Assembly (NCBI RefSeq): GCF_000203975.2
Contig: NZ_AFCF02000003.1
Span: 379,327-443,326, forward strand
Length of the DNA: 64,000 nt
Direction: 5' to 3'
Origin: Leisingera sp. ANG1
Lineage (GTDB): Bacteria > Pseudomonadota > Alphaproteobacteria > Rhodobacterales > Rhodobacteraceae
Under the pieces are notes generated by a model. That model saw only the letters and a program-made list of their open reading frames with translations. It did no database searches and was not told where the DNA came from. A program made the position numbers and the translations under genes. Positions 1 to 64,000 of the stretch are shown piece by piece; within the stretch, counting starts at the first letter, position 1, and each line of letters begins with the position of its first letter.

Positions 1-2
1 CT

Positions 3-1016
3 GAGGAGGGAAAGACCATCCTGTGCATTTCGGTACGGGATTCAGGTATAGGTATCGACCCGGGCCTGCTGCCGCATATCTTCGATGATTTCGCGACCGG
101 AGACAGCTCCTATGACCGGGAAGTCGGGGGAACCGGGCTGGGTCTGGGGATTGCCCAGCGGTTTGTGAAAGCGCTGGGTGGCCGCATCACTGTCGAAAGC
201 ACTCCGGGAGAAGGCAGTGTCTTTGATGTCAGCTTCCCTGTTCAGGCCATTGCGGCGCCTGAGCCGAAGGGAGAGGCCCGGTTTACTGCGCCCGCCAGGA
301 AGCGGGCAAATGTCCTGCTGGTGGAAGACAACGAGATCAATCGCCATGTCGCCCGGGAAATGCTGACAGCACAGGGGCATTTTGTGACCGAAGCGCACAA
401 CGGCCGGGAAGCGATCGAGATGGCAGAAGAAACGGGCTTTGACCTGATCTTGATGGATATCAGCATGCCGGTCATGGACGGGCGCAGCGCCGCGCGGGCG
501 ATCCGGACTGGCAGCGGCGCGTCAGCGCGCGCGCCGATTATTGCCGTGACCGCAAACGCGATGGCCGAGGAGCAGGAAGCCTTTTTGAAAGACGGCATGA
601 ATGATGTGCTGACCAAACCTTTGACGCGTGAAGGCCTGTTGCAATTGATTGCAGACCACCCTTCCCCAGCTCCGCCAGCACCGGAAGTTGCTGCGCTGCG
701 GTCTCAGCAACTGATTGAACTGGAAGAAACGGTTGGAGCCGAGGCGTTGCTCCCCCTCTTGAACCGCTTTGCAGCTGAAATGGAAGCCTTCCTCAAAGAT
801 TTTGAGAACGGGCAGGATTTGGCTACGAATGAAACCGCAGTCGAAGCCCACCGGATTGCCGGCAGCGCCGCAACCTTCGGGCTTCCGGAGCTTCGCAGTG
901 CGCTGATCCGTCTTGAGAAAGCGGCGCTCAGCCAGGACTGCCAAGCGGCCGAAGGCGCGCTGAGCCCGTTGAGGAAGGCCTGGGCTGCCACCAAACCGGT
1001 GCTCAACCTGACTTAG
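3..1016 (+). CDS. Hybrid sensor histidine kinase, C-terminal part (HATPase, receiver, Hpt)
   Basis: The reading frame is open from the left edge, so the sensory and dimerisation parts lie outside the window. The visible order is the end of an HATPase_c domain (ATP-lid motifs DSGIGID near base 41 and GTGLGLG near base 135), a receiver domain (LLVEDNE, phosphoacceptor Asp codon 456-458 in LMDISMP, conserved Lys in TKPL), and a C-terminal Hpt domain (AHRIAGS, candidate phospho-His codon 849-851). This is the tripartite layout of an ATP-dependent multistep phosphorelay kinase. The input signal and output regulator cannot be inferred. It ends convergently with the next gene, overlapping it by 4 bases. 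Confidence 0.93.
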   Translation, partial: EEGKTILCISVRDSGIGIDPGLLPHIFDDFATGDSSYDREVGGTGLGLGIAQRFVKALGGRITVESTPGEGSVFDVSFPVQAIAAPEPKGEARFTAPARKRANVLLVEDNEINRHVAREMLTAQGHFVTEAHNGREAIEMAEETGFDLILMDISMPVMDGRSAARAIRTGSGASARAPIIAVTANAMAEEQEAFLKDGMNDVLTKPLTREGLLQLIADHPSPAPPAPEVAALRSQQLIELEETVGAEALLPLLNRFAAEMEAFLKDFENGQDLATNETAVEAHRIAGSAATFGLPELRSALIRLEKAALSQDCQAAEGALSPLRKAWAATKPVLNLT

Positions 1017-2209
1017 TAGTTGAAGGCGCCGATGAGGCGGCCGACCTCTCCCAGGTTGGTGATTGTGCTGTCATAGCAGGCAATGGCATCCCCGGGCAAA
1101 AGGAAGGGGTCATAATCGTCCCGGTCAGCGCGGCGCAGCAGGTCTTCGATCCTCCGCTCGATGACGACAGACACCTGTGTGACCGGATTGCGGGAGAACA
1201 GAACAGAGGACCGGTGCGCGCTGGTGGCGCGGGCGCCGCCCACGCAGTTGGTGTCCACCACCGCCTGCAGGTACCGTGTGCCATAGGGAAACTCGCGCAC
1301 CTCGCGGCCAATTGCGGAGAGCGCGTTGCCGGCGGCCGGCTGGGTGAGGTTCGACAAGAAAAGCGTCACCCCCGGAGGGCTGATGGGGCTGGGCCGCATC
1401 AGGTCTTCCTGGAAGCATCCGCGGCTGGGCACATGCACCTGATCGCCTGTCAGCAGCATGATGTCGACGGCATTCTGGCCTTCGAACACTCCGCGCATGT
1501 CCAGCCGGTAAAGGCTGCTGCCGCGCCGCACCTCGACTGCCGAGATATCCGCATCCGGGCGCACCCCGCCTGCCGCACGCAATGCGGCAGACAGGTTGCG
1601 CGCTTCGGTCGAGGCCCCCAGTGCGCCCTGCCTGCGGGAATCCACTTCGTCACCTGGAACACCGCCGATTTCTACGGCTTTAGGCTCAAAGACAGCTCCT
1701 GAAACACCGACCGTGACCGAGGCAAAATCAGCTGCCCGGACCGACAGCCGCGGCCGGTCAGAGTAGAAGTCTTCGGCGATCAGTTTCGCGGCAATGTCCT
1801 CCTCGATCTGGATGGCCGTTCGGCCCTGCGCACGGATCGGTGAAAGGAAGGGAAGCTTCAGCGTGCCATCCCGCGAGATAACGTAGTCGCCATTGAAGGT
1901 CTCATCATCGCCGACACGCACGTTCACCAGGTCATTGCGGGTGAACCGCTCGCCTGCCAACGCAGCCTGCGCTGTTCCAGCGCCCTTGCCGCCGGTTCCG
2001 CCGACGGCGGGGCGGCACCTGGACTCGTTCATTGTCTGAGACTGCAGAAAACCGGATTCGCTGCGGGACACCTCCGGTTCACGGTATTGCGCCTGATACC
2101 CGTCACCAGAGGCAACCGGCTCCAGGTTGTCTGGCGGGTCGATCTGCGCGCAGCCGCTCAAAGACAAGATCGCCAGAATTGCCGTTCCATTTCTGAGGGG
2201 TTTCTTCAT
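1013..2209 (-). CDS. Polysaccharide export outer-membrane lipoprotein (Wza/KpsD-like)
   Basis: The start chosen at 2209 gives MKKPLRNG followed by a hydrophobic stretch and the lipobox LSGC, so a lipoprotein signal peptide is cleaved before Cys; a longer in-frame start at 2263 would bury the signal. A Poly_export domain follows (FTRNDLVNVRVGDDE, with the ISRDGTLKLPF strand) and then SLBB-like repeats, the usual content of the outer-membrane channel for capsule or exopolysaccharide. It is divergent from the flippase and glycosyltransferases, which supports a role in polysaccharide secretion. The exact polymer is unknown. Length of about 398 residues is normal for the family. Confidence 0.85.
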   Translation of the reverse strand: MKKPLRNGTAILAILSLSGCAQIDPPDNLEPVASGDGYQAQYREPEVSRSESGFLQSQTMNESRCRPAVGGTGGKGAGTAQAALAGERFTRNDLVNVRVGDDETFNGDYVISRDGTLKLPFLSPIRAQGRTAIQIEEDIAAKLIAEDFYSDRPRLSVRAADFASVTVGVSGAVFEPKAVEIGGVPGDEVDSRRQGALGASTEARNLSAALRAAGGVRPDADISAVEVRRGSSLYRLDMRGVFEGQNAVDIMLLTGDQVHVPSRGCFQEDLMRPSPISPPGVTLFLSNLTQPAAGNALSAIGREVREFPYGTRYLQAVVDTNCVGGARATSAHRSSVLFSRNPVTQVSVVIERRIEDLLRRADRDDYDPFLLPGDAIACYDSTITNLGEVGRLIGAFNY

Positions 2210-2410
2210 TGAACTGCTCGCGGGATCACTGCGGGTTGTACTGGTGATACGGAATTCGGCCACAGCGGTCGAGAGCCCGTTGATATCGCAGCGCTATCCT
2301 TTCGGATATGGAACAGTTCTGTTGCACCATTGCCCTGTCCCTGGGGGCAAGGGACAGCAGGTTCTCCAGCCCGCTATGACTTGATCCAACAGCTCTATGG
2401 ACAGGTCCCG
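2210..2410. promoter_or_regulatory. Divergent intergenic region of the polysaccharide genes
   Basis: About 200 bases separate the export lipoprotein from the flippase, so both promoters should lie here. I could not assign -35/-10 elements or an operator with confidence. The sequence is less GC-rich than the genes, for example around 2290-2320. Confidence 0.4.
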
Positions 2411-3646
2411 ATGCCCCGCACCTTTCAAATTCCCTCCTTCGCAAAGAACCTCTTTGCCTACAGTGCGTCTGAGGCGGCTGCAAAGGTTTCGCGGCTTCTG
2501 GTGGTTGTCGCAGTGGCGCGCACGCTCGACCTGGATCAGATCGGCATTGCCGCGGCAGCCCTGGCGGCGGCCGATATTGTCAAGTCGCTGACGGAAAATG
2601 GCGTCATTCAAAAGATCATCGCGGCCCCGCAGGCTCAGCTGCAGCAGACCTGTGCTACCGCGCACCGTATTTTCTGGGTCTGGTGCGTCGGATTGTTTTT
2701 GCTTCAGTCGCTGGCGGGGCTAGTGCTTTATGCCAGCGGCGGCAGCGTCATGCTGCTGGCACTGGTGCTTCTTCTGGCGGGTGAATACCTGTTCATGCCC
2801 GCCGGGATGGTGCAGGCGGGCCTCGCCATGCGGGCAGGAAAGCTGCGCCAGACTGCAGCCATTTCGGGCACACAGATAGTGGCGTCAAACCTGATGTCGG
2901 TGGTGATGGCGCTGCTTTGGCCGTCCGCCTTGGTGCTGGTGCTGCCGCGCCTGCTGACAGCGCCGTTCTGGCTGGTCGCAATGCGCCGCCTGCATCCCTG
3001 GAGCCCCGATCCGTCCCAAGGCTATGCACCGCTGCGCCCGTTCCTAGCCTATGGGTGGGCGGTTCTGGGCGTCGAACTGGTCAAGGCGCTGCGCCTGCAG
3101 GCCGACAAGGTGATCGTGGGCGCGCTGATGGGGGCAGAGACGCTTGGCCTCTATTTCATGGCCTTCAATGCCGGTCTCAGCCTATCCAACTCCTTCACCG
3201 TGGCTTTCTCCACTGTTCTGTTCCCGCATCTCTGCGCCAGCGCCGACAAGCTGCAGGCATTGCGCCAAAGCGTGCTGCTGGCGATCGGGATCATCGCACC
3301 GGCTGTCATCACGCAGTCGCTGCTGGCACCGCTCTATGTCCCGGTTCTGTTCGGGGCGGGCTGGAAAGGCATCGAAGGTGTTGTGTCGATCCTGTGCTTG
3401 GTTGCGATCCCGACCACGCTGTGGTCCGCAACCGCGGGCTGGCTGCGGGCAAACGGCAAGCCGGGCCAGGAATTCCGGGTCACGCTTGCCACCACCGGGG
3501 CGCTGATACTGAACACCTGCCTGCTTGCGCCCCATGGTCTGACAGCGGTCGCCACAGGCTATGCCGTTGTCGCCGCGCTGATGATGACGGGCGCATCGCT
3601 GCCAACCCTTTCCAGGGCCTTCCGCCACCGCACCGCAGAGGTTTGA
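2411..3646 (+). CDS. Polysaccharide flippase (Wzx/MATE-like, oligosaccharide translocase)
   Basis: A polytopic inner-membrane protein with about twelve hydrophobic segments, charged N terminus (MPRTFQIPS) and the family pattern of the polysaccharide_synt/Wzx superfamily (FAYSASEAAAKVSRLLVV near the start, LRLQADKVIVGALMGAETLGLYFMA in the middle). It would flip lipid-linked sugar units to the periplasm. I place the start at 2411 rather than the upstream in-frame ATG at 2330 because the upstream part (PCPWGQGTAGSP) does not look like this family. Stop and next start are 3 bases apart, so it is in an operon with the glycosyltransferases. Confidence 0.85.
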   Translation: MPRTFQIPSFAKNLFAYSASEAAAKVSRLLVVVAVARTLDLDQIGIAAAALAAADIVKSLTENGVIQKIIAAPQAQLQQTCATAHRIFWVWCVGLFLLQSLAGLVLYASGGSVMLLALVLLLAGEYLFMPAGMVQAGLAMRAGKLRQTAAISGTQIVASNLMSVVMALLWPSALVLVLPRLLTAPFWLVAMRRLHPWSPDPSQGYAPLRPFLAYGWAVLGVELVKALRLQADKVIVGALMGAETLGLYFMAFNAGLSLSNSFTVAFSTVLFPHLCASADKLQALRQSVLLAIGIIAPAVITQSLLAPLYVPVLFGAGWKGIEGVVSILCLVAIPTTLWSATAGWLRANGKPGQEFRVTLATTGALILNTCLLAPHGLTAVATGYAVVAALMMTGASLPTLSRAFRHRTAEV

Positions 3647-3649
3647 GAC

Positions 3650-4573
3650 ATGCCATATATTTCCGCTGTCATTCCCAGCTTCAACGCTGCCGCCACGATT
3701 CGGGAAACCCTGGCCGGGCTCCAGGCTCAAACCTGCGCCGATTGGGAGGCGATCGTGGTTGATGACGGGTCCACGGATGAGACCCGCGCCCTGGTGCGGG
3801 CCGCTGCCGCTGCCGATGCCCGGATCCAGCTGGTGCAAAACCCCGGAAAGGGCCCCAGTGCGGCCCGCAACTGCGGCGCAATGGAGCACGCCTGCGGTGA
3901 TGTGATCGCGTTCTGCGATGCGGACGATATCTGGCACCGGGAAAAGCTATCGCAGCTCCGTGCGAGCTTCCGGCAGGGGGCCGCCGATGGAGCCTATGGG
4001 CGGATCGGTTTCTTCCGCGCCACCCCCGCAGATGCCAGCGTGTTTTCAACAGTTCCCGAGCAGGATCTGAACATCGCCATGCTGCTCGGGGAAAACCCGG
4101 TCTGCACCATGTCCAACTTTGCCGTGCGGCGCAGGGTCTTTGCGGCGAGCGGCGGCTTTGACGAGGCAATGGTCCACAACGAAGATCTGGAGTGGCTGAT
4201 CCGCCTGGTTGGCGGCGGCGCGCGGGTGACCGGAATCGACAGCCTGCATACCTACTACCGCACTTCCGTTGGCGGATTGTCGACGGATCTTGAGGCAATG
4301 CGGGCAGGCCGTGAACAGGCAATTGCAACTGCCGCCGGTTTTGGCGTGGTTCCAAGCGCCGCCTCTCATGCCATTCACCACCGCTACCTTGCCCGCCGGG
4401 CACTTCGTCTGAATGGGGCACCGGCTTATGCGTTGAAACAATCTGTGTCCGGCATTCTCAAAAGCCCGCGCGGATTTTTTTCCCCGTTCCGCAGGGGCGG
4501 CCTGACCTTGGCCGGCTCACTGCTGGCGCCGTTCCTGCCCCGGCCCCTGCGCCGGAACCTGTTTTCCCGTTAA
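3650..4573 (+). CDS. Family 2 glycosyltransferase
   Basis: A GT-A fold glycosyltransferase of 307 residues. The N-terminal signature PSFNAAATI, the nucleotide-binding VDDGSTDET, the DXD-like motif FCDADDIW around residue 90 and a catalytic-base motif (HNEDLEWLIRL near 180) are all visible. It should add a sugar from a nucleotide donor to the growing lipid-linked repeat unit at the cytoplasmic face of the inner membrane. Donor and acceptor cannot be read from sequence. It follows the flippase by 3 bases and is similar in design to the next gene, so the two may be old duplicates. Confidence 0.88.
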   Translation: MPYISAVIPSFNAAATIRETLAGLQAQTCADWEAIVVDDGSTDETRALVRAAAAADARIQLVQNPGKGPSAARNCGAMEHACGDVIAFCDADDIWHREKLSQLRASFRQGAADGAYGRIGFFRATPADASVFSTVPEQDLNIAMLLGENPVCTMSNFAVRRRVFAASGGFDEAMVHNEDLEWLIRLVGGGARVTGIDSLHTYYRTSVGGLSTDLEAMRAGREQAIATAAGFGVVPSAASHAIHHRYLARRALRLNGAPAYALKQSVSGILKSPRGFFSPFRRGGLTLAGSLLAPFLPRPLRRNLFSR

Positions 4574-4593
4574 CTTTTTCGAGGTTCACAACC

Positions 4594-5592
4594 ATGGCCT
4601 TCACATCGATTGTCGTTCCCGCTTTCAATGCCGAGAAAACGCTCGCTGACACTCTTCTTTCCTTGCAGAGGCAAACCAGAACGGAGTTTGAGGTCATTGT
4701 GGTCAATGACGGCTCCACAGACACAACCGCCGCGATTGCCGCGGGCTTCTGCAGCGACCCGCGCTTTCGCGTGGTTCACCAGAAAAACCGCGGCCTTGCT
4801 GGAGCGCGCAACTCGGGTATTGCTGGCGCACAGGGCGATGTAGTGGCGTTTTGCGACGCAGACGACATGTGGGAGCCGGGAAAGCTGGCCCGCCATATCA
4901 GCCACCTGGATGCCAAGCCCCATGTAGGCATAAGCTATGCCGGATCTGCTTTCATCTCGGAAGATGGCGCCCTTACGGGCCAGGCGCAGCGGCCTCGGCT
5001 GCAGAACATCAATGCCAAGCACATTTTCAAGCGCAACCCGGTCGGCAACGGCTCTGCCGCCGTGATCCGGCGGGCTGTGTTTGACGAAATCGCCTTCCGG
5101 CCCCGGTCCGAGACCGGACGCGACTGGTATTTCGACGAGACTTTCCGCCAATCCGAGGACATCGAATGCTGGCTGCGGATTGCCTTGACGACCAACTGGG
5201 CGTTCGAAGGGATCCCGGGCCTGCTCACACGCTACCGGATCAATTCAGGCGGGCTTTCGGCGGCGACTGACCGCCAGCTTGCCGCCTGGGAACGGATGGT
5301 TCGCAAGCTGTCACAGATCAACCCCAAGTTTTTTGCGCAAGAAACAGATGTGGCGCGGGCATATCAGCTCCGCTACCTCAACCGGCGCGCCATCAGCGAT
5401 CTGGACAGCCGCCGCGCAGTAGGTCTTGCCAGGGCGTGGCTTGCCTGCTCCCTGCGGCCGCTTTGGGAGGAGCCGTTGAAGTCCGGGGCAACCCTGGCGG
5501 CGACTGCGCTGCTTGCCGTGACCGGGCCGAAGGCTTTGCGAAAGACAATGAAACTGGCCGCACGGGCACACCGGAACGAGGCCATGTCATGA
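4594..5592 (+). CDS. Family 2 glycosyltransferase
   Basis: A second GT2 enzyme, 332 residues, with VVPAFNAEKTL, VNDGSTDTT and the DXD-like FCDADDMW motif, and a late acidic motif (QSEDIECWLRI) expected to hold the catalytic base. It shares the overall plan of the preceding gene but is clearly diverged. Its stop overlaps the start of the next glycosyltransferase by four bases (ATGA), so the two are translationally coupled. Sugar specificity is unknown. Confidence 0.88.
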   Translation: MAFTSIVVPAFNAEKTLADTLLSLQRQTRTEFEVIVVNDGSTDTTAAIAAGFCSDPRFRVVHQKNRGLAGARNSGIAGAQGDVVAFCDADDMWEPGKLARHISHLDAKPHVGISYAGSAFISEDGALTGQAQRPRLQNINAKHIFKRNPVGNGSAAVIRRAVFDEIAFRPRSETGRDWYFDETFRQSEDIECWLRIALTTNWAFEGIPGLLTRYRINSGGLSAATDRQLAAWERMVRKLSQINPKFFAQETDVARAYQLRYLNRRAISDLDSRRAVGLARAWLACSLRPLWEEPLKSGATLAATALLAVTGPKALRKTMKLAARAHRNEAMS

Positions 5593-6578
5593 CCGTTATC
5601 CGTGTAACCCACTTGGTTGATGACACCACTGCAGGCGGAGTGATGCGCGTCATCAGTCACATGATGACAACGCCTGATCTTACGCGCGAGGCTGATCACA
5701 GCTTGCTGGAGGTGAAACGGAACAGGCTTTGCATAGGGCGGGTGGAAGCGGATGTGATCGTTTCGCATCTTGCGATCAGCTGGCGCCTTCTCCCCTTGCT
5801 GGCCGCCTTGCGTGTCATGAACCCCACAGCACGGCTTGTTCATGTCGAGCACAGCTACACCAAGTGCTTCACAGCTCTAAATGTCAGGCGGAAACGGCGG
5901 TTCGGCGCTCTCCTCAAGCTTTCATATGCCCTGTTCCACGATGTCGTTGCCGTCAGTGCCGCGCAGGGGAAGTGGCTGAGGGATGAGGGTTTCGTGCGGC
6001 CGGCCGCCCTGCATGTCATTCCCTCCTGCGTTGGTCTGTCTGCTTTCCGGGAACTGGCACCGCCAGAGGGCGCGGTAAAGACAATCGGTGCCATTGGGCG
6101 GCTGGAACCGCAGAAGGGATTTGATATCCTGATCAAGGCTTTCCGCGAACTCAGCGATCCCGGCATTGCCCTTCATATCTATGGTCAGGGGGCGGAGGAG
6201 ACGTTGCTCCGCGACCTTGCCGCCGGCGATCACCGCATACATTTCAAAGGATTTGCCTCCGACCCGGTTGCGGCGATGGCTGACCTGGACGCCGTGGTAA
6301 TGTCGTCGCGATGGGAGGCCTACGGGCTGGTTGCGATTGAAACCCTGGCAGCGGGACGCAGGCTGCTTGTCAGCAACGTCGATGGACTTACGGATCACTT
6401 GCCCCATGGAGCCGCACTGGTTGACGGCGCAGGAATTAAACCCTGGCAGAGCGCATTAGAAGAGCTTTTTGCAGCACCACCGCGCCCCCGCGGGCCAAGG
6501 CACGCTCACAACTACGAAAGTCATTTTTCCGACTGTTGGAAATCGCTGTTTTTGTCTCCTGTCATTGCTTCACAGTGA
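5589..6578 (+). CDS. Family 4 glycosyltransferase (GT-B)
   Basis: A GT-B glycosyltransferase of about 329 residues starting in the ATGA overlap at 5589. The C-terminal domain is typical of GT4: IGRLEPQKGFDILIKAF, then the EX7E-type retaining motif in SSRWEAYGLVAIE. The N-terminal domain begins VTHLVDDTTAGGVMRV. The last residues run into a region where a broken recombinase is encoded on the other strand (17 bases of overlap), so the extreme C terminus may have been altered by a rearrangement. It is the last gene of the polysaccharide run in this window. Confidence 0.85.
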   Translation: MTVIRVTHLVDDTTAGGVMRVISHMMTTPDLTREADHSLLEVKRNRLCIGRVEADVIVSHLAISWRLLPLLAALRVMNPTARLVHVEHSYTKCFTALNVRRKRRFGALLKLSYALFHDVVAVSAAQGKWLRDEGFVRPAALHVIPSCVGLSAFRELAPPEGAVKTIGAIGRLEPQKGFDILIKAFRELSDPGIALHIYGQGAEETLLRDLAAGDHRIHFKGFASDPVAAMADLDAVVMSSRWEAYGLVAIETLAAGRRLLVSNVDGLTDHLPHGAALVDGAGIKPWQSALEELFAAPPRPRGPRHAHNYESHFSDCWKSLFLSPVIASQ

Positions 6579-6783
6579 GGGTTTTCACCAGATCGCATCC
6601 GCGAAGCTTGCTATCAATTGCCACGTTGAACAGTGCTAGATCGCGCAGGTTGCCCGCCAGTTCGAGCCACGCGCGGATCGCCCAGACCTGTTTCGGCAAC
6701 AGTGGCCGTTTCTGGCCGATGATCCGGCCCTTGTTCCAGGCTCTTCGTTTCGGGATGACAGCGGGAAGTTGGACTCTTGGCAT
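6562..6783 (-). pseudogene. Tyrosine recombinase/integrase, N-terminal fragment
   Basis: The frame opens with a good ribosome site (GGGAG) and reads MPRVQLPAVIPKRRAW, then IGQKRPLLPKQVWAIRAWLE and LALFNVAIDSKLRGCDLVK. This is the start of a well-known group of proteobacterial phage-type integrases. After about 73 residues it hits a stop and the catalytic C-terminal domain (R-H-R-Y) is absent; the glycosyltransferase coding sequence begins there instead. I therefore call it a remnant of an integrated element whose rest was lost. Confidence 0.75.
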
Positions 6784-7231
6784 AGTGCTCCCGCCAACCC
6801 CAGACATCATTACCGCGCTGACGATGTCATCGTACAAGCGGAGTGGATGCCTGTTCTCGGAAGTCATCCGAGAACACCATTTCTGCCGATGCATTCGGCG
6901 GCAGTGAGCCCAGCATGTACCTTGGATTTTCCCGCCGCGTGCGCTTGCAGCGCGGAAGTTGCGGCAACAGCGACAAACTTACCGCCGCATTGCGGCTGCG
7001 AAACATGCCGTTCATGTCGGGGGAAGAAAACCCGAAACTAAAAATTCATGCCACAAGACTCAAAGACCATACTCCGCCCGTCAGCAACCTCGGCCAAGGC
7101 AGCTGACGGTGTAAGTAAGCTAGCTGGGGGTACAGACAGCTCGGTACCCCGGGTCGCCCTTTTTAGAGAGGGTGGAAAACAGCAATTGCCTTCCACCTGG
7201 ATATCAGGATGCCTTTGGTGAGCCTTTTCAG
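6784..7231. other. Gene-poor stretch beside the integrase remnant
   Basis: I find no convincing gene in this 448-base interval. A short leftward frame at 6827-7015 has no recognisable family. The stretch carries two hairpins: an 8-bp stem (CCGTCAGC/GCTGACGG) at 7078-7109, and a 7-bp stem (GGGGTAC/GTACCCC) near 7127-7151. Lower coding density and the adjacent recombinase fragment suggest leftover mobile-element DNA. Confidence 0.5.
7078..7109. terminator. Hairpin downstream of the leftward pyrimidine operon
   Basis: The arms CCGTCAGC (7078-7085) and GCTGACGG (7102-7109) pair perfectly, and a smaller CCT/AGG stem can form inside the loop. It lies about 120 bases beyond the last gene of the leftward operon, so it could end that transcript, but there is no clear U tract on either strand. 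Confidence 0.3.
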
Positions 7232-7525
7232 TCAGGCTTCAGCGCCTTCAACAATCACGATGTTGGCGATGCCCGCATCAATGCGGTGATTTTTTGCAGC
7301 TTGGTATTCAGACGAATTATAGCAGGCGAGCGCGGCCTCCAGCGTGTCGAACTCGATTACAACATTACGCAGATGGCCGTCGCCTTCGAGCTGCTCGCAG
7401 GTTCCACCGCGCGCCAGCACCCGCGCGTTGAACTTTCGGAAAGCCTCCGTCGCCCCGGCGGCATAAAGGGCATAGGGCTCGGGATCCGTCACCGTGACAT
7501 GTGCAATCCAGTAGGCTTTGGGCAT
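7232..7525 (-). CDS. DUF1330 family protein
   Basis: A 97-residue protein with the DUF1330 pattern: KAYWIAHVTVTDPEPY at the N terminus, GATEAFRKFNARVLARGG, then VVIEFDTLEAALACYNSSEYQAAK. The family is a small ferredoxin-like alpha/beta fold, usually dimeric, without a generally assigned reaction. It is the last gene of a seven-gene leftward run that begins with pntA, separated by 67 bases from the permease. Its place suggests an accessory step in the same nucleobase pathway, which is inference only. Confidence 0.85.
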   Translation of the reverse strand: MPKAYWIAHVTVTDPEPYALYAAGATEAFRKFNARVLARGGTCEQLEGDGHLRNVVIEFDTLEAALACYNSSEYQAAKNHRIDAGIANIVIVEGAEA

Positions 7526-7560
7526 TGGGCATTCTTTCAGATTAATGTCTGCAGCACGCG

Positions 7561-7583
7561 CCGGAGCGGATTTTCCGCTCCGG
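7561..7583. other. Perfect intercistronic hairpin
   Basis: Arms CCGGAGCGGA and TCCGCTCCGG form a perfect 10-bp stem with a 3-base loop, between the permease stop and the DUF1330 start. Neither strand has a following U tract, so it more likely affects mRNA processing or stability than full termination. Confidence 0.5.
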
Positions 7584-7592
7584 AGCCTTGTC

Positions 7593-9083
7593 TTACCTGT
7601 TCAGGATCTTCGACAGCACCAGATAGGCGGCACCGGCCACGAACAGGCCCACGAACCAGGCATAGGTATAGATCGTGGCGAAGAAGTCCGAGGTACCGGC
7701 GGTGAGGCCAACACCTGCCAGGAAGCCCGGCAGGTTCGGCAGGATGCCGATCACCAGCGCCCAGACACCGGCCCAGTTGGTGCCGTTGCTGCCGGAGTAG
7801 ATGCCGTTCATCTTGAACAGATCGGCCACTTCCAGCTTGGTCTTGCGCAGCAGGTAGTAGTCCGCCAGCATCACGCCCGCAATCGGACCCAAGAGCGCCG
7901 AATAGGCGATCAGCCAGCCGATGATGTGGTTCACCAGGATCCAGGGGAACATGGCAATGCCGATGCCCGCGGTGATGTAGCCGCCGCGCTTGAGGTTGAT
8001 CTTGCTGGGCGCCAGGTTCGAGAACCCGTGCGCAGGTGCCACCACATTGGCTGCCAGGTTGGTGGTCAGCGTCGCCACGATCAGCGCAAACAGCGCGATG
8101 ATCACCGAAAATCCGCCCATCTTCTCGGACAGCTGGATCGGATCCCAGATCGCCTCGCCGTAGATCACTACAGTGGCCGAGGTCACGGCAGAGGCGATGA
8201 AGGCAAACAGCGCCATCGGAACCGGCAGGCCGACCAATTGGCCCAGCAGCTGGTCCTTCTGGCTGCGCGCGTGGCGGGTAAAGTCGGGAATGTTCAGCGC
8301 CAGGGTCGCCCAGAAGCCGATCATGCCGGTGAGGCTCGGCCAGAACACCACCCAGAACTGGCCTTCCTGCGGCTGGCCGGGATCAAAGGCGCTGGGGGTC
8401 GACAGCATCTCTCCGAAGCCGCCCGCGTTGACATAGGCCCAGGCCAGCAGTGCCAGCCCCATCGCCAGCAAGAACGGTGCCGCATAGGTCTCCAGCCAGC
8501 GGATCGACTCGGTGCCATTTGCAATGAAGTAGAGATGCAGCGCCCAGAAGGCGAGGAAACAAATGAACTCGCCCGCGCTGATGCCCAGCACCGGCAGCGC
8601 CTCGCCCGCCAGCGCGCCGCCCGTGAGGGTGTTCAGGATCACAAAGATCGCCGAACCGCCAACCCAAGTTTGAATGCCGAACCAGCCGCAGGCAACGATA
8701 CCGCGGGCCACCGCCGGAATCTTGGCGCCGCTGGGTCCGAAGGACGAGCGCAGAAGCACCGGAAAGGGTATGCCGTATTTGGTGCCCGCATGGCCAACCA
8801 GCACCATTGGGATCAGCACGATGGCATTGGCCGCCAGAATGGTCAGCACCGCCTGGTCCCAGCTCATGCCCGATCCGATCAGGTAGGAGGCCAGCAGATA
8901 GGTCGGGATACAGACCACCATGCCGACCCAAAGCGCGGCAATCGCCAGCCAGTCCCAGGTGCGTTCCACCGCCGTTGTGGGCAGCTGGTCCTCGTTATAC
9001 AGTTCCGGGTCGATCCCGGTCAGATCGGTCCGCGGCGGCGCCTCGGCGCCGGATGCGGAAAACCCGCTGGTGATATCAGCCAT
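7593..9083 (-). CDS. NCS1 family nucleobase/hydantoin:cation symporter
   Basis: A 496-residue inner-membrane transporter with about twelve hydrophobic segments. The N-terminal signature (LTGIDPELYNEDQLPT, then ERTWDWLAIAALWVGM) is typical of NCS1 permeases such as the hydantoin carrier Mhp1 and bacterial uracil/allantoin transporters. The start at 9083 has a strong ribosome site (GGGAGGA); a longer frame to 9152 lacks one. Substrate cannot be fixed from sequence, but the gene follows a dihydropyrimidinase and a carbamoylase, so uracil, thymine, dihydropyrimidines or hydantoins are the best candidates. Confidence 0.9.
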   Translation of the reverse strand: MADITSGFSASGAEAPPRTDLTGIDPELYNEDQLPTTAVERTWDWLAIAALWVGMVVCIPTYLLASYLIGSGMSWDQAVLTILAANAIVLIPMVLVGHAGTKYGIPFPVLLRSSFGPSGAKIPAVARGIVACGWFGIQTWVGGSAIFVILNTLTGGALAGEALPVLGISAGEFICFLAFWALHLYFIANGTESIRWLETYAAPFLLAMGLALLAWAYVNAGGFGEMLSTPSAFDPGQPQEGQFWVVFWPSLTGMIGFWATLALNIPDFTRHARSQKDQLLGQLVGLPVPMALFAFIASAVTSATVVIYGEAIWDPIQLSEKMGGFSVIIALFALIVATLTTNLAANVVAPAHGFSNLAPSKINLKRGGYITAGIGIAMFPWILVNHIIGWLIAYSALLGPIAGVMLADYYLLRKTKLEVADLFKMNGIYSGSNGTNWAGVWALVIGILPNLPGFLAGVGLTAGTSDFFATIYTYAWFVGLFVAGAAYLVLSKILNR

Positions 9084-9151
9084 TTTCAGTTTCCTCCCTG
9101 TTATTGGCTTACTGCCGCCCTGTCCTCCACAGGGCCGCAGATGCGAAAGCA

Positions 9152-9167
9152 CCCGGCCTGTGCCGGG
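9152..9167. other. Small intercistronic hairpin
   Basis: CCCGGC and GCCGGG pair with a 4-base loop in the 91-base gap between the hydantoinase and permease genes. A second small hairpin (CCCTGT/ACAGGG) lies just to its left. No U tract follows on the minus strand. Confidence 0.35.
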
Positions 9168-9174
9168 GGTATGA

Positions 9175-10635
9175 TCAGACGCAGGCCGGCATGTTTTCAG
9201 CCGAACGCACGACCTGGCGCGGTGCGGTCACCTCTTTCCACTTGGACAGCGCCTTGTTGACTTCGGGGTACGCGGGCCGGTCCACAAACCGCCCGTGGCC
9301 CGGGGTGGCGCAGACGGTGCCGTCATCTACCGCCACCTCGCCGCAGCTGAGCGTGTAGCGGGGCAGGCCGGTGACCTCGCGGCCAGAGAACACGTTGTAT
9401 TCCACAACCGATTGCTGGGTTTCTGGAGAAATCACCTTGGATTTCTTGGGATCCCACACCACCAGGTCGGCGTCGGAGCCTTCCACAATCGCTCCTTTTC
9501 GCGGGTAGATATTGAGGATCTTGGCGATATTGGTGGAGGTGACGGCGACAAACTCGTTCGGAGTCAATCGGCCTGTATTCACTCCCTCGTTCCAAAGGAC
9601 CGGCATCCGGTCCTCAAGGCCGCCGGTGCCGTTCGGAATTTTGGTGAAGTCATCGATGCCAAAGCGTTTCTGATCCACGGTAAATGCACAGTGGTCGGTC
9701 GCCACAACCTGCAGGGAGCCTGCCTGCAGACCGGCCCACAGGCTGTCCTGATGCGCCTTGTCCCGGAATGGCGGCGACATCACCCGCTGCGCGGCGTGGT
9801 CCCAGTTGGGATGGCGGTATTCGCTTTCGTCCAGCACCAGATGCTGGATCAGCGGCTCGCCAAAGACCCGCATTCCCTTCTGGCGTGCCCGGCGGATCGC
9901 CTCATGCGCCTGTTCGCAGGAGGTATGCACGACATACAGCGGCACACCCGCCATGTCGGCGATCATGATAGCGCGGTTGGTGGCCTCGCCCTCAACCTCC
10001 GGCGGGCGCGACAGCCCATGCCCCTCCGGCCCGGTGATACCGTCGGCCAGCAGCTTCTGCTGCATGGTGGCCACCACATCGCCGTTTTCCGCATGCACCA
10101 TCGGCAGCGCCCCCAGCGCGGCGCAGCGGCGGAACGAGTCGAACAGCTCGTCATCGTCCACCATCAGCGCGCCTTTGTAGGCCATGAAGTGCTTGAAGGA
10201 GTTGATGCCGAGATCCACAACCTGCTGCATCTCGTTGAACACCTGCTCGCTCCACCAGGTCACCGCCATGTGGAAGGAGTAGTCGGCGCAGGCGCGTTTC
10301 GACTTGGCGTGCCAGGCCTCCAGCGCCGCCAGCATAGACTGGCCGGGGCTGGGAAGGCAGAAGTCCACCACCATGGTGGTGCCGCCCGCAAGGCCCGCGC
10401 GGGTGCCGCTTTCAAAATCATCCGCCGAATGGGTGCCCATGAAGGGCATCTCCAAATGCACATGCGGATCAATGCCGCCCGGCATGACATAACAGCCTTC
10501 GGCCTCCAGCACCCTGTCGCCGCTGAGGCCCGCGCCGATCTGCACGATTTTGCCATCCTCGATGGCGACATCAGCGGCATAGCTGCGGTCGGCGGCAACA
10601 ATGGTGCCGCCCTTGATCACGGTTCTCTGACTCAT
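9175..10635 (-). CDS. hydA: Dihydropyrimidinase / D-hydantoinase
   Basis: A 486-residue cyclic amidohydrolase. Metal-binding HVH (residues 58-60, in GGIDPHVHLEMP) and the carbamylated lysine motif MAYKG (Lys about 154) match dihydropyrimidinases; GDVV and EGHGLSRPPEVE motifs follow. It opens dihydrouracil to N-carbamoyl-beta-alanine, or dihydrothymine to the methyl analogue; related enzymes also hydrolyse 5-substituted hydantoins. The start at 10635 (MSQRTVIKGG) is chosen over an upstream ATG because it is the family N terminus. Five bases separate it from the upstream carbamoylase gene, which performs the next step, so the pair is co-translated. Cytoplasmic. Confidence 0.92.
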   Translation of the reverse strand: MSQRTVIKGGTIVAADRSYAADVAIEDGKIVQIGAGLSGDRVLEAEGCYVMPGGIDPHVHLEMPFMGTHSADDFESGTRAGLAGGTTMVVDFCLPSPGQSMLAALEAWHAKSKRACADYSFHMAVTWWSEQVFNEMQQVVDLGINSFKHFMAYKGALMVDDDELFDSFRRCAALGALPMVHAENGDVVATMQQKLLADGITGPEGHGLSRPPEVEGEATNRAIMIADMAGVPLYVVHTSCEQAHEAIRRARQKGMRVFGEPLIQHLVLDESEYRHPNWDHAAQRVMSPPFRDKAHQDSLWAGLQAGSLQVVATDHCAFTVDQKRFGIDDFTKIPNGTGGLEDRMPVLWNEGVNTGRLTPNEFVAVTSTNIAKILNIYPRKGAIVEGSDADLVVWDPKKSKVISPETQQSVVEYNVFSGREVTGLPRYTLSCGEVAVDDGTVCATPGHGRFVDRPAYPEVNKALSKWKEVTAPRQVVRSAENMPACV

Positions 10636-10640
10636 GCCGA

Positions 10641-11891
10641 TTACTCCACGATCTCTGCGGTTTCCAGCACGGCGTGCAGCAGCACATCCGTCCCCGCCGC
10701 CGCCCATTCGCGGCTGATTTCCTCGTCCTCGTTATGGCTCAGTCCATCGACGCAGGCGCACATCACCATTGCAGTCGGCGCCACCTTGTTGATCCAGCAG
10801 GCATCATGCCCCGCGCCGGAGATGATATTGCGGTGCGAATAGCCCAGCTTCTCCGCCGCACGGCGCACAGCATCCACACAGCCCTCGTCAAAGGTGACCG
10901 GGTCGAAATGCCCTGCCCGTTCGATCTCCAGCCCCAGTTCCAGCTCCTCGGCAATCTTCGCCGCACCCTCGCGCAGGCGCTGCTCCATATCGGTCTGGGT
11001 GTCAAAGCTGGGCGAACGGAAGTCGATGGTGAACACCACCTTGCCCGGAACAATGTTACGGCTGTTGGGGTAATAGTCGCAGTGGCCAACGGCACCGACA
11101 GCGTCGGGCTGGTGGCTCATCGCGATTTCATGCACCAGATCGGTGATCCGCGCCGCGCCAAGGCCCGCATTGCGGCGCATCGGCATCGGGGTGGAACCGG
11201 TGTGCGCCTCTTGCCCTGTCAGCGTCACCTGAAGCCAGTTCAGGCCCTGGCCGTGAGTGACGACACCAATGTCCTTGCCCTCGGCCTCCAGGATCGGGCC
11301 CTGCTCGATGTGCAATTCAAACATCGCGTGCATCTTGCGGCTGCCCACCGGCTCATCACCCTTGTAGCCGATCCGGGCCAGCTCCTCGCCGAATGTCTTG
11401 CCCTCGGCGTCCTCGCGCCCGTAGGCCCAGTCCTGGGTATGAACGCCGGCAAAGACGCCGGAGGATAGCATCGCGGGAGCAAACCGCGTGCCTTCCTCAT
11501 TGGTCCAGTTCACCACCACGATGGGACGGCGCGGGGTGATGCCCTGATCGCGGATCGAGCGCACCACCTCAAGCCCCGCCAGCACGCCCAGCACGCCATC
11601 GTATTTGCCGCCCGTCGGCTGGGTGTCCAGATGGCTGCCCATCATCACCGGGTCCAGATCCGGCTCGGCGCCCTCAAGGCGGGCAAACATGTTGCCCATG
11701 CTGTCGACGCCCACCGTCATGCCGGCCTCTTCACACCAGCGCTTGAACAGGTCGCGGCCTTCCTTGTCGGCATCGGTCAACGTCTGGCGGTTGTTGCCGC
11801 CGCGCACCCCTGGGCCCTTCTGCGCCATTTCCATAAGCGAATCCCACAGGCGGCTGCCATTGATGCGGGCGTTGCTTTGCACGTCTTTCAT
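10641..11891 (-). CDS. Zn-dependent amidase/carbamoylase (beta-ureidopropionase-like, M20 family)
   Basis: A 416-residue M20-family hydrolase. Metal-ligand motifs visible are GSHLDTQPTGGKYDGV, NWTNEEGTRF and a late GAGHDACWI plus GLSHNEDEE. This subgroup contains beta-ureidopropionase, N-carbamoyl-L-amino-acid hydrolase and allantoate amidohydrolase. Next to a dihydropyrimidinase the likely reaction is N-carbamoyl-beta-alanine to beta-alanine, carbon dioxide and ammonia. The start at 11891 (MKDVQSNARI) follows a plausible ribosome site (GGGAGAG). Allantoate hydrolysis is an alternative but no ureide genes are nearby. Confidence 0.88.
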   Translation of the reverse strand: MKDVQSNARINGSRLWDSLMEMAQKGPGVRGGNNRQTLTDADKEGRDLFKRWCEEAGMTVGVDSMGNMFARLEGAEPDLDPVMMGSHLDTQPTGGKYDGVLGVLAGLEVVRSIRDQGITPRRPIVVVNWTNEEGTRFAPAMLSSGVFAGVHTQDWAYGREDAEGKTFGEELARIGYKGDEPVGSRKMHAMFELHIEQGPILEAEGKDIGVVTHGQGLNWLQVTLTGQEAHTGSTPMPMRRNAGLGAARITDLVHEIAMSHQPDAVGAVGHCDYYPNSRNIVPGKVVFTIDFRSPSFDTQTDMEQRLREGAAKIAEELELGLEIERAGHFDPVTFDEGCVDAVRRAAEKLGYSHRNIISGAGHDACWINKVAPTAMVMCACVDGLSHNEDEEISREWAAAGTDVLLHAVLETAEIVE

Positions 11892-11908
11892 GTTGTCTCT
11901 CCCTTGGC

Positions 11909-11950
11909 GGCTGCCGGCCCCGCACGCTCCTCCGCGGCGGACCGGCAGCC
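11909..11950. other. Long-loop hairpin between aminotransferase and carbamoylase genes
   Basis: Arms GGCTGCCGG (11909-11917) and CCGGCAGCC (11942-11950) are exact complements in the 65-base gap. It may set relative expression within the operon; no terminator U tract is present. Confidence 0.35.
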
Positions 11951-11956
11951 GGTTGG

Positions 11957-13276
11957 TCACGCGATGAGCGACTCGGCCAGGATGCCGATCAGCTCGTCGA
12001 TTTCAGATTTTTCGATGATCAGCGGCGGCGACATGGCAATGATGTCGCCGGTTGTGCGCAGATGCGCCCCCCTGTCCCAGGCCCGCAGATAGGTGTCAAA
12101 GGCGCGTTTGGTCGGCTGGCCCGCAACCGGCTCCAGCTCCACCGCGCCCACCAGGCCGGAACAGCGGATGTCCGCCACATGCGGCAGGCCCTTGAGGCTG
12201 AACAGCGCCTCGGTCCAATAGTCCTCCAGCCCTGCGGCCCGCTCAAACAGCTGTTCCTCGCGGTAGGTGTCCAGCGCCGCCAGCGCTGCCGCGCAGGCGA
12301 CCGGATTGCCGGAGTAGGTATAGCCGTGAAACAGCTCGATCAGGTTCTCCGGACCGGTCATGAAGGCATCGTGGATCTCGCTGCTGATCATAACCGCACC
12401 CATCGGAATGACACCATTGGTCAGCCCCTTGGCGGTGGTGATCATGTCCGGCTCGACGCCATAGTAATCCGCGCCAAACGCGCGGCCCAGGCGGCCATAG
12501 GCCGTGATCACCTCGTCGAAAATCAACAGGATGCCATGCTCGCGGGTGATCTCGCGCAGCCGCTCCAGGTACCCCTTCGGCGGCAGGATCACCCCGGCGG
12601 AACCCGCCATCGGCTCGACGATCACCGCGGCAATGGTTTCGGCCCCGTGCAGCTCGATCAGCCGCACCAGATCCTCCGCCAGCTCCGCGCCATGTTCCGG
12701 CTGGCCCTTGGTAAAGGCGTTGCGCTCCGGATCATGGGTGTGGCGCAGGTGGTCGACCCCGGTCAGCAGGCTGCCGAAATGCCGGCGGTTGTTGACGATG
12801 CCACCGACCGAGATGCCGCCGAAATTGACCCCGTGATAGCCTTTCTCGCGCCCGATCAGCCGGGTGCGGCCCGGCTCGCCCTTGGCCTTGTGGTAGGCCA
12901 GCGCGATCTTCAGCGCGGTCTCCACCGATTCAGAGCCGGAGTTGGTGAAGAACACGTGGTTCAGATCGCCCGGCGCCAAATCCGCCAGCCGTGCGGCCAG
13001 CTCAAACGCCTTGGGGTGGCCCATCTGGAAGGCCGGCGCATAGTCCAGTTCAGTGACCTGCTTCTGCACCGCCTCGGTGATGCGCGGCGCGGCGTGGCCT
13101 GCATTGACGCACCACAGGCCCGCGGTGCCATCCATCACCTTGCGCCCGTCGGTGGTGGTGTAATACATGCCCTCGGCCGAGGCGACCATGCGCGGGTTCT
13201 CCTTGAAATGCCGGTTGGCGGTGAAGGGCATCCAATAGGCGTCCATGGCGTTTGCGCGTTTTGGATCAGTGGTCAT
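11957..13276 (-). CDS. Class III omega-amino acid:pyruvate aminotransferase (beta-alanine transaminase-like)
   Basis: A 439-residue PLP enzyme with the class III signature: YWMPFTANRHFKENPR at the start, FFTNSGSESVETALK, the IFDEVITAYGR motif and the PLP lysine in TTAKGLTNG. It fits beta-alanine:pyruvate aminotransferases, giving malonate semialdehyde from beta-alanine, the final nitrogen-releasing step after the ureidopropionase. 3-aminoisobutyrate from thymine would be an equal substrate. The start at 13276 (MTTDPKR) is chosen because the upstream extension has no family match. The gap to pntB is 25 bases, so it is in the same transcript. Confidence 0.88.
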   Translation of the reverse strand: MTTDPKRANAMDAYWMPFTANRHFKENPRMVASAEGMYYTTTDGRKVMDGTAGLWCVNAGHAAPRITEAVQKQVTELDYAPAFQMGHPKAFELAARLADLAPGDLNHVFFTNSGSESVETALKIALAYHKAKGEPGRTRLIGREKGYHGVNFGGISVGGIVNNRRHFGSLLTGVDHLRHTHDPERNAFTKGQPEHGAELAEDLVRLIELHGAETIAAVIVEPMAGSAGVILPPKGYLERLREITREHGILLIFDEVITAYGRLGRAFGADYYGVEPDMITTAKGLTNGVIPMGAVMISSEIHDAFMTGPENLIELFHGYTYSGNPVACAAALAALDTYREEQLFERAAGLEDYWTEALFSLKGLPHVADIRCSGLVGAVELEPVAGQPTKRAFDTYLRAWDRGAHLRTTGDIIAMSPPLIIEKSEIDELIGILAESLIA

Positions 13277-13301
13277 ATCCAAATCCTTTTCTTGAGAGTG
13301 T

Positions 13302-14741
13302 TCAGGCCGCAATCTGGTTCAGCAGCGTATCGAGGCTCTGCTTTGCATCGCCATAGACCATGCGGGTGTTTTCCTTGAAGAACAGGGGGTTCTCGATGCC
13401 GGAGTAGCCGGTGCCCTGGCCGCGCTTGGAGACAAACACCTGTTTCGCCTTCCAGCATTCCAAGACCGGCATGCCCGCGATCGGCGAGTTGGGGTCTTCC
13501 TGGGCGGCGGGGTTGACGATGTCGTTGGAGCCGATGACGATGGCCACGTCGGTGTCCGGGAAGTCCTCGTTGATCTCGTCCATTTCCAAGACGATGTCGT
13601 AAGGCACTTTGGCCTCGGCCAGCAGCACGTTCATGTGGCCCGGCAGGCGGCCCGCAACCGGGTGGATGGCAAAGCGCACCTCTTTGCCCTTGGCGCGCAG
13701 GCGGCGGGTCAGCTCAGCCACGTTCTGCTGCGCCTGGGCCACCGCCATGCCGTAGCCGGGGATGATGATGACGCTGTCGGCCTCATCCAGCGCGGTGGCA
13801 ACGCCGTCGGCGTCGATGGCGATCTGCTCGCCTTCCACTTCCATCGCGGGACCGGTGGTGCCGCCGAAGCCGCCCAGGATCACGCTGACGAAGGAGCGGT
13901 TCATCGCCTTGCACATGATGTAGGAGAGGATCGCACCGGAGGAGCCCACCAGCGCGCCGACCACGATCAGCAGGTCGTTGCCCAGCGAGAAGCCGATCGC
14001 CGCCGCGGCCCAGCCGGAGTAGCTGTTCAGCATCGAGACCACCACCGGCATGTCGGCGCCGCCGATGCCCATGATCAGGTGGTAGCCGATGAACAGCGCC
14101 GCCAGGGTCATCAGGAACAGCGGCAGGAAGCCGCCGGAGCTGAAGTACCAGATCAGGCAGAGGAAGGAGAGGCCCGCCGCGCCCGCGTTCAGCATATGGC
14201 CGCCCGGCAGCTTGGTGGCAGCCGAGGTGACCTTGCCCGCCAGCTTGCCAAAGGCGATGACCGAGCCGGTGAAGGTGATGGCGCCGATGAAGATGCCGAG
14301 GAACAGCTCAACCCGCAGGAAGGAGATCTCTGCCGGGGTCTTCTTGGCAATCAGCTTGGCAAAGGTGCCGAGGTCTTCGGTGCTGCCCGCGGCCACGGCG
14401 GCCGCCACATTGCCGATCTCAAAATGGGCGATGAAGCCCACAAAGACCGCAGCCAGACCGACCAGCGAGTGCATCGCGGCAACCAGCTGCGGCATCTCGG
14501 TCATCTGGACCTTCTTGGCGACATAGGTGCCGATGATGCCGCCGCCCGCGATCAGCAGGATCGACAGCAGCCACAGGCCGGAACCGGGGCCGATCAGGGT
14601 GGCGAAAACCGCCAGCCCCATGCCGGCAATGCCGTACCAGACCGCGCGCTTGGCGCTTTCCTGGTTCGACAGGCCGCCCAAGCTGAGGATGAAAAGAACA
14701 GCCGCAACGACATAGGCGGCGGTGGTGAAACCGTAATCCAT
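13302..14741 (-). CDS. pntB: NAD(P) transhydrogenase subunit beta
   Basis: A 479-residue integral membrane protein with a run of hydrophobic segments over the first 270 residues and a C-terminal NADP(H)-binding domain ([14 protein letters not shown], then [21 protein letters not shown] and [12 protein letters not shown]). With PntA it forms the proton-driven transhydrogenase that makes NADPH from NADH at the inner membrane. It follows pntA by 16 bases. Being first in a catabolic operon is unusual and suggests the operon needs extra NADPH. Confidence 0.96.
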
Positions 14742-14757
14742 TTGTTCGGCCCCTCTT

Positions 14758-16329
14758 TTAAGATTTCTGGAACATGGCGAGCATGCGCCGGGTGACGAGG
14801 AAGCCGCCGAAGATGTTGATCCCGGCCATGAAAACGCTGAGCGCCGCCAAGAGGATCACCAGGAAGCTGCCCGATCCGATCTGCATCAAGGCGCCCAGGA
14901 TGATGATCGAGGAGATCGCGTTGGTCACAGCCATCAGCGGCGTGTGCAGCGAATGCGCAACGCCCCAGATCACCTGGAAGCCCACGAAACAGGCCAGCGC
15001 AAAGACGATGAAATGCTGCATGAAGCTGACCGGCGCGAACAGCCCGACCAGCAAGAGGAGCGCACCGCCGCCTGCCAGCAGGGTGACCTGGCTCTTGGTC
15101 TGCGCCTTGAAGGCCTCAACCTCCTTGGCGCGTTTTTCTTCCGGCGTCAGCTCCGGCACGGCCTCCTTGGGTTTGGCCGCAATGGCCTGCACCTTGGGCG
15201 GCGGCGGCGGGAAGGTGATCTCGCCCTCAAACGTGACGGTGGCGCCGCGGATCACGTCGTCTTCCATGTTGTGGTTGACCTGGCCGTCTTTCTCCGGCGT
15301 GAGGTCGGCCATCATGTGGCGGATGTTGGTGGCGTAAAGCGACGAGGACTGCGCCGCCATCCGGGACGGGAAATCGGTGTAGCCGATGATGGTGACGCCG
15401 TTGTCGGTCACGACCTTCTCATCCGCGACGGTCAGCTTGCAGTTGCCGCCCTTTTCCGCCGCCAGATCAACGATCACCGAACCCGGCTTCATTGCGGCAA
15501 CCATATCCTCGGTCCACAGCTCCGGCGCTTCACGGTTGGGGATCAGCGCGGTGGTGATGACGATGTCCATCTCCGGCGCCAGCTCGCGGAACTTGGCGAG
15601 CTGCGCTTCGCGGAACTCCGGCGAGGAGACCGCCGCATAGCCGCCGGTGGCAGCGCCGTCCTGCTGCTCTTCCTCGAAGTCCAGATAGACAAACTCGGCC
15701 CCCATCGACTCGACCTGCTCAGCCACTTCAGGCCGCACGTCGAAGGCATAGGTCACCGCGCCCAAACTGGTCGAGGTGCCGATGGCGGCAAGCCCCGCCA
15801 CCCCGGCGCCGACCACCAGAACCTTGGCAGGCGGCACCTTGCCTGCCGCGGTGATCTGGCCGGTGAAGAAGCGGCCGAAATTGTTGCCCGCCTCGATCAC
15901 CGCGCGGTAGCCCGCGATATTGGCCATCGACGACAGCGCGTCCATCTTCTGCGCGCGCGAAATCCGCGGCACCATTTCCATGGCGATGACGTTGGCCTTC
16001 TTCGACTTGGCCAGCTCCATCCCCTCTTCATTCCCTGCCGGGTTGAAGAAGGAGATCAGCGTCTTGCCCTTGGTCAGCCGCTTCAGCTCGGTTGCATCCG
16101 GCTGGCGCACCTTGGCGACAATATCGCAGGCCTTCCACAGCGCTGCCGGGGTCTTGATGACCTCAACGCCTGCCGCCTCATAGGCCGCATCGGAAAAGCC
16201 CGCAGCGGCGCCCGCCCCGGCCTCAATCGCGCACTCATAGCCCAGCTTCTGCAGCTGCTTCGCCGAATCCGGCGTCATCGCAACCCGGTTTTCACCCGGC
16301 GCCAGCTCTTTTGGCGTTCCAATCAGCAC
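14758..16329 (-). CDS. pntA: NAD(P) transhydrogenase subunit alpha
   Basis: A 523-residue protein: N-terminal alanine-dehydrogenase-like NAD domain ([30 protein letters not shown]) and a C-terminal membrane part of about four segments, the two-gene E. coli layout rather than the split alphaproteobacterial three-gene form. I choose the GTG at 16329, preceded by a strong GGAGGAG site at 7 bases, which gives the family N terminus; the longer frame to 16386 does not. It is the first gene of the leftward operon and divergent from cofG. Confidence 0.95.
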
Positions 16330-16586
16330 GGCCGTTCTCCTCCCATTGCGCCAGACCCGCCCCACAGGTGAGTCGGATGGCATCATTCATCATGTTTCTT
16401 TTTTTACCAGATAGTCAAATTTTTAGTTTTCAGTCAACAAAATTGTACCACGTAAGCAGGTATTCAACATTTTTTTGCTTTGTTTTCTATAGTTACAGTA
16501 TTTTGCAGGCATGTTTTTTATCTACTAGTCAAATTTAAGGTTGACAGAATCCAGGAGTCCCACAAACCTGAAAGCAGGAGGAGCCC
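16330..16586. promoter_or_regulatory. AT-rich divergent control region between pntA and cofG
   Basis: This 257-base region is far more AT-rich than its surroundings and must hold the promoters of both operons. An 11-base direct repeat TAGTCAAATTT occurs at 16412-16422 and 16526-16536. The core GTCAA is found at 16414, 16433 and 16528, and its complement TTGAC at 16541-16545, so GTCAA-N8-TTGAC forms an inverted repeat just ahead of cofG. E. coli RutR sites use TTGAC/GTCAA halves, though in the opposite order, so binding of the nearby RutR-like protein here is a reasonable guess. TTGACA at 16541 could alternatively be a -35 box. Confidence 0.6.
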
Positions 16587-17729
16587 ATGAACATTCAACT
16601 GACCAAACCAAGTGAATCCTGGGCGGCGGCCGGGGACCTGCATGACTTGATGGCCCGTGCCCGCCAGATCCGCGATGCCCATTGGGGGCGCACCGTCACC
16701 TATTCCCGCAAGGCCTTTGTGCCGCTGACCAACATGTGCCGCGACACCTGCGGCTATTGCACCTTCGTCAAGCATCCCGACTCGCCCGAAGCGAACATCA
16801 TGACGCCGGAGCAGGTGCTTGCCACGGCCCGCCGCGGTGAGCGGGAAGGCTGCAAGGAGCTGCTGTTCAGCCTCGGCGAGAAACCGGAACTGCGCTACGA
16901 GAAGGCGCGCAAAGCACTGGAGCGGCTCGGCTATTCCAGCCTGACCGCCTATCTGGCCGAGATGTGCGCGCTGGTGCTGCGGGAAACCGCGCTGCTGCCG
17001 CATGTGAACGCAGGCACGCTGACCAGCGAAGAGATTGACCTCTTGCGGCCGGTCTCTGCCTCGATGGGGATGATGCTGGAAACCGTCAGCCGCCGCCTGA
17101 CCCGCAAGGGCCAGCCGCATTATGCCTGCCCCGACAAGGTGCCGGTGCAGCGGCTGCGCACGCTAGAACGGGCGGGCGAGAAGAAAGTGCCCTTCACCAC
17201 CGGCCTGCTGATCGGCATCGGCGAGACTTTTGAAGAGCGTATCGAGGCGCTGCACGCGATCAACGGCGCCCACGCCCGCCACGGCCACATCCAGGAAGTG
17301 ATCATCCAGAACTTCCAGCGCAAGCCAGATATCGCCATGGCGAACCACCCGGAGCCGCCGCTGGAAGACATGCTGCGCACCATCGCGGCGGCCCGCATCA
17401 TCCTGTCGCCGGACATCAGCCTGCAGGCGCCGCCGAACCTCAGCGCCCGCCATCCGGCCTACCTGGACGCAGGCATCAACGACTGGGGCGGCATCTCGCC
17501 GGTCACCATCGACTTCATCAATCCGCAGCATGAATGGCCGGAGATCCGCCAGCTTGCCGCCTCCTGCACCCAGGCCGGGTTCCAGCTGCGCGAGCGGCTG
17601 ACGGTCTACCCCAGCTACCTGGCCGCCGGCAGCGGCTTCATCGACCCGGAAATTCTGGCCCGCGCCTCCGGCATGGCGCAGGCCAACGGACTGGCACGCG
17701 ACCAGCAGCACATGGGAGAAACAGCATGA
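16587..17729 (+). CDS. cofG: FO synthase subunit 1 (7,8-didemethyl-8-hydroxy-5-deazariboflavin synthase)
   Basis: A 380-residue radical SAM enzyme with the [4Fe-4S] motif CRDTCGYC (Cys 51, 55, 58) in a context (YSRKAFVPLTNMC) specific for CofG. With CofH it builds the deazaflavin chromophore FO from tyrosine and a flavin precursor (5-amino-6-ribitylamino-uracil). In actinobacteria the two activities are fused in FbiC; here they are separate genes, as in archaea and cyanobacteria. It begins the rightward operon after an AGGAGGAG site and overlaps cofH by ATGA. Confidence 0.95.
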   Translation: MNIQLTKPSESWAAAGDLHDLMARARQIRDAHWGRTVTYSRKAFVPLTNMCRDTCGYCTFVKHPDSPEANIMTPEQVLATARRGEREGCKELLFSLGEKPELRYEKARKALERLGYSSLTAYLAEMCALVLRETALLPHVNAGTLTSEEIDLLRPVSASMGMMLETVSRRLTRKGQPHYACPDKVPVQRLRTLERAGEKKVPFTTGLLIGIGETFEERIEALHAINGAHARHGHIQEVIIQNFQRKPDIAMANHPEPPLEDMLRTIAAARIILSPDISLQAPPNLSARHPAYLDAGINDWGGISPVTIDFINPQHEWPEIRQLAASCTQAGFQLRERLTVYPSYLAAGSGFIDPEILARASGMAQANGLARDQQHMGETA

Positions 17730-18997
17730 CCATCCAACCCCCCGCAGAGAAGTTTGCCGCAGTCCCGGCGGCCGTCAGCGCCGCCTCCGCTCCGGTTCGC
17801 GCCATTCTGGAACTGGCGTTGGAAGGCGGCGAGGTGTCAGAAGCCGAAGGCACAGAGCTGTTCCGCACCACCGGCGCTGACGCCGAAGCGGTCTATGCGG
17901 TGGCCGACGAACTGCGCCGCCGCGCCAACGGCGGCCACGTCTCCTTTGTGGTCAACCGCAACATCAACTTCACCAACATCTGCTACATGGGCTGCCGCTT
18001 TTGCGGCTTTGCCAAACGGTCCGAGGACAAGGACGCCGAGTGGCTGGAGCCCGCCCAGATCATCGAGCGCGCGCAGCAGGCCTGGGACCGCGGCGCGACC
18101 GAGGTCTGCATCCAGGGCGGGCTGCACCCCAAGATGGAAGGCACCTATTACCGCGACATCGTGCGCGCCATCAAGGCGGCGCTGCCCGACATGCATATCC
18201 ACGCCTTCTCGCCGTTTGAGATTTGGTACGGTGCCTCCAAGACCAAGATGTCCTATCATGACTTCCTGGCCGATCTGAAGGCGGCGGGCCTCGGCTCGAT
18301 GCCCGGCACCGCGGCGGAAATCCTCGATACCGAAGTGCGGATGCAGCTGACCAAGAACAAGCTGAGCGCCGAGAAATGGGTGGAGATCATCCGCGCCGCG
18401 CATGACGTCGGCATCCCGACCACTGCCACCATCATGTACGGCCATATCGACGGGCCGGAGCATTGGGCGGCGCACATCCGCCTTTTGCGCGACATCCAGA
18501 AAGACACCGGCGGCTTTACCGAACTAGTGCCACTGTCCTTTGTGCACACGGAATCGCCCCTTTGGGCACAGAACCCGGACACCGTGCGCCCCGGCCCCAC
18601 CGCGCTGGAGGTGGACCTGATGCACGCGGTCTCGCGCATCATGCTGCACGGCTGGATCGACAACATCCAGGTCAGCTGGACCAAGCTGGGCGCGGCCCGG
18701 GCGCAACAGATGCTGTCGCGCGGCGTCAACGACCTCGGCGGCACGCTGATGAACGAAAGCATCTCGCGCGCGGCCGGGTCGGACCACGGCCAGGAAATCA
18801 CCGCCCGCGAGCTGGCGCAGATCATCCGCGCCGCGGGCCGGGTGCCGGTGCGCCGCAACACCATCTACGAGGTGCGCGAGGTTTATGAGCATCACGACCC
18901 CGAGGTGATCGCGCCGCTGGTGGACCGCCAGGGCCGTGACCCGCTGGCCTTCCTGGAAATGTTCCCGGAGCGCCCCGCGCTGGAGGCGGCGGAATGA
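17726..18997 (+). CDS. cofH: FO synthase subunit 2
   Basis: A 423-residue radical SAM enzyme with CYMGCRFC (Cys 86, 90, 93) and the CofH-type sequence NRNINFTNIC before it. It joins tyrosine-derived hydroxybenzyl to the ribityl-uracil precursor in FO synthesis. The start at 17726 lies in a four-base ATGA overlap with cofG, which fits coupled, stoichiometric translation. The roughly 70-residue N-terminal part before the cluster is normal for CofH. Confidence 0.95.
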   Translation: MTIQPPAEKFAAVPAAVSAASAPVRAILELALEGGEVSEAEGTELFRTTGADAEAVYAVADELRRRANGGHVSFVVNRNINFTNICYMGCRFCGFAKRSEDKDAEWLEPAQIIERAQQAWDRGATEVCIQGGLHPKMEGTYYRDIVRAIKAALPDMHIHAFSPFEIWYGASKTKMSYHDFLADLKAAGLGSMPGTAAEILDTEVRMQLTKNKLSAEKWVEIIRAAHDVGIPTTATIMYGHIDGPEHWAAHIRLLRDIQKDTGGFTELVPLSFVHTESPLWAQNPDTVRPGPTALEVDLMHAVSRIMLHGWIDNIQVSWTKLGAARAQQMLSRGVNDLGGTLMNESISRAAGSDHGQEITARELAQIIRAAGRVPVRRNTIYEVREVYEHHDPEVIAPLVDRQGRDPLAFLEMFPERPALEAAE

Positions 18998-19962
18998 GCG
19001 GCGCAGGCAAGCATAAGGTGACGCTGCTGGCCGGCGGCGTCGGCGGCGCCAAGATGGCCGAGGGGCTGGCAGCCCTGCCGGATGTGCAGCTCTCGGTGAT
19101 CGGCAATGTGGCGGATGACGATGCCTTCCACGGCCTCTGGGTCTCGCCCGATATCGACACGCTGACCTACAGCCTTGCGGATGTGATCGACCGCAGCCAG
19201 GGCTGGGGCGTCGCGGATGAGGGCCACCGGGCGCTGGAAACGCTGACCAAACTGGGCGCGGACACCTGGATGTCGCTGGGCGACCGCGACTTCGGCCTGC
19301 ACATCTACCGCACCATGCGGCGGCTTCGCGGCGACCGGCCCAGCGAGATCGCCCGTGACGTTGCCCGCGCCTTTGGCGTCACGGCAGAGATCCTGCTGCC
19401 CACCGACGGCACCGTGCAAACCCGGGTGCGCACCGATGCGGGCTGGCTGAGTTTCCAGGAGTATTTCGTGCGCGAACGCTGCGCGCCGGAGGTCCGGGAA
19501 CTGGCCTTCGAAGGCCTCGCCCGGGCCCGCCCAACGCCGGAGGCGCTGGAGGCAATCCGCGCAGCAGACCTGATCGTGATTGCACCGTCCAATCCGCTGG
19601 TCAGCATTGCCCCGATCTTGGGCATTCCAGGCATAGCGGACGCGGTGCAGGCCTCCGCCGCGCCCAAGATCGCTGTCAGCCCCTTCATTGACGGCAAGGT
19701 TGTGAAAGGCCCCGCCGACCGGATGATGCAGGCGCTGGGGGAGCAGACAGACGCGCTTGGCGTTGCCCGCCGCTACCGCGGCCTCGCCGGTACATTGTTC
19801 ATCGACCACGCCGACGCGTCGCTGGCGGGCGCCATCCGCGCCGAAGGGCTGGAGCCGGTCTGCAGCCGCATCCTGATGAAAACCCATGAGGACAAGACCC
19901 GGCTGGCCCGCGAAATCGTCGACCTGGCATTTGCTCCGGTCCATCTGGAGGCAACCGCATGA
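18994..19962 (+). CDS. cofD: 2-phospho-L-lactate transferase (FO transferase)
   Basis: A 322-residue CofD/FbiA family protein with the N-terminal LLAGGVGGAKMAEGLA and NVADDDAFHGLWVSPDIDTL signature that binds FO, and SNPLVSIAPILGIPG in the middle. It transfers the phospho-three-carbon moiety from a GDP- or GPP-activated donor to FO, giving F420-0 (or its dehydro form). Coupled by ATGA overlaps to both neighbours. Confidence 0.95.
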   Translation: MSGAGKHKVTLLAGGVGGAKMAEGLAALPDVQLSVIGNVADDDAFHGLWVSPDIDTLTYSLADVIDRSQGWGVADEGHRALETLTKLGADTWMSLGDRDFGLHIYRTMRRLRGDRPSEIARDVARAFGVTAEILLPTDGTVQTRVRTDAGWLSFQEYFVRERCAPEVRELAFEGLARARPTPEALEAIRAADLIVIAPSNPLVSIAPILGIPGIADAVQASAAPKIAVSPFIDGKVVKGPADRMMQALGEQTDALGVARRYRGLAGTLFIDHADASLAGAIRAEGLEPVCSRILMKTHEDKTRLAREIVDLAFAPVHLEATA

Positions 19963-20618
19963 CCCCGCAACAAGGTACCGGCAAGCGGCTCGCCGTGATC
20001 CCGATGAAGGACCCGTCAAAGGCCAAGACCCGGCTCGCCGTCGCCCTCACCCCGCAGGAGCGCAGGGTGCTGGCGGAAGGGCTGTTCCAGGCCACCGTCG
20101 CGAAACTGCAAGAGGCCCTGGCCCGCCTCCCCGGCGGCACGGCGGATATTGCCGTGGTCAGCAACAGCCCGGTGATTGCCCGGATCGCCCGTCAGGGCGG
20201 CCTCATCTGCATCGACGACCAGGACCCCGGCGCGCTGTCGCTGGCAGTGGAGGCCGCCGCCGTTTGGGCGGCACAGCAGGGATACAGTGCGCTTTGCGTT
20301 CTGCCCGGCGATCTCGCCGCCCCGTCCACGGACGACCTCACCCGGCTGCTGGCACACCCGCTGGATAACAACAGCGCGCTGTTCTGCCCGGCCAAGGATC
20401 TGGGGACCAATGCACTGCTGGCGCCCCTGCCCTGCCCCTTCCCGTTCCGCTACGGGCCGAAGTCTCTGATCGCGCATCTGCACGCGGCAGAGGCCGCCGG
20501 GCTTTGCCCCCGGGTGCTGCCGCTGGCCAGCCTCCGCATTGACGTCGATACAGCCGAGGATCTTGATCACCTGCTGGCCCATAACCCGCAGGCACTGGCG
20601 CGGGAGGGCGCGCAATGA
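19959..20618 (+). CDS. cofC: 2-phospho-L-lactate guanylyltransferase
   Basis: A 219-residue CofC/FbiD nucleotidyltransferase: VIPMKDPSKAKTRLA at the N terminus, CVLPGDLAAPSTDDL in the middle, and the DLGTNALL and FRYGPKSLIAH motifs towards the end. It activates the three-carbon acid with GTP for CofD. Known enzymes use 2-phospholactate, phosphoenolpyruvate or 3-phosphoglycerate; sequence by eye does not decide which. ATGA overlaps on both sides. Confidence 0.92.
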   Translation: MTPQQGTGKRLAVIPMKDPSKAKTRLAVALTPQERRVLAEGLFQATVAKLQEALARLPGGTADIAVVSNSPVIARIARQGGLICIDDQDPGALSLAVEAAAVWAAQQGYSALCVLPGDLAAPSTDDLTRLLAHPLDNNSALFCPAKDLGTNALLAPLPCPFPFRYGPKSLIAHLHAAEAAGLCPRVLPLASLRIDVDTAEDLDHLLAHNPQALAREGAQ

Positions 20619-21388
20619 GCCTTTCCGTCTCTCTCACCGCCATTCCCGGTGTGCCGGACATCCGCAACGGCGACGATCTAGCCGCGGTTCTGGGCGATTG
20701 CCTGGACCGGGCCGGCATGCCGCTCAAACGCGGCGACATCCTTTGCGTCGCGCAAAAAGTCTTCTCCAAGGCCGAGGACTGCATCATCCCGCTGGCCTCG
20801 GTGACGCCGTCGGCGGAGGCGCTGAAATACGCCGAAGAGCTGAACAAGGACCCGCGCAAGGTCGAGATCGTCCTGCGCGAAAGCACCCGCGTGGTGCGCG
20901 CCTTCCGCCGCCCGGACCAGAACGAGGGCACGATGATCTGCGAGCACCGGCTCGGCTTCATCTCAGCCAATGCGGCGGTGGATGAGTCGAATTTCGGCGA
21001 GGAAGATGCGGCGATGATACTGCCGCCCGATCCGGATGCCAGCTGCGCCCGGCTGCAGCAGGATCTGTCGCACCGTTTTGACGCCGAGATCGGCGTGGTA
21101 ATGACCGACACCTTCGGTCGCCCCTGGAGGCTGGGCCAGGTCAATGTGGCGATCGGCCTGGCCAAAGTGCCCGCGACCATCCGCGAACAGGGCAAAAGCG
21201 ACGCCTGGGGCCGCCCGCTGCAGGTGACTGAACCGGCACTGGCCGATGAAATCGCCGCCGCCTCGGGGCTGGTGGTGCGCAAGAACGGAAAGACACCGGC
21301 GGTGCTTCTGCGCGGGCTCGACTGGCAGCCCGCCGACAGCCGCGGCGCCGACATACTCAGGAAAAAACAGGAGGATATGTTCCGATGA
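20615..21388 (+). CDS. cofE: Coenzyme F420-0:L-glutamate ligase
   Basis: A 257-residue CofE protein, with [17 protein letters not shown] near the N terminus and [20 protein letters not shown] in the centre. It adds gamma-linked glutamates to F420-0. It has the short archaeal-type length and lacks the C-terminal nitroreductase-like domain found in actinobacterial FbiB, which there reduces dehydro-F420-0. So if CofC used phosphoenolpyruvate, another reductase would be required. Overlaps both neighbours by ATGA. Confidence 0.94.
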
Positions 21389-22053
21389 GGATCGCAATCA
21401 TTGGCGGCACCGGGCCGCAGGGACAGGGTCTGGCTTTGCGCTTTGCCCGCGCCGGCATCAATGTGGCTCTGGGTTCGCGCGACGGTGAGCGCAGCGCCGG
21501 CATCGCAGCAGAGCTGATGGCGAAACTGCCCGCGGGCGCCGCCGAAATCACCGGCCTCGGCAATGAAGCCGCCACCGCAGCTGCGGATGAGATGGTGATC
21601 CTCGCGGTGCCATTCTCCGCCCACAACGCCACGCTCAAGGCGCTGAAGCCGGGCCTTGCGGGCAAGATCCTGGTCGACATCGTGGTGCCGCTCAAGGAAG
21701 GCGACCCCAAGAAGGTGGAAATGCCGCCCGAAGGCTCCGCCACCGAGGCCGCGCAGGCGCTCCTAGGCGACGAGATCCCGGTGATCGGCGCGCTGCACAA
21801 CGTGTCGGCCACCACGCTCAACAACCTGGACTGGCCGATCAACTGCGACATCCTGGTCTGCGGCAACAGCCTGCCTGCCCGCAAGAAGGTGATGGAGCTG
21901 GTCGGCGCGCTGGATGTCCAGGCCTACAACGCCGGCGACGCCGAGGCCGCCCGCTGCATCGAGGCGATCACCCCGATCCTGATCCGCCAGAACATTTCCA
22001 AGGCGGTGCCCTTCACCCATGCGGGCATCCGCATCTGGGCCCCCGATCACTGA
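21385..22053 (+). CDS. npdG: NADPH:F420 oxidoreductase
   Basis: A 222-residue Rossmann protein with [18 protein letters not shown] at the N terminus, ALGSRD, and [10 protein letters not shown] in the substrate half, the pattern of F420-dependent NADP reductases. It exchanges hydride between NADPH and F420. In a bacterium without other obvious F420 reducers in view (no Fgd here), it is the likely source of F420H2, drawing NADPH from the divergent transhydrogenase. It follows cofE with an ATGA overlap. Confidence 0.93.
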
Positions 22054-22078
22054 GATTCCAACGAGGAGGAAAACACAC

Positions 22079-23119
22079 ATGGAATTCGGTATTTGCTTCA
22101 AGGGCTTCGTTGAGCCCGAACGCGCCCGCGCGCTGGTCCGCCAGGCCGAGAACGCAGGCTTCACCTACTGCTGGTTCTACGACAGCCACATCCTGTGGCG
22201 CGAAAGCTTCGTCGCCATGGCGATGTGCATGGAGCACACCACCAACATGCGCTTCGGCCCGCTGGTGACCAACCCGAACTCGCGCGAGTGGTCGGTGGCG
22301 GCCTCGCTGTTCGGCTCGCTGGCGAAACAGTCCGGCGGCCGTTTCGACATCGGTCTCGGCCGCGGCGACAGCGCCGTGCGGGTGATGGGCAAGAAGCCCT
22401 CGACCATCAAGCGGATGGAAGAGTTCACCCACGTGGTCAAATCGCTGATCCGCGGCGAGGAAGTGCAGTACGGCGAATGCCCCGAGCCGGTGAAATTCCC
22501 CTGGGCGCAGGGCTATGAGCTGCCGGTCTGGATCGGCGCCTACGGCCCCAAGGCGCTGGCCTCAGCCGGCAAGGTCGGCGACGGCGTGGTGCTGCAGATC
22601 GCCGAGCCCAAGATCATCAAATGGCTGGCCGATCAGGCCAAGGCCGGCGGTGAGGCTGAAGGCCGCGACATGTCAAACTACCGCGTCATGGCCGCAGCGC
22701 CCGCCCACACCGGCCCAATCGAGGAAGGCATCGAGAAGACCAAGTGGTTCCCTGCCATGGTCGGCAACCACGTCGCTGACATCGTCGAGAAATACGGCAC
22801 CGGCGGCGATCATGTCCCGACCAGCCTGACCGACTACATCAAGAACCGCAAAGGCTACGACTATTCCAAGCACGGCCAGAGCGATAACCCCTATCTCGAC
22901 TTCATCACCGAGGACATCGTCAAGAGCTTCTGCGTGCTCGGCACCCCGGATGAGCATATCGCCAAGATCCGCGATCTGGAGGCCGCTGGCACCACCCAGT
23001 TCAACATCTATCTGGACAGCGGCGACGAGGAGAAGATCATCGCCGATTACGGCGATCACATCATCCCGGCCTTCCGGGAGGACGGTTCCGTATCCTCCCC
23101 GATGTTGGCTGCCTCCTAA
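22079..23119 (+). CDS. LLM-class F420-dependent oxidoreductase (CPS_4043-like)
   Basis: A 346-residue luciferase-like monooxygenase-fold protein. The opening FGICFKGFVEPERA, the CWFYDSHILW strand, LVTNPNSREW and FDIGLGRGDSAVR place it among F420-using LLM enzymes rather than FMN ones; as I recall, the proteobacterial family TIGR03842 has this form. It follows npdG by 25 bases with a strong AGGAGG site and ends at a terminator, so it is the only F420-consuming enzyme in the operon. Given the divergent genes for dihydropyrimidine and carbamoyl-beta-alanine breakdown, I infer it reduces uracil/thymine (or a related ring) with F420H2. An FMN-dependent RutA-like ring-opening role is less likely because a dihydropyrimidinase is present. 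Confidence 0.85.
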   Translation: MEFGICFKGFVEPERARALVRQAENAGFTYCWFYDSHILWRESFVAMAMCMEHTTNMRFGPLVTNPNSREWSVAASLFGSLAKQSGGRFDIGLGRGDSAVRVMGKKPSTIKRMEEFTHVVKSLIRGEEVQYGECPEPVKFPWAQGYELPVWIGAYGPKALASAGKVGDGVVLQIAEPKIIKWLADQAKAGGEAEGRDMSNYRVMAAAPAHTGPIEEGIEKTKWFPAMVGNHVADIVEKYGTGGDHVPTSLTDYIKNRKGYDYSKHGQSDNPYLDFITEDIVKSFCVLGTPDEHIAKIRDLEAAGTTQFNIYLDSGDEEKIIADYGDHIIPAFREDGSVSSPMLAAS

Positions 23120-23157
23120 GGGCTGACGCCAGCCATCTCCCCTGACGGCACAGCCTT

Positions 23158-23190
23158 CCGGCGGGCAGCCTCCCCTGCCCGCCGGTTTTT
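23158..23190 (+). terminator. Rho-independent terminator of the F420 operon
   Basis: Arms CCGGCGGGCA (23158-23167) and TGCCCGCCGG (23176-23185) make a perfect 10-bp stem, followed at once by five T residues. It lies 38 bases after the LLM oxidoreductase stop and separates the operon from the regulator gene. Confidence 0.85.
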
Positions 23191-23299
23191 GCTGCCCGCA
23201 GCCGCCGTCGGACCGCCCGCCGGACCGCCCGCTGGCCTTCCCCCCCGAGTTGTGCCAAGACAGCGCCGAGTCGGATTGATATGAAATGGCGGATTCCGC

Positions 23300-23923
23300 A
23301 TGGCGCGCATGGCATCAGAGAAACCGAAGACCAAGATCCAGCGTCAGAAAACAGAACAAATCATGGCCGCGGCGCTTGAAGTCTTCTCCCGTCATGGTTC
23401 TTCCGGCGCATCTATCAACATGATTGCCAAAACAGCAGGGCTGACTACTCCCAACCTGCTTTATTACTTTGAAAGCAAGGACGCGATCCGGCGGGAGCTT
23501 ATGGGCCGAACACTGCAGCTGTGGATGGCACCGTTGAGCATGCTGAGCCCGCACGGCGAACCTATTGATGAAATCTGCGAATACATCCGGCGAAAATTGG
23601 ACGTGTCACGAAGCTTCCCCAAGGAAAGCAAGTTCTTTGCCAATGAGGTCCTGAGCGGGCTGCCGCGTTCCCGCAGCGAAATCTTTGGCCCTCTCAAAGA
23701 GCTCTACAGCGCAAAAATCCTGCTGCTGGAAGAATGGATGAATGACGGAAAGATTGCATCTGTGGATCCGCATCACCTTCTGTTTTCGATTTGGGCAACC
23801 ACGCAGCACTATGCCGACTTCGACGTACAAATCGCGGAAATTGCTCCCAGCAAGGCGGAAGACAGATATGTTGAGGCTGAAGCATTTCTCTTAGAAATGT
23901 ACAAAAAATTACTCGCCGTTTAA
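23300..23923 (+). CDS. TetR-family regulator, RutR-like
   Basis: A 207-residue repressor with an N-terminal TetR helix-turn-helix (residues about 17-62, ending TPNLLYYFESKDAI) and a C-terminal domain that resembles E. coli RutR closely in places: LWMAPLS, YIRRKLDVSR, and IDP/VDPHHLLFSIWATTQHYADF. RutR binds uracil/thymine and controls pyrimidine catabolism. This supports a pyrimidine ligand and a role in controlling the divergent operons, though no bound site is proven. It is behind a terminator, so it has its own promoter. An alternative start is the ATG at 23309. Confidence 0.85.
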   Translation: MARMASEKPKTKIQRQKTEQIMAAALEVFSRHGSSGASINMIAKTAGLTTPNLLYYFESKDAIRRELMGRTLQLWMAPLSMLSPHGEPIDEICEYIRRKLDVSRSFPKESKFFANEVLSGLPRSRSEIFGPLKELYSAKILLLEEWMNDGKIASVDPHHLLFSIWATTQHYADFDVQIAEIAPSKAEDRYVEAEAFLLEMYKKLLAV

Positions 23924-24143
23924 GGTGCGAGTTTAGCTGAGCTATATTTTCAGCAGGCCACTCCCGAAGATATACAAGGAACAGGGTGTTAAACCTCTGA
24001 ACTGTACAGGATTCAAAAAACAAGCGCGAATTGCGGCGGCATAGCCGGGCCAATGGTAATTGCCTTAAGCACGGTCTGCGCTGCTTGGTTCGCAGTGTCC
24101 TCACCGGCTGCATGAACACATACGAACACCGTGCCCTCCTCAA
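23924..24143. other. Non-coding stretch after the regulator gene
   Basis: No gene is visible. This AT-richer stretch leads into a degraded integrase and is probably mobile-element debris. Confidence 0.4.
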
Positions 24144-24302
24144 CGGGATACCTACGCCACCCGGATGCTGAACAATGGTATGAGGCTAGAGGAGGTATCC
24201 CACCTTCTCGGACACGCCACTGTGACCCAGACACAGAAGTACGCCAAGTTCGCCAAAAGGGATGTCGCGGACAGGGCGAGGGAGATCATGAATGGAAGCT
24301 GA
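24144..24302 (+). pseudogene. Tyrosine recombinase, C-terminal fragment
   Basis: In the frame of base 24153 the sequence reads TYATRMLNNGMRLEEVSHLLGH, followed by TVTQTQKYAKFAKRDVAD and a stop at 24300-24302. This is the end of a tyrosine recombinase, with the HLLGH box and the catalytic tyrosine in KYAKF. The upstream catalytic part is missing and no start codon serves the frame. It lies about 95 bases from the 3' end of tRNA-Arg, the usual place for an island integrase. Confidence 0.75.
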
Positions 24303-24397
24303 AATTCCAGCAGCCCCGAAATTGGCCCTTGTATGGACCTACTATATACGGCCCAAGGTCAAAGACGCTACTTACTAACTGATTTTAAAGGAGAAAA

Positions 24398-24474
24398 TGG
24401 CGATCCCTGAAGGACTCGAACCCTCAACCTGCTGATTAGAAGTCAGCTGCTCTATCCAGTTGAGCTAAGGGACC
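24398..24474 (-). tRNA. tRNA-Arg (anticodon TCT)
   Basis: The minus strand folds as a complete tRNA: acceptor stem GGTCCCT/AGGGATC with one G-U pair, D arm TAGCTCAACTGGATAGAGCA, anticodon loop CTTCTAA with TCT at 34-36, T arm with GGTTCGAGTCC, discriminator G and an encoded CCA. Its 3' end faces the integrase remnant, so it is a likely attachment site of a lost or decayed island. Confidence 0.97.
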
Positions 24475-24509
24475 GCTCTGCGCCAGTTATGACAGGCTGC
24501 CCCCGGGGG

Positions 24510-24992
24510 TCAAGCCGCGGCGCGCAGATCCAGATGCATAAAGACCGACCACGGATCCTCGGCATAATCCGCAAACGGCGGGCAAGGGGCAAAGCCAAAG
24601 GATTCGTACAAACGCCGCGAGGGCAGGAAATCCTCGGTGGAGCCGGTCTCGAGGTAGACCGCGACCGCATGGCTGCGGCGGGCAAGCTCCAGCAGGAAGG
24701 CCAGCATGGCACGGCCTGCGCCACTGCCGCGGGCCCCTGCCAGTGTGTGCATCGACTTCAGCTCGCGGGTGCCATCGCCCAGGTCCTTGAGCGCCCCCAT
24801 GGCAAGCGCCTGGCCGTCCCGTCGCAGCAGGAAGAATTGCACCTCCGGCCCCTCCAGACCGCTGGCGTCCATGGCATGGCAGCTTTCCTCGGGCGATTGC
24901 GCTGCCATCTGCGCCAGATGGCGGCGGATCAGGGCGGCAGCCTCCGGATCAGAGGGGCGGGCGGCGGCGATGTCAAAGGCTGTGTCGGTCAT
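24510..24992 (-). CDS. GNAT family N-acetyltransferase
   Basis: A 160-residue GNAT protein. The acetyl-CoA motif is HTLAGARGSGAGRAML and the fold's last part reads LYESFGFAPCPPF. The start at 24992 (MTDTAFDIAAARP) gives the normal length. Substrate unknown. It lies downstream of the GTPase operon, separated by 125 bases, and upstream of the tRNA. Confidence 0.88.
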   Translation of the reverse strand: MTDTAFDIAAARPSDPEAAALIRRHLAQMAAQSPEESCHAMDASGLEGPEVQFFLLRRDGQALAMGALKDLGDGTRELKSMHTLAGARGSGAGRAMLAFLLELARRSHAVAVYLETGSTEDFLPSRRLYESFGFAPCPPFADYAEDPWSVFMHLDLRAAA

Positions 24993-25117
24993 CGTCAAAG
25001 TCCATCGGGCGGGTTGCCCTAAGGTATTGCCCGGCCAGCGGCGGATGGCAATCGCGCAGGCGCTCTTATGCACCCCCAACGCAGGTGATGCCTGATTTTT
25101 AGGCAAGGCCGGGGATG

Positions 25118-25888
25118 TCAGCGGTAGAGGCTGCACCAGATGGCCATCAGGGTACGGGCAGCTTCCGGCGGCAATACCAGGAGCAGCAAGGCGCCGCCGT
25201 CGGAGGCCGCGAGGATGTGCAGTTGCGGCGTGACCGGCAGCAGCAGGCAGTCCGGTTTTGGCACAGGCATCCGGGCAGAGGCGGGGCGGGCCGATTTGGA
25301 GGTGAGCGCCTTTCGTACCGCATCCAGTCGGGTGAGCAGCGCGTCCGAGCCGCCCGCCTGCGTCTGTGCGCTGTGTCGCGGGCAGTGAAGCCATGCAACA
25401 GCCTGCACTTCGGCTTGGGCGCGAAACTTGTCCAGCCGGCTGCTGCTGCCCCCTGCGGTCAGGGCGGCGGCCAAGGTCCCTGCGGTGCAGCTGCCCGCAC
25501 CTTGCGGCACGGCGCAAGGCCGGCGGCGAAAACTGAAAGCCTGATCCCGGGCCTGAGCATCCAGTTGCCGCAGGCGGGCAGCAAAGAGCTGGGCTGCGGC
25601 TTCCGGATCCTCGGCAGCAGTGGAGGGGTCCGTGCAGCCGTTCAGGCGGATGCCTGCAAGCCTCCGATGCACCACAGTGAGGACCGCGGCGGGCTGCTGG
25701 CGGATGTAAAGGATGATTTCGCGCGGCAGCACGGTATCGCGGATTTCGCGCAGCACTGCGGCGCCGAGACTGTCTGTCGCCTCTGCACCGGCAGTGCCGC
25801 CGGGTTGCGCCAGCCGGACCAGCGCCTGCTGCAGGGCTGAGGCGGCGGCACTGCCAGGCCGCGGGGGGCGCTGCGCGGGAGTCGCCAT
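25118..25888 (-). CDS. Unrecognised protein at the end of the kinase/GTPase operon
   Basis: A 256-residue protein that I do not recognise. It is alanine-rich, with a central basic stretch, and a hydrophobic strand-like C terminus ([18 protein letters not shown]). The start lies in an ATGA overlap with the preceding gene, so it is translated with it. No signal peptide or clear membrane span. Its position suggests a partner of the GTPases. Confidence 0.7.
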   Translation of the reverse strand: MATPAQRPPRPGSAAASALQQALVRLAQPGGTAGAEATDSLGAAVLREIRDTVLPREIILYIRQQPAAVLTVVHRRLAGIRLNGCTDPSTAAEDPEAAAQLFAARLRQLDAQARDQAFSFRRRPCAVPQGAGSCTAGTLAAALTAGGSSSRLDKFRAQAEVQAVAWLHCPRHSAQTQAGGSDALLTRLDAVRKALTSKSARPASARMPVPKPDCLLLPVTPQLHILAASDGGALLLLVLPPEAARTLMAIWCSLYR

Positions 25889-26265
25889 CACATACCGCCT
25901 TTCTGGCGCGCGAGCAGCTGCCGGGCCGGGGCCGCCAACCGGGCGGCGGCCTCTGCGTCGTCGCAGATACACAGCACAGCATCGCCGGAGCCGCCACCAG
26001 CGCGCAGGAACAGGCGAGCCTCGCCCGGGGCGAGCAGCAGAACGTCATCCGCGGGCGTATTGGCGGCGCCGCCGGCCTGAACTGCTGCATCCAATGCCAG
26101 GAAGCCGCGGCGGGCCTGCTGGCAAAGGTCGTCGAGATATTCCTGCGGATGGCCGCCATCGCTGCTGCTGCGCAGGACAATGCTGGCGCCGAGGTCGCCA
26201 AAGGCGGCCAGGCGGCAGCCGGGTTCAAAATGGCGCAGGGCGTCGAGCTGGCGGGCAAGGGTCAT
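25888..26265 (-). CDS. Small unrecognised protein, possibly roadblock/LC7-like
   Basis: A 125-residue protein: FGDLGASIVLRSS, an acidic middle, and a second half VLLLAPGEARLFLRAGG then DAVLCICDDAEAAARLA. The alternating strand-helix layout resembles roadblock/LC7 domains, which partner small GTPases (MglB, CvnB), but by eye the similarity is weak. It follows the GTPase gene by 60 bases and couples to the next gene by ATGA. Confidence 0.6.
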   Translation of the reverse strand: MTLARQLDALRHFEPGCRLAAFGDLGASIVLRSSSDGGHPQEYLDDLCQQARRGFLALDAAVQAGGAANTPADDVLLLAPGEARLFLRAGGGSGDAVLCICDDAEAAARLAAPARQLLARQKGGM

Positions 26266-26325
26266 GGCCTATCCCAGCCGCGCGGTGGTGCATCAAATCG
26301 AGCAGGTGCTGGCAGCATGGCGGCG

Positions 26326-27288
26326 TCAGTCTCCGTCAGTGGGGGGTTCGGGGCGCTGGCTGCGCCGGGAGGGGGCAGAGACCCGGCGCGGCATCACCCG
26401 GGGGCCCTCATTGGCGGCGGCCGCCTGAAGCTGCGGCTGTGCCTGAGGGTCCGCCTGGGGGCTGCTATCGCGCATCCCGCCGATGTCCAGCACCTCTGCC
26501 CGCAGCTGCTGGTCCGGCTGCAGCGCCTCCGTGGCAGTGGCAGGCTTCAACGCAGGGCGGGGACGGTGCGGCTGCGCCCAGTTCAAGAGCAGGTCGACCA
26601 GGTATTCGATGAACCCGTCAGCGCCGCTGGTCTTCCAGGCCTCCATATCCTCGCCCGCGGCCAGCGCCTGGCTGAGCGACAGCGGGAACACCGCATTGAA
26701 GCCATCGCCGGTTTCCTTCTGTACCCGGCGCAGCACCCGGTCACGGTCGCGCGGGGTCTTGAGCTTGTCGAAATGGGTAATCAGCAGGGTGCTGGGGGCG
26801 TCGAGCCGGGCAGAGATTTCCTCCCATACCGCCGCTTCTGACTGGCGCCAGGCCTGGGTGGCATGGGTGCACCAGATCACGCTGTCCACCTCCGGCAGCA
26901 GGTTCTGCCAAACGCTGGCGGGCATGTTGGGGTCGGAGATCCCGGGCATGTCGATCAGATCGCAGAGCTCCAGCGCCTCGGCCGACAGAGTCAGGCGGAT
27001 CAGTGCGGTGGTTTCCAGCGGCACATCGTCCAGATCCTCCAGCCGCACGGGGGTCTCGCTGCCGTCGGTGCCGGTCAGGCAGGCGCCCTCCGCCCCGTGA
27101 GAGATCCAGACCGGCGGCAGGCGGGTGGCGGTGACGCGGGTGGGCAGCGGCTGCTGGCCCACCAGCAGATTGGTGAGAGTGCTTTTGCCGGCGCTGAATT
27201 CGCCCATCAGCGCCAGCCGCGGCTTGCGGGCCGGGGCGGGTTCGGGAGGCAGCGGCGCCGGGGCGTGCTGGGCAGTCTGATACGTCAT
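26326..27288 (-). CDS. Dynamin-superfamily-like GTPase (short)
   Basis: A 320-residue P-loop protein. G1 is GEFSAGKST (residues 29-37), G3 is LIDMPG, and the G4-like segment reads ITHFDKLK. Dynamin_N-type proteins share the FSAGKST loop. After residue 230 the tail is low-complexity, proline/glutamine-rich and basic at the end, suggesting a flexible linker. The start at 27288 overlaps the upstream dynamin-like gene (ATGA), so the two are made together and may form a hetero-oligomer, as paired bacterial dynamin-like proteins do. Confidence 0.82.
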   Translation of the reverse strand: MTYQTAQHAPAPLPPEPAPARKPRLALMGEFSAGKSTLTNLLVGQQPLPTRVTATRLPPVWISHGAEGACLTGTDGSETPVRLEDLDDVPLETTALIRLTLSAEALELCDLIDMPGISDPNMPASVWQNLLPEVDSVIWCTHATQAWRQSEAAVWEEISARLDAPSTLLITHFDKLKTPRDRDRVLRRVQKETGDGFNAVFPLSLSQALAAGEDMEAWKTSGADGFIEYLVDLLLNWAQPHRPRPALKPATATEALQPDQQLRAEVLDIGGMRDSSPQADPQAQPQLQAAAANEGPRVMPRRVSAPSRRSQRPEPPTDGD

Positions 27289-29345
27289 GCGGTGAAACTC
27301 CTGAGTGTTTCCAAGGCAGTAGTCGTCTGAGTCTGCTGATAGCGGGCCTCGTCGCCCGCAAACAGCGCCTGCATGTCGCCGCCGCCGCGGCGGCAATCGG
27401 CGATCTCGAGCAGGATGTCACGCTGGCCGTCGAAGAAGCCCTGCAGCCGCGCGAGGACAGCGGCGCGGACGTCGGCGGTCTGCACTGTCTTGAGCTGGGT
27501 CATGAAATCCTCGGTCTCGCCTTCGATCAGGCTGCGGAACTGTTTGGCAAAGGCCTTGTAGCCGCGGGTGCGGCGCCACCAGGAAGCCCACCAGCTGTCG
27601 TTGAAATCCAGCGCGATTGACTGAGCCAGCGCCACCGGGGAGGCAGGCTGGGGCACGTCGGGTACTGCCAGCTGGATGCCCTCCACTGCCGGGCCGAAAC
27701 CGTCATAGAGCAGCTCCGCCACATCCTGCACCGCAGCCTCGTAGCGATTCTGCGCAGCAGATTGCAGACGGCTGGTCATCACCGAGTAGGCAGAGCGCAA
27801 CAGCATCCGCAGCCCGGCTGGGTCGTATTCCCAGTGGCAATCCTCGCCCCATTTTTCCAAATGGTCGATCAGCGCGTGGGTGGCACGGTCGGTGAAGGTG
27901 GCATGGGCCCGGTCGGCGCGGTCGCGGAAAGCATTGAGCACCTGGCCGGCCTCTGCGTCCATTGCCTCCAGATGGGTCTGGCAGATGTCTTCGAAGGCGG
28001 TGCGGACGTCGTGCATATTGGCACCGCCTGTGCTGCCTTCACCCTGCACCAGGATTGCATTGGCAGCCTGCTGGCCTGTGGCGGCTGTGGTGGCGGTGGC
28101 GGCAATGCGCTGCAACAGCGGCGTGCCCAGGTCGGCAACGATGCGCTCGGACACGGCGCGGTTCAGGGCCGGGAGGCCTGACAGCTCCCACACCATGTTT
28201 TGGGGGGTGGCTTTAGCGTGGGAGGCATTGACCGAGGCCTCGGCCCAATTCAGCAGCGCGGCAGAGCTGGACGGGTCCATATCCTCCAGCCCGCCGGTCA
28301 GCACCTGGTTGGCCCAGTAAGCACTGCCGAAGATGATCTCGGCCTCCTGCGGCCCATGGTGGGTTTCCAGCGTCTGGCGGATGCTGGCCTCGATCTCGGC
28401 AATCTGGTTTGCCGGATCGGCCAGCTCATCAATGCGGTTGACAAAAATCACCACCTCACGCGACTTGAGGTTGGAGATCATCCGGATCAGCCCCATGTCG
28501 ACAGAGGTCAGCGCCTGTCCCGCCGACAGCACCACCACGCAGATGCGGCTGTCGCGGATCGCCTGGATGGTGATCTGTTCGCGCATCATGAAGGTGTCGT
28601 TGACGCCCGGCGTGTCGCGCAGGCACAGCCGGTGCGGCACCGAGCGGCTGTTGAGGAACAGATCGGCGGCGCGGGTGATGTCGGCAAAGCGGCCCTGTTC
28701 GTCCACCGTGCCCGGCTCCTCGTCGCCGAAGTCATCACCCAGGCAGATGTAGCGTTCGATCAGGTTCTTGTCGAAATAGCCATAGTCGTGCTTCTGCCCC
28801 ATCAAAAGTTCGAACTTGCGGCCCAGACGCTGGCGGGAGCGGTCGCGCATTTCCTCTATCTGGGTGCGGATTTTCTGCAGTTCGCTATCCGCGCCGGCGC
28901 GGCCAGCCATTTCGCCGATGCGGCCGCCCTTGGTGGTCAGCCGGTCCCACTCATCTTCGGTCATGAACTGGAAACAGGCCTTGTTCCCGGTGCGGGTCTC
29001 GCCCGGCTCCAGGTGCAGCGAGGTCACAACCGAGGTCCAGGGGTTCACGTCTGACGGCAGCAGGTCGGCCCAGCCGGCCATCGCATTGACCAGCGAGGTC
29101 TTGCCGGATTTCACCTGCCCCAGCAGAGTGACGCTGGGCTCGAAGGTTCCCAGTTCCTCCTGCAAGCGGGTCAGGCTGCGCTTCACCCGTTCACCCGACA
29201 CGCCGAGCAGGGTAGTCAGCGCGCCATCGAGCCGCCGCGCCTTGCGGGCGAAATCCGCCAGCGGCTCCAGCCCGGCGCCGAGGTTGGTGGGGCGGGCGGA
29301 GGCGCGGATGTCGGTGGCGCTCTCGATCTGGTTTTCCATGTTCAT
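27285..29345 (-). CDS. Dynamin-like GTPase (long)
   Basis: A 686-residue protein. G1 is GQVKSGKTS (residues 76-84), a candidate G2 threonine follows in NPWTSVV, G3 is DTPG (244-247), and G4 is NRID (303-306). A helical region of about 350 residues follows, as expected for the stalk of bacterial dynamin-like proteins, with a tryptophan-rich basic patch (DSWWASWWRRTRGYK) that could touch membrane. Start at 29345 (MNMENQ); the second Met at 29339 is possible. It is flanked by two other GTPases in one operon. Confidence 0.85.
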   Translation of the reverse strand: MNMENQIESATDIRASARPTNLGAGLEPLADFARKARRLDGALTTLLGVSGERVKRSLTRLQEELGTFEPSVTLLGQVKSGKTSLVNAMAGWADLLPSDVNPWTSVVTSLHLEPGETRTGNKACFQFMTEDEWDRLTTKGGRIGEMAGRAGADSELQKIRTQIEEMRDRSRQRLGRKFELLMGQKHDYGYFDKNLIERYICLGDDFGDEEPGTVDEQGRFADITRAADLFLNSRSVPHRLCLRDTPGVNDTFMMREQITIQAIRDSRICVVVLSAGQALTSVDMGLIRMISNLKSREVVIFVNRIDELADPANQIAEIEASIRQTLETHHGPQEAEIIFGSAYWANQVLTGGLEDMDPSSSAALLNWAEASVNASHAKATPQNMVWELSGLPALNRAVSERIVADLGTPLLQRIAATATTAATGQQAANAILVQGEGSTGGANMHDVRTAFEDICQTHLEAMDAEAGQVLNAFRDRADRAHATFTDRATHALIDHLEKWGEDCHWEYDPAGLRMLLRSAYSVMTSRLQSAAQNRYEAAVQDVAELLYDGFGPAVEGIQLAVPDVPQPASPVALAQSIALDFNDSWWASWWRRTRGYKAFAKQFRSLIEGETEDFMTQLKTVQTADVRAAVLARLQGFFDGQRDILLEIADCRRGGGDMQALFAGDEARYQQTQTTTALETLRSFTA

Positions 29346-29422
29346 GGCGGGGCCTGTATTTCGTGTCCTGCTTCGGAGTTTTGGTCTGCTGCCCGGCACG
29401 CGGGTCTCGGGGTTTTGCGCCC

Positions 29423-30613
29423 CTATCCGGGCGGCTCTACCATCAGTTCCTTCTTCAGCTGGATCAGCAGCGTCACCGCATCGACCGCCGCGTCCTCGTC
29501 CTGTTCCAGCTGGCACAGCATCAGCATTTCCTCGCCGTCCTGCGCGGCCTCGCGGGCAGCCTCCACCGCGGCGCTGGCGGGCATAGCGTCGAGCGATTGG
29601 GACAGGCTGCGGATCATCTCCATGCATTGCGCCAGGACCGGGGCGGCCTGCGGGCCGCCGGCGGCTTCGGCTTCGGCCAGCATCGCCTCGGCGCCGGTTT
29701 GCAGCTGATCCAGCGCAGCGGCCAGGCTGGCAGCCTGCGGTGCGGCGGCAGCCGCCGGCGCCGGAACAGCAGGCGCAGTCTCAGCTGGCAGGGTGCCGCC
29801 GAACTGGCGGATCAGCAGCTCTGCCTGATCAACGTCAGAGGCGCGGCCCTGGTCGACCTGGCGCTGGATATCCTCGCTCAGCTGCCTGCCTCCGCTGGAA
29901 CGCCACAGCCCGTCCTGCGGGGCCCCGGCGGTGCGGGCGGTCAGCCCCTGGATCGCGGCAACCGGGTAGACGCCCAGAAACTCCTCTGCCGCCACCGGCT
30001 CCAGCGTTTCGATCAAGGCAGGCAGGGTGCCGCGCATCACCAGACGGTCGGCCATGGTGAGCACGAGGAAACTGTGATCCTTGGTGCTGTCCGGCACCGC
30101 GGCCCAGAGCGCCTGTTCACCTGCGGTGAATTCCTGGCTGCACCACAGGATGATGTCGGCGCTGGCGGCGGCCTGCTGCAGCATGTCTTGCCGCTCGGAT
30201 TGCGGACCTGCCAGCGGCAGTTCGCGGTAGCTGTGCCAGCGCAGGCGCGGATCGGTCAGAGTTTGGCGCACCCGGCAGGCGTCCTGCGGCAGCTCCATCT
30301 GCGCCAGCAAGCCGGACATTTGCAGCCGCTTGCCCGCGGCAGTCTCAATTTCTGCCATTTCCTCGGTGCCATAACAGACATCAACCAGCAGGCCGCCGCC
30401 GTTGCGGCCGATCACAACCCGGCCAAGCAGCATGTCGATGAGGGCGGATTTACCGCTGCCGGCAGCCCCTGCAACCGCCACCCGCACCGGCTGGCGCAGG
30501 CGCTGCAACAGCTTGCTGCCCCAGCCGCTGACCTCCGTGGGCAGACGGCCCGCGCTGAGGGTCTGTTCCAGCTGGCCTGCCAGCGGGCTTATGTCTCTCT
30601 GGGGAAGGCTCAC
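29423..30613 (-). CDS. P-loop GTPase with helical C-terminal half
   Basis: A 396-residue protein starting with GTG at 30613 in a GTGA overlap with the phosphatase gene. G1 is GAAGSGKS (residues 49-56). The G4-like motif is LTMADR rather than NKxD. The middle resembles GTPase domains; the C-terminal 130 residues are Ala/Glu-rich and helical. It couples the signalling genes to the dynamin pair. Nucleotide hydrolysis is likely but specificity for GTP is an inference. Confidence 0.75.
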   Translation of the reverse strand: MSLPQRDISPLAGQLEQTLSAGRLPTEVSGWGSKLLQRLRQPVRVAVAGAAGSGKSALIDMLLGRVVIGRNGGGLLVDVCYGTEEMAEIETAAGKRLQMSGLLAQMELPQDACRVRQTLTDPRLRWHSYRELPLAGPQSERQDMLQQAAASADIILWCSQEFTAGEQALWAAVPDSTKDHSFLVLTMADRLVMRGTLPALIETLEPVAAEEFLGVYPVAAIQGLTARTAGAPQDGLWRSSGGRQLSEDIQRQVDQGRASDVDQAELLIRQFGGTLPAETAPAVPAPAAAAAPQAASLAAALDQLQTGAEAMLAEAEAAGGPQAAPVLAQCMEMIRSLSQSLDAMPASAAVEAAREAAQDGEEMLMLCQLEQDEDAAVDAVTLLIQLKKELMVEPPG

Positions 30614-31581
30614 GCGGATGCATCCGTTTTGCTGCGGCCCGCCTCCGGCGCGTCGCGCCAGGAGGATGCGGCCATGAAGGTGACAACCCGTCGGCCTGCA
30701 CGCTGGCGTGCGGCGGCGGGTTCGGGCGGCTGCTGTTCCGGCGCTGGCGCCGCAGGAGCGTCTGCAACGACAGGTCCAGGCGCCCGCGGGTCGAATGGTT
30801 TGATCACGCAAAAAGCCGCGTTGTCCTGCTCCGGCGCGTCCAGCGCCTCCAGCCGCCGCATCAGCGCCGCACCGATGCGGGCGCTTGGGCTGTGGCATTC
30901 GGCGGCCAGCACTTCGGCAATCTCCTCCTCTGCCAGGAACAAGAGCCCGTCGCTAGCGGCCAGCACGATGTCGCCGTGTTGCAGCCGCACCGGTGCGCTG
31001 CGGCAGTCGACCAGCGGTATATCGGCGCCGGTCAGCACCGAGGTGACGCAGTGGCGGTCCGGGTGGGCAGCGGCCTCAGCCGGATCCAGGCGGCCGCGGG
31101 CGACCAGCTTCTCCAGTTCCGCCGCCATCGAATGATCGGCATTGAGGCGGATCAGCGCACCGTCGCGGAACAGATACAGCGGCGAGTCGCCGACCGAAAT
31201 CCAGTAGAGCCGGTCGCGGAACAGCACCGGCGCCAGCAGGGTGGCACCCATGCCCTGCGCCTGTACCTGCGGCTGGTGGCTGGCATATTCGCCCAGGCAC
31301 GCGTTGGCGCCGTCGGCCGCGCTGTGCAGCACCGCGCCGATGGCGGGCTCCAGCTGTTCTGGCTCGCCCGTACGCAGCTTCAGCTCCGCAAACACCTCCG
31401 TCACTACGATCCTGGCGGCCACATCGCCGGCCGCGTGCCCGCCCATGCCGTCGGCCAGCACCGCAAAGCCGGTGCCGGCGCCAGCCAGGAAATCGGCGGC
31501 GACAGCATCTTCCTGACGCTCACGGCGGCCCTGGCTGATGGCCGTTGCAGCGTCGTACTCCAGGTCAGCGGAATGCAGCAT
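30610..31581 (-). CDS. PP2C-family Ser/Thr protein phosphatase
   Basis: A 323-residue PPM phosphatase. Metal-binding motifs are present: RRERQEDA near residue 20, LADGMGGHAAGD (44-49 core), ISVGDSPLYLF, AASDGLLFL and the late EQDNAAF. It would reverse phosphorylation by the kinase encoded two genes upstream. The start at 31581 overlaps the FHA gene end by 17 bases. The C-terminal 70 residues are low-complexity and basic. Confidence 0.93.
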   Translation of the reverse strand: MLHSADLEYDAATAISQGRRERQEDAVAADFLAGAGTGFAVLADGMGGHAAGDVAARIVVTEVFAELKLRTGEPEQLEPAIGAVLHSAADGANACLGEYASHQPQVQAQGMGATLLAPVLFRDRLYWISVGDSPLYLFRDGALIRLNADHSMAAELEKLVARGRLDPAEAAAHPDRHCVTSVLTGADIPLVDCRSAPVRLQHGDIVLAASDGLLFLAEEEIAEVLAAECHSPSARIGAALMRRLEALDAPEQDNAAFCVIKPFDPRAPGPVVADAPAAPAPEQQPPEPAAARQRAGRRVVTFMAASSWRDAPEAGRSKTDASA

Positions 31582-32905
31582 TGGAACCTTCACCTTGCTG
31601 CGGCTGATCCCAGCCGAAAGAGGCACCGCACAGAGGCACGAACCGCAGGGTGGTTTCGCCGATGCGGATCTCGTCGCCGGCCGCCAGTTCTTCGGTGCTG
31701 AGCACCGGACGGCCGTTGCGGCGCACCAGGTTGGCCTTGCCGCCGTGGCCGATGTAAAACGCCTTCTGCTCCGGGTCATAGGCGATGGCGGCGTGGTTGT
31801 CGCGCGAGATGCTGTTGTCGCCGAAATCCAGCCGCACGGTCTGATCCTCGCCGCGGCCAATGACCGTCACACCGCTGAACAGAGTAAAGGCAGCACCGCG
31901 GCCCGGCCCCTGCACAACCGCCAGCCAGCCGACCGGGAATTGGGTGTAGCCGGGCGCAGCCTCCTCGGTGCTGCGCGCGAACGGGTCGCTGCCGGGCGCC
32001 TGGGCCGGGCTGAAACCAAGAAGTCGGGTTTTAACCCGGCCCGCGCGGCTGGCGCCGCGGCCCATCGAGGGCGCGGGCACGTCGATCGGTGCCGCGGCCG
32101 CATGCGGATCCTGCGGCTCAGCGGCCTGCGGAGCAGGCGCGGTTTTCTGCGGCGCCTCGGCTGCAGGCGGGGGGGCTGACTGCATCTGAGGTACAGGGGC
32201 TGGCTGTGCCTCTGCGGGGGCCGGCGCGGGTGCATCCATTCCGTATTGAGGTTGCGGGGCCGGTTCAGGTAGCAGTTCCGGTTCGGGCTGCACTTCCGGC
32301 TGAGGGGCAGATGCGGACTTGCGGTGGAAAACCCGGTAGCTTTCAGGTTGCTCCGCGGCGGGCTCCTGCTGCTGCAGGCGGCTGAAGTCCGGCTCCTCTG
32401 CAAAGGCGTCCGGTTCCTCGCCGTCTTCCGCCTCCGCATAAACATCTTCGTTTTCGTCTCCGCCTTCGGCGGCGAAGAGATCATCGGCCTCAGCATACTC
32501 CGGGGCGGGGGCAGCTGGGGCCGGGTCCGGGGCGGCATCCTGCGCCTGTTCACGGGCAAAGAAGGCGGCGATGGCGTCGTCCTCCGGCCCTGGCTCGCCC
32601 AGACTGTCCAGATACTCCTCCGCGCTGTCCTGCGGCCCGTCCTGACGGGCGCCTTCCGGGCTGTCTTCCTCCAGGAAATCCTCGGGCAGAACATAGTCCT
32701 CTCCCGCGGTCTCAGGCTCCGGGTCCAGCTGGAAACCGCGGTCCAGGCTGAAGGGCACGCTGGGCTGCTCCGCCTCAGGTGCGGCAGCGAGGCTGTCAAA
32801 CGGGTCGCGCGCAGGCGGCTGCACCGGTTCGGCGGCGGGGTGGCCTACGGCTTCCGCCCGCACCCGTTCCCGCTTCTCACCGATGATATCCTTGATGAAT
32901 TTCAT
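31565..32905 (-). CDS. FHA-domain protein with long acidic linker
   Basis: A 446-residue protein. The first 330 residues are disordered, Pro/Ala/Glu-rich and very acidic; the C-terminal 100 residues form an FHA domain (SGVTVIGRGEDQTVRLDF, SISRDNHAAIAYD, NLVRRNGRPV). FHA domains bind phosphothreonine, so it likely reads marks placed by the adjacent kinase, possibly on its own linker. It lies 11 bases after the kinase gene. Confidence 0.9.
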   Translation of the reverse strand: MKFIKDIIGEKRERVRAEAVGHPAAEPVQPPARDPFDSLAAAPEAEQPSVPFSLDRGFQLDPEPETAGEDYVLPEDFLEEDSPEGARQDGPQDSAEEYLDSLGEPGPEDDAIAAFFAREQAQDAAPDPAPAAPAPEYAEADDLFAAEGGDENEDVYAEAEDGEEPDAFAEEPDFSRLQQQEPAAEQPESYRVFHRKSASAPQPEVQPEPELLPEPAPQPQYGMDAPAPAPAEAQPAPVPQMQSAPPPAAEAPQKTAPAPQAAEPQDPHAAAAPIDVPAPSMGRGASRAGRVKTRLLGFSPAQAPGSDPFARSTEEAAPGYTQFPVGWLAVVQGPGRGAAFTLFSGVTVIGRGEDQTVRLDFGDNSISRDNHAAIAYDPEQKAFYIGHGGKANLVRRNGRPVLSTEELAAGDEIRIGETTLRFVPLCGASFGWDQPQQGEGSNAAFR

Positions 32906-32916
32906 TGCCGTTCCCT

Positions 32917-34236
32917 TCAGTTCTTAACGGTTGCCGGGGTGCCGTCCTGGAACCCGAAAATTCTGCGCAGGCGGCCTGCGAATGTGGGTTTGTCCGCTTC
33001 TGCGCCGCTGTCTGCTGCCGAAGCCGGCGGCTGTTCGGCGGCAGGCGCGTTGCGGCTGCGCCGCGTGCGGGCGTCTTCCTCCGCCAGCCAGGCTTCCAGA
33101 TCGCTGACCGGCTCGCCAAACAGGTTGACCATCTGGCGGGGGGCTTCTGGCTCAGCGGCGGGCACCGGCTCCTTGCGCGCGGTGCGCGGCTGGCCGGGAG
33201 TCAGGCTGGAGTTGGTCGCGGCCACCAGGTCGGCGATGGTTGCGTCCAGAGCGCCATTATCGGCAGGGTCAGGATCTTCGCCCGGCATGCCCGCAGCCTC
33301 CGCCACCGGATCCCCGGCATCGCATTCCGCCAGCATCTCTGCCCAGGCGCGGGTGGACTGGAACCGTTCGGCGGGCGGCACCGACATCGCCTGGTCAACA
33401 GTGGCCAGCAATGCCGGATCCGCTGCCCAAGGCCCGCCCAGCAGCGGCGGGCAAGGGTCGGGGTTGCCCGCCATCACCGCATTCAGCCGCTGCTGGCTGC
33501 CCGCGGGCGGTTCCCCGGTGATCAGGTAATAGAAGGTGGCGCCGAGCGCATAGATATCGCAGGCCGGGCGCTGTGGCAGGTCGGGCTTGTACAGCTCATG
33601 CGCCGAATAGCCGTCCTTGACCGCCAGCAGCATCGGCAGTGCGGTATCGTCCTTGGGGGTGCTGCCCGCCGCGGCGCCGAAGTCGATCAGCGTCAGGGTG
33701 CCATCCTGGCCCAACAGCAGATTGTCGGGTGAGATGTCGCGGTGCAGAATGCCCAGCTTGTGCACGCAGCCTAGCGCCTCCAGCGCCTGGGTCAGGATCT
33801 GCCGCAGCACCGGCGCGGTCAGCCGGTCCGGCTGCTCCTCACGCACGGTCAGCAGGTCGAGCCCGTCGATGAACTCCATCGCGATATAGGCGGTCTGGTT
33901 TTCCTTGAAGACCTGATGCACGCCGACGATGCCGGGATGCTCGGCGCGGGCCAGCAGATGCGCCTCGCGCAGGAAGGCGCGCAGCACGTTGCGGCAGGAC
34001 TTGGCGTGTTCCGGCGCCGACGGTTCCACCTCCGGCCCGTTACGGCGGCAAAGCCCCGCCGGAAAGCATTCCTTGATCACCACCCGCCGCTCCAGGCTGT
34101 CGCGCGCCAGATAGGTGATGCCGAAGCCGCCGCTGATCAGCGGGCGCTCAATCTGGTACTGGCCCTGAAGCAGCTTGAAGCCGCAGGGCAGTTCGCAGGT
34201 GTGCGCCGGATCGGCGGAAGATAGGTCGTGCGGCAC
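32917..34236 (-). CDS. Serine/threonine protein kinase (Hanks type)
   Basis: A 439-residue cytoplasmic kinase. Glycine loop LISGGFGITYLA (33-44), ATP lysine 55 in VVIKE, catalytic loop HRDISPDNLLL (Asp 167), DFG at 185-187 and a YSAHELYK activation segment are all intact. There is no transmembrane segment or PASTA repeats. A 170-residue C-terminal tail is low complexity. It is first in an eight-gene operon, so it probably sets the activity state of the FHA protein and GTPases. Confidence 0.94.
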   Translation of the reverse strand: MPHDLSSADPAHTCELPCGFKLLQGQYQIERPLISGGFGITYLARDSLERRVVIKECFPAGLCRRNGPEVEPSAPEHAKSCRNVLRAFLREAHLLARAEHPGIVGVHQVFKENQTAYIAMEFIDGLDLLTVREEQPDRLTAPVLRQILTQALEALGCVHKLGILHRDISPDNLLLGQDGTLTLIDFGAAAGSTPKDDTALPMLLAVKDGYSAHELYKPDLPQRPACDIYALGATFYYLITGEPPAGSQQRLNAVMAGNPDPCPPLLGGPWAADPALLATVDQAMSVPPAERFQSTRAWAEMLAECDAGDPVAEAAGMPGEDPDPADNGALDATIADLVAATNSSLTPGQPRTARKEPVPAAEPEAPRQMVNLFGEPVSDLEAWLAEEDARTRRSRNAPAAEQPPASAADSGAEADKPTFAGRLRRIFGFQDGTPATVKN

Positions 34237-34626
34237 GGCGTCATTTCCTCCTGGCAGCTCGGTCCCCGGCCAAAAGGGCGCGGGCGGACCTTAACGCTGC
34301 CGGCGGAATGGGGAATGTTCACGGCTCCATTCGGGCAATTGCGGCAGATCCGCCGTATTTTCGCCGCAATCCTCTCAAAAGGGCAGCAAACATTGGGTTA
34401 ACAGCGCACCGGCTAGTTGCTTTGAAGTTAGTTAAACTGCAGGGCTATCTCCCCCGGCGGAGGCCCGCCGCACAGAACGGGCCGCTCTGGTATCGGCAAC
34501 AGACCCTCAGGGCCGCGATACAGACCGGACCCCTGCAAACGCACTGGCTGCAGCTGATTCTCCGCAAAAACAACTTGGCAGGAAATTGTGATGGGCTTTG
34601 CAGCCAATCACCGGTACAATTGTCGC
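34237..34626. promoter_or_regulatory. Divergent region between the kinase operon and enuR
   Basis: This 390-base gap carries both promoters. The right part is AT-richer. GTACAATT occurs at 34614-34621, just ahead of the enuR start at 34627, and returns ahead of uehA, so it may be an autoregulatory site. I see no gene in the gap. Confidence 0.5.
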
Positions 34627-36021
34627 ATGACAATATGGTACCCTGACCCCGCCAGCCTGACCCCGCCCCTTCACGCCAGCCTTACGCAAGCCATTGCCAG
34701 GGCCATATCGGACGGCAGGCTCCCCAAGGGCACGCAGCTGCCGACCCACCGCAAAATGGCTGAGGAACTAGGGCTTAGCGTGCACACCGTGAGCAAGGCA
34801 TATGAGGGGCTGCGCAGGCAGCGCCTGATCGACGGCCAAGTCGGGCGTGGCAGCTATGTTCTGGACCCCGATACGAATAATGACCAGCCGTTTCAGCTGA
34901 GTTCGGAACAGGGCGGCGGCTTTGACCTGTCGATCTCGCGGCCACTGTTTTCGCAACAGCACGCGGAGCGGTTCCAGCAGGCCCTGGCGGAACTGCCGGA
35001 GGCGCTGGATCCGAGCTACTTCCTGTCGTGCCGTCCGAACGTGGGTCATGACTTGCACCGGGCTGCCGGGGCAGAGTGGCTGAGGATCTGCGGGCTGGAG
35101 GTGGCGGCAGAGCGGATCATAATGACCAACGGTGTGAGCCACGGCATGTCGGCGGCGCTGTCGGCGCTGACCCGGCCGGGCGACACGGTGGTGTCGGACA
35201 AGATCACCCATCACCTGTTGGTGTCGGGCTGTTCCTATCTGGGGCTGACCCTGGCCGGACTGGAGACGGACAGCGATGGCATTCTGCCGGACGCTCTGGA
35301 GCGTTACTGCCGGGAGCAATCGCCCAAAGTGCTGTTTTTGCTGCCGTCTCTGGCCAACTCTACTGCCGGGATGATGCCGGAAGAGCGTCGCAGGGTGCTG
35401 GTAGAGATTGCCCGCAAATATGATCTGCACATCATCGAAAACGATGCCTTCGGCCCGGTGGCGGAGGACCGCCCCGTGCCGGTTTCGGCGCTGGCGCCGG
35501 AGCGGTCGATTTACCTGACGACCTTCACCAAATGCACGGTGTCGGGGCTGCGCGCCGGTTACCTGGCGGCGCCGGAGCATCTTCTTCCTGCGCTGACCGG
35601 GCGGATTGTCGTGTTCGGCTGGATGGCGACACCCCTGATGTGCGAGCTGGCCACCCGCTGGGTGCAGGACGGCACCGCGCTGGAGCTGGCCCAGTGGCAG
35701 CGCCGGGCTCTGGCGGAGCGGTATGCCATTGCCGAAGAGGTGTTGCAGGGCTGGGATTGGCAGGGGCATCCGTCGGCGCTGCACCTGTGGCTGCCGCTGA
35801 CCGCGGGCTGGACCACCGCCAGCTTTGTCTCTTACGCGCAGGAGCTGAAAGTGGCGGTCGCCCCGGATGCGCCGTTCCTGACGCCCAAAACCCCACCGCA
35901 GAACGCGGTGCGGGTGTCGCTGGGCAGCGTGCAGGATCAGGACCGCTTCCGCCAAGCGCTGGAGCTGATCGCCGGAATGCTGGGCCGCCCGCCGGAAGGG
36001 GTCGCGCCCTTCACATATTGA
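34627..36021 (+). CDS. enuR: EnuR, MocR/GabR-type regulator of ectoine catabolism
   Basis: A 464-residue fusion: N-terminal GntR winged helix (LPKGTQLPTHRKMAEELGLS, then VHTVSKAYEGLRRQ) and a fold-type I aminotransferase domain with the PLP lysine in TTFTKCTVSGLRAG. It precedes a full ectoine uptake and degradation operon in the order known from Ruegeria pomeroyi, where EnuR is a repressor released by N-alpha-acetyl-diaminobutyrate bound to PLP. The start at 34627 (MTIWYPDP) is chosen over the upstream ATG at 34588. Confidence 0.93.
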   Translation: MTIWYPDPASLTPPLHASLTQAIARAISDGRLPKGTQLPTHRKMAEELGLSVHTVSKAYEGLRRQRLIDGQVGRGSYVLDPDTNNDQPFQLSSEQGGGFDLSISRPLFSQQHAERFQQALAELPEALDPSYFLSCRPNVGHDLHRAAGAEWLRICGLEVAAERIIMTNGVSHGMSAALSALTRPGDTVVSDKITHHLLVSGCSYLGLTLAGLETDSDGILPDALERYCREQSPKVLFLLPSLANSTAGMMPEERRRVLVEIARKYDLHIIENDAFGPVAEDRPVPVSALAPERSIYLTTFTKCTVSGLRAGYLAAPEHLLPALTGRIVVFGWMATPLMCELATRWVQDGTALELAQWQRRALAERYAIAEEVLQGWDWQGHPSALHLWLPLTAGWTTASFVSYAQELKVAVAPDAPFLTPKTPPQNAVRVSLGSVQDQDRFRQALELIAGMLGRPPEGVAPFTY

Positions 36022-36053
36022 TTGTCCTGCAACAATAAAAAAATTGACATGCA

Positions 36054-36061
36054 GTACAATT
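36054..36061 (+). promoter_or_regulatory. Candidate EnuR operator ahead of uehA
   Basis: GTACAATT here matches the copy at 34614-34621 before enuR. A TTGACA hexamer at 36044-36049 lies just upstream and could be part of the promoter. Shared only by two sites, so it is a weak but specific candidate for the MocR operator. Confidence 0.4.
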
Positions 36062-36116
36062 CCTCTCAAGTCTGTCGCAGCGGTGCTCAGGCACCGGTGA
36101 GACTTGGGAGGAAATC

Positions 36117-37770
<1,654 letters not shown>

Positions 37771-37780
37771 GGACGGACCC

Positions 37781-39067
37781 ATGGCTGCAACCATTTTTCT
37801 GACCATGATTGTCCTGCTCCTGCTGGGCTTTCCGATGATGATCCCGCTGATTGCCGGCGCGTTCATCGGCTTTCTGATGCTGTTCGGCGATCTCGCCCGG
37901 ACAGAGACCATGGTGCAGCAGATGCTGGCGGGAATCCGGCCTGCTTCGCTGATTGCGGTGCCGATGTTCATCTTTGCCGCCGACATCATGACCCGCGGCC
38001 AGTCGGCCGGGCGGCTGATCAATGTCGTGATGGCCTATGTGGGGCATATCCGCGGCGGGCTGGCGATTTCCACCGCCGCCGCCTGCACCATGTTCGGCGC
38101 GGTGTCGGGATCGACTCAAGCAACCGTCGTCGCCATCGGCTCGCCCCTGCGGCCGCGGATGCTGCAGGCGGGGTACAAGGACAGCTTTGTGCTGGCCCTG
38201 ATCGTTAATGCCAGCGACATCGCCTTTCTGATCCCGCCGTCGATCGGCATGATCATCTACGGCGTGGTCTCCAGCACCTCGATTGCCGAGCTGTTCATTG
38301 CGGGCATCGGGCCGGGGCTGCTGATCCTGCTGCTGTTCTCCGTCTATGCCTACATCTATGCCGTGCGCAACAATGTACCGGCAGAGCCCAAGGCCAGTTG
38401 GAGCGAGCGGCTGAGGACTATGCGGCAGGCGCTGTGGCCGATGGGGTTCCCGGTGATCATCATCGGCGGCATCTACGGCGGCGTGTTCAGCCCGACCGAG
38501 GCGGCAGCGGCCTGTGTGCTTTATGCTCTGGTCCTGGAGGTGCTGGTGTTCCGCTCGATGACGCTGGTGGATGTCTATGACACCGCCAAATCCACCGGGC
38601 TGATCACTGCCATCGTGTTCATCCTGGTGGGGGCTGGAGCAGCGTTTTCCTGGGTGATTTCCTTCGCACAGGTGCCGCAGCAGATCCTGGGGGCCATCGG
38701 CATTGCTGAGATGGGCGCCATCGGGGTGCTGTTTGTGATCTCCATCGCGTTTTTCATCGGCTGCATGTTCGTCGACCCCATCGTGGTGATCCTGGTGCTG
38801 GTGCCGGTGTTTGCGCCGGTAGTGAAATCGGTTGGGCTGGACCCGGTGCTGGTCGGCACCATCATCACCCTGCAGGTTGCCATCGGATCGGCCACGCCAC
38901 CGTTCGGCTGCGATATCTTCACCGCGATTGCCGTGTTCAAGCGCCCCTACGCAGAGGTGGTGCGCGGCACCCCGCCGTTCATTCTGATGCTTTTGGGGGT
39001 GTCGGTGGCGCTGATCTTCTTCCCGCAGATTGCGCTGTTCCTGCGCGACCTGGCCTTTGCCAAATAA
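37781..39067 (+). CDS. uehC: TRAP transporter large membrane subunit
   Basis: A 428-residue DctM-type permease with about twelve hydrophobic segments; signatures MFGAVSGSTQATVVAIG and the TPPFGCDIFTAI stretch are present. It forms the transport channel with UehB. Ten bases after uehB. Confidence 0.93.
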   Translation: MAATIFLTMIVLLLLGFPMMIPLIAGAFIGFLMLFGDLARTETMVQQMLAGIRPASLIAVPMFIFAADIMTRGQSAGRLINVVMAYVGHIRGGLAISTAAACTMFGAVSGSTQATVVAIGSPLRPRMLQAGYKDSFVLALIVNASDIAFLIPPSIGMIIYGVVSSTSIAELFIAGIGPGLLILLLFSVYAYIYAVRNNVPAEPKASWSERLRTMRQALWPMGFPVIIIGGIYGGVFSPTEAAAACVLYALVLEVLVFRSMTLVDVYDTAKSTGLITAIVFILVGAGAAFSWVISFAQVPQQILGAIGIAEMGAIGVLFVISIAFFIGCMFVDPIVVILVLVPVFAPVVKSVGLDPVLVGTIITLQVAIGSATPPFGCDIFTAIAVFKRPYAEVVRGTPPFILMLLGVSVALIFFPQIALFLRDLAFAK

Positions 39068-39079
39068 GGAGGCACGGCG

Positions 39080-39517
39080 ATGTTCACATCCATTCTGGTG
39101 CCCTTTGACGGCTCCCAAGGGGCGGAGGCCGCGCTCGCCAAGGCGGCAGAGCTGGCGCAGCTGTGCGGCGCCGCGCTGACCCTGCTGACGGTCTACCGCC
39201 ACCACTCGCTGCTGGAGGCTTCGATGCATGTGGTGCGCCCGGATCAACCCGAAGATCTGGATGATGTCATGCGCAGCCACGCCCGAGAGGTGGCCGAACG
39301 CGGTAAGGCGCTGGCGGCGGAGGGCGGCGTTCAAAACCACCGCGCCTTTGTCAAAGGCGGCCCGGTGGCGCGCACCATCACCGGCTTCGCCGAAGAGCAC
39401 GGGCATGACCTTATTGTGATCGGCAGCCGCGGGCTTGGCTCCTTGGAGGGCGTCCTGCTGGGCAGTGTCTCACACAAGGTGACGAGCCTGGCGGAAACCC
39501 CGGTTCTTATTGTTTAG
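39080..39517 (+). CDS. usp: Universal stress protein linked to the ectoine TRAP system
   Basis: A 145-residue UspA-fold protein: ILVPFDGSQGAEAALAKA at the N terminus and the ATP-binding end GSRGLGSLEGVLLGSVSHKV. In Halomonas the equivalent TeaD binds ATP and damps ectoine uptake; a similar role here is inferred from the position after uehC. Confidence 0.92.
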   Translation: MFTSILVPFDGSQGAEAALAKAAELAQLCGAALTLLTVYRHHSLLEASMHVVRPDQPEDLDDVMRSHAREVAERGKALAAEGGVQNHRAFVKGGPVARTITGFAEEHGHDLIVIGSRGLGSLEGVLLGSVSHKVTSLAETPVLIV

Positions 39518-39527
39518 GAAACAGAAA

Positions 39528-40292
39528 ATGGCTCTTGATATCCATGCCACGCCCTCACGGGTTCCTGCCCGGCTGGACGACCGCCCGGTGCCCAAGCGGA
39601 TCGCGCTGGTGGCATTGGCGACCGACCACACGTCAGAGCGCGACTTTGCCCGGCTCTGCGACCCGGACCGGGTGGGCGTCTATGTGAACCGCATCAAATT
39701 CGAGAACCCGACCACAAAGGAGACGCTGCTGCAGACCGGCCCGCGGCTGGCTGAGGCGGCGGCGCAGATCCTGCCGGGGGAAGAGGTGGATGTGGTGGCT
39801 TACGGCTGCACCGCGGCCTCCATCGTCTTGGGCAACGATGCAGTGACTCGGTATCTGAACGCGGCCAAGCCGGACACGCCTTGCGTCACCCCCAGCTCTG
39901 CCGCGTTTGATGCGTTTGCCGCGCTGGGGGCCAAGCGGGTGTCACTGCTGACCCCCTACAGCCCCGCGGTCACCGAAGAGATGGCACAGTATTTTTCGGC
40001 GCACGGGCCGGAGGTGGTGAATGCCGCCTGTTTCGGTCTGACCGACGACCGCCAGATGGCGCGGATCTCCGAGGACAGCATCATCGAGGCGGGGATTGCC
40101 GCCTGCGATGCAGGGGCTGATGCGCTGTTTTTGTCCTGCACCGCACTGCGCGCCGCTGCTTGCGTGCAGCGGATCGAGGACCAGCTGGGCAAGCCGGTGG
40201 TCAGCTCAAACCAGGCGATGGTCTGGCGCTGTCTGCGGCTGGCCGGGGTAACGGATAAGGTGCCGGGCTACGGCCGGCTGTTTGAACTCTAA
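39528..40292 (+). CDS. eutA: Ectoine utilisation protein EutA (Asp/Glu racemase family)
   Basis: A 254-residue member of the Asp/Glu/maleate isomerase superfamily. The two expected catalytic cysteines are in YGCTAAS and LSCTALRA. It is proposed to work on hydroxyectoine derivatives with EutB and EutC. I start at 39528 after AGGAAAC; the ATG at 39510 overlaps usp. Confidence 0.88.
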   Translation: MALDIHATPSRVPARLDDRPVPKRIALVALATDHTSERDFARLCDPDRVGVYVNRIKFENPTTKETLLQTGPRLAEAAAQILPGEEVDVVAYGCTAASIVLGNDAVTRYLNAAKPDTPCVTPSSAAFDAFAALGAKRVSLLTPYSPAVTEEMAQYFSAHGPEVVNAACFGLTDDRQMARISEDSIIEAGIAACDAGADALFLSCTALRAAACVQRIEDQLGKPVVSSNQAMVWRCLRLAGVTDKVPGYGRLFEL

Positions 40293-40310
40293 CAAGACAA
40301 GACAGGTTCA

Positions 40311-41318
40311 ATGACTGAGAAAATCACCCTTCAGGACAGCTATCAGGCCCGGGCGCGGATCGCCGCGCGGGTCCGGCGGACGGCGATGGCGCCCTCACCC
40401 GTGCTGAGCGCACGGAGCGGCGGGCAGGTCTCGCTGAAGCTGGAAAGCAGCCAGATCACCGGCAGTTTCAAGCTGCGAGGAGCAACCAATGCGGTGCTGG
40501 CCCTGAGCGAAGAGCAGCGCGCGGCGGGAGTGGTTGGCGTCTCCACCGGCAACCACGGGCGCGGGCTGGCCTATGCGGCGGCGCAGGCCGGGGTGCGCTG
40601 CATTATCTGCATGTCGGAACTGGTGCCGCAGAACAAGGTCGAGGGCATCAAGTCCCACGGCGCCGAGGTTAGGATCATAGGCCGCTCGCAGGATGATGCG
40701 CAGGTCGAAGTCGACAAGCTGGTGGCCGGGGGCATGACCATGCTGCCGCCGTTCGACCACCGCGATATCATTGCCGGGCAAAGCACCGTGGCGCTGGAAA
40801 TGCTGGAGCAGGCGCCGGATCTGGAGACGGTGCTGGTGCCCTTGTCGGGCGGCGGGCTGATTTCCGGCGTGGCGATGGTGATGAAGGCGGTGAACCCGGC
40901 GATCCGGGTGATCGGTGTCAGCATGGAGCGCGGCGCTGCGATGCACGCCAGCCTGCAGGCCGGCAGGCCGGTGCAGGTTGAGGAGCTGCCGACGCTGGCA
41001 GATTCGCTCGGTGGCGGGATCGGGCTGGAAAATGCCTATACCTTTGAAATGACAAAGGCATTCGTCGATGATGTGGTGCTGCTCTCCGAGACGGAAATCG
41101 CGGCCGCCATCCGCCATGCCTATTTCGAGGAGCGGCTGGTGATCGAGGGCTCCGGCAGTGTTGGTATTGCGGCGCTGCTGGCGGGCAAGATAGGCAATCC
41201 AGGGCGCTGTGCGGTGCTGGTGAGCGGCCAGAACATCGCCATGGACCTGCACAAGCGCATCATCGATGGTGAAGATGTGGATGTGGCGGCGGAGAGCAAG
41301 GGAGGCGCGGATGCCTGA
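40311..41318 (+). CDS. eutB: Hydroxyectoine utilisation dehydratase EutB
   Basis: A 335-residue fold-type II PLP enzyme related to threonine dehydratase: PLP lysine 54 in GSFKLRGATN, phosphate-binding LSGGGLISGVAM, and SGSVGIAALL at the end. It is thought to remove the hydroxyl from the hydroxylated intermediate so it can join the ectoine pathway. Overlaps eutC by 8 bases. Confidence 0.9.
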   Translation: MTEKITLQDSYQARARIAARVRRTAMAPSPVLSARSGGQVSLKLESSQITGSFKLRGATNAVLALSEEQRAAGVVGVSTGNHGRGLAYAAAQAGVRCIICMSELVPQNKVEGIKSHGAEVRIIGRSQDDAQVEVDKLVAGGMTMLPPFDHRDIIAGQSTVALEMLEQAPDLETVLVPLSGGGLISGVAMVMKAVNPAIRVIGVSMERGAAMHASLQAGRPVQVEELPTLADSLGGGIGLENAYTFEMTKAFVDDVVLLSETEIAAAIRHAYFEERLVIEGSGSVGIAALLAGKIGNPGRCAVLVSGQNIAMDLHKRIIDGEDVDVAAESKGGADA

Positions 41319-42303
41319 CATCAAGATCCTGACCGAAGCGGAGCTGCGCGATCTGGTGCCGCTGGACGCGGATGCGGTGGACTGTGTCGAGCAGGGCTTC
41401 ACCACTCTTGCCGGCGGCAAGGTTGTGATGCCGCCGATCATGACGCTGCCGGTGCCCGATCACAAAGGCGAGGTCTGCGTGAAGACCGCCTATGTGCCGG
41501 GGATCGACAGCTTTGCGATGAAGATGAGCCCGGGGTTTTTCGACAACCCCAAGCTGGGCCTGCCCAGCACCACAGGGCTGATGGTGGTGTTCTCCAGCCG
41601 GACCGGCCTTTTAGAGGCGCTGCTTCTGGACAATGGCTATCTCACTGATGTGCGCACCGCTGCGGCGGGGGCGGTCGCAGCGCGCCACCTCGCGCGGGCG
41701 GATGCGTCCCGCGTCTGCATTATTGGCGCAGGTGTGCAAGCGCGGATGCAGCTGAAAGCGATGACCTTGGTGCGCGGCATTCAAAACGCCGTCATCTGGG
41801 CGCGGGAAAGCGCCAAGGCAGAGGCCGCGGCGGCCAGCCTGCGCAGCGAGCTGGGAATTGATGTCACCGCCGCTGCCGACATCGCGCAGGCGGTTGCCGG
41901 GGCGGATATTGTCGTCACCACAACCCCAGCAGCCGACCCTGTGGTCCAGGCGGAATGGCTGCGGCCCGGCCAGCTGGTGATCGCCATGGGCTCCGACCAG
42001 GAGCACAAATGCGAGCTGGAGCCTGCCTGTCTGACCAAGGCGGACCTCTATGTGCCCGACAGCCAGGCGCAATGCGCCGTCAAGGGCGAGCTGCGCAGCG
42101 CCATCGCCGCGGGGCTGATCGCCGGGCACCAGAGTTTTACGGAACTGGGAGCCATCACCTCAGGGCAGGCCCCCGGTCGCCAGTCGGACAACGAACTGAT
42201 CATTGCCGACCTAACAGGAACCGGTGTGCAGGACACCGCCATCGCAACGCTTGCAGGCTCCCGCGCTGATGCGGCGGGGGCTGGCGCCACTTTCACCAGC
42301 TGA
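41311..42303 (+). CDS. eutC: Ectoine utilisation protein EutC (ornithine cyclodeaminase family)
   Basis: A 330-residue mu-crystallin/ornithine cyclodeaminase family protein with a central NAD-binding motif CIIGAGVQARMQLKA and the substrate-side KMSPGFFDNP. Works after EutB in hydroxyectoine use. Start at 41311 within the eutB end (8-base overlap). Confidence 0.9.
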   Translation: MPDIKILTEAELRDLVPLDADAVDCVEQGFTTLAGGKVVMPPIMTLPVPDHKGEVCVKTAYVPGIDSFAMKMSPGFFDNPKLGLPSTTGLMVVFSSRTGLLEALLLDNGYLTDVRTAAAGAVAARHLARADASRVCIIGAGVQARMQLKAMTLVRGIQNAVIWARESAKAEAAAASLRSELGIDVTAAADIAQAVAGADIVVTTTPAADPVVQAEWLRPGQLVIAMGSDQEHKCELEPACLTKADLYVPDSQAQCAVKGELRSAIAAGLIAGHQSFTELGAITSGQAPGRQSDNELIIADLTGTGVQDTAIATLAGSRADAAGAGATFTS

Positions 42304-42322
42304 TCAACCAGGAACCACGCAT

Positions 42323-43510
42323 ATGGCAGACCCCAAGCTGTATTTCTCCCGCGCAGAATATCAGGCGCGCCTCGACAAGACCCGGGCCGAAATGTCCCGC
42401 CGCGGGCTTGACCTTCTGATCGTCACCGATCCCTCAAACATGAACTGGCTGACCGGCTATGACGGCTGGTCCTTCTATGTGCATCAATGCGTTGTCGTCG
42501 GCTTGGACGGTGAGCCGGTCTGGTACGGGCGCGGCCAGGACGCCAATGGCGCCTTGCGCACATGCTGGATGGAGCCTGCAAACATCATCGGCTACCCGGA
42601 TCACTACGTGCAGTCGACCGAGCGCCACCCGATGGATTACCTGTCGGCGCAACTGAAAGACCGCGGGCTGGACGGCGGCGCGGTCGGCGTTGAGATGGAC
42701 AATTACTATTTCACCGCCGCGGCCTATGCATCCCTGCAAAAGCACCTGCCGAATGCGCGGTTCGGCGATGCAAACGCGCTGGTAAACTGGCAGCGGGCGG
42801 TGAAATCCGAGGCCGAGCTGACCTACATGCGGCAGGCGGGCAAGATTGTGGAGCGGATGCACCAGAGGATCTTTGAGCGTGTCGAACCGGGTATGCGCAA
42901 ATGCGATCTGGTGGCCGATATCTATGACGCAGGCCTGCGCTATGACGCGGAGCTTGGCTTTGGCGGCGACTACCCGGCGATTGTGCCGCTGCTGCCCTCC
43001 GGCTCTGACGCGGCTGCGCCGCATCTGACCTGGGACGACCTGCCGATGAAATCCGGCGAGGGCACGTTTTTCGAGATCGCAGGCGTGGTGCACCGCTACC
43101 ACTGCCCGCTGTCGCGCACCGTGTTCCTGGGCAAGCCGACGCAGACCTTTCTGGACGCCGAAAAGGCCGTGCTAGAGGGGATGGAGGCCGGGCTGGAAAT
43201 GGCCAAGGCCGGCAACACCTGCGAGGATATCGCCAAGGCGTTTTTCAAGGTGCTGAAGACATACGGCATCGAAAAGGACAACCGCACCGGCTATCCGATC
43301 GGCGTTTCCTACCCGCCGGACTGGGGCGAGCGCACCATGTCGCTGCGCCCGGGTGACACCACGGTCCTAGAGGAGAACATGACCTTCCACTTCATGACCG
43401 GCCTCTGGATGGAGGATTGGGGATTTGAGATCACCGAAAGCATCCGCATCGGGGCGAACGGGCCGGAATGCCTGTCCGATGTGCCGCGCAAGATGTTCGT
43501 GAAGGACTGA
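42323..43510 (+). CDS. doeA: Ectoine hydrolase DoeA (M24 family)
   Basis: A 395-residue creatinase/aminopeptidase P fold enzyme. It opens the ectoine ring to N-alpha-acetyl-L-2,4-diaminobutyrate. Signatures: LLIVTDPSNMNWLTGYDGWSF, ERVEPGMRKCDL, EITESIRIG. Start at 42323 (MADPKLYFSRAEY), 19 bases after eutC. Confidence 0.93.
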   Translation: MADPKLYFSRAEYQARLDKTRAEMSRRGLDLLIVTDPSNMNWLTGYDGWSFYVHQCVVVGLDGEPVWYGRGQDANGALRTCWMEPANIIGYPDHYVQSTERHPMDYLSAQLKDRGLDGGAVGVEMDNYYFTAAAYASLQKHLPNARFGDANALVNWQRAVKSEAELTYMRQAGKIVERMHQRIFERVEPGMRKCDLVADIYDAGLRYDAELGFGGDYPAIVPLLPSGSDAAAPHLTWDDLPMKSGEGTFFEIAGVVHRYHCPLSRTVFLGKPTQTFLDAEKAVLEGMEAGLEMAKAGNTCEDIAKAFFKVLKTYGIEKDNRTGYPIGVSYPPDWGERTMSLRPGDTTVLEENMTFHFMTGLWMEDWGFEITESIRIGANGPECLSDVPRKMFVKD

Positions 43511-43513
43511 GCC

Positions 43514-44506
43514 ATGAAGCAAAATCCAATTTCCCCCACCATCCCGCTGGACCAGGACGGGGTGCACCACGGCTATCTGAAGCTGCCCTACAGCCGCGAT
43601 GATTCTGCCTGGGGCTCGGTGATGATCCCTCTGACGGTGATCAAGAACGGCGAGGGGCCGACCGCACTTCTGACAGGTGCCAACCACGGCGACGAATACG
43701 AAGGCCCGATTGCGCTTCAGGAACTGGCGGCAACCACGCGGGCGGAGGACATCACCGGCCGGCTGATCATCGTACCGGCCTTTAACTACCCGGCCTTCCG
43801 GGCGGGGACCCGCACTTCGCCCATCGACAAGGGCAATATGAACCGGTCGTTCCCGGGCCGCCCGGACGGCACCGTGACAGAGAAGATCGCCGACTACTTC
43901 CAGCGCACACTCATGCCGATGGCAGACCTGGCGGTGGATTTCCACTCCGGCGGCAAAACGCTGGATTTCGTACCCTTCGCCGCCGCCCATATCCTTGATG
44001 ACAAATCCACGCAGGAGGCGTGTTTTGCCGCAATGAAGGCCTTCAATGCGCCCTATTCGGTGGAGCTTTTGGAGATCGACAGCGCCGGCATGTATGACAC
44101 TGCGGTCGAGGAAATGGGCAAGGTCCTGGTCACAACGGAACTTGGCGGCGGCGGGTCGTCATCTGCGCGTAGCAATGCCATCGCCAAGAAGGGGCTGCGC
44201 AATGTGCTGATCCATGCGGGTATTTTGCGTGGCGAAATGCAGCTGGACGAGACCGTGAATCTGACGATGCCGGATGATGACTGCTTCCTGTTCAGCGAAG
44301 GCGACGGACTGTTTGAGATCATGGCAGACCTCGGCGAAGCAGTTGCCAAGGGTGATCTCCTAGCCCGCGTCTGGCCTCTGGACCGCACCGGCCAGCCGCC
44401 GGTGGAATACCGCGCCCGCCGTGCCGGCCTCCTGATCAGCCGCCACTTCCCCGGGCTGATTAAATCCGGCGACTGCGTTGCGGTTGTCGGCGTCACCGCC
44501 GGCTGA
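43514..44506 (+). CDS. doeB: N-alpha-acetyl-L-2,4-diaminobutyrate deacetylase DoeB
   Basis: A 330-residue zinc enzyme of the AspA/AstE family: the zinc ligands lie in GANHGDEYEG and VDFHSGGKTLDF. It deacetylates the DoeA product to 2,4-diaminobutyrate and so also removes the EnuR inducer. Three bases after doeA. Confidence 0.94.
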   Translation: MKQNPISPTIPLDQDGVHHGYLKLPYSRDDSAWGSVMIPLTVIKNGEGPTALLTGANHGDEYEGPIALQELAATTRAEDITGRLIIVPAFNYPAFRAGTRTSPIDKGNMNRSFPGRPDGTVTEKIADYFQRTLMPMADLAVDFHSGGKTLDFVPFAAAHILDDKSTQEACFAAMKAFNAPYSVELLEIDSAGMYDTAVEEMGKVLVTTELGGGGSSSARSNAIAKKGLRNVLIHAGILRGEMQLDETVNLTMPDDDCFLFSEGDGLFEIMADLGEAVAKGDLLARVWPLDRTGQPPVEYRARRAGLLISRHFPGLIKSGDCVAVVGVTAG

Positions 44507-44518
44507 TAGGCGGAAGGC

Positions 44519-44998
44519 ATGCAACTGGACCAGCGCGATCTCGACATTCTGCGCGTGCTCTCCACCGAGGGCCGCATCACCAAGGCCGCGCTGGCCGTGC
44601 GGATCGGCCTGTCGCCGACCCCCTGCTGGGACCGGCTGAAGAAACTGGAACAGGCCGGGCTGATCGAGGGCTACGGCGCCCGTATCAACCTGCGCAAACT
44701 GGCGCCGCATGTGACAGTCTTTGTCGCGGCTGAGATTGCCGACCACACCGCCGCCAGCTTCCGCGCGTTTGAGGCTGCGATGCAGCGCTATGAGGAGGTC
44801 ACCGCCTGCTGGGCGCTGGGGGGCGGGTTCGACTACCTGCTGCAGATCGTCACCCGCGACATCGACGCCTATCAACGGCTGATCGATGAGATGCTGGACG
44901 CCCGCATCGGACTTTCCCGCTATTTCACCTATGTGGTGACCAAGCCGGTCAAGGGCACGGGCGCGCCGCCGCTGGACATTCTTCTGGAGCAGGGGTGA
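44519..44998 (+). CDS. asnC: AsnC/Lrp-family regulator of ectoine catabolism
   Basis: A 159-residue Lrp-type protein: N-terminal helix-turn-helix (LDQRDLDILRVLSTEGRIT, LSPTPCWDRLKKLE) and a C-terminal RAM ligand-binding domain. It equals DoeX/AsnC of other ectoine loci, an activator of the operon that senses a pathway amino acid. Confidence 0.92.
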   Translation: MQLDQRDLDILRVLSTEGRITKAALAVRIGLSPTPCWDRLKKLEQAGLIEGYGARINLRKLAPHVTVFVAAEIADHTAASFRAFEAAMQRYEEVTACWALGGGFDYLLQIVTRDIDAYQRLIDEMLDARIGLSRYFTYVVTKPVKGTGAPPLDILLEQG

Positions 44999-45112
44999 TC
45001 CCGCGCAAATATCCCTGAGCGGCAGCTGTTTCTTCTGCACCGCCCCTGAACTTCAGTCACATCCTCTGCCCGCGTCAGGCACATTCCTCTGCAAGACATG
45101 AGGAGGACAGCC

Positions 45113-46588
45113 ATGACAGAGACCGCGCTCTCAGCCCGGACCGGGATTGCCGACAAGGCCCTGGTGCGCTCTTTTTCCTACATAGGCGGCAAATGGCGCG
45201 CCGCCGCCAATGGCGAGACCTTCCCGGTTTGCGATCCGGCCGATGGCGCAGAGCTTGGCCATGTGGCCAGCCTTTCAGCAGAAGAATCCTCTGCCGCGGT
45301 GGATGCGGCGCAGGCGGCCTTTGCGGCTTGGGCCGGGATGCTGCCGCAACAGCGCGCCGCCATCCTGCGCCGCTGGTTTGAGCTGCAGCTAGAACACAAA
45401 GAAGACCTCGCCCGCATCATGGTGCTGGAACAGGGCAAGCCGCTATCCGAGGCGCGCGGCGAAATCGACTATGGCGCTGCCTTTGTGGAGTTCTACGCAG
45501 AAGAAGCCAAGCGCCCCAACATCGAAGGCGTGACCAGCCATTTGCCAGACGCAGAGGTGGAGCTGTGGCGCGAGCCGGTGGGGGTGGCGGCGCTGATCAC
45601 GCCCTGGAACTTCCCCTCTGCCATGCTGACGCGCAAGGCAGCCGCTGCGCTGGCGGCGGGCTGCACCGTGGTGGCACATCCATCGGCTGAGACCCCCTTC
45701 AGCGCATTGGCGCTGGCGGAACTGGCAGAACGCGCAGGCTTCCCGCCCGGCGTGTTCAACGTGGTAACCGGCAACGCGCCCGCGATCGTTGCACCCTGGA
45801 CCCGCGACACCCGCGTGCGGGCGCTCTCCTTCACCGGCTCTACTGAGGTGGGCAAGCTCCTTTACCGCCAGTCGGCGGACACGGTGAAGCATCTGGTGAT
45901 GGAACTGGGCGGCCACGCGCCGGTGATCGTTTTCAAGGGCTGTGATCTGGACAAGGCCGTCAGCGAAACCATCAAGGCCAAATTCGCCACCTCCGGCCAG
46001 GATTGCCTCGGCGCCAACCGGATCTATGTGGAGCGCCCGATCTATGCAGAATTCTGCGCCCGCTTCACCGCAGCCGCCCAGGCGCTGACCATCGGCAAAG
46101 GCATGGAGGATTGCGACCTTGGCCCGCTGATGAATGAAAAGGCAGTTCAAAAGCAGGAAGAGCATGTGGCTGATGCGCTGGCAAAGGGCGCGACGCTGGC
46201 CTGCGGCGGCAAGCGGCACCCATTGGGTCCGCTGTTTTTTGAGCCTACCGTGTTGACCGATGTGCCCGCAGATGCGTGCATCATGTCGGAGGAGACCTTC
46301 GGCCCCGTCGCCCCCATCACCCCCTTCGACACCGAGGAGGAAGCGGTGGCGCGCGCCAATGACAGCGAATACGGGCTGGTCGCCTATGTCCACAGCCAGG
46401 ACCCGCGCCGCATTTACCGTCTCAGCCGCGCGCTGCAATACGGTATGGTGGCGGTCAATCGCACCAAGGTGACCGGCGCGCCGATCCCCTTTGGCGGCAC
46501 CAAGCAATCCGGCCTGGGCCGCGAAGGCGCGCGGCTGGGCATGGAGGAATTCACCGAGGTTAAATACGTCTGCCGCGACTGGGCGTGA
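45113..46588 (+). CDS. doeC: Aldehyde dehydrogenase DoeC (aspartate-semialdehyde dehydrogenase-like)
   Basis: A 491-residue NAD(P) aldehyde dehydrogenase resembling succinate-semialdehyde dehydrogenase. Signatures: TPWNFPSAMLTRK, MELGGHAPVIVF, catalytic Cys in SGQDCLGANR. In this locus it should oxidise aspartate semialdehyde made by DoeD to aspartate (named ssd in Ruegeria). Start at 45113 after AGGAGGAC. Confidence 0.92.
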   Translation: MTETALSARTGIADKALVRSFSYIGGKWRAAANGETFPVCDPADGAELGHVASLSAEESSAAVDAAQAAFAAWAGMLPQQRAAILRRWFELQLEHKEDLARIMVLEQGKPLSEARGEIDYGAAFVEFYAEEAKRPNIEGVTSHLPDAEVELWREPVGVAALITPWNFPSAMLTRKAAAALAAGCTVVAHPSAETPFSALALAELAERAGFPPGVFNVVTGNAPAIVAPWTRDTRVRALSFTGSTEVGKLLYRQSADTVKHLVMELGGHAPVIVFKGCDLDKAVSETIKAKFATSGQDCLGANRIYVERPIYAEFCARFTAAAQALTIGKGMEDCDLGPLMNEKAVQKQEEHVADALAKGATLACGGKRHPLGPLFFEPTVLTDVPADACIMSEETFGPVAPITPFDTEEEAVARANDSEYGLVAYVHSQDPRRIYRLSRALQYGMVAVNRTKVTGAPIPFGGTKQSGLGREGARLGMEEFTEVKYVCRDWA

Positions 46589-46593
46589 GGATA

Positions 46594-46710
46594 CCGGACT
46601 CCGGCGCGGAGTCCGGCCCGGATTTGCACGGCAAATCCGGGTGTCAGACACAGGCGGGACATCCCGGATTCCGCGCCGGAATCCGGGCCGGAATTCTCGC
46701 AGAATTCCGG
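46594..46710. repeat. Four tandem palindromic hairpins (REP-like) between doeC and doeD
   Basis: Four near-adjacent perfect stems each with a 3-base loop: 46594-46616 (CCGGACTCCG arms, 10 bp), 46617-46641 (CCCGGATTTGC, 11 bp), 46663-46687 (CCCGGATTCCG, 11 bp) and 46688-46710 (CCGGAATTCT, 10 bp). All start with CCGG or CCCGG, so they look like one repeat family. They fill almost the whole 153-base gap and probably act on mRNA stability or translation of doeD. Confidence 0.85.
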
Positions 46711-46741
46711 TTTGCCGCAGAACTTGAGAAGGAAAACACCA

Positions 46742-48115
46742 ATGCTGAAGAACGACCAGCTTGACCAGTGGGACCGCGAGAACTTTTTCCATCCCTCGAC
46801 CCATCTGGCGCAGCACGCCCGCGGCGACAGCCCGAACCGGGTCATTAAAACTGCCTCGGGCGTGTTCATCGAAGACCGTGATGGCAACAAGCTGCTCGAT
46901 GCCTTTGCGGGTCTTTACTGCGTAAACGTGGGCTATGGCCGCCAGGAGATCGCTGAAGCCATCGCTGATCAGGCGCGGGAGCTGGCCTATTACCACTCCT
47001 ACGTGGGCCACGGCACCGAGGCCTCGATCACACTGGCCAAGATGATCCTGGACCGCGCGCCCGCGAACATGTCCAAGGTCTATTTCGGCCTTGGCGGCTC
47101 GGACGCCAATGAAACCAACGTCAAGCTGATCTGGTACTACAACAACATTCTGGGCCGCCCCGAGAAGAAGAAAATCATCTCCCGCTGGCGCGGCTATCAC
47201 GGCTCTGGGCTGGTCACCGGCTCGCTGACAGGCCTCGAACTGTTCCACAAGAAGTTCGACCTGCCGGTGGAGCAGGTGATCCATACCGAGGCGCCGTACT
47301 ATTACCGCCGCGACAACCTGGATCAGACCGAAGAGCAGTTCGTGGCCCATTGCGCGGCGGAACTGGAAGCGCTGATCGAGCGCGAGGGCGCAGACACCAT
47401 CGCCGCTTTCATCGGCGAGCCGGTGCTGGGCACCGGCGGCATCGTGCCGCCGCCCGCGGGCTACTGGGAAGCCATTCAGGCGGTCTTGAAAAGACACGAC
47501 ATCCTGCTGGTTGCGGATGAGGTTGTCACCGGTTTCGGACGGCTCGGCTCCATGTTCGGCTCGGACCACTACGGGATAGAGGCCGACATCATCACCATCG
47601 CCAAGGGCCTCACCTCGGCCTATGCGCCGCTTTCGGGGTCCATCGTCTCCGACAAGATGTGGAAGGTGCTGGAGCAGGGCACCGATGAGAACGGCCCGAT
47701 CGGCCACGGCTGGACCTACTCCGCGCACCCGATCGGGGCGGCGGCGGGAGTGGCGAACCTCAAGCTGATCGACGAGCTGAACCTTGTCACCAATGCCGGC
47801 GAAACCGGTGCCTATCTGAACGCCACCATGGCAGAGGCGCTCTCGGTTCACGCCAACGTGGGCGATGTTCGCGGCGAGGGAATGCTGTGTGCGGTGGAGT
47901 TCGTGAAGGACAAGGACAGCCGCACCTTCTTTGATGCCGCTGACAAGATCGGGCCGCAGATCTCTGCCAAGCTCCTGGAGCAGGACAAGGTGATTGCCCG
48001 CGCCATGCCGCAGGGTGACATCCTGGGCTTTGCACCGCCGTTCTGCCTGACCCGCGCCGAGGCCGATCAGGTGGTCGACGCCACCTTGCGCGCGGTCAAG
48101 GCAGTACTGGGGTAA
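46742..48115 (+). CDS. doeD: 2,4-diaminobutyrate transaminase DoeD
   Basis: A 457-residue class III aminotransferase: YFGLGGSDANETNVKLIWYYNN, ADEVVTGFGRLGS and the PLP lysine in TIAKGLTSAY. It turns diaminobutyrate into aspartate semialdehyde (named atf in Ruegeria). Start at 46742 following AAGGAAAA; it is separated from doeC by the palindrome cluster, which may tune its expression. It ends convergently with the sensor kinase gene. Confidence 0.92.
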   Translation: MLKNDQLDQWDRENFFHPSTHLAQHARGDSPNRVIKTASGVFIEDRDGNKLLDAFAGLYCVNVGYGRQEIAEAIADQARELAYYHSYVGHGTEASITLAKMILDRAPANMSKVYFGLGGSDANETNVKLIWYYNNILGRPEKKKIISRWRGYHGSGLVTGSLTGLELFHKKFDLPVEQVIHTEAPYYYRRDNLDQTEEQFVAHCAAELEALIEREGADTIAAFIGEPVLGTGGIVPPPAGYWEAIQAVLKRHDILLVADEVVTGFGRLGSMFGSDHYGIEADIITIAKGLTSAYAPLSGSIVSDKMWKVLEQGTDENGPIGHGWTYSAHPIGAAAGVANLKLIDELNLVTNAGETGAYLNATMAEALSVHANVGDVRGEGMLCAVEFVKDKDSRTFFDAADKIGPQISAKLLEQDKVIARAMPQGDILGFAPPFCLTRAEADQVVDATLRAVKAVLG

Positions 48116-48128
48116 CGCCCGCCGCCGG

Positions 48129-49571
48129 TCAGTTGCGGCAAATCTCGAGGACGGCGCGCAGGCCCCGCCTGCCGTCCTCGAAAGTGAGCCGCCCGCCGTG
48201 CTGTTCCGCCACCGTGGCAACAATCGTCAGCCCCAGCCCGAAGCCGTCGATGGCCCGGGTGTTTTCGCCGCGCCGGAACGGGGCAATCACTTCGGTGATC
48301 TCCGCCGCCGTCATGCCGGAGCCTTCGTCCTCCACTGTGATGATCGCGTGATCGGCAGTGGAACTGAGGCTGATGGCGGCGCGGCGGCCATATTTCAGCG
48401 CATTGTCGATCAGGTTGGTGACCGCCCGCTGCAGCGACACCGGGCGCGCCACCACCAGCATTACCTGCCCCTGCGGCACCGCGCTCTGGCCGGGGGCAGA
48501 GGTAAAAACGGACCGCCCGCCCGCCGCCACCTGCGGCTCCGGCGGCAGCAGCTCCACCGGTTTGCCCATGTCCTGATAATCAGCCGCCAGCGCCTCCACC
48601 AAGGAGCTGAGCGACAGGCGGCGCGGGGTCTCGGCGCTCATCTCGGCGCGGGTGTAGGTCAGCACGCTTTCGATCATGCCGGTCATGGCGTCCAGATCCG
48701 CCTCGAACTTCTGGCGCAGCTCCACGTCCTGGATCAGCGCCGCACGCAGCCGCAGCCGGGTGGCGGGAGTGCCAAGGTCGTGACTGATCCCGGACAGCAC
48801 CGCGGCGCGGCTGGCAAGCTGTTCGCGCTCTGTCTCCAGATAGCTGTTCACTGCTGAGACGATCTCCTGCAGCTCGCCGGGGCCTTGCATCGCATAGGCG
48901 TCCGGCCCGCCCAGCCGGCGGCGGTGGCGCAGGGCGCGGGCGAAGCGGTCGAAATGGGCCGAGGTGTCCATCACCAGCGTCGCCAGCACCGCCAGGGCCA
49001 GCAGCGACAAGAGAACCGCCGGCAGGCGCAGGTCGCGCGGCGCGGCAGAACAGCCCCAGACGGCAGTGCCGTCGACCCGCTGCCAGGGGCCATAGCCCGC
49101 GCGCGCAAAGATCACCGGCTCGCTGCAATAGGTAGCCAGCAGCCGGGTAACCGCCCCCAGTTTCTCTGCCGCGGTGGCTCCTCCTGCGGGCGGCAGTTCC
49201 GCCACCGGATACCGCAGGGCGGGGGAGGCGATAACCAGCGCCAGAACCTCCCCTGACAGGGGATCGGGGCCGCTGTCCAAGATCGAGACATTGGTGAACA
49301 GGGAAGGCTTCGCGATCCCCTGCAGCCGCAGATAATCGCCAGCGGCCAGGGACGCAGCCTGTTCCGGCGCCACGGACGTTACTGTCACCCCCGCAGGCGG
49401 CGGCGCGCCGCGGCGCAGGGTGGCGTCCAATGTAATGCCGGAAATGGCAGCGCGAGTCAGATGCGCCTGCCAGCTGGCGCCGGAGTGGAACCAGCCCCAG
49501 GCACCGCCCAGCCCGGCGGCAAAGGCCAGCGGCAGCAGGATCAGCCCCCGGATTCTGAGCCGCAGCGCCAC
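48129..49571 (-). CDS. Sensor histidine kinase (GtrS-like)
   Basis: A 480-residue membrane kinase. N-terminal transmembrane helix, periplasmic part of about 160 residues, second helix near residue 190, then HAMP, HisKA with GISHDLGTPATR, and HATPase (NLIDNALKYG, DEGSGM, GFGLGL). It begins with GTG at 49571, 5 bases after the response regulator. Beside a glucose-type ABC transporter it resembles the GtrS/GltR pair of pseudomonads. Confidence 0.88.
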   Translation of the reverse strand: MALRLRIRGLILLPLAFAAGLGGAWGWFHSGASWQAHLTRAAISGITLDATLRRGAPPPAGVTVTSVAPEQAASLAAGDYLRLQGIAKPSLFTNVSILDSGPDPLSGEVLALVIASPALRYPVAELPPAGGATAAEKLGAVTRLLATYCSEPVIFARAGYGPWQRVDGTAVWGCSAAPRDLRLPAVLLSLLALAVLATLVMDTSAHFDRFARALRHRRRLGGPDAYAMQGPGELQEIVSAVNSYLETEREQLASRAAVLSGISHDLGTPATRLRLRAALIQDVELRQKFEADLDAMTGMIESVLTYTRAEMSAETPRRLSLSSLVEALAADYQDMGKPVELLPPEPQVAAGGRSVFTSAPGQSAVPQGQVMLVVARPVSLQRAVTNLIDNALKYGRRAAISLSSTADHAIITVEDEGSGMTAAEITEVIAPFRRGENTRAIDGFGLGLTIVATVAEQHGGRLTFEDGRRGLRAVLEICRN

Positions 49572-49576
49572 GGGCC

Positions 49577-50311
49577 TCAGTCCCCGCCAGTCTCAACATC
49601 CACCGCCAGGACATAGCCGGTGCCGCGCTCGGTGCGCAGCAGCGTTGGCGCCTTGGGGGTGTCTTCGATTTTGGAGCGCAACCGGCCCACCAGCACGTCA
49701 ATTGCGCGGCCCGAGCCCTCGTCATTGCCGCCGTCACCAGTCACATCCAGTGCCGCCGCAATCTCCTCACGCGTCAGCGGAATATGCGGGTTGGCCAGGA
49801 ACACCTTGAGCAACCCGGTCTCGCGCCGCGACAGCGCCACCTGCACGCCGACGGGAGAGATCACCTCATCCCGCTTGGCGTCATAGGTCCAGCCGCCAAA
49901 GCGGAAGGTGGCCACGCTGCGCCGGTAGATCAGCGACGACGACCGCCGCGCCCGCTGCAGCACGGCGCGGACGCGCGCCAGCAGCAGATCGGGGTTGAAC
50001 GGTTTGGCAATGTAATCATCCGCGCCGGATTCATACCCCGCCATCCGCTGGTGATCGGCGGACAGCGCCGACACCAGAATGATCGGCACATCCTGCTCAC
50101 TGCGCAGCCGGGTGCAGATCTCCACCCCGTTTTCATCGCCCAGCATCACGTCGAGCAGGATCAGGTCGATCCGGCCCGCGCCGATCTGCTCGCGGATCTC
50201 CGCCTCGCTGCCGCAAGGCAGGGCGATAAAGCCGTTCTGACGCAGGTACTGAGTCAGCATCATGCGCGTCTCAACGTCGTCATCCACCACCAGAAGCCGC
50301 GGAATCGCCAT
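49577..50311 (-). CDS. OmpR-family response regulator (GltR-like)
   Basis: A 244-residue regulator: receiver domain with phospho-Asp in LILLDVMLGDENG and Lys in AKPFNP, then a winged-helix DNA-binding domain (LSRRETGLLKVFLANP, AIDVLVGRLRSKIE). Divergent from the sugar transporter genes, which it most likely controls. Confidence 0.9.
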   Translation of the reverse strand: MAIPRLLVVDDDVETRMMLTQYLRQNGFIALPCGSEAEIREQIGAGRIDLILLDVMLGDENGVEICTRLRSEQDVPIILVSALSADHQRMAGYESGADDYIAKPFNPDLLLARVRAVLQRARRSSSLIYRRSVATFRFGGWTYDAKRDEVISPVGVQVALSRRETGLLKVFLANPHIPLTREEIAAALDVTGDGGNDEGSGRAIDVLVGRLRSKIEDTPKAPTLLRTERGTGYVLAVDVETGGD

Positions 50312-50365
50312 CTGTTGCTCTCCTCCCTGAAAACCGCCCCGTGTGGCCGTCCCGGCTGTTTGTTT

Positions 50366-50411
50366 GTAACATCATGCAACAAAATCAATTGCTGCGTAAC
50401 AACAGGTAACA
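50366..50411. promoter_or_regulatory. Phased direct repeats, candidate response-regulator operator
   Basis: GTAACA at 50366, GCAACA at 50376, then GTAACA at 50396 and 50406. Each pair has a 10-base period and the two pairs are 30 bases apart, so all fall on one DNA face. This is the arrangement OmpR/PhoB-type regulators bind, in the gap between the regulator and gtsA. Confidence 0.6.
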
Positions 50412-50540
50412 GCTTGATGGAAAATCTGCTTTGGCCCGCACCCCAGCCCCCGCTGGGCAATTGAAATGCAGCATTGCCAGCGGGCAAGCTGGCTGGTGAA
50501 GGCTGCGGGGAGCAGCCGTCACATAAGGGAGGAATGAGCG

Positions 50541-51785
50541 ATGAAATACACCGCTTTTGCGGCCGCATCGGCCGTGGCACTGGCCTGTGCGGCACCGGCT
50601 GTGGCCGGGCCGGAGGCCGAAGTTCTGCACTGGTGGACATCCGGCGGCGAGGCCAAGTCGGCCGCGGTCCTGCAACAGGAATTTGCCGACAACGGCGGCA
50701 CCTGGACCGACATGCCGGTGGCCGGCGGCGGCGGTGATGCAGCAATGACCGCACTGCGCGCCCGGGTTCTCTCCGGCAACGCGCCCACTGCCGTTCAGCT
50801 GAAAGGCCCCGCCATCCAGGAATGGTATGAAGAAGGCGTGCTCGCCGATATCTCCTCCGTGGCCGAGGCCGAGGGCTGGGGGGACGTGCTGCCCGGCTCG
50901 ATCGCCGAACACATGAAATGCGAGGGCAAATGGTGCGCAGCACCGGTGAACGTGCACCGCGTCGACTGGATCTGGGCCAATGCCGCGCTCTTGGAGGCCA
51001 ACGGCATCGAAATGCCCCAGACATGGGAAGACTTCAACGCCGCCGCCGACAAGCTGATGGAAGCAGGCATCACCCCGCTGGCGCATGGCGGCCAGGCCTG
51101 GCAGGACGCAACCGTGTTCGAGGCCGTGGCGCTTGGAATCCTGGGTCCGGAGGACTTCCGCAAGGCCTTTGTCGAATTGGACATGGACACCCTGAAGTCC
51201 GGCAAGATGGCCGCGGTGTTTGACCAGATGCGCAAGATGCGCGGCTATGTGGACGCCAACTTCCCGGGCCGCGACTGGAACCTGGCCACCTCGATGGTGA
51301 TGAACGGCGAGGCGGCGTTCCAGATCATGGGCGACTGGGCCAAGGGCGAGTTCCTGGCCGCGGGCAAGGAGCCGGGCAAGGATTTCCTCTGCGCCTCGGT
51401 GCCGGGCGACGGTTTCCTTTATAATGTCGACAGCTTTGCCATGTTCGAGGTCGACGGCGAGGACAAGCAGGCCGGGCAGGATCTTCTGGCCAAGCTGATC
51501 GTCGGGCCGAAGTTCCAGGAGGTGTTCAACCTCAACAAGGGCTCGATCCCGGCGCGGGTGGACGTGAAACTGGATGCCTTTGACACTTGCGCCCATCTGT
51601 CCTCCAAGGACATGGGCGACAGCGCGGACAATGGCTCGCTGCTGCCCAGTTATGCCCACGGCATGGCCCTGCGCGGCGCGCAGTCCGGCGCCATCACCGA
51701 CGTGGTGACCGCGCATTTCAACTCGGACATGTCCTCGGCTGAGGCCGTGCAGATGCTGGCCGACGCAGTCGCCAACTCGCTCTGA
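50541..51785 (+). CDS. gtsA: Sugar ABC transporter, substrate-binding protein (glucose type)
   Basis: A 414-residue periplasmic protein with a cleavable signal peptide (ending AAPAVA), then EVLHWWTSGGEAKSA, typical of the glucose/mannose-binding GtsA group of solute-binding family 1. A glucokinase ends the operon, which supports glucose. Strong GGGAGG site before the ATG. Confidence 0.9.
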   Translation: MKYTAFAAASAVALACAAPAVAGPEAEVLHWWTSGGEAKSAAVLQQEFADNGGTWTDMPVAGGGGDAAMTALRARVLSGNAPTAVQLKGPAIQEWYEEGVLADISSVAEAEGWGDVLPGSIAEHMKCEGKWCAAPVNVHRVDWIWANAALLEANGIEMPQTWEDFNAAADKLMEAGITPLAHGGQAWQDATVFEAVALGILGPEDFRKAFVELDMDTLKSGKMAAVFDQMRKMRGYVDANFPGRDWNLATSMVMNGEAAFQIMGDWAKGEFLAAGKEPGKDFLCASVPGDGFLYNVDSFAMFEVDGEDKQAGQDLLAKLIVGPKFQEVFNLNKGSIPARVDVKLDAFDTCAHLSSKDMGDSADNGSLLPSYAHGMALRGAQSGAITDVVTAHFNSDMSSAEAVQMLADAVANSL

Positions 51786-51843
51786 TCTCCCCCGGGCCTC
51801 GCGTCCTCCGGGATGCGGGGCCACCTATTCAAGGGCCGTTACC

Positions 51844-52716
51844 ATGACTGAATGGCTTGAACGTCATATTCCGAAGATGGTGCTGGCACCGTCCTTCATT
51901 GCGGTACTGGTGTTTGTCTACGGCTTCATTGCCTGGACCGCCTGGGTATCGCTGACCCGCTCCCGCCTGCTGCCGAAATACGAGATCGACGGGCTGATCC
52001 AGTACGAGCGCCTGTTCAACGCGCCGCGCTGGGACACCGCGATGTCGAACCTGTTTGTGTTCGGCACCCTGTTCATCCTGATCTCGATGGTCCTGGGCCT
52101 GATGCTGGCCATCCTGCTGGACCAGAAGATCCGCACCGAGGGCGTCCTGCGCACCATCTACCTTTATCCGATGGCGCTGTCGCTGATCGTGACCGGCACC
52201 GCCTGGAAGTGGATCATGAACCCCGGCCTTGGGCTGGAGGCCATGGTCCGCGGCTGGGGGTTCGACAGCTTCACCTTCGACTGGGTGATCAACCCGGACA
52301 AGGCGATCTATGCGGTGGTCATCGCCGGTGTCTGGCAGGCGTCCGGCTTTGTGATGGCGCTGTTCCTGGCCGGATTGCGCGGGGTCGATGGCGAGATCAT
52401 CAAGGCCGCACAGGTCGATGGCATCCCCACCTGGCGGATCTATACCGCGATCATCATCCCCTCGATGGCGCCGATCTTCCTGTCTGCCTTCATCGTGCTG
52501 GCGCATCTGGCGATCAAGAGCTTCGACCTGGTGATTGCCCTCACTGGCGGCGGCCCCGGCTATGCCACCGATCTGCCCGCCACCTATATGTATACGATGG
52601 CCTTTTCCCGCGGCGATATCGGCCAGGCGGCCAGCTCTGCCATGGTCATGATGGGCGTGGTGTTCGCGATCATCGTTCCGTATCTCTACTCTGAGCTGAG
52701 GGCCAAACATGACTGA
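51844..52716 (+). CDS. gtsB: Sugar ABC transporter permease
   Basis: A 290-residue MalF-like permease with six hydrophobic segments and the EAA-type loop (ADGEIIKAAQVDG-like, at VDGEIIKAAQVDGIPTW). Pairs with the next gene, which it overlaps by 8 bases. Confidence 0.92.
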   Translation: MTEWLERHIPKMVLAPSFIAVLVFVYGFIAWTAWVSLTRSRLLPKYEIDGLIQYERLFNAPRWDTAMSNLFVFGTLFILISMVLGLMLAILLDQKIRTEGVLRTIYLYPMALSLIVTGTAWKWIMNPGLGLEAMVRGWGFDSFTFDWVINPDKAIYAVVIAGVWQASGFVMALFLAGLRGVDGEIIKAAQVDGIPTWRIYTAIIIPSMAPIFLSAFIVLAHLAIKSFDLVIALTGGGPGYATDLPATYMYTMAFSRGDIGQAASSAMVMMGVVFAIIVPYLYSELRAKHD

Positions 52717-53608
52717 CGTGACGCTTGCCCCCGCCGCCGCAGCCAGCCGCCGCAACTGGAGCCACTTCGCCCTGCGCTGGACGCTGTTCACCCTCCTTGG
52801 CCTGTTTGCCCTGTTCTATCTGATGCCGCTCTTTGTGATGATCACCACCTCCTTGAAAAGCCTGGAGGAAATCCGCACCGGCAGCCTGATCGCCTTCCCG
52901 CGCGAGGTCACCTTCGACGCCTGGCGCACCGCCTGGTCGGAGGCCTGCACCGGCATTCAATGCGAGGGCCTGCGCCCGTTCTTCTGGAACTCCGTCGTGA
53001 TCGCGGTGCCGGCGGTGGCGATCTCCACCATGCTGGGCGCGGCCAATGGCTATGTCATCGCGCAATGGCGGTTCCGCGGTGCCAACCTGATCTTCTCGCT
53101 GATGCTGTTCGGCTGCTTCATCCCGTTTCAGGTGGTGCTCTTGCCGATGGCGCGGATGCTGGGGCTGATGGGGCTGGCGGGCAGCATTCCGGGGCTGATC
53201 TTCGTGCATGTGATCTATGGCATCGGCTTTACCACGCTGTTCTTCCGCAACTTCTATGTCACCATCCCGCAGGACCTGGTGAAGGCGGCCAAGGTGGACG
53301 GCGCGGGGTTCTTCCGGATCTTCTGGTCGATCTTCCTGCCGCTCAGCCTGCCGATCATCGTGGTCACCGTGATCTGGCAGTTCACCCAGATCTGGAACGA
53401 CTTCCTGTTCGGCGTCTCCTTCAGCCAGGCGGGCACCCAGCCGGTGACCGTGGCGCTGAACAACATCGTCAATTCGACCACCGGCGTGAAGGAATACAAC
53501 GTCGACATGGCCGCCGCGATCATCGCCGCGCTGCCGACGCTGCTGGTCTATGCCGTTGCCGGCAAATACTTCATCCGCGGCCTGACCGCTGGCTCTGTGA
53601 AAGGGTAA
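52709..53608 (+). CDS. gtsC: Sugar ABC transporter permease
   Basis: A 299-residue MalG-like permease, six hydrophobic segments, EAA loop IPQDLVKAAKVDGAGFFRIF. Second half of the membrane channel. The start overlaps gtsB. Confidence 0.92.
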   Translation: MTDVTLAPAAAASRRNWSHFALRWTLFTLLGLFALFYLMPLFVMITTSLKSLEEIRTGSLIAFPREVTFDAWRTAWSEACTGIQCEGLRPFFWNSVVIAVPAVAISTMLGAANGYVIAQWRFRGANLIFSLMLFGCFIPFQVVLLPMARMLGLMGLAGSIPGLIFVHVIYGIGFTTLFFRNFYVTIPQDLVKAAKVDGAGFFRIFWSIFLPLSLPIIVVTVIWQFTQIWNDFLFGVSFSQAGTQPVTVALNNIVNSTTGVKEYNVDMAAAIIAALPTLLVYAVAGKYFIRGLTAGSVKG

Positions 53609-53612
53609 ATCC

Positions 53613-54710
53613 ATGGCACCTATTCTGGACATCACCAACCTGCGCAAGAACTACGGCGCAACCGAGATCCTGAAAGACATCAACGTCAGTATTGAGCCGG
53701 GCGACTTCCTGGTGCTGGTCGGCCCTTCCGGCTGCGGCAAGTCCACGCTGCTCAATTGCATCGCCGGGCTGGAGCCGATTTCCGGCGGGCAGATCGAAAT
53801 CGGCGGCCGTGATATGACCCACGTCAGCCCCAAGGACCGCGACATTGCTATGGTGTTCCAGTCCTACGCGCTCTACCCGACGATGACGGTTGCCAGGAAC
53901 ATCACCTTCGGCATGAAGGTGCGCGGCGCCGATGCCGCCACCCAGGAGCGCAAGCTGAAGGAGGTCGCGGCGCAGCTGCAGATCGAGGCGCTGCTGGACC
54001 GCCGCCCGGGCCAGCTGTCCGGCGGCCAGCGCCAGCGGGTGGCGATGGGCCGGGCGCTGGTGCGCGACCCCAAGCTGTTCCTGTTTGATGAGCCGCTGTC
54101 GAACCTCGACGCCAAGCTGCGGGTGGAGATGCGCACCGAGATCAAGAAACTGCACCACAACCTCGGCGCCACCATGGTCTATGTCACCCATGACCAGATC
54201 GAAGCGATGACGCTGGCGACCAAGATCGTGGTGATGAAGGGCGGCGTGGTGCAGCAGATCGGCACCCCCGCCGAGATCTACAACAAGCCTGCCAACCTGT
54301 TTGTGGCCGATTTCATGGGCAGCCCGGCAATGAACCTGATCCCCGCGCGTGCGCAGCCGAACGGGCAGGGCACACGGATCGAGATGGACTGCGGCGGCAG
54401 CGCCCCCATCGTCTTGAAGGACAGCCGCGCCACCGGCCTGCCGCAGGACGTGATCCTGGGCGTGCGCCCCGAGGACATCGCCGAGGCGGGCTTCCGTGCG
54501 GGCGAAGGCGTGCAGGAGGCCGCCTGCCTGATCGACATGGTGGAGCCTGCGGGTGCGGACACCTATGTGGTCTCCAGCCTCGGCGGCAAACAGGTGACCG
54601 CGCGGCTGCACGCCGAAACCAGTGCGCAACCGGGGCAGATGCTGGATCTGGCCTTTGATTTGTCCAAGGTCTCCTACTTCTCGCCCGCAACCGGCGAGCG
54701 GCTGAATTGA
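53613..54710 (+). CDS. gtsD: Sugar ABC transporter ATP-binding protein
   Basis: A 365-residue MalK/UgpC-type ATPase: Walker A GPSGCGKST, signature LSGGQRQRVAMGR, Walker B LFLFDEPLSNLD, and a C-terminal TOBE regulatory domain. Energises sugar import. Its stop overlaps the glucokinase start by 4 bases. Confidence 0.94.
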   Translation: MAPILDITNLRKNYGATEILKDINVSIEPGDFLVLVGPSGCGKSTLLNCIAGLEPISGGQIEIGGRDMTHVSPKDRDIAMVFQSYALYPTMTVARNITFGMKVRGADAATQERKLKEVAAQLQIEALLDRRPGQLSGGQRQRVAMGRALVRDPKLFLFDEPLSNLDAKLRVEMRTEIKKLHHNLGATMVYVTHDQIEAMTLATKIVVMKGGVVQQIGTPAEIYNKPANLFVADFMGSPAMNLIPARAQPNGQGTRIEMDCGGSAPIVLKDSRATGLPQDVILGVRPEDIAEAGFRAGEGVQEAACLIDMVEPAGADTYVVSSLGGKQVTARLHAETSAQPGQMLDLAFDLSKVSYFSPATGERLN

Positions 54711-55594
54711 CCGGGCTGCGGCTGGCCGCCGACGTGGGCGGCACCAACACCCGGCTGGGGCTGGCACGCGGCGGCGTGCTGCTGGCAGACACAGTGCAAA
54801 GCTTCCGCAACGACGCTTTTGGCAGTTTTGCGGACGTGATGGACCTATACCTTCAGGATGCCGCCCCCGGCGGCGTGGAGGAACTCGCCATTGCCATCGC
54901 CGGTCCGGTCACCGGCGCCACCGCGCGGCTGACCAACCGGGACTGGCACTTTGACGCCGCAGCGCTGTCGCGGCATCTGAACGGCGCGCAGGTGCATCTG
55001 CTCAATGACCTTGCCGCACTGGGGCAAGTCTGCCCGCATTTGCAGGCAGACTGCCTGGACACAGTGGTTGCCCCTGCAAGCGATGCGGGCGGAGACGGCC
55101 AGCGGCTGGTGGTGGGCATCGGCACCGGTTTCAACCTCTCACCGGTGCTAGACGCCGGCGGGCAGCTGCAATGCCTCAACGTGGAATACGGCCATGTCAG
55201 CCTGCCGCTGGACGTGGCAGAGCGTCTGCGCAGCCACGTGACGAAGTCCGGAACGTTCACCACTGTCGAGCATCTGTTCTCCGGCCGCGGCCATGCGGCG
55301 GTGCGCAGCCATTTCCCGGCAGATGATGCGGGCACGCAGGAGTTCCTGGGCTTCTATGCCCATCTGCTGGCGTTGCTGGCCCGCAACCTAATGTTGGCTT
55401 TCCTGCCCGCGCAGGGCATGTATTTCGCGGGTGCCGTGGCCCGCAGCATCCTCACATCCCCGGCGCGGGGGCTCTTTGCGGAGCACTTCCAGCAGCCCTT
55501 CGCACTCGACGCCCGCATCGCCGCCCCGGTGCATGTCATTCTGGATGACGCCGCCGCCCTGAAAGGCTGCGCAGCCCTGCGCCTGCCGGGCTGA
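54707..55594 (+). CDS. glk: Glucokinase
   Basis: A 295-residue E. coli-type glucokinase. It starts with TTG in a TTGA overlap with gtsD, which gives TGLRLAADVGGTNTRLGLA, the ATP-binding N terminus. LLNDLAALG and VGIGTGFNLSPV follow. It phosphorylates glucose on entry, which explains its place at the end of the transporter operon. Confidence 0.92.
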   Translation: MTGLRLAADVGGTNTRLGLARGGVLLADTVQSFRNDAFGSFADVMDLYLQDAAPGGVEELAIAIAGPVTGATARLTNRDWHFDAAALSRHLNGAQVHLLNDLAALGQVCPHLQADCLDTVVAPASDAGGDGQRLVVGIGTGFNLSPVLDAGGQLQCLNVEYGHVSLPLDVAERLRSHVTKSGTFTTVEHLFSGRGHAAVRSHFPADDAGTQEFLGFYAHLLALLARNLMLAFLPAQGMYFAGAVARSILTSPARGLFAEHFQQPFALDARIAAPVHVILDDAAALKGCAALRLPG

Positions 55595-55642
55595 GGGTTT
55601 GAAGCCACGAATTCAGCACCATCCTGATTACAACCTGCAGAC

Positions 55643-56401
55643 TTAACGGTGGTACTGCGCAAACACCTGCCCCTCCAGCCGGGTGATTGCCACCGGCGTC
55701 TGATAGAGCGCGCTCAGGCGCTCCGCAGTCGCAGCCTCTGCCACCGGGCCCTGAAAGGCCACCTGCCCGTCCCGCAGCGCCACCACGTGATCGGACCAGC
55801 TGATCGCATAGTTCAGATCATGCACCACGATCACAATCCCCTTGCCCTGCGCCTCCGCCAGATGGCGCAGCTGCGCCATCAGGTTGCGGGCGTGATTGAG
55901 GTCCAAGTTGTTCAGCGGCTCATCCAGCAGCAGCCAATCCGTGTCCTGCGCATAGGCCATGGCGATGAAGGCCCGCTGCCGCTGCCCGCCCGACAGCTCA
56001 TCCAGAAACCGCTCCTGCAGGCCGCCCAGATCAAACAGCTCCACCGCATTCGCAATGGCCGCATGATCGGCAGGCCCCAGCCGCCCCGCGCTGTGCGGCC
56101 AGCGGCCAAAGCCGACCAGGTCGCGCACCCGCACCCGGCTGGCGACGCTCAAATGCTGCGCCACCACCGCCATCTTGCGCGCCAGCACCGCTGGAACCGC
56201 CTGAACCAGGTCCAACCCGTCCATGCGGATGCTGCCGCCAGCGGGCGTCATCTGCCGGGCAATCAGCTTCAGCAGCGTCGATTTGCCCGCGCCATTGGGA
56301 CCGATCAGCGCCGTCACCCGCCCCGCCGGGATTTCAGCACTTACGTTTTGCAGGATGGGGTTTGCTGCGGGGCCATAGCTCAGGCCTGAAATATCAATCA
56401 C
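55643..56401 (-). CDS. Siderophore ABC transporter ATP-binding protein
   Basis: A 252-residue FepC/FecE-type ATPase: Walker A GPNGAGKST, signature LSGGQRQRAFIAMA, Walker B WLLLDEPLNNLD. GTG start at 56401 in a GTGA overlap with the upstream permease gene, with a GAGAGG site; the longer frame has no family match. Last gene of an iron-siderophore import operon. Confidence 0.9.
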   Translation of the reverse strand: MIDISGLSYGPAANPILQNVSAEIPAGRVTALIGPNGAGKSTLLKLIARQMTPAGGSIRMDGLDLVQAVPAVLARKMAVVAQHLSVASRVRVRDLVGFGRWPHSAGRLGPADHAAIANAVELFDLGGLQERFLDELSGGQRQRAFIAMAYAQDTDWLLLDEPLNNLDLNHARNLMAQLRHLAEAQGKGIVIVVHDLNYAISWSDHVVALRDGQVAFQGPVAEAATAERLSALYQTPVAITRLEGQVFAQYHR

Positions 56402-57342
56402 CGGATTTTTCCTCTCACCAGCAGGACCAGGAACAACAGACCGCCGCAAAACTCAATGACAACGGCCAGGGTGGATTGCAGATGCAGCAGCCGCTCGAAC
56501 ACCGTTTGCCCGGCCACAAGGATCAGCGCGCCGATCAGGGCGGCGGCGGGCAAAAGCAGCGCATGGCGGTGGCTTTGCATCAGGCTGTGGGCCAGGCTGG
56601 TGACCAGCAGGCCAAGGAAGGCCAGCGGCCCCACCAGCGCGGTCGCAACCGAAACCAGCGCCGCAATCAGGCACAGCACCCGCAGCTGCAACCCGTCATA
56701 TGCCACGCCAAGGCTGCGTGCCGGAGTGCGGCCCAGAGCGGCCACGTCCAGCACGCGGTGATGACGCACCAGCCACAGGGCGGCCAGCGCCATCAGCCCC
56801 AACCCCGCCATCAGCGCCGAGCGGTCGATGCCGCTGAACTGGGCAAACATCCGCGCCTCGACCATGGTGAACTCCGAAGGCTCCATCAGCCGCTGCAAAA
56901 AGGCCGTCAGGGTGCGGAACATCACCCCCAGCACCACGCCCGCCAGCACCATCAGCTGGATATCGTGCCGGGTGCGGCTAAGGAGGCTGGTGAACAGCAC
57001 CAGCGCCGCTCCCAGCATCACCGTGGTCTCCAGCGCAAAGCCCGGCAGGCCGCTGATCCGGCTGGCGCCCGCAGCCCCCAGCCCCGCTACCAGCCCGGTC
57101 TGCAGCAGCAGAAACAGCGCATCAAACCCCATGATCGAGGGCGTCAGGATGCGGTTCTGGCTGATGGTCTGAAACAGCACCGTCGCCACCCCTGCAGAAG
57201 CGCCGACCGCCAGCAAGGCCGCCAGCTTGACCAGCCGCAGCTCCAGGATATAGGCGGTCGGGCCGCGCAAGCCCCAGAACAGGAACAGCGCCGCCGCCGC
57301 CGCCAGCAGGCAGCCCAGAACAATCAGCCGCCGGTCAGCCAC
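56398..57342 (-). CDS. Siderophore ABC transporter permease (FecCD family)
   Basis: A 314-residue permease with about nine hydrophobic segments, GTG start at 57342 giving VADRRLIVLG, overlapping the preceding permease by 8 bases. Signatures: SQNRILTPSIMGFDALF and LVGPLAFLGLLVTSLAH. Heterodimer partner of the next permease, as in FatC/FatD or CeuB/CeuC systems. Confidence 0.88.
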   Translation of the reverse strand: MADRRLIVLGCLLAAAAALFLFWGLRGPTAYILELRLVKLAALLAVGASAGVATVLFQTISQNRILTPSIMGFDALFLLLQTGLVAGLGAAGASRISGLPGFALETTVMLGAALVLFTSLLSRTRHDIQLMVLAGVVLGVMFRTLTAFLQRLMEPSEFTMVEARMFAQFSGIDRSALMAGLGLMALAALWLVRHHRVLDVAALGRTPARSLGVAYDGLQLRVLCLIAALVSVATALVGPLAFLGLLVTSLAHSLMQSHRHALLLPAAALIGALILVAGQTVFERLLHLQSTLAVVIEFCGGLLFLVLLVRGKIR

Positions 57343-58321
57343 CCGCCCGCCGCCCCAGCAGAAGGTACAGGAACACAGCGGCCCCGAAGATGCCGAACAC
57401 GGTGCCGGCCGGGATCTCATAGGGATACCGCAGCAGCCGTCCCAGGATATCGCAGACCAGCAGCAGCCCGGCCCCGGCGGCGGCCACAACGGGCAGGCTC
57501 TCGCGCAGGTTGTCGCCCATCAGCCGCGACACCAGATTGGGCACCACCAAGCCGATAAAGGGCAGCATCCCCACCGTCACGATCACCAGCGACGACACCA
57601 GCGACACGGTGATAATGCCAAACCCCAGCACCTGCCCGTAGCGCAGGCCCAGGTTCAGGCTGACATCGCGCCCCAGCCCCGCAATGGTGAACTGATCGGC
57701 GGCAAAATAAGCCAGCAGCGCCAGCCCGCCCGCCAGCCACAGCAGCTCATACCGGCCCGCAAGGATGCCGGAGAACTCGCCGCTCATCCAGACGCCAAGG
57801 TACTGCAGCAGCCCGCCCTCGATGGCGATGAAGGTGGCCACCGCCATCAGCAGCCCGCCATAGACCAGTCCTGACAGGGGGATCAGCAGCACCTGATGCG
57901 GCGGGATGCACCGCGCCAGCAGCATGAAAACACCAGTGCCTGCCAGCGCCGCCCCAGCGGCGGCCAGCATTTTGACCAAAATCGGTGCGCCCGGCGCCAG
58001 CAGCGTCACCGCCAGCAGGCCCAGCATCGCCGCCTCGCTGGTGCCGGTGGTGCCCGGCTCGACAAACCTGTTGCGTACCAGCAGTTGCATGATCACCCCT
58101 GCCACCGCCATCGCGGCACCGGTCAGCAGCACTGCGGCAGTGCGCGGGATGCGGCTGACCGCCAGCACCCGCAGCGCCTGCGGGTCGCTCAGCAGCGTGT
58201 CCAGCGGCAACGGCCCGGCCCCGACCAGCAGGCTGAACAGTGCCAGCGGCACCAGCAGCACCGCCGCCAGCAGCAGCCAGCGGCGCGGCGCAGCCGTATT
58301 GGGGGCGGCCAAATCAGCCAC
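57335..58321 (-). CDS. Siderophore ABC transporter permease (FecCD family)
   Basis: A 328-residue permease of the FecCD group: SRIPRTAAVLLTGAAMAVAG, FVEPGTTGTSEAAMLG and MLPFIGLVVPNLVSRLMGDN. Overlaps the binding-protein gene by 8 bases. Confidence 0.91.
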   Translation of the reverse strand: MADLAAPNTAAPRRWLLLAAVLLVPLALFSLLVGAGPLPLDTLLSDPQALRVLAVSRIPRTAAVLLTGAAMAVAGVIMQLLVRNRFVEPGTTGTSEAAMLGLLAVTLLAPGAPILVKMLAAAGAALAGTGVFMLLARCIPPHQVLLIPLSGLVYGGLLMAVATFIAIEGGLLQYLGVWMSGEFSGILAGRYELLWLAGGLALLAYFAADQFTIAGLGRDVSLNLGLRYGQVLGFGIITVSLVSSLVIVTVGMLPFIGLVVPNLVSRLMGDNLRESLPVVAAAGAGLLLVCDILGRLLRYPYEIPAGTVFGIFGAAVFLYLLLGRRAGG

Positions 58322-59237
58322 CCGCTTTGACGCCCTGCGAAAACCCGGCCTGGATTTCCTCCAGCGTGGCCGTCATCGACTGGATACCGCCGCCCGCCAC
58401 ATAGATATTGGCGGCGTTCAGATAGATCACCTGCCCCGCGGCCCAGGCCTTGGTGCCCGCCACCAGCGCGTTGTCCAGCGTCACCGCGGCGGCTTGATTG
58501 CCTTGCCCCAGCGCCACGGCCCGGTCCACCACGATCAGCCAGTCGGGATCTGCGGCGGCGATGAACTCGAACGACACCGCCTCGCCATGGGTCTGCGCAT
58601 CCAGATCCGGCACCGCCTCCGGCAGGTCCAGCGCCTTATGCAGCCAGCCGAACCGTGACTGCGCCCCATAAGCCGAGACCCGCGGCCCGTTGGTCATCAC
58701 GATCAGCGCATCGCCGCGCCCGGCCACTGCCGCCTTGGCCTCTGCCAGCTTGGCGTTGAACGCTGCTTCCAGCTCCGCCGCCCGGTCTTCGCGCCCGGTC
58801 AGCTGTCCATAGCTGCGCAGCCGCGCCAGCGCCTGCTCTGCCAGATCGGTGCCCCAGATCGTCATGTCGATGGCCGGCGCAATCTCCGCCAGCGGCTCCA
58901 CTTGCGTGGAGGACCGCCCGCCCGCCACGATCAGGTCCGGCGCCAGCATGGCAATCGCCTCGAAATCCGGCTCAAACAGCGTGCCGGCAGAATCTGCGCC
59001 TTCCTTCAAATCGTCCAGATAGCTGACAAACATCTCGGCAGGTACGCCCACCGGCTGCACCCCAAGCGCGTCCAGCGTATCCGCCGCAGCCACGTCAAGA
59101 ACCACGATTCTCTCTGGGATTTCAGGCAGCTCCACCCTGCCCCTTGCGGTCTCAACCGCAACCGCTTGCGCCGATGCCGCACCCGCCAGGGCGAAAAAAA
59201 CCGGCGCCGCCAGTTGCAAAACCTTCCAATGTGCCAT
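58314..59237 (-). CDS. Siderophore-binding periplasmic protein (FatB/CeuE-like)
   Basis: A 307-residue TroA-fold protein. Start at 59237 follows GAGGACAGG and gives a signal peptide ending ASAQA; the long upstream frame is spurious. The core reads RIVVLDVAAADTLDALGV and LAPDLIVAGGRSSTQ, typical of catecholate-type siderophore binders. No outer-membrane receptor or siderophore synthesis gene is in the window. Confidence 0.88.
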   Translation of the reverse strand: MAHWKVLQLAAPVFFALAGAASAQAVAVETARGRVELPEIPERIVVLDVAAADTLDALGVQPVGVPAEMFVSYLDDLKEGADSAGTLFEPDFEAIAMLAPDLIVAGGRSSTQVEPLAEIAPAIDMTIWGTDLAEQALARLRSYGQLTGREDRAAELEAAFNAKLAEAKAAVAGRGDALIVMTNGPRVSAYGAQSRFGWLHKALDLPEAVPDLDAQTHGEAVSFEFIAAADPDWLIVVDRAVALGQGNQAAAVTLDNALVAGTKAWAAGQVIYLNAANIYVAGGGIQSMTATLEEIQAGFSQGVKAGG

Positions 59238-59545
59238 TTCCTGTCCTCGATTGAGATGGAATTCGGCTGGCTTGGAAGGCTTGCTGAAAATCAAGGGGGG
59301 CTTACCGGCACATGCGGCAAAAGTCCAGACGCGCCATTTCGCTGCCCCCGCGGCAGCCAGCGGATGCGCCCGCCCGGCGAAGGCGCGCAAATCACCGGCC
59401 TGCCTGCAGAAAACCTCTTGAAGCAGCGAAACACCGATTGTAAGGAGGCGGCCACCGCACGGTCCTGCACCTGATAAGGCTTCGACCCGAACCGTCAGCT
59501 TTGCACCTCCCAGCCCCCTCGAACTCTGGACAGAAAGGCCCCGCG
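59238..59545. promoter_or_regulatory. Divergent region between siderophore operon and speA
   Basis: About 308 bases with no gene that I can support. It should contain the iron-regulated promoter to the left and the speA promoter to the right. I could not find a convincing Fur, RirA or Irr box by eye. Confidence 0.35.
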
Positions 59546-59608
59546 ATGCCGCACCGGCTCCCCCTCTCCGATTTCCCGAAACGCCCGGCACAGGCGCAAA
59601 GCCGATGA
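59546..59608 (+). CDS. Possible 20-residue leader peptide ahead of speA
   Basis: ATG at 59546 opens a frame reading MPHRLPLSDFPKRPAQAQSR and stops at TGA 59606-59608, overlapping the speA ATG by ATGA. A GAAAGG stretch sits at about 10 bases upstream. The overlap would couple speA translation to it. It may be chance, as no homologue can be checked here. Confidence 0.35.
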   Translation: MPHRLPLSDFPKRPAQAQSR

Positions 59609-61491
59609 GCGGCGGCGAAACCTATGAGGGCCTCTATGGCCTGGACGCCTGGGGCAGCGGCATGCTGGAAGTGACCCCGGACGGCGCCGTCGCGCTGCGC
59701 CTGCCGCAGGCACCGGACGCCAAACCGACCCCGCTGCCGGAGGTAATCGCGGCGATCGAGGCGCGCGGCATCTCGGCGCCCGTGGTGCTGCGGGTGCATC
59801 AGTTCCTGGAACAGTCGCTGAACCAGCTGCATGACGCCTTCAACGGCGCGATTGAGGCTGCGGGCTACAAGGGCCAGTACCGCGGCGTGTTCCCGATCAA
59901 GGTGAACCAGCAGGCTGAGGTGATCGGCCACCTGATGGCCGCGGGCCAGAAATTCAACTACGGGCTGGAGGCAGGCTCCAAGCCGGAGCTGATGATTGCC
60001 CTGTCGCAGCCCCTGCCCGAGGATGCGCTGCTGATCTGCAACGGATCGAAGGATGAGGCGTTTATCCGGCTGGCAATCCTGTCGCGCAAGCTGGGCCACA
60101 ACACCGTCATCGTCATTGAGACGCTGGACGAGTTCGACATCATCCGCCGGGTGGCAGAGGATCTGGACATCCGCCCGCTCTTGGGTGTGCGGGTCAAGCT
60201 GACCGAGCGCGTCACCGGCAAATGGCAGGCCAGCTCCGGCGACCGCTCCACCTTCGGCCTTGGAGCCCATGATCTGGTGACGCTGATGGACCGGCTGCGC
60301 GACAGCGGCTTCCTCGACTGCTTGGTGCTGCAGCACAGCCACCTGGGCAGCCAGGTGCCCAACATCTTCGACATCCGCCGCGCCGCGGATGAGGCCTGCC
60401 GCTTCTTTGTGGAACTGACCCGCATGGGCGCGCCGTTGACCCACATGGACCTCGGCGGCGGCCTGGGTGTCGACTACACCGGCGCCCGCCGCCCTGACGA
60501 CAACTCGGTCAACTACACCGTCAACGAATACTGCACCAACATCGTTGAAACCATCCGCTACGCACTGGATGAGGCGGGCCTGCCCCACCCCACCATCGTC
60601 ACCGAAAGCGGCCGCTTCGTGGTGGCGCATTCCTCGATCTTCATCTTCGAGGTGCTGGGCGCCACGCTGTACGATGCGCCGCAAAAGCCGCAGGTGCAGC
60701 CCGACGACCACCACCTGGTCTCCGACCTGATGGCGGTGGAGGCCTACATCGGCGCGCCGCGCTTCCAGGAGGCGCTGAACGACGCGATCTATTACCGCGA
60801 TGAACTGCGGGCGCTGTTCCGCCGCGGCCAGATCGGGCTGGCGCAGCTCTCGCGCGCCGAGCAGGGCTTCCTGTATCTGGCCGGCCTGTTCAAATCCGCC
60901 GCCCGCGGCGACGACAGCCTGACAGAGGCCGCCAGCGCCCTTGGCGCCTTCACCGACCACTACCAGGGCAACTTCTCGCTGTTCCAGTCGCTGCCGGATG
61001 TCTGGGCGATCGACCAACTGCACCCGATGATGCCGCTGCAGCGCCTGAACGAGATGCCCGCCCGCAACGCGATGATCACCGACATCACCTGCGACAGCGA
61101 CGGCAAGCTGGATCACTTCATCCTGGCCGACGGCACCTCCAACGCCCTGCCGGTCCACGACCTGCGCGAGGATGAGCATTACCTGATCGGCGTGTTCTTT
61201 GTCGGCGCCTATCAGGAAACGCTCGGCGACTTGCACAACCTGTTTGGCGATGCCAACGTGGTCACCATCTCTCTGGACGGCCAGGGCGGCTTTGATATCG
61301 AGCACGAGACCGAGGCCGATACCATCGCCGAGGTGCTGTCCTATGTCGAATACGACCCGCGCCAGTGCCTGGAAACCTTCCGCAAGCGGGTGGAACGCGC
61401 CGTGAAATCCGGCAAGGTCAACGCCGCGGAGCGCCGCCAGATGATTGCCGCCTACAAGGACAGCCTGGCCGGCAGCACCTATTTCGACTGA
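59605..61491 (+). CDS. speA: Biosynthetic arginine decarboxylase
   Basis: A 628-residue PLP enzyme of the alanine racemase-fold family. The PLP lysine is in VFPIKVNQQAEV (near residue 98), followed by GLEAGSKPELMIAL, and THMDLGGGLGVDY in the barrel; a C-terminal helical part completes it. It converts arginine to agmatine, the entry to putrescine. It starts the polyamine cluster that follows. Confidence 0.95.
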   Translation: MSGGETYEGLYGLDAWGSGMLEVTPDGAVALRLPQAPDAKPTPLPEVIAAIEARGISAPVVLRVHQFLEQSLNQLHDAFNGAIEAAGYKGQYRGVFPIKVNQQAEVIGHLMAAGQKFNYGLEAGSKPELMIALSQPLPEDALLICNGSKDEAFIRLAILSRKLGHNTVIVIETLDEFDIIRRVAEDLDIRPLLGVRVKLTERVTGKWQASSGDRSTFGLGAHDLVTLMDRLRDSGFLDCLVLQHSHLGSQVPNIFDIRRAADEACRFFVELTRMGAPLTHMDLGGGLGVDYTGARRPDDNSVNYTVNEYCTNIVETIRYALDEAGLPHPTIVTESGRFVVAHSSIFIFEVLGATLYDAPQKPQVQPDDHHLVSDLMAVEAYIGAPRFQEALNDAIYYRDELRALFRRGQIGLAQLSRAEQGFLYLAGLFKSAARGDDSLTEAASALGAFTDHYQGNFSLFQSLPDVWAIDQLHPMMPLQRLNEMPARNAMITDITCDSDGKLDHFILADGTSNALPVHDLREDEHYLIGVFFVGAYQETLGDLHNLFGDANVVTISLDGQGGFDIEHETEADTIAEVLSYVEYDPRQCLETFRKRVERAVKSGKVNAAERRQMIAAYKDSLAGSTYFD

Positions 61492-61567
61492 AGCCGCCCC
61501 CCGGCTGACCACCCAGGGGCACATCGGAACACCGGGGCCCCGGCCCCATCTGCAAAGGAAAAAACAC

Positions 61568-62779
61568 ATGGAAAAGGTTCTGGTTGTTGGCGCCGGCGGC
61601 GTCGGATCCGTATCGGTCACCAAGATGGCCATGCACCCGGAGATCTTTAAGGAGATCACCCTGGCCAGCCGCACGGTCTCCAAATGCGAAGAGATCGCCG
61701 CCAACGTCAAGAAACGCACCGGCGTCACCATCCGCACCGCGCAGCTGGACGCGATGAATGTCGCCGACACCGTGGCGCTGATCAAGGAAACCGGCGCCGA
61801 GTTGCTGGTGAACCTGGCCCTGCCCTATCAGGACCTGGTGCTGATGGACGCCTGCCTCGAGGCCGGCATCCACTACCTCGACACCGCCAACTATGAGCCC
61901 GAGGACGAGGCCAAGTTTGAATACAAATGGCAGTGGGCCTATCAGGAGCGTTTCAAGGAAGCAGGCCTGACCGCGATCCTGGGCGCCGGTTTCGATCCGG
62001 GCGTCACCTCGATCATGGCGACCTGGGTGCGCAAGCACAAGCTGGAGGGCATCCGCCTGATCGACGTGCTGGACTGCAACGGCGGCGACAACAGCAAGCC
62101 GTTTGCCACCAACTTCAACCCGGAAATCAACATCCGCGAAGTCACCGCCCCGGCGCGGCATTGGGAAAACGGCGCCTGGATCGAAAGCCCGGCGATGACC
62201 CATAAGTACGAGTTCGACTTCCCCGCCGTGGGCAAGAAGAACATGTACCTGATGTACCACGAGGAGCTGGAGTCGATGTCGACCCACTTCCCGGAGATCG
62301 AGCGCGCCCGCTTCTGGATGACCTTCGGCGATGCCTACATCAACCACGTCACCGTGCTGCAGAACATCGGCATGACCAGCATTGAGCCGGTGATCCACAA
62401 CGGCCAGGAAATCATCCCGTTGCAGTTCCTGAAAACCGTGCTGCCGGATCCCTCCGAACTGGGTGAGCTGACCAAGGGCAAGACCTGCATCGGCGACATC
62501 ATTACCGGCCCGGCCAAGGACGGCGGCGCAGAGAAGACTTATTACATCTACAACATCTGCGACCACGAGGAATGCTACGCCGAGGTCGGCAGCCAGGCAG
62601 TGGCCTATACCACCGGCGTGCCCGCGATGATCGGCGCCGCAATGGTGATGAACGGCACCTGGCGCGAGCCGGGCGTGTGGAACACCGAACAGCTGGACCC
62701 GGATGCCTTCATGGACATGCTGAACACCGATGGCCTGCCCTGGCAGGTGGTCGAACTGGACGGCCACCCGGAGTTCTAA
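61568..62779 (+). CDS. Carboxynorspermidine/carboxyspermidine dehydrogenase
   Basis: A 403-residue saccharopine dehydrogenase-family protein: Rossmann motif VLVVGAGGVGSVSV, then LPYQDLVLMDACLEAGIHYLDT and GAGFDPGVTSIMA. Between speA and a carboxynorspermidine decarboxylase it is the carboxyspermidine dehydrogenase: it reductively joins putrescine and aspartate semialdehyde. True lysine-pathway saccharopine reductase is less likely. Start at 61568 after AAAGGAAA. Confidence 0.9.
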   Translation: MEKVLVVGAGGVGSVSVTKMAMHPEIFKEITLASRTVSKCEEIAANVKKRTGVTIRTAQLDAMNVADTVALIKETGAELLVNLALPYQDLVLMDACLEAGIHYLDTANYEPEDEAKFEYKWQWAYQERFKEAGLTAILGAGFDPGVTSIMATWVRKHKLEGIRLIDVLDCNGGDNSKPFATNFNPEINIREVTAPARHWENGAWIESPAMTHKYEFDFPAVGKKNMYLMYHEELESMSTHFPEIERARFWMTFGDAYINHVTVLQNIGMTSIEPVIHNGQEIIPLQFLKTVLPDPSELGELTKGKTCIGDIITGPAKDGGAEKTYYIYNICDHEECYAEVGSQAVAYTTGVPAMIGAAMVMNGTWREPGVWNTEQLDPDAFMDMLNTDGLPWQVVELDGHPEF

Positions 62780-62794
62780 GCGCTCCAAAACACC

Positions 62795-62821
62795 GGCCGC
62801 GGGCATCCACTGCCCGCGGCC
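62795..62821 (+). other. Perfect intercistronic hairpin
   Basis: Arms GGCCGCGGGCA and TGCCCGCGGCC form an 11-bp stem with a 5-base loop, 15 bases after the dehydrogenase stop. No U tract follows. Confidence 0.6.
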
Positions 62822-62830
62822 AGACATGTC

Positions 62831-62856
62831 GGGCTGGTTTCTTCAGAAGCCGGCCC
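62831..62856 (+). other. Second intercistronic hairpin ahead of nspC
   Basis: GGGCTGGTTTC pairs with GAAGCCGGCCC in an 11-bp stem that includes two G-U pairs and a 4-base loop, followed by TTTC. With the previous stem it could attenuate transcription into nspC. Confidence 0.45.
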
Positions 62857-62888
62857 TTTCCGTTCCCGCCGCAACGAAAGACCCCGCC

Positions 62889-64000
62889 ATGGACATCAAA
62901 GCGCTCTCCACCGACAGCTTTGCCCGCTTCGACCTGCACCGTGTGCCCTCCCCCTGTTTTGTGGTCGACGAGGTTGCGGTCGAACGCAACCTGACGATCC
63001 TAAAACAGGTCGCGGATGCCTCCGGCGCCAACGTCCTCTTGGCGCTCAAGGCGTTTTCGATGTTTGCCGTCGCCCCCTTGGTGCGGCGCTACCTGTCCGG
63101 CACCTGCGCCTCCGGCCTTTACGAGGCGCGGCTCGCGCGCGAGGAATTCGGCGGCGAGGTCACCACTTATTCCGCGGGCTTCAAGGCGGACGACCTGCCG
63201 GAAATCATCCGCCTGTCGGATCACCTGATCTTCAACTCCCCCGCCCAGCACCGCCGCTTTGCGCCGCTGATTGCAGAGGCCCGCGCGGGCGGCGAGACCA
63301 TCTCCATCGGCCTGCGCGTCAACCCCGAGCATTCCGAGGGCTGGAACGAGAAATACGACCCCACCGCCCCCTGCTCACGCCTCGGCACGCCGGTATCGCA
63401 GCTGAGCGATCAGGACTGGGAGGGCGTCGAGGGCCTGCATATGCACACGCTCTGCGAACAGCTGTTCGAACCGCTGCAGCGCACCTTCGCCGCGCTGGAA
63501 GAGAAGATGGGCCACCGCCTGTCGAGCCTCAAATGGATCAACCTCGGCGGCGGCCACCACATCACCATGCCGGACTATGACCGCGACGGGCTGATCGCCC
63601 TGATCCGCCACATCCGCGAAACCTACGATGTTGAGGTCTTCATCGAGCCGGGCGAGGCGGTGGCGCTGCATTCCGGCATCCTGGTGGGGGAGATCCTGGA
63701 TGTTGCCGAAAACGCCATGCCGCTGGCAATCACCGATATCTCCGCTACCTGCCACATGCCCGACGTGATCGAGGCGCCCTACCGCCCCGACCTATTGGGC
63801 GAAGTCTCAGACGTGCCGCCGCACCGCCTCGGCGGGCCGTCCTGCCTGGCGGGCGACGTGATCGGCGACTACGGCTTTGCCACCTCGCCCCAGCCCGGCG
63901 ACCGCATCGCCTTCCTCGACCAGTCGCACTACTCGATGGTCAAGACCAACACCTTCAACGGCGTTCCCCTGCCCGCGATTGCACTGTGGAACTCCGATAC
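62889..64000 (+). CDS. nspC: Carboxynorspermidine decarboxylase (cut by the window end)
   Basis: About 370 residues are visible and the frame is open at the right edge. It is an alanine racemase-fold PLP decarboxylase: PLP lysine in LLALKAFSM (near residue 57), HMHTLCEQ, WINLGGGHHIT, FIEPGEAVAL and late DQSHYSMVKTNTFNG. It decarboxylates carboxyspermidine to spermidine, completing the alternative pathway common in alphaproteobacteria. Confidence 0.93.
   Translation, partial: MDIKALSTDSFARFDLHRVPSPCFVVDEVAVERNLTILKQVADASGANVLLALKAFSMFAVAPLVRRYLSGTCASGLYEARLAREEFGGEVTTYSAGFKADDLPEIIRLSDHLIFNSPAQHRRFAPLIAEARAGGETISIGLRVNPEHSEGWNEKYDPTAPCSRLGTPVSQLSDQDWEGVEGLHMHTLCEQLFEPLQRTFAALEEKMGHRLSSLKWINLGGGHHITMPDYDRDGLIALIRHIRETYDVEVFIEPGEAVALHSGILVGEILDVAENAMPLAITDISATCHMPDVIEAPYRPDLLGEVSDVPPHRLGGPSCLAGDVIGDYGFATSPQPGDRIAFLDQSHYSMVKTNTFNGVPLPAIALWNSD

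Follow-up and report, generated by a model that had tools for sequence, protein, structure and literature searches.

A cassette in the genome of Leisingera sp. ANG1, located in a stretch of 64,000 nucleotides (the window), is probably a self-contained module of reductive pyrimidine catabolism, judging by its gene content and by comparison with relatives. In this module, an F420H2-dependent luciferase-like (LLM) reductase would replace PreTA/PydA, under the control of a RutR-like repressor. With slightly less assurance, the family of this enzyme, TIGR03842, is likely to comprise F420H2-dependent uracil/thymine reductases, which many proteobacterial F420 pathways would mainly serve, being induced by pyrimidines via a RutR-like repressor and mobile on plasmids.

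Organisation of the cassette and proposed pathway

The cassette occupies positions 7232-23923 and consists of two divergent gene sets (Table 1). The leftward set includes pntAB, an aminotransferase, a carbamoylase, a dihydropyrimidinase, an NCS1 permease and a DUF1330 protein, and the rightward set cofGHDCE, npdG, the TIGR03842 LLM oxidoreductase and a RutR-like regulator. This gene content had been proposed in an earlier note on the same DNA, and family-model matches confirm both sets and the regulator at the positions given there. Curated NCBIfam cut-offs are passed by CofG, CofH, CofD, CofC, CofE, NpdG, PntA, NCS1, dihydropyrimidinase, carbamoylase, aminotransferase and LLM, while PntB scores slightly below that of NF006974 (662.8 against 689 bits). 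The DUF1330 gene adjoins NCS1 in six of the seven related loci that have an NCS1 more than 60% identical and 600 bases of sequence past it. A tRNA-Arg beside the cassette was considered as an insertion site and rejected, since no tRNA-Arg was found in the 16 related loci scanned, which gave one tRNA-Met call overall.

Table 1. Features of the cassette, with positions in the window and supporting family models.
Feature	Position	Strand	Evidence
DUF1330 small protein	7232..7525	-	PF07045 only, 114.8 bits
NCS1 nucleobase:cation symporter	7593..9152 (start approximate)	-	TIGR00800, 359.8 bits (cut-off 353.1)
Dihydropyrimidinase / D-hydantoinase	9175..10635	-	TIGR02033, 612.7 bits (cut-off 393.25)
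Carbamoylase (N-carbamoyl-beta-amino acid amidohydrolase type)	10641..11891	-	TIGR01879, 401.6 bits, over cut-off
Omega-aminotransferase, AptA type	11957..13312 (ORF limits)	-	NF052567, 746 bits
pntB, proton-translocating transhydrogenase beta	13302..14741	-	PF02233 (PNTB), 619 bits
pntA, transhydrogenase alpha	14758..16386 (ORF limits)	-	NF006942, 805.6 bits
RutR-box-like palindrome TTTACCAGATAGTCAA	16403..16418	.	Divergent promoter region; differs from the consensus TTGACCANNTGGTCAA at 2 positions
cofG	16587..17729	+	TIGR03550, 459.7 bits
cofH	17726..18997	+	TIGR03551, 503.6 bits; start codon inferred from cofG overlap
cofD	18994..19962	+	TIGR01819, 275.9 bits
cofC	19959..20618	+	TIGR03552, 139.5 bits
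cofE	20615..21388	+	TIGR01916, 220.2 bits
npdG, NADPH:F420 oxidoreductase	21385..22053	+	TIGR01915, 188.1 bits
TIGR03842 LLM oxidoreductase, proposed F420H2-dependent pyrimidine reductase	22079..23119	+	TIGR03842, 504.2 bits
RutR-like TetR regulator	23300..23923	+	PF08362 and PF00440

In the proposed pathway, NCS1 would bring the base into the cell, and NADPH made by PntAB would serve to reduce F420 via NpdG. With F420H2 as reductant, the LLM enzyme would then saturate the C5=C6 bond of uracil and/or thymine, giving the 5,6-dihydro form, and would thus replace dihydropyrimidine dehydrogenase (PreTA/PydA). Dihydropyrimidinase would open the ring, carbamoylase would remove the carbamate, and the AptA-type aminotransferase would remove the nitrogen of the beta-amino acid. 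Both arms, cofactor synthesis included, would be tuned to the pyrimidine supply by the RutR-like repressor. We infer the substrate, direction and electron path of this scheme, as well as the ligand of the regulator and the repression of the cassette.

The LLM oxidoreductase and its proposed cofactor

By its curated score, the LLM protein is a member of TIGR03842 (cut-off 295.45 bits), a family (F420_CPS_4043) that NCBI carries as a hypothetical equivalog. Its closest relatives in both fold and sequence are the F420-dependent enzymes Mer, Adf and FGD, and the nearest solved structures are those of Mer. The protein is nevertheless not Mer itself, as it scores 129.8 bits against a curated cut-off of 348.7, and Glu6 of Mer, a catalytic residue which is mutated in the Mer structure 8qq8 (E6Q), is replaced in all of 51 homologues (by Cys in 34 and Thr in 17). 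Fgd was likewise rejected (TIGR03557, 40.1 against a curated cut-off of 210.4 bits). With regard to RutA, no family match was listed at the sequence level, and fold alone does not separate the two proteins. PF00296 matches three genes in the Leisingera genome and, at E 1e-30, a single gene in each of four other genomes (G299, G303, G329 and G339).

The use of F420 by the LLM protein is proposed from these nearest relatives and from the linkage to cof genes, which are present in 45 of the 47 fully flanked LLM loci. Furthermore, Roseibium-type loci lack npdG and have an Fgd gene in its place (scored in locus L049 with TIGR03554, 490.5 against a cut-off of 420 bits), which suggests that the LLM enzyme consumes F420H2.

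Linkage and co-occurrence across genomes

The survey of LLM, hydrolase and cof co-occurrence called for in the earlier note bears the linkage out, both in 80 LLM loci and in 48 Marinomonadaceae genomes. The 80 loci carry cofG in 72 cases, cofE in 73, npdG in 69, a RutR-like gene in 55, carbamoylase in 46 and dihydropyrimidinase in 39; PreA is found in none of them. The aminotransferase (7 loci), pntA (12) and pntB (3) are few, so these parts of the scheme would be lineage-bound or lie beyond the flanks. Among the Marinomonadaceae, LLM is present in 24 genomes, CofE in the identical 24, dihydropyrimidinase in these 24 and one more (G353), and PreA in none of the 48. The extra genome, with dihydropyrimidinase and neither LLM nor CofE, was rejected as a counterexample: its contig is truncated within the same cof cluster, so the side with CofE, NpdG and LLM would fall past the contig edge. 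Part of the co-occurrence in Marinomonas stems from a single linked locus being gained or lost.

The arrangement is repeated in alpha- and gammaproteobacteria with a gene order that varies by lineage, which indicates that it is not due to chance. Adjacency of F420 and pyrimidine genes by chance, or through co-regulation only, with the LLM enzyme acting in an unrelated process, is thus highly improbable, even though some loci have LLM without nearby hydrolases (11 of the 47 fully flanked loci, and a Paracoccus alcaliphilus plasmid with cof-LLM and no hydrolases within 16 kb). Fgd-type loci with no hydrolases nearby still have box-like sites upstream of LLM, and carbamoylase-dihydropyrimidinase clusters without PreA occur at other places in six such genomes; both observations speak against this explanation. 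No cof gene is present in seven of the 80 loci. In three of these (L071, L092 and L098) the sequence starts just upstream of LLM, and four lack cof genes despite upstream sequence (6.2 kb in L083; 10 kb in L075, L082 and L089). The hydrolases of L075 and L082 are only 29-32% identical.

A PreA route in the same genome

The earlier note had described dihydropyrimidine dehydrogenase as missing. This holds for the window, where a family-model search found none among the cassette genes, but not for the genome, as PreA is encoded elsewhere (contig G000:C1, locus L008, 726 against a cut-off of 335 bits). The gene adjoining it appears to encode PreT, called by position and by likeness to glutamate-synthase-type reductases, with no listed model over its cut-off. 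A search of the genome for DHO_dh gave two matches, this PreA (L004/L008) and a class-2 PyrD (L003, classed by sequence). The PreA locus has its own dihydropyrimidinase (L008:6440-7936) and carbamoylase (L008:8025-9302), to which the enzymes of the window are 72% and 73% identical, respectively. The F420 cassette would therefore be a second route in this strain. PreTA elsewhere in the genome, carrying the whole uracil flux, had been named as evidence against an F420 route; the first half of this condition holds, as the gene is there, and PreA may carry part or all of the flux.

The PreA absence expected by the earlier note in LLM-bearing genomes stands for 38 of the 48 searched and fails in the other 10 and in Leisingera sp. 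ANG1. Dihydropyrimidinase scores over cut-off in 36 of the 38 PreA-less genomes, and in 47 of 49 LLM genomes when Leisingera sp. ANG1 is included. None was found in the genome of locus L053 (G311, a 2.2-Mb MAG), and that of L072 (G323) has only a sub-threshold match. These distributions bear on the idea that the LLM enzyme acts downstream, for instance as an F420-dependent oxidoreductase of malonic or methylmalonic semialdehyde that follows the aminotransferase, with another enzyme making the dihydropyrimidine. If so, no known ring-reducing enzyme would remain in 38 of the 48 carriers, within the limits of the PreA search. Together with the lack of PreA in all 80 LLM loci and all 48 Marinomonadaceae genomes, and of LLM in the 4.3- to 18-kb PreA stretches inspected, this makes a downstream role very unlikely.

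Hydrolase trees and the identity of the ring

LLM-linked and PreA-linked hydrolases are interleaved in gene trees, which points to identical or closely similar substrates. The dihydropyrimidinase tree requires three changes between the two linkages over 32 labelled rows, and the carbamoylase tree, which carries a long-branch warning, five changes over 56. At starred forks, the LLM-linked L090 and L095 fall within a PreA-linked group and the PreA-linked L129 within an LLM-linked one; the one-clade test was set only after the tree had been viewed.

An alternative is that the LLM enzyme reduces another ring, such as a purine-derived one, a uracil substituted at position 5 or another cyclic ureide, in which case the cassette would extend the substrate range beyond that of PreTA and not replace it. 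D-hydantoinases do take hydantoins as substrates. Leisingera sp. ANG1 retains both cassettes, whose hydrolases have diverged (72-73% identity), together with a separate permease, and one report proposes an F420 luciferase-family yanthine reductase in Chloroflexota (PMC12507026). This alternative is nonetheless unlikely in view of the absence of PreA from 38 of the 48 carriers searched, the interleaved trees, and the RutR-like gene and box-like sites common to both linkages. The RutR-like regulator and the exchange of hydrolase partners with PreA speak against the hydantoin variant considered in the earlier note. The F420-dependent nucleobase degradation that it proposed has good comparative support from the linkage, the PreA-less carriers, the mixed trees and the RutR-box-like sites, and the PreA present in this genome counts against it.

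The RutR-like regulator and box-like sites

The best solved relative of the TetR regulator is E. coli RutR (3loc, E 2.4e-43), and the protein scores below both curated RutR cut-offs (191.5 against 368 and 168 against 230 bits). Upstream regions were scanned at up to 3 mismatches to TTGACCANNTGGTCAA, taken as the RutR-box consensus, with 200 permuted half-sites as background; a literature search for the RutR operator gave none. Box-like sites were found upstream of cofG in 45 of 66 loci (permuted mean 1.13, largest 31), upstream of LLM in all seven Fgd-type loci (mean 0.07, largest 3) and upstream of preT or carbamoylase in 16 of 19 PreA loci (mean 0.24, largest 7). Both linkages have a RutR-like gene and such sites. 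The other 21 cofG regions, that of P. denitrificans included, had no box at this threshold; at 2 mismatches 14 of the 66 did, and one permutation reached 21. An operon-internal control set also showed an excess, smaller than that upstream of the target genes, with 13 of 214 at 3 mismatches (mean 1.81, one of 200 permutations reaching 13) and 8 of 214 at 2 (mean 0.13, largest 4). The whole window has 8 matches against 1.26 in shuffles.

Comparison with known systems

F420-dependent pyrimidine catabolism in proteobacteria was not reported in the titles, abstract openings or passages of the F420 literature searched, in which subscription papers were sparse and preprints outside the scope. Two related proposals have been made. 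According to PMC10714638, genetics and NMR tie SSGG-03002/NpsU, a putative F420/FMN-dependent oxidoreductase, to reduction of uracil C5=C6, and no in vitro activity was obtained. By description, it resembles the proposed role of the LLM enzyme in the type of bond, and differs from it in acting on a uracil moiety in mureidomycin/napsamycin biosynthesis. PMC12507026 predicts, in Chloroflexota uric acid clusters, a luciferase-family F420 yanthine reductase in place of a flavin reductase before ring opening. That pathway is one of purines and in another phylum, and its enzyme, like the LLM reductase, is only predicted.

A close parallel is the reductive pyrimidine degradation of PreTA/PydA, which shares with the cassette the two hydrolases (dihydropyrimidinase and N-carbamoyl-beta-amino acid hydrolase, with TIGR02033 and TIGR01879 over cut-off), the later aminotransferase and the RutR-like regulator. 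Its first reductase is the Fe-S/FMN protein PreA with PreT, whereas that of the cassette would be an LLM TIM barrel of the F420 type, and only the cassette includes a whole cofactor pathway. This comparison would give F420, a rare cofactor, a specific job, propose a function for a family with hypothetical status at NCBI and extend the known ways of reducing the pyrimidine ring by an F420 route. In other Leisingera the module is plasmid-borne, so that a whole cofactor pathway appears to be packaged on plasmids with one catabolic route.

Gene content and a second pyrimidine locus

The window lies in a 4.59 Mb genome of 20 contigs (100% complete), and the nearest named relatives of its luciferase-like oxidoreductase (LLM) are from Leisingera. 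The gene list and coordinates of the earlier note were confirmed. A tRNA-Arg gene follows immediately past the cassette and was seen in none of the 16 related loci scanned. A distal stretch has a strong AT skew (0.316); its minus-strand ORFs read as siderophore-type ABC permeases, so that the skew seems to reflect the base composition of genes for membrane proteins.

Features of the window and of related stretches
Feature	Location	Remark
Window	G000:C14:379327-443326	
DUF1330, NCS1 permease, dihydropyrimidinase, carbamoylase, AptA-type aminotransferase, pntB, pntA	DUF1330 at window 7232-7525	minus strand
cofG, cofH, cofD, cofC, cofE, npdG, TIGR03842 LLM oxidoreductase, RutR-like TetR gene	LLM at window 22079-23119	plus strand, divergent
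RutR-box-like site	window 16403-16418	between pntA and cofG; 2 mismatches
tRNA-Arg (tct)	window 24398-24474	
AT-skewed stretch	window 56001-58000	
PreA stretch (L008)	G000:C1:746000-765000	canonical cassette: preA, PreT-like, RutR-like, carbamoylase, dihydropyrimidinase, ABC transporter ATPase gene
RutR-box-like palindrome, perfect	L008 at 9390	between carbamoylase and RutR-like genes
Second free-standing LLM gene (L006)	G000:C8:69592-73533	directly 3' of the flavin-reductase-like ORF
Luciferase-like monooxygenase domain (L007)	G000:C19:582289-586236	within a 1199-aa ORF
DUF1330 of the Paracoccus alcaliphilus plasmid	L141:10083-10373	beside cof-LLM

The dihydropyrimidine dehydrogenase that had been described as missing is in fact encoded away from the window, at L008. 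Two DHO_dh genes are present in the genome, the first of which (L003) reads as a class-2 PyrD, and the second (L004, in L008) is PreA, with 726 bits against a cut-off of 335. We call the reductase gene upstream of preA preT by its place and resemblance; it scored over the cut-off of 0 of the 14 listed models. The dihydropyrimidinases of the window and L008 are 72% identical, the carbamoylases 73% and the RutR-like proteins 47%. The genome thus carries a pair of parallel cassettes whose hydrolases match and whose reductases differ. Elsewhere in the genome, the LLM of L006 follows a flavin-reductase-like ORF, and the two are therefore probably an FMN-dependent monooxygenase pair; the luciferase-like domain of L007 lies in an ORF reading as a nonribosomal peptide synthetase.

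Conservation of the LLM loci

With the LLM as query, a scan of the GTDB collection of genomes gave 146 relatives. The best 80 loci, which come from alpha- and gammaproteobacteria and are 73-99% identical, were kept, and their gene content was determined by tblastn with 17 query proteins. Many of these loci are truncated, either at a contig end or at the limit of the 10-kb flank, and within these bounds the best 80 contained cofG in 72, cofH in 73, cofD in 73, cofC in 72, cofE in 73, npdG in 69, the RutR-like gene in 55, carbamoylase in 46, dihydropyrimidinase in 39, NCS1 in 31, pntA in 12, aminotransferase in 7, pntB in 3, and DUF1330, PreA and PreT in none. Query-free clustering of all ORFs placed LLM, Cof, NpdG, RutR-like and carbamoylase families at the top, antisense shadow ORFs aside. 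Of the 7 related loci that have both a close NCS1 and sufficient flank, 6 show DUF1330 adjoining NCS1.

Among the seven loci lacking a cof gene, L071, L092 and L098 begin immediately upstream of the LLM, and the others have an upstream flank without one (6.2 kb in L083; 10 kb each in L075, L082 and L089). L089 has no cof genes in its flank, yet carbamoylase and dihydropyrimidinase adjoin its LLM. Both 10-kb flanks are present in 47 loci, 45 of which have cof genes and 36 a dihydropyrimidinase or carbamoylase, counting L075 and L082, where the hydrolase matches reach 29-32% only. Gene order differs: in Marinomonas, dihydropyrimidinase, NCS1 and carbamoylase diverge from RutR-like-cof-LLM; carbamoylase and dihydropyrimidinase come after the LLM in L042, L058, L060, L089, L090 and L095; and L097 shows yet another order. 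Roseibium-type loci (L049, L052, L055, L059, L065, L070, L072) retain the LLM and have, instead of NpdG, an Fgd-like gene that adjoins a fused FbiC (Fgd and FbiC were scored in L049). A roseobacter-type cassette, with an LLM 97% identical to that of the window, also lies on a contig (L022) under the title Nocardioides marinus DP1N28-1, probably a case of mislabelling or contamination.

The remaining 11 of the 47 fully flanked loci have no hydrolases nearby. In the L030 genome, a dihydropyrimidinase lies on the LLM contig about 13 kb off, past the flank. The L020 contig has pntA and a 73% identical pntB without the aminotransferase, and another contig of the same genome (L124) begins within a pntB of 93% identity, after which come aminotransferase, carbamoylase, dihydropyrimidinase, NCS1 and DUF1330. 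This split would be accounted for if the assembly had crossed over between two copies of pntAB. Several draft roseobacter contigs (L019, L022, L023, L025, L028, L029, L124, L126, L128 and L131) start or end near or inside the cassette pntA or pntB, a hint that those genomes have another, similar pntAB copy. The genomes of L047, L049, L050, L052, L055 and L059 have a carbamoylase-dihydropyrimidinase cluster elsewhere (L110-L115), with a RutR-like gene alongside and without PreA, and in the L051 genome such a cluster lies beside PreA (L120). The L053 and L072 genomes had no dihydropyrimidinase over the cut-off.

Co-occurrence with PreA and dihydropyrimidinase

For the PreA search, 50 of the best 80 LLM loci were submitted and 48 genomes searched. 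PreA was found in 10 of these LLM-bearing genomes (Leisingera (2), Epibacterium, Thalassovita, Limimaricola (3), Shimia, one Roseibium and Ruegeria) and not in the other 38, among them Paracoccus denitrificans DSM 413 and the carriers searched from Pseudovibrio, Marinomonas, Cohaesibacter and Oceanospirillum. Dihydropyrimidinase (TIGR02033) was over the cut-off in 47 of 49 genomes, that of the window included; since both failures (G311, G323) are PreA-less, 36 of the 38 PreA-less carriers have it.

The LLM is rare in an order-level sample (4/292 genomes, that of the window counted). In 48 genomes of the family of Marinomonas sp. TW1, LLM occurs in 24, CofE in the same 24 and PreA in none. Dihydropyrimidinase is present in 25, namely the 24 LLM genomes and G353, whose contig begins within the cof cluster. 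In 22 of the 24 carriers a single contig has both the LLM and dihydropyrimidinase, at a distance of 10.7-11.5 kb. As these genes are linked, their gains are not independent, and the pattern shows a single functional module, not 24 separate events.

Partner mixing in the hydrolase trees

Hydrolases acting downstream would be expected to be able to swap partner if the LLM takes the place of PreA. Tree rows were labelled LLM or PreA by genes on the same stretch, rows with neither being uncounted. The dihydropyrimidinase tree (22 LLM and 10 PreA rows, the distant hydantoinase rows L117 and L119 excluded) needs three linkage changes, and the carbamoylase tree (46 and 10), flagged for long branches among the gammaproteobacterial rows, needs five. 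A few rows are doubled per genome (P. denitrificans, Pseudovibrio exalbescens, Marinomonas MED121) and add no changes. At starred forks, the LLM-linked L090 and L095 are nested in the PreA group, and the PreA-linked L129, from a Thalassovita genome, in an LLM group. For the dihydropyrimidinase tree, a constraint that keeps the PreA rows as one group was rejected (p-AU 8e-83, in a test set after the tree had been seen). Both trees are unrooted and so do not tell the direction of partner change.

RutR-like regulator and box-like sites

The best solved match of the RutR-like protein is E. coli RutR (3loc, E 2.4e-43), and its scores fall below the curated RutR cut-offs. All box counts use the consensus TTGACCANNTGGTCAA, which we take to be the E. 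coli RutR operator. The window has 8 sites with at most 3 mismatches, that between pntA and cofG among them, against 1.26 in shuffles. Across loci, 300 upstream bases were searched at the same threshold, with 200 permuted half-sites as the null. Box-like sites precede cofG in 45 of 66 loci (permuted mean 1.13, largest 31, none at 45) and are lacking there in 21; they precede the LLM in 7/7 Fgd-type loci (mean 0.07), preT or carbamoylase in 16/19 PreA loci (mean 0.24) and carbamoylase in 24/46 LLM loci (mean 0.55, largest 23). In the regions preceding cofE, cofD and npdG, taken as an operon-internal control, the count was 13/214 (mean 1.81, one permutation matching). At 2 mismatches the corresponding counts are 14/66 (one permutation gives 21), 6/7, 7/19 and 9/46, and the control, at 8/214 against a permuted mean of 0.13 (largest 4), is somewhat enriched too. 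Many rows are congeneric. As a rate of sequence matches, the box-like signal upstream of the target genes is real, but its weight is moderate.

Mobility

Among 72,556 plasmid records, 11 carry the LLM (E <= 1e-100), ten from Leisingera and one from Paracoccus alcaliphilus. A complete L. aquaemixtae plasmid of 175,592 bp has the whole cassette in the gene order of the window. On the P. alcaliphilus plasmid, DUF1330, cof, npdG, the LLM and an ABC transporter remain, with no hydrolases within 16 kb, which counts against the cassette as a fixed unit. Since DUF1330 stays with cof-LLM there though no hydrolases lie within that distance, it may act with the F420 part.

Relation to known systems

The cassette is best read as a second version of reductive pyrimidine catabolism, one driven by F420, and we consider this probable. 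The evidence is stronger for replacement of the PreA step by the LLM than for the exact predicted substrate. No link between F420 and pyrimidine catabolism in proteobacteria was found in the published work covered, which included few subscription papers and no preprints, and this absence is therefore weak evidence of novelty. The closest published parallels are a putative F420/FMN oxidoreductase of mureidomycin formation, whose reduction of the uracil C5=C6 bond is described from genetics and NMR but with no in vitro activity (PMC10714638), and the predicted F420 luciferase-family yanthine reductase of Chloroflexota (PMC12507026).
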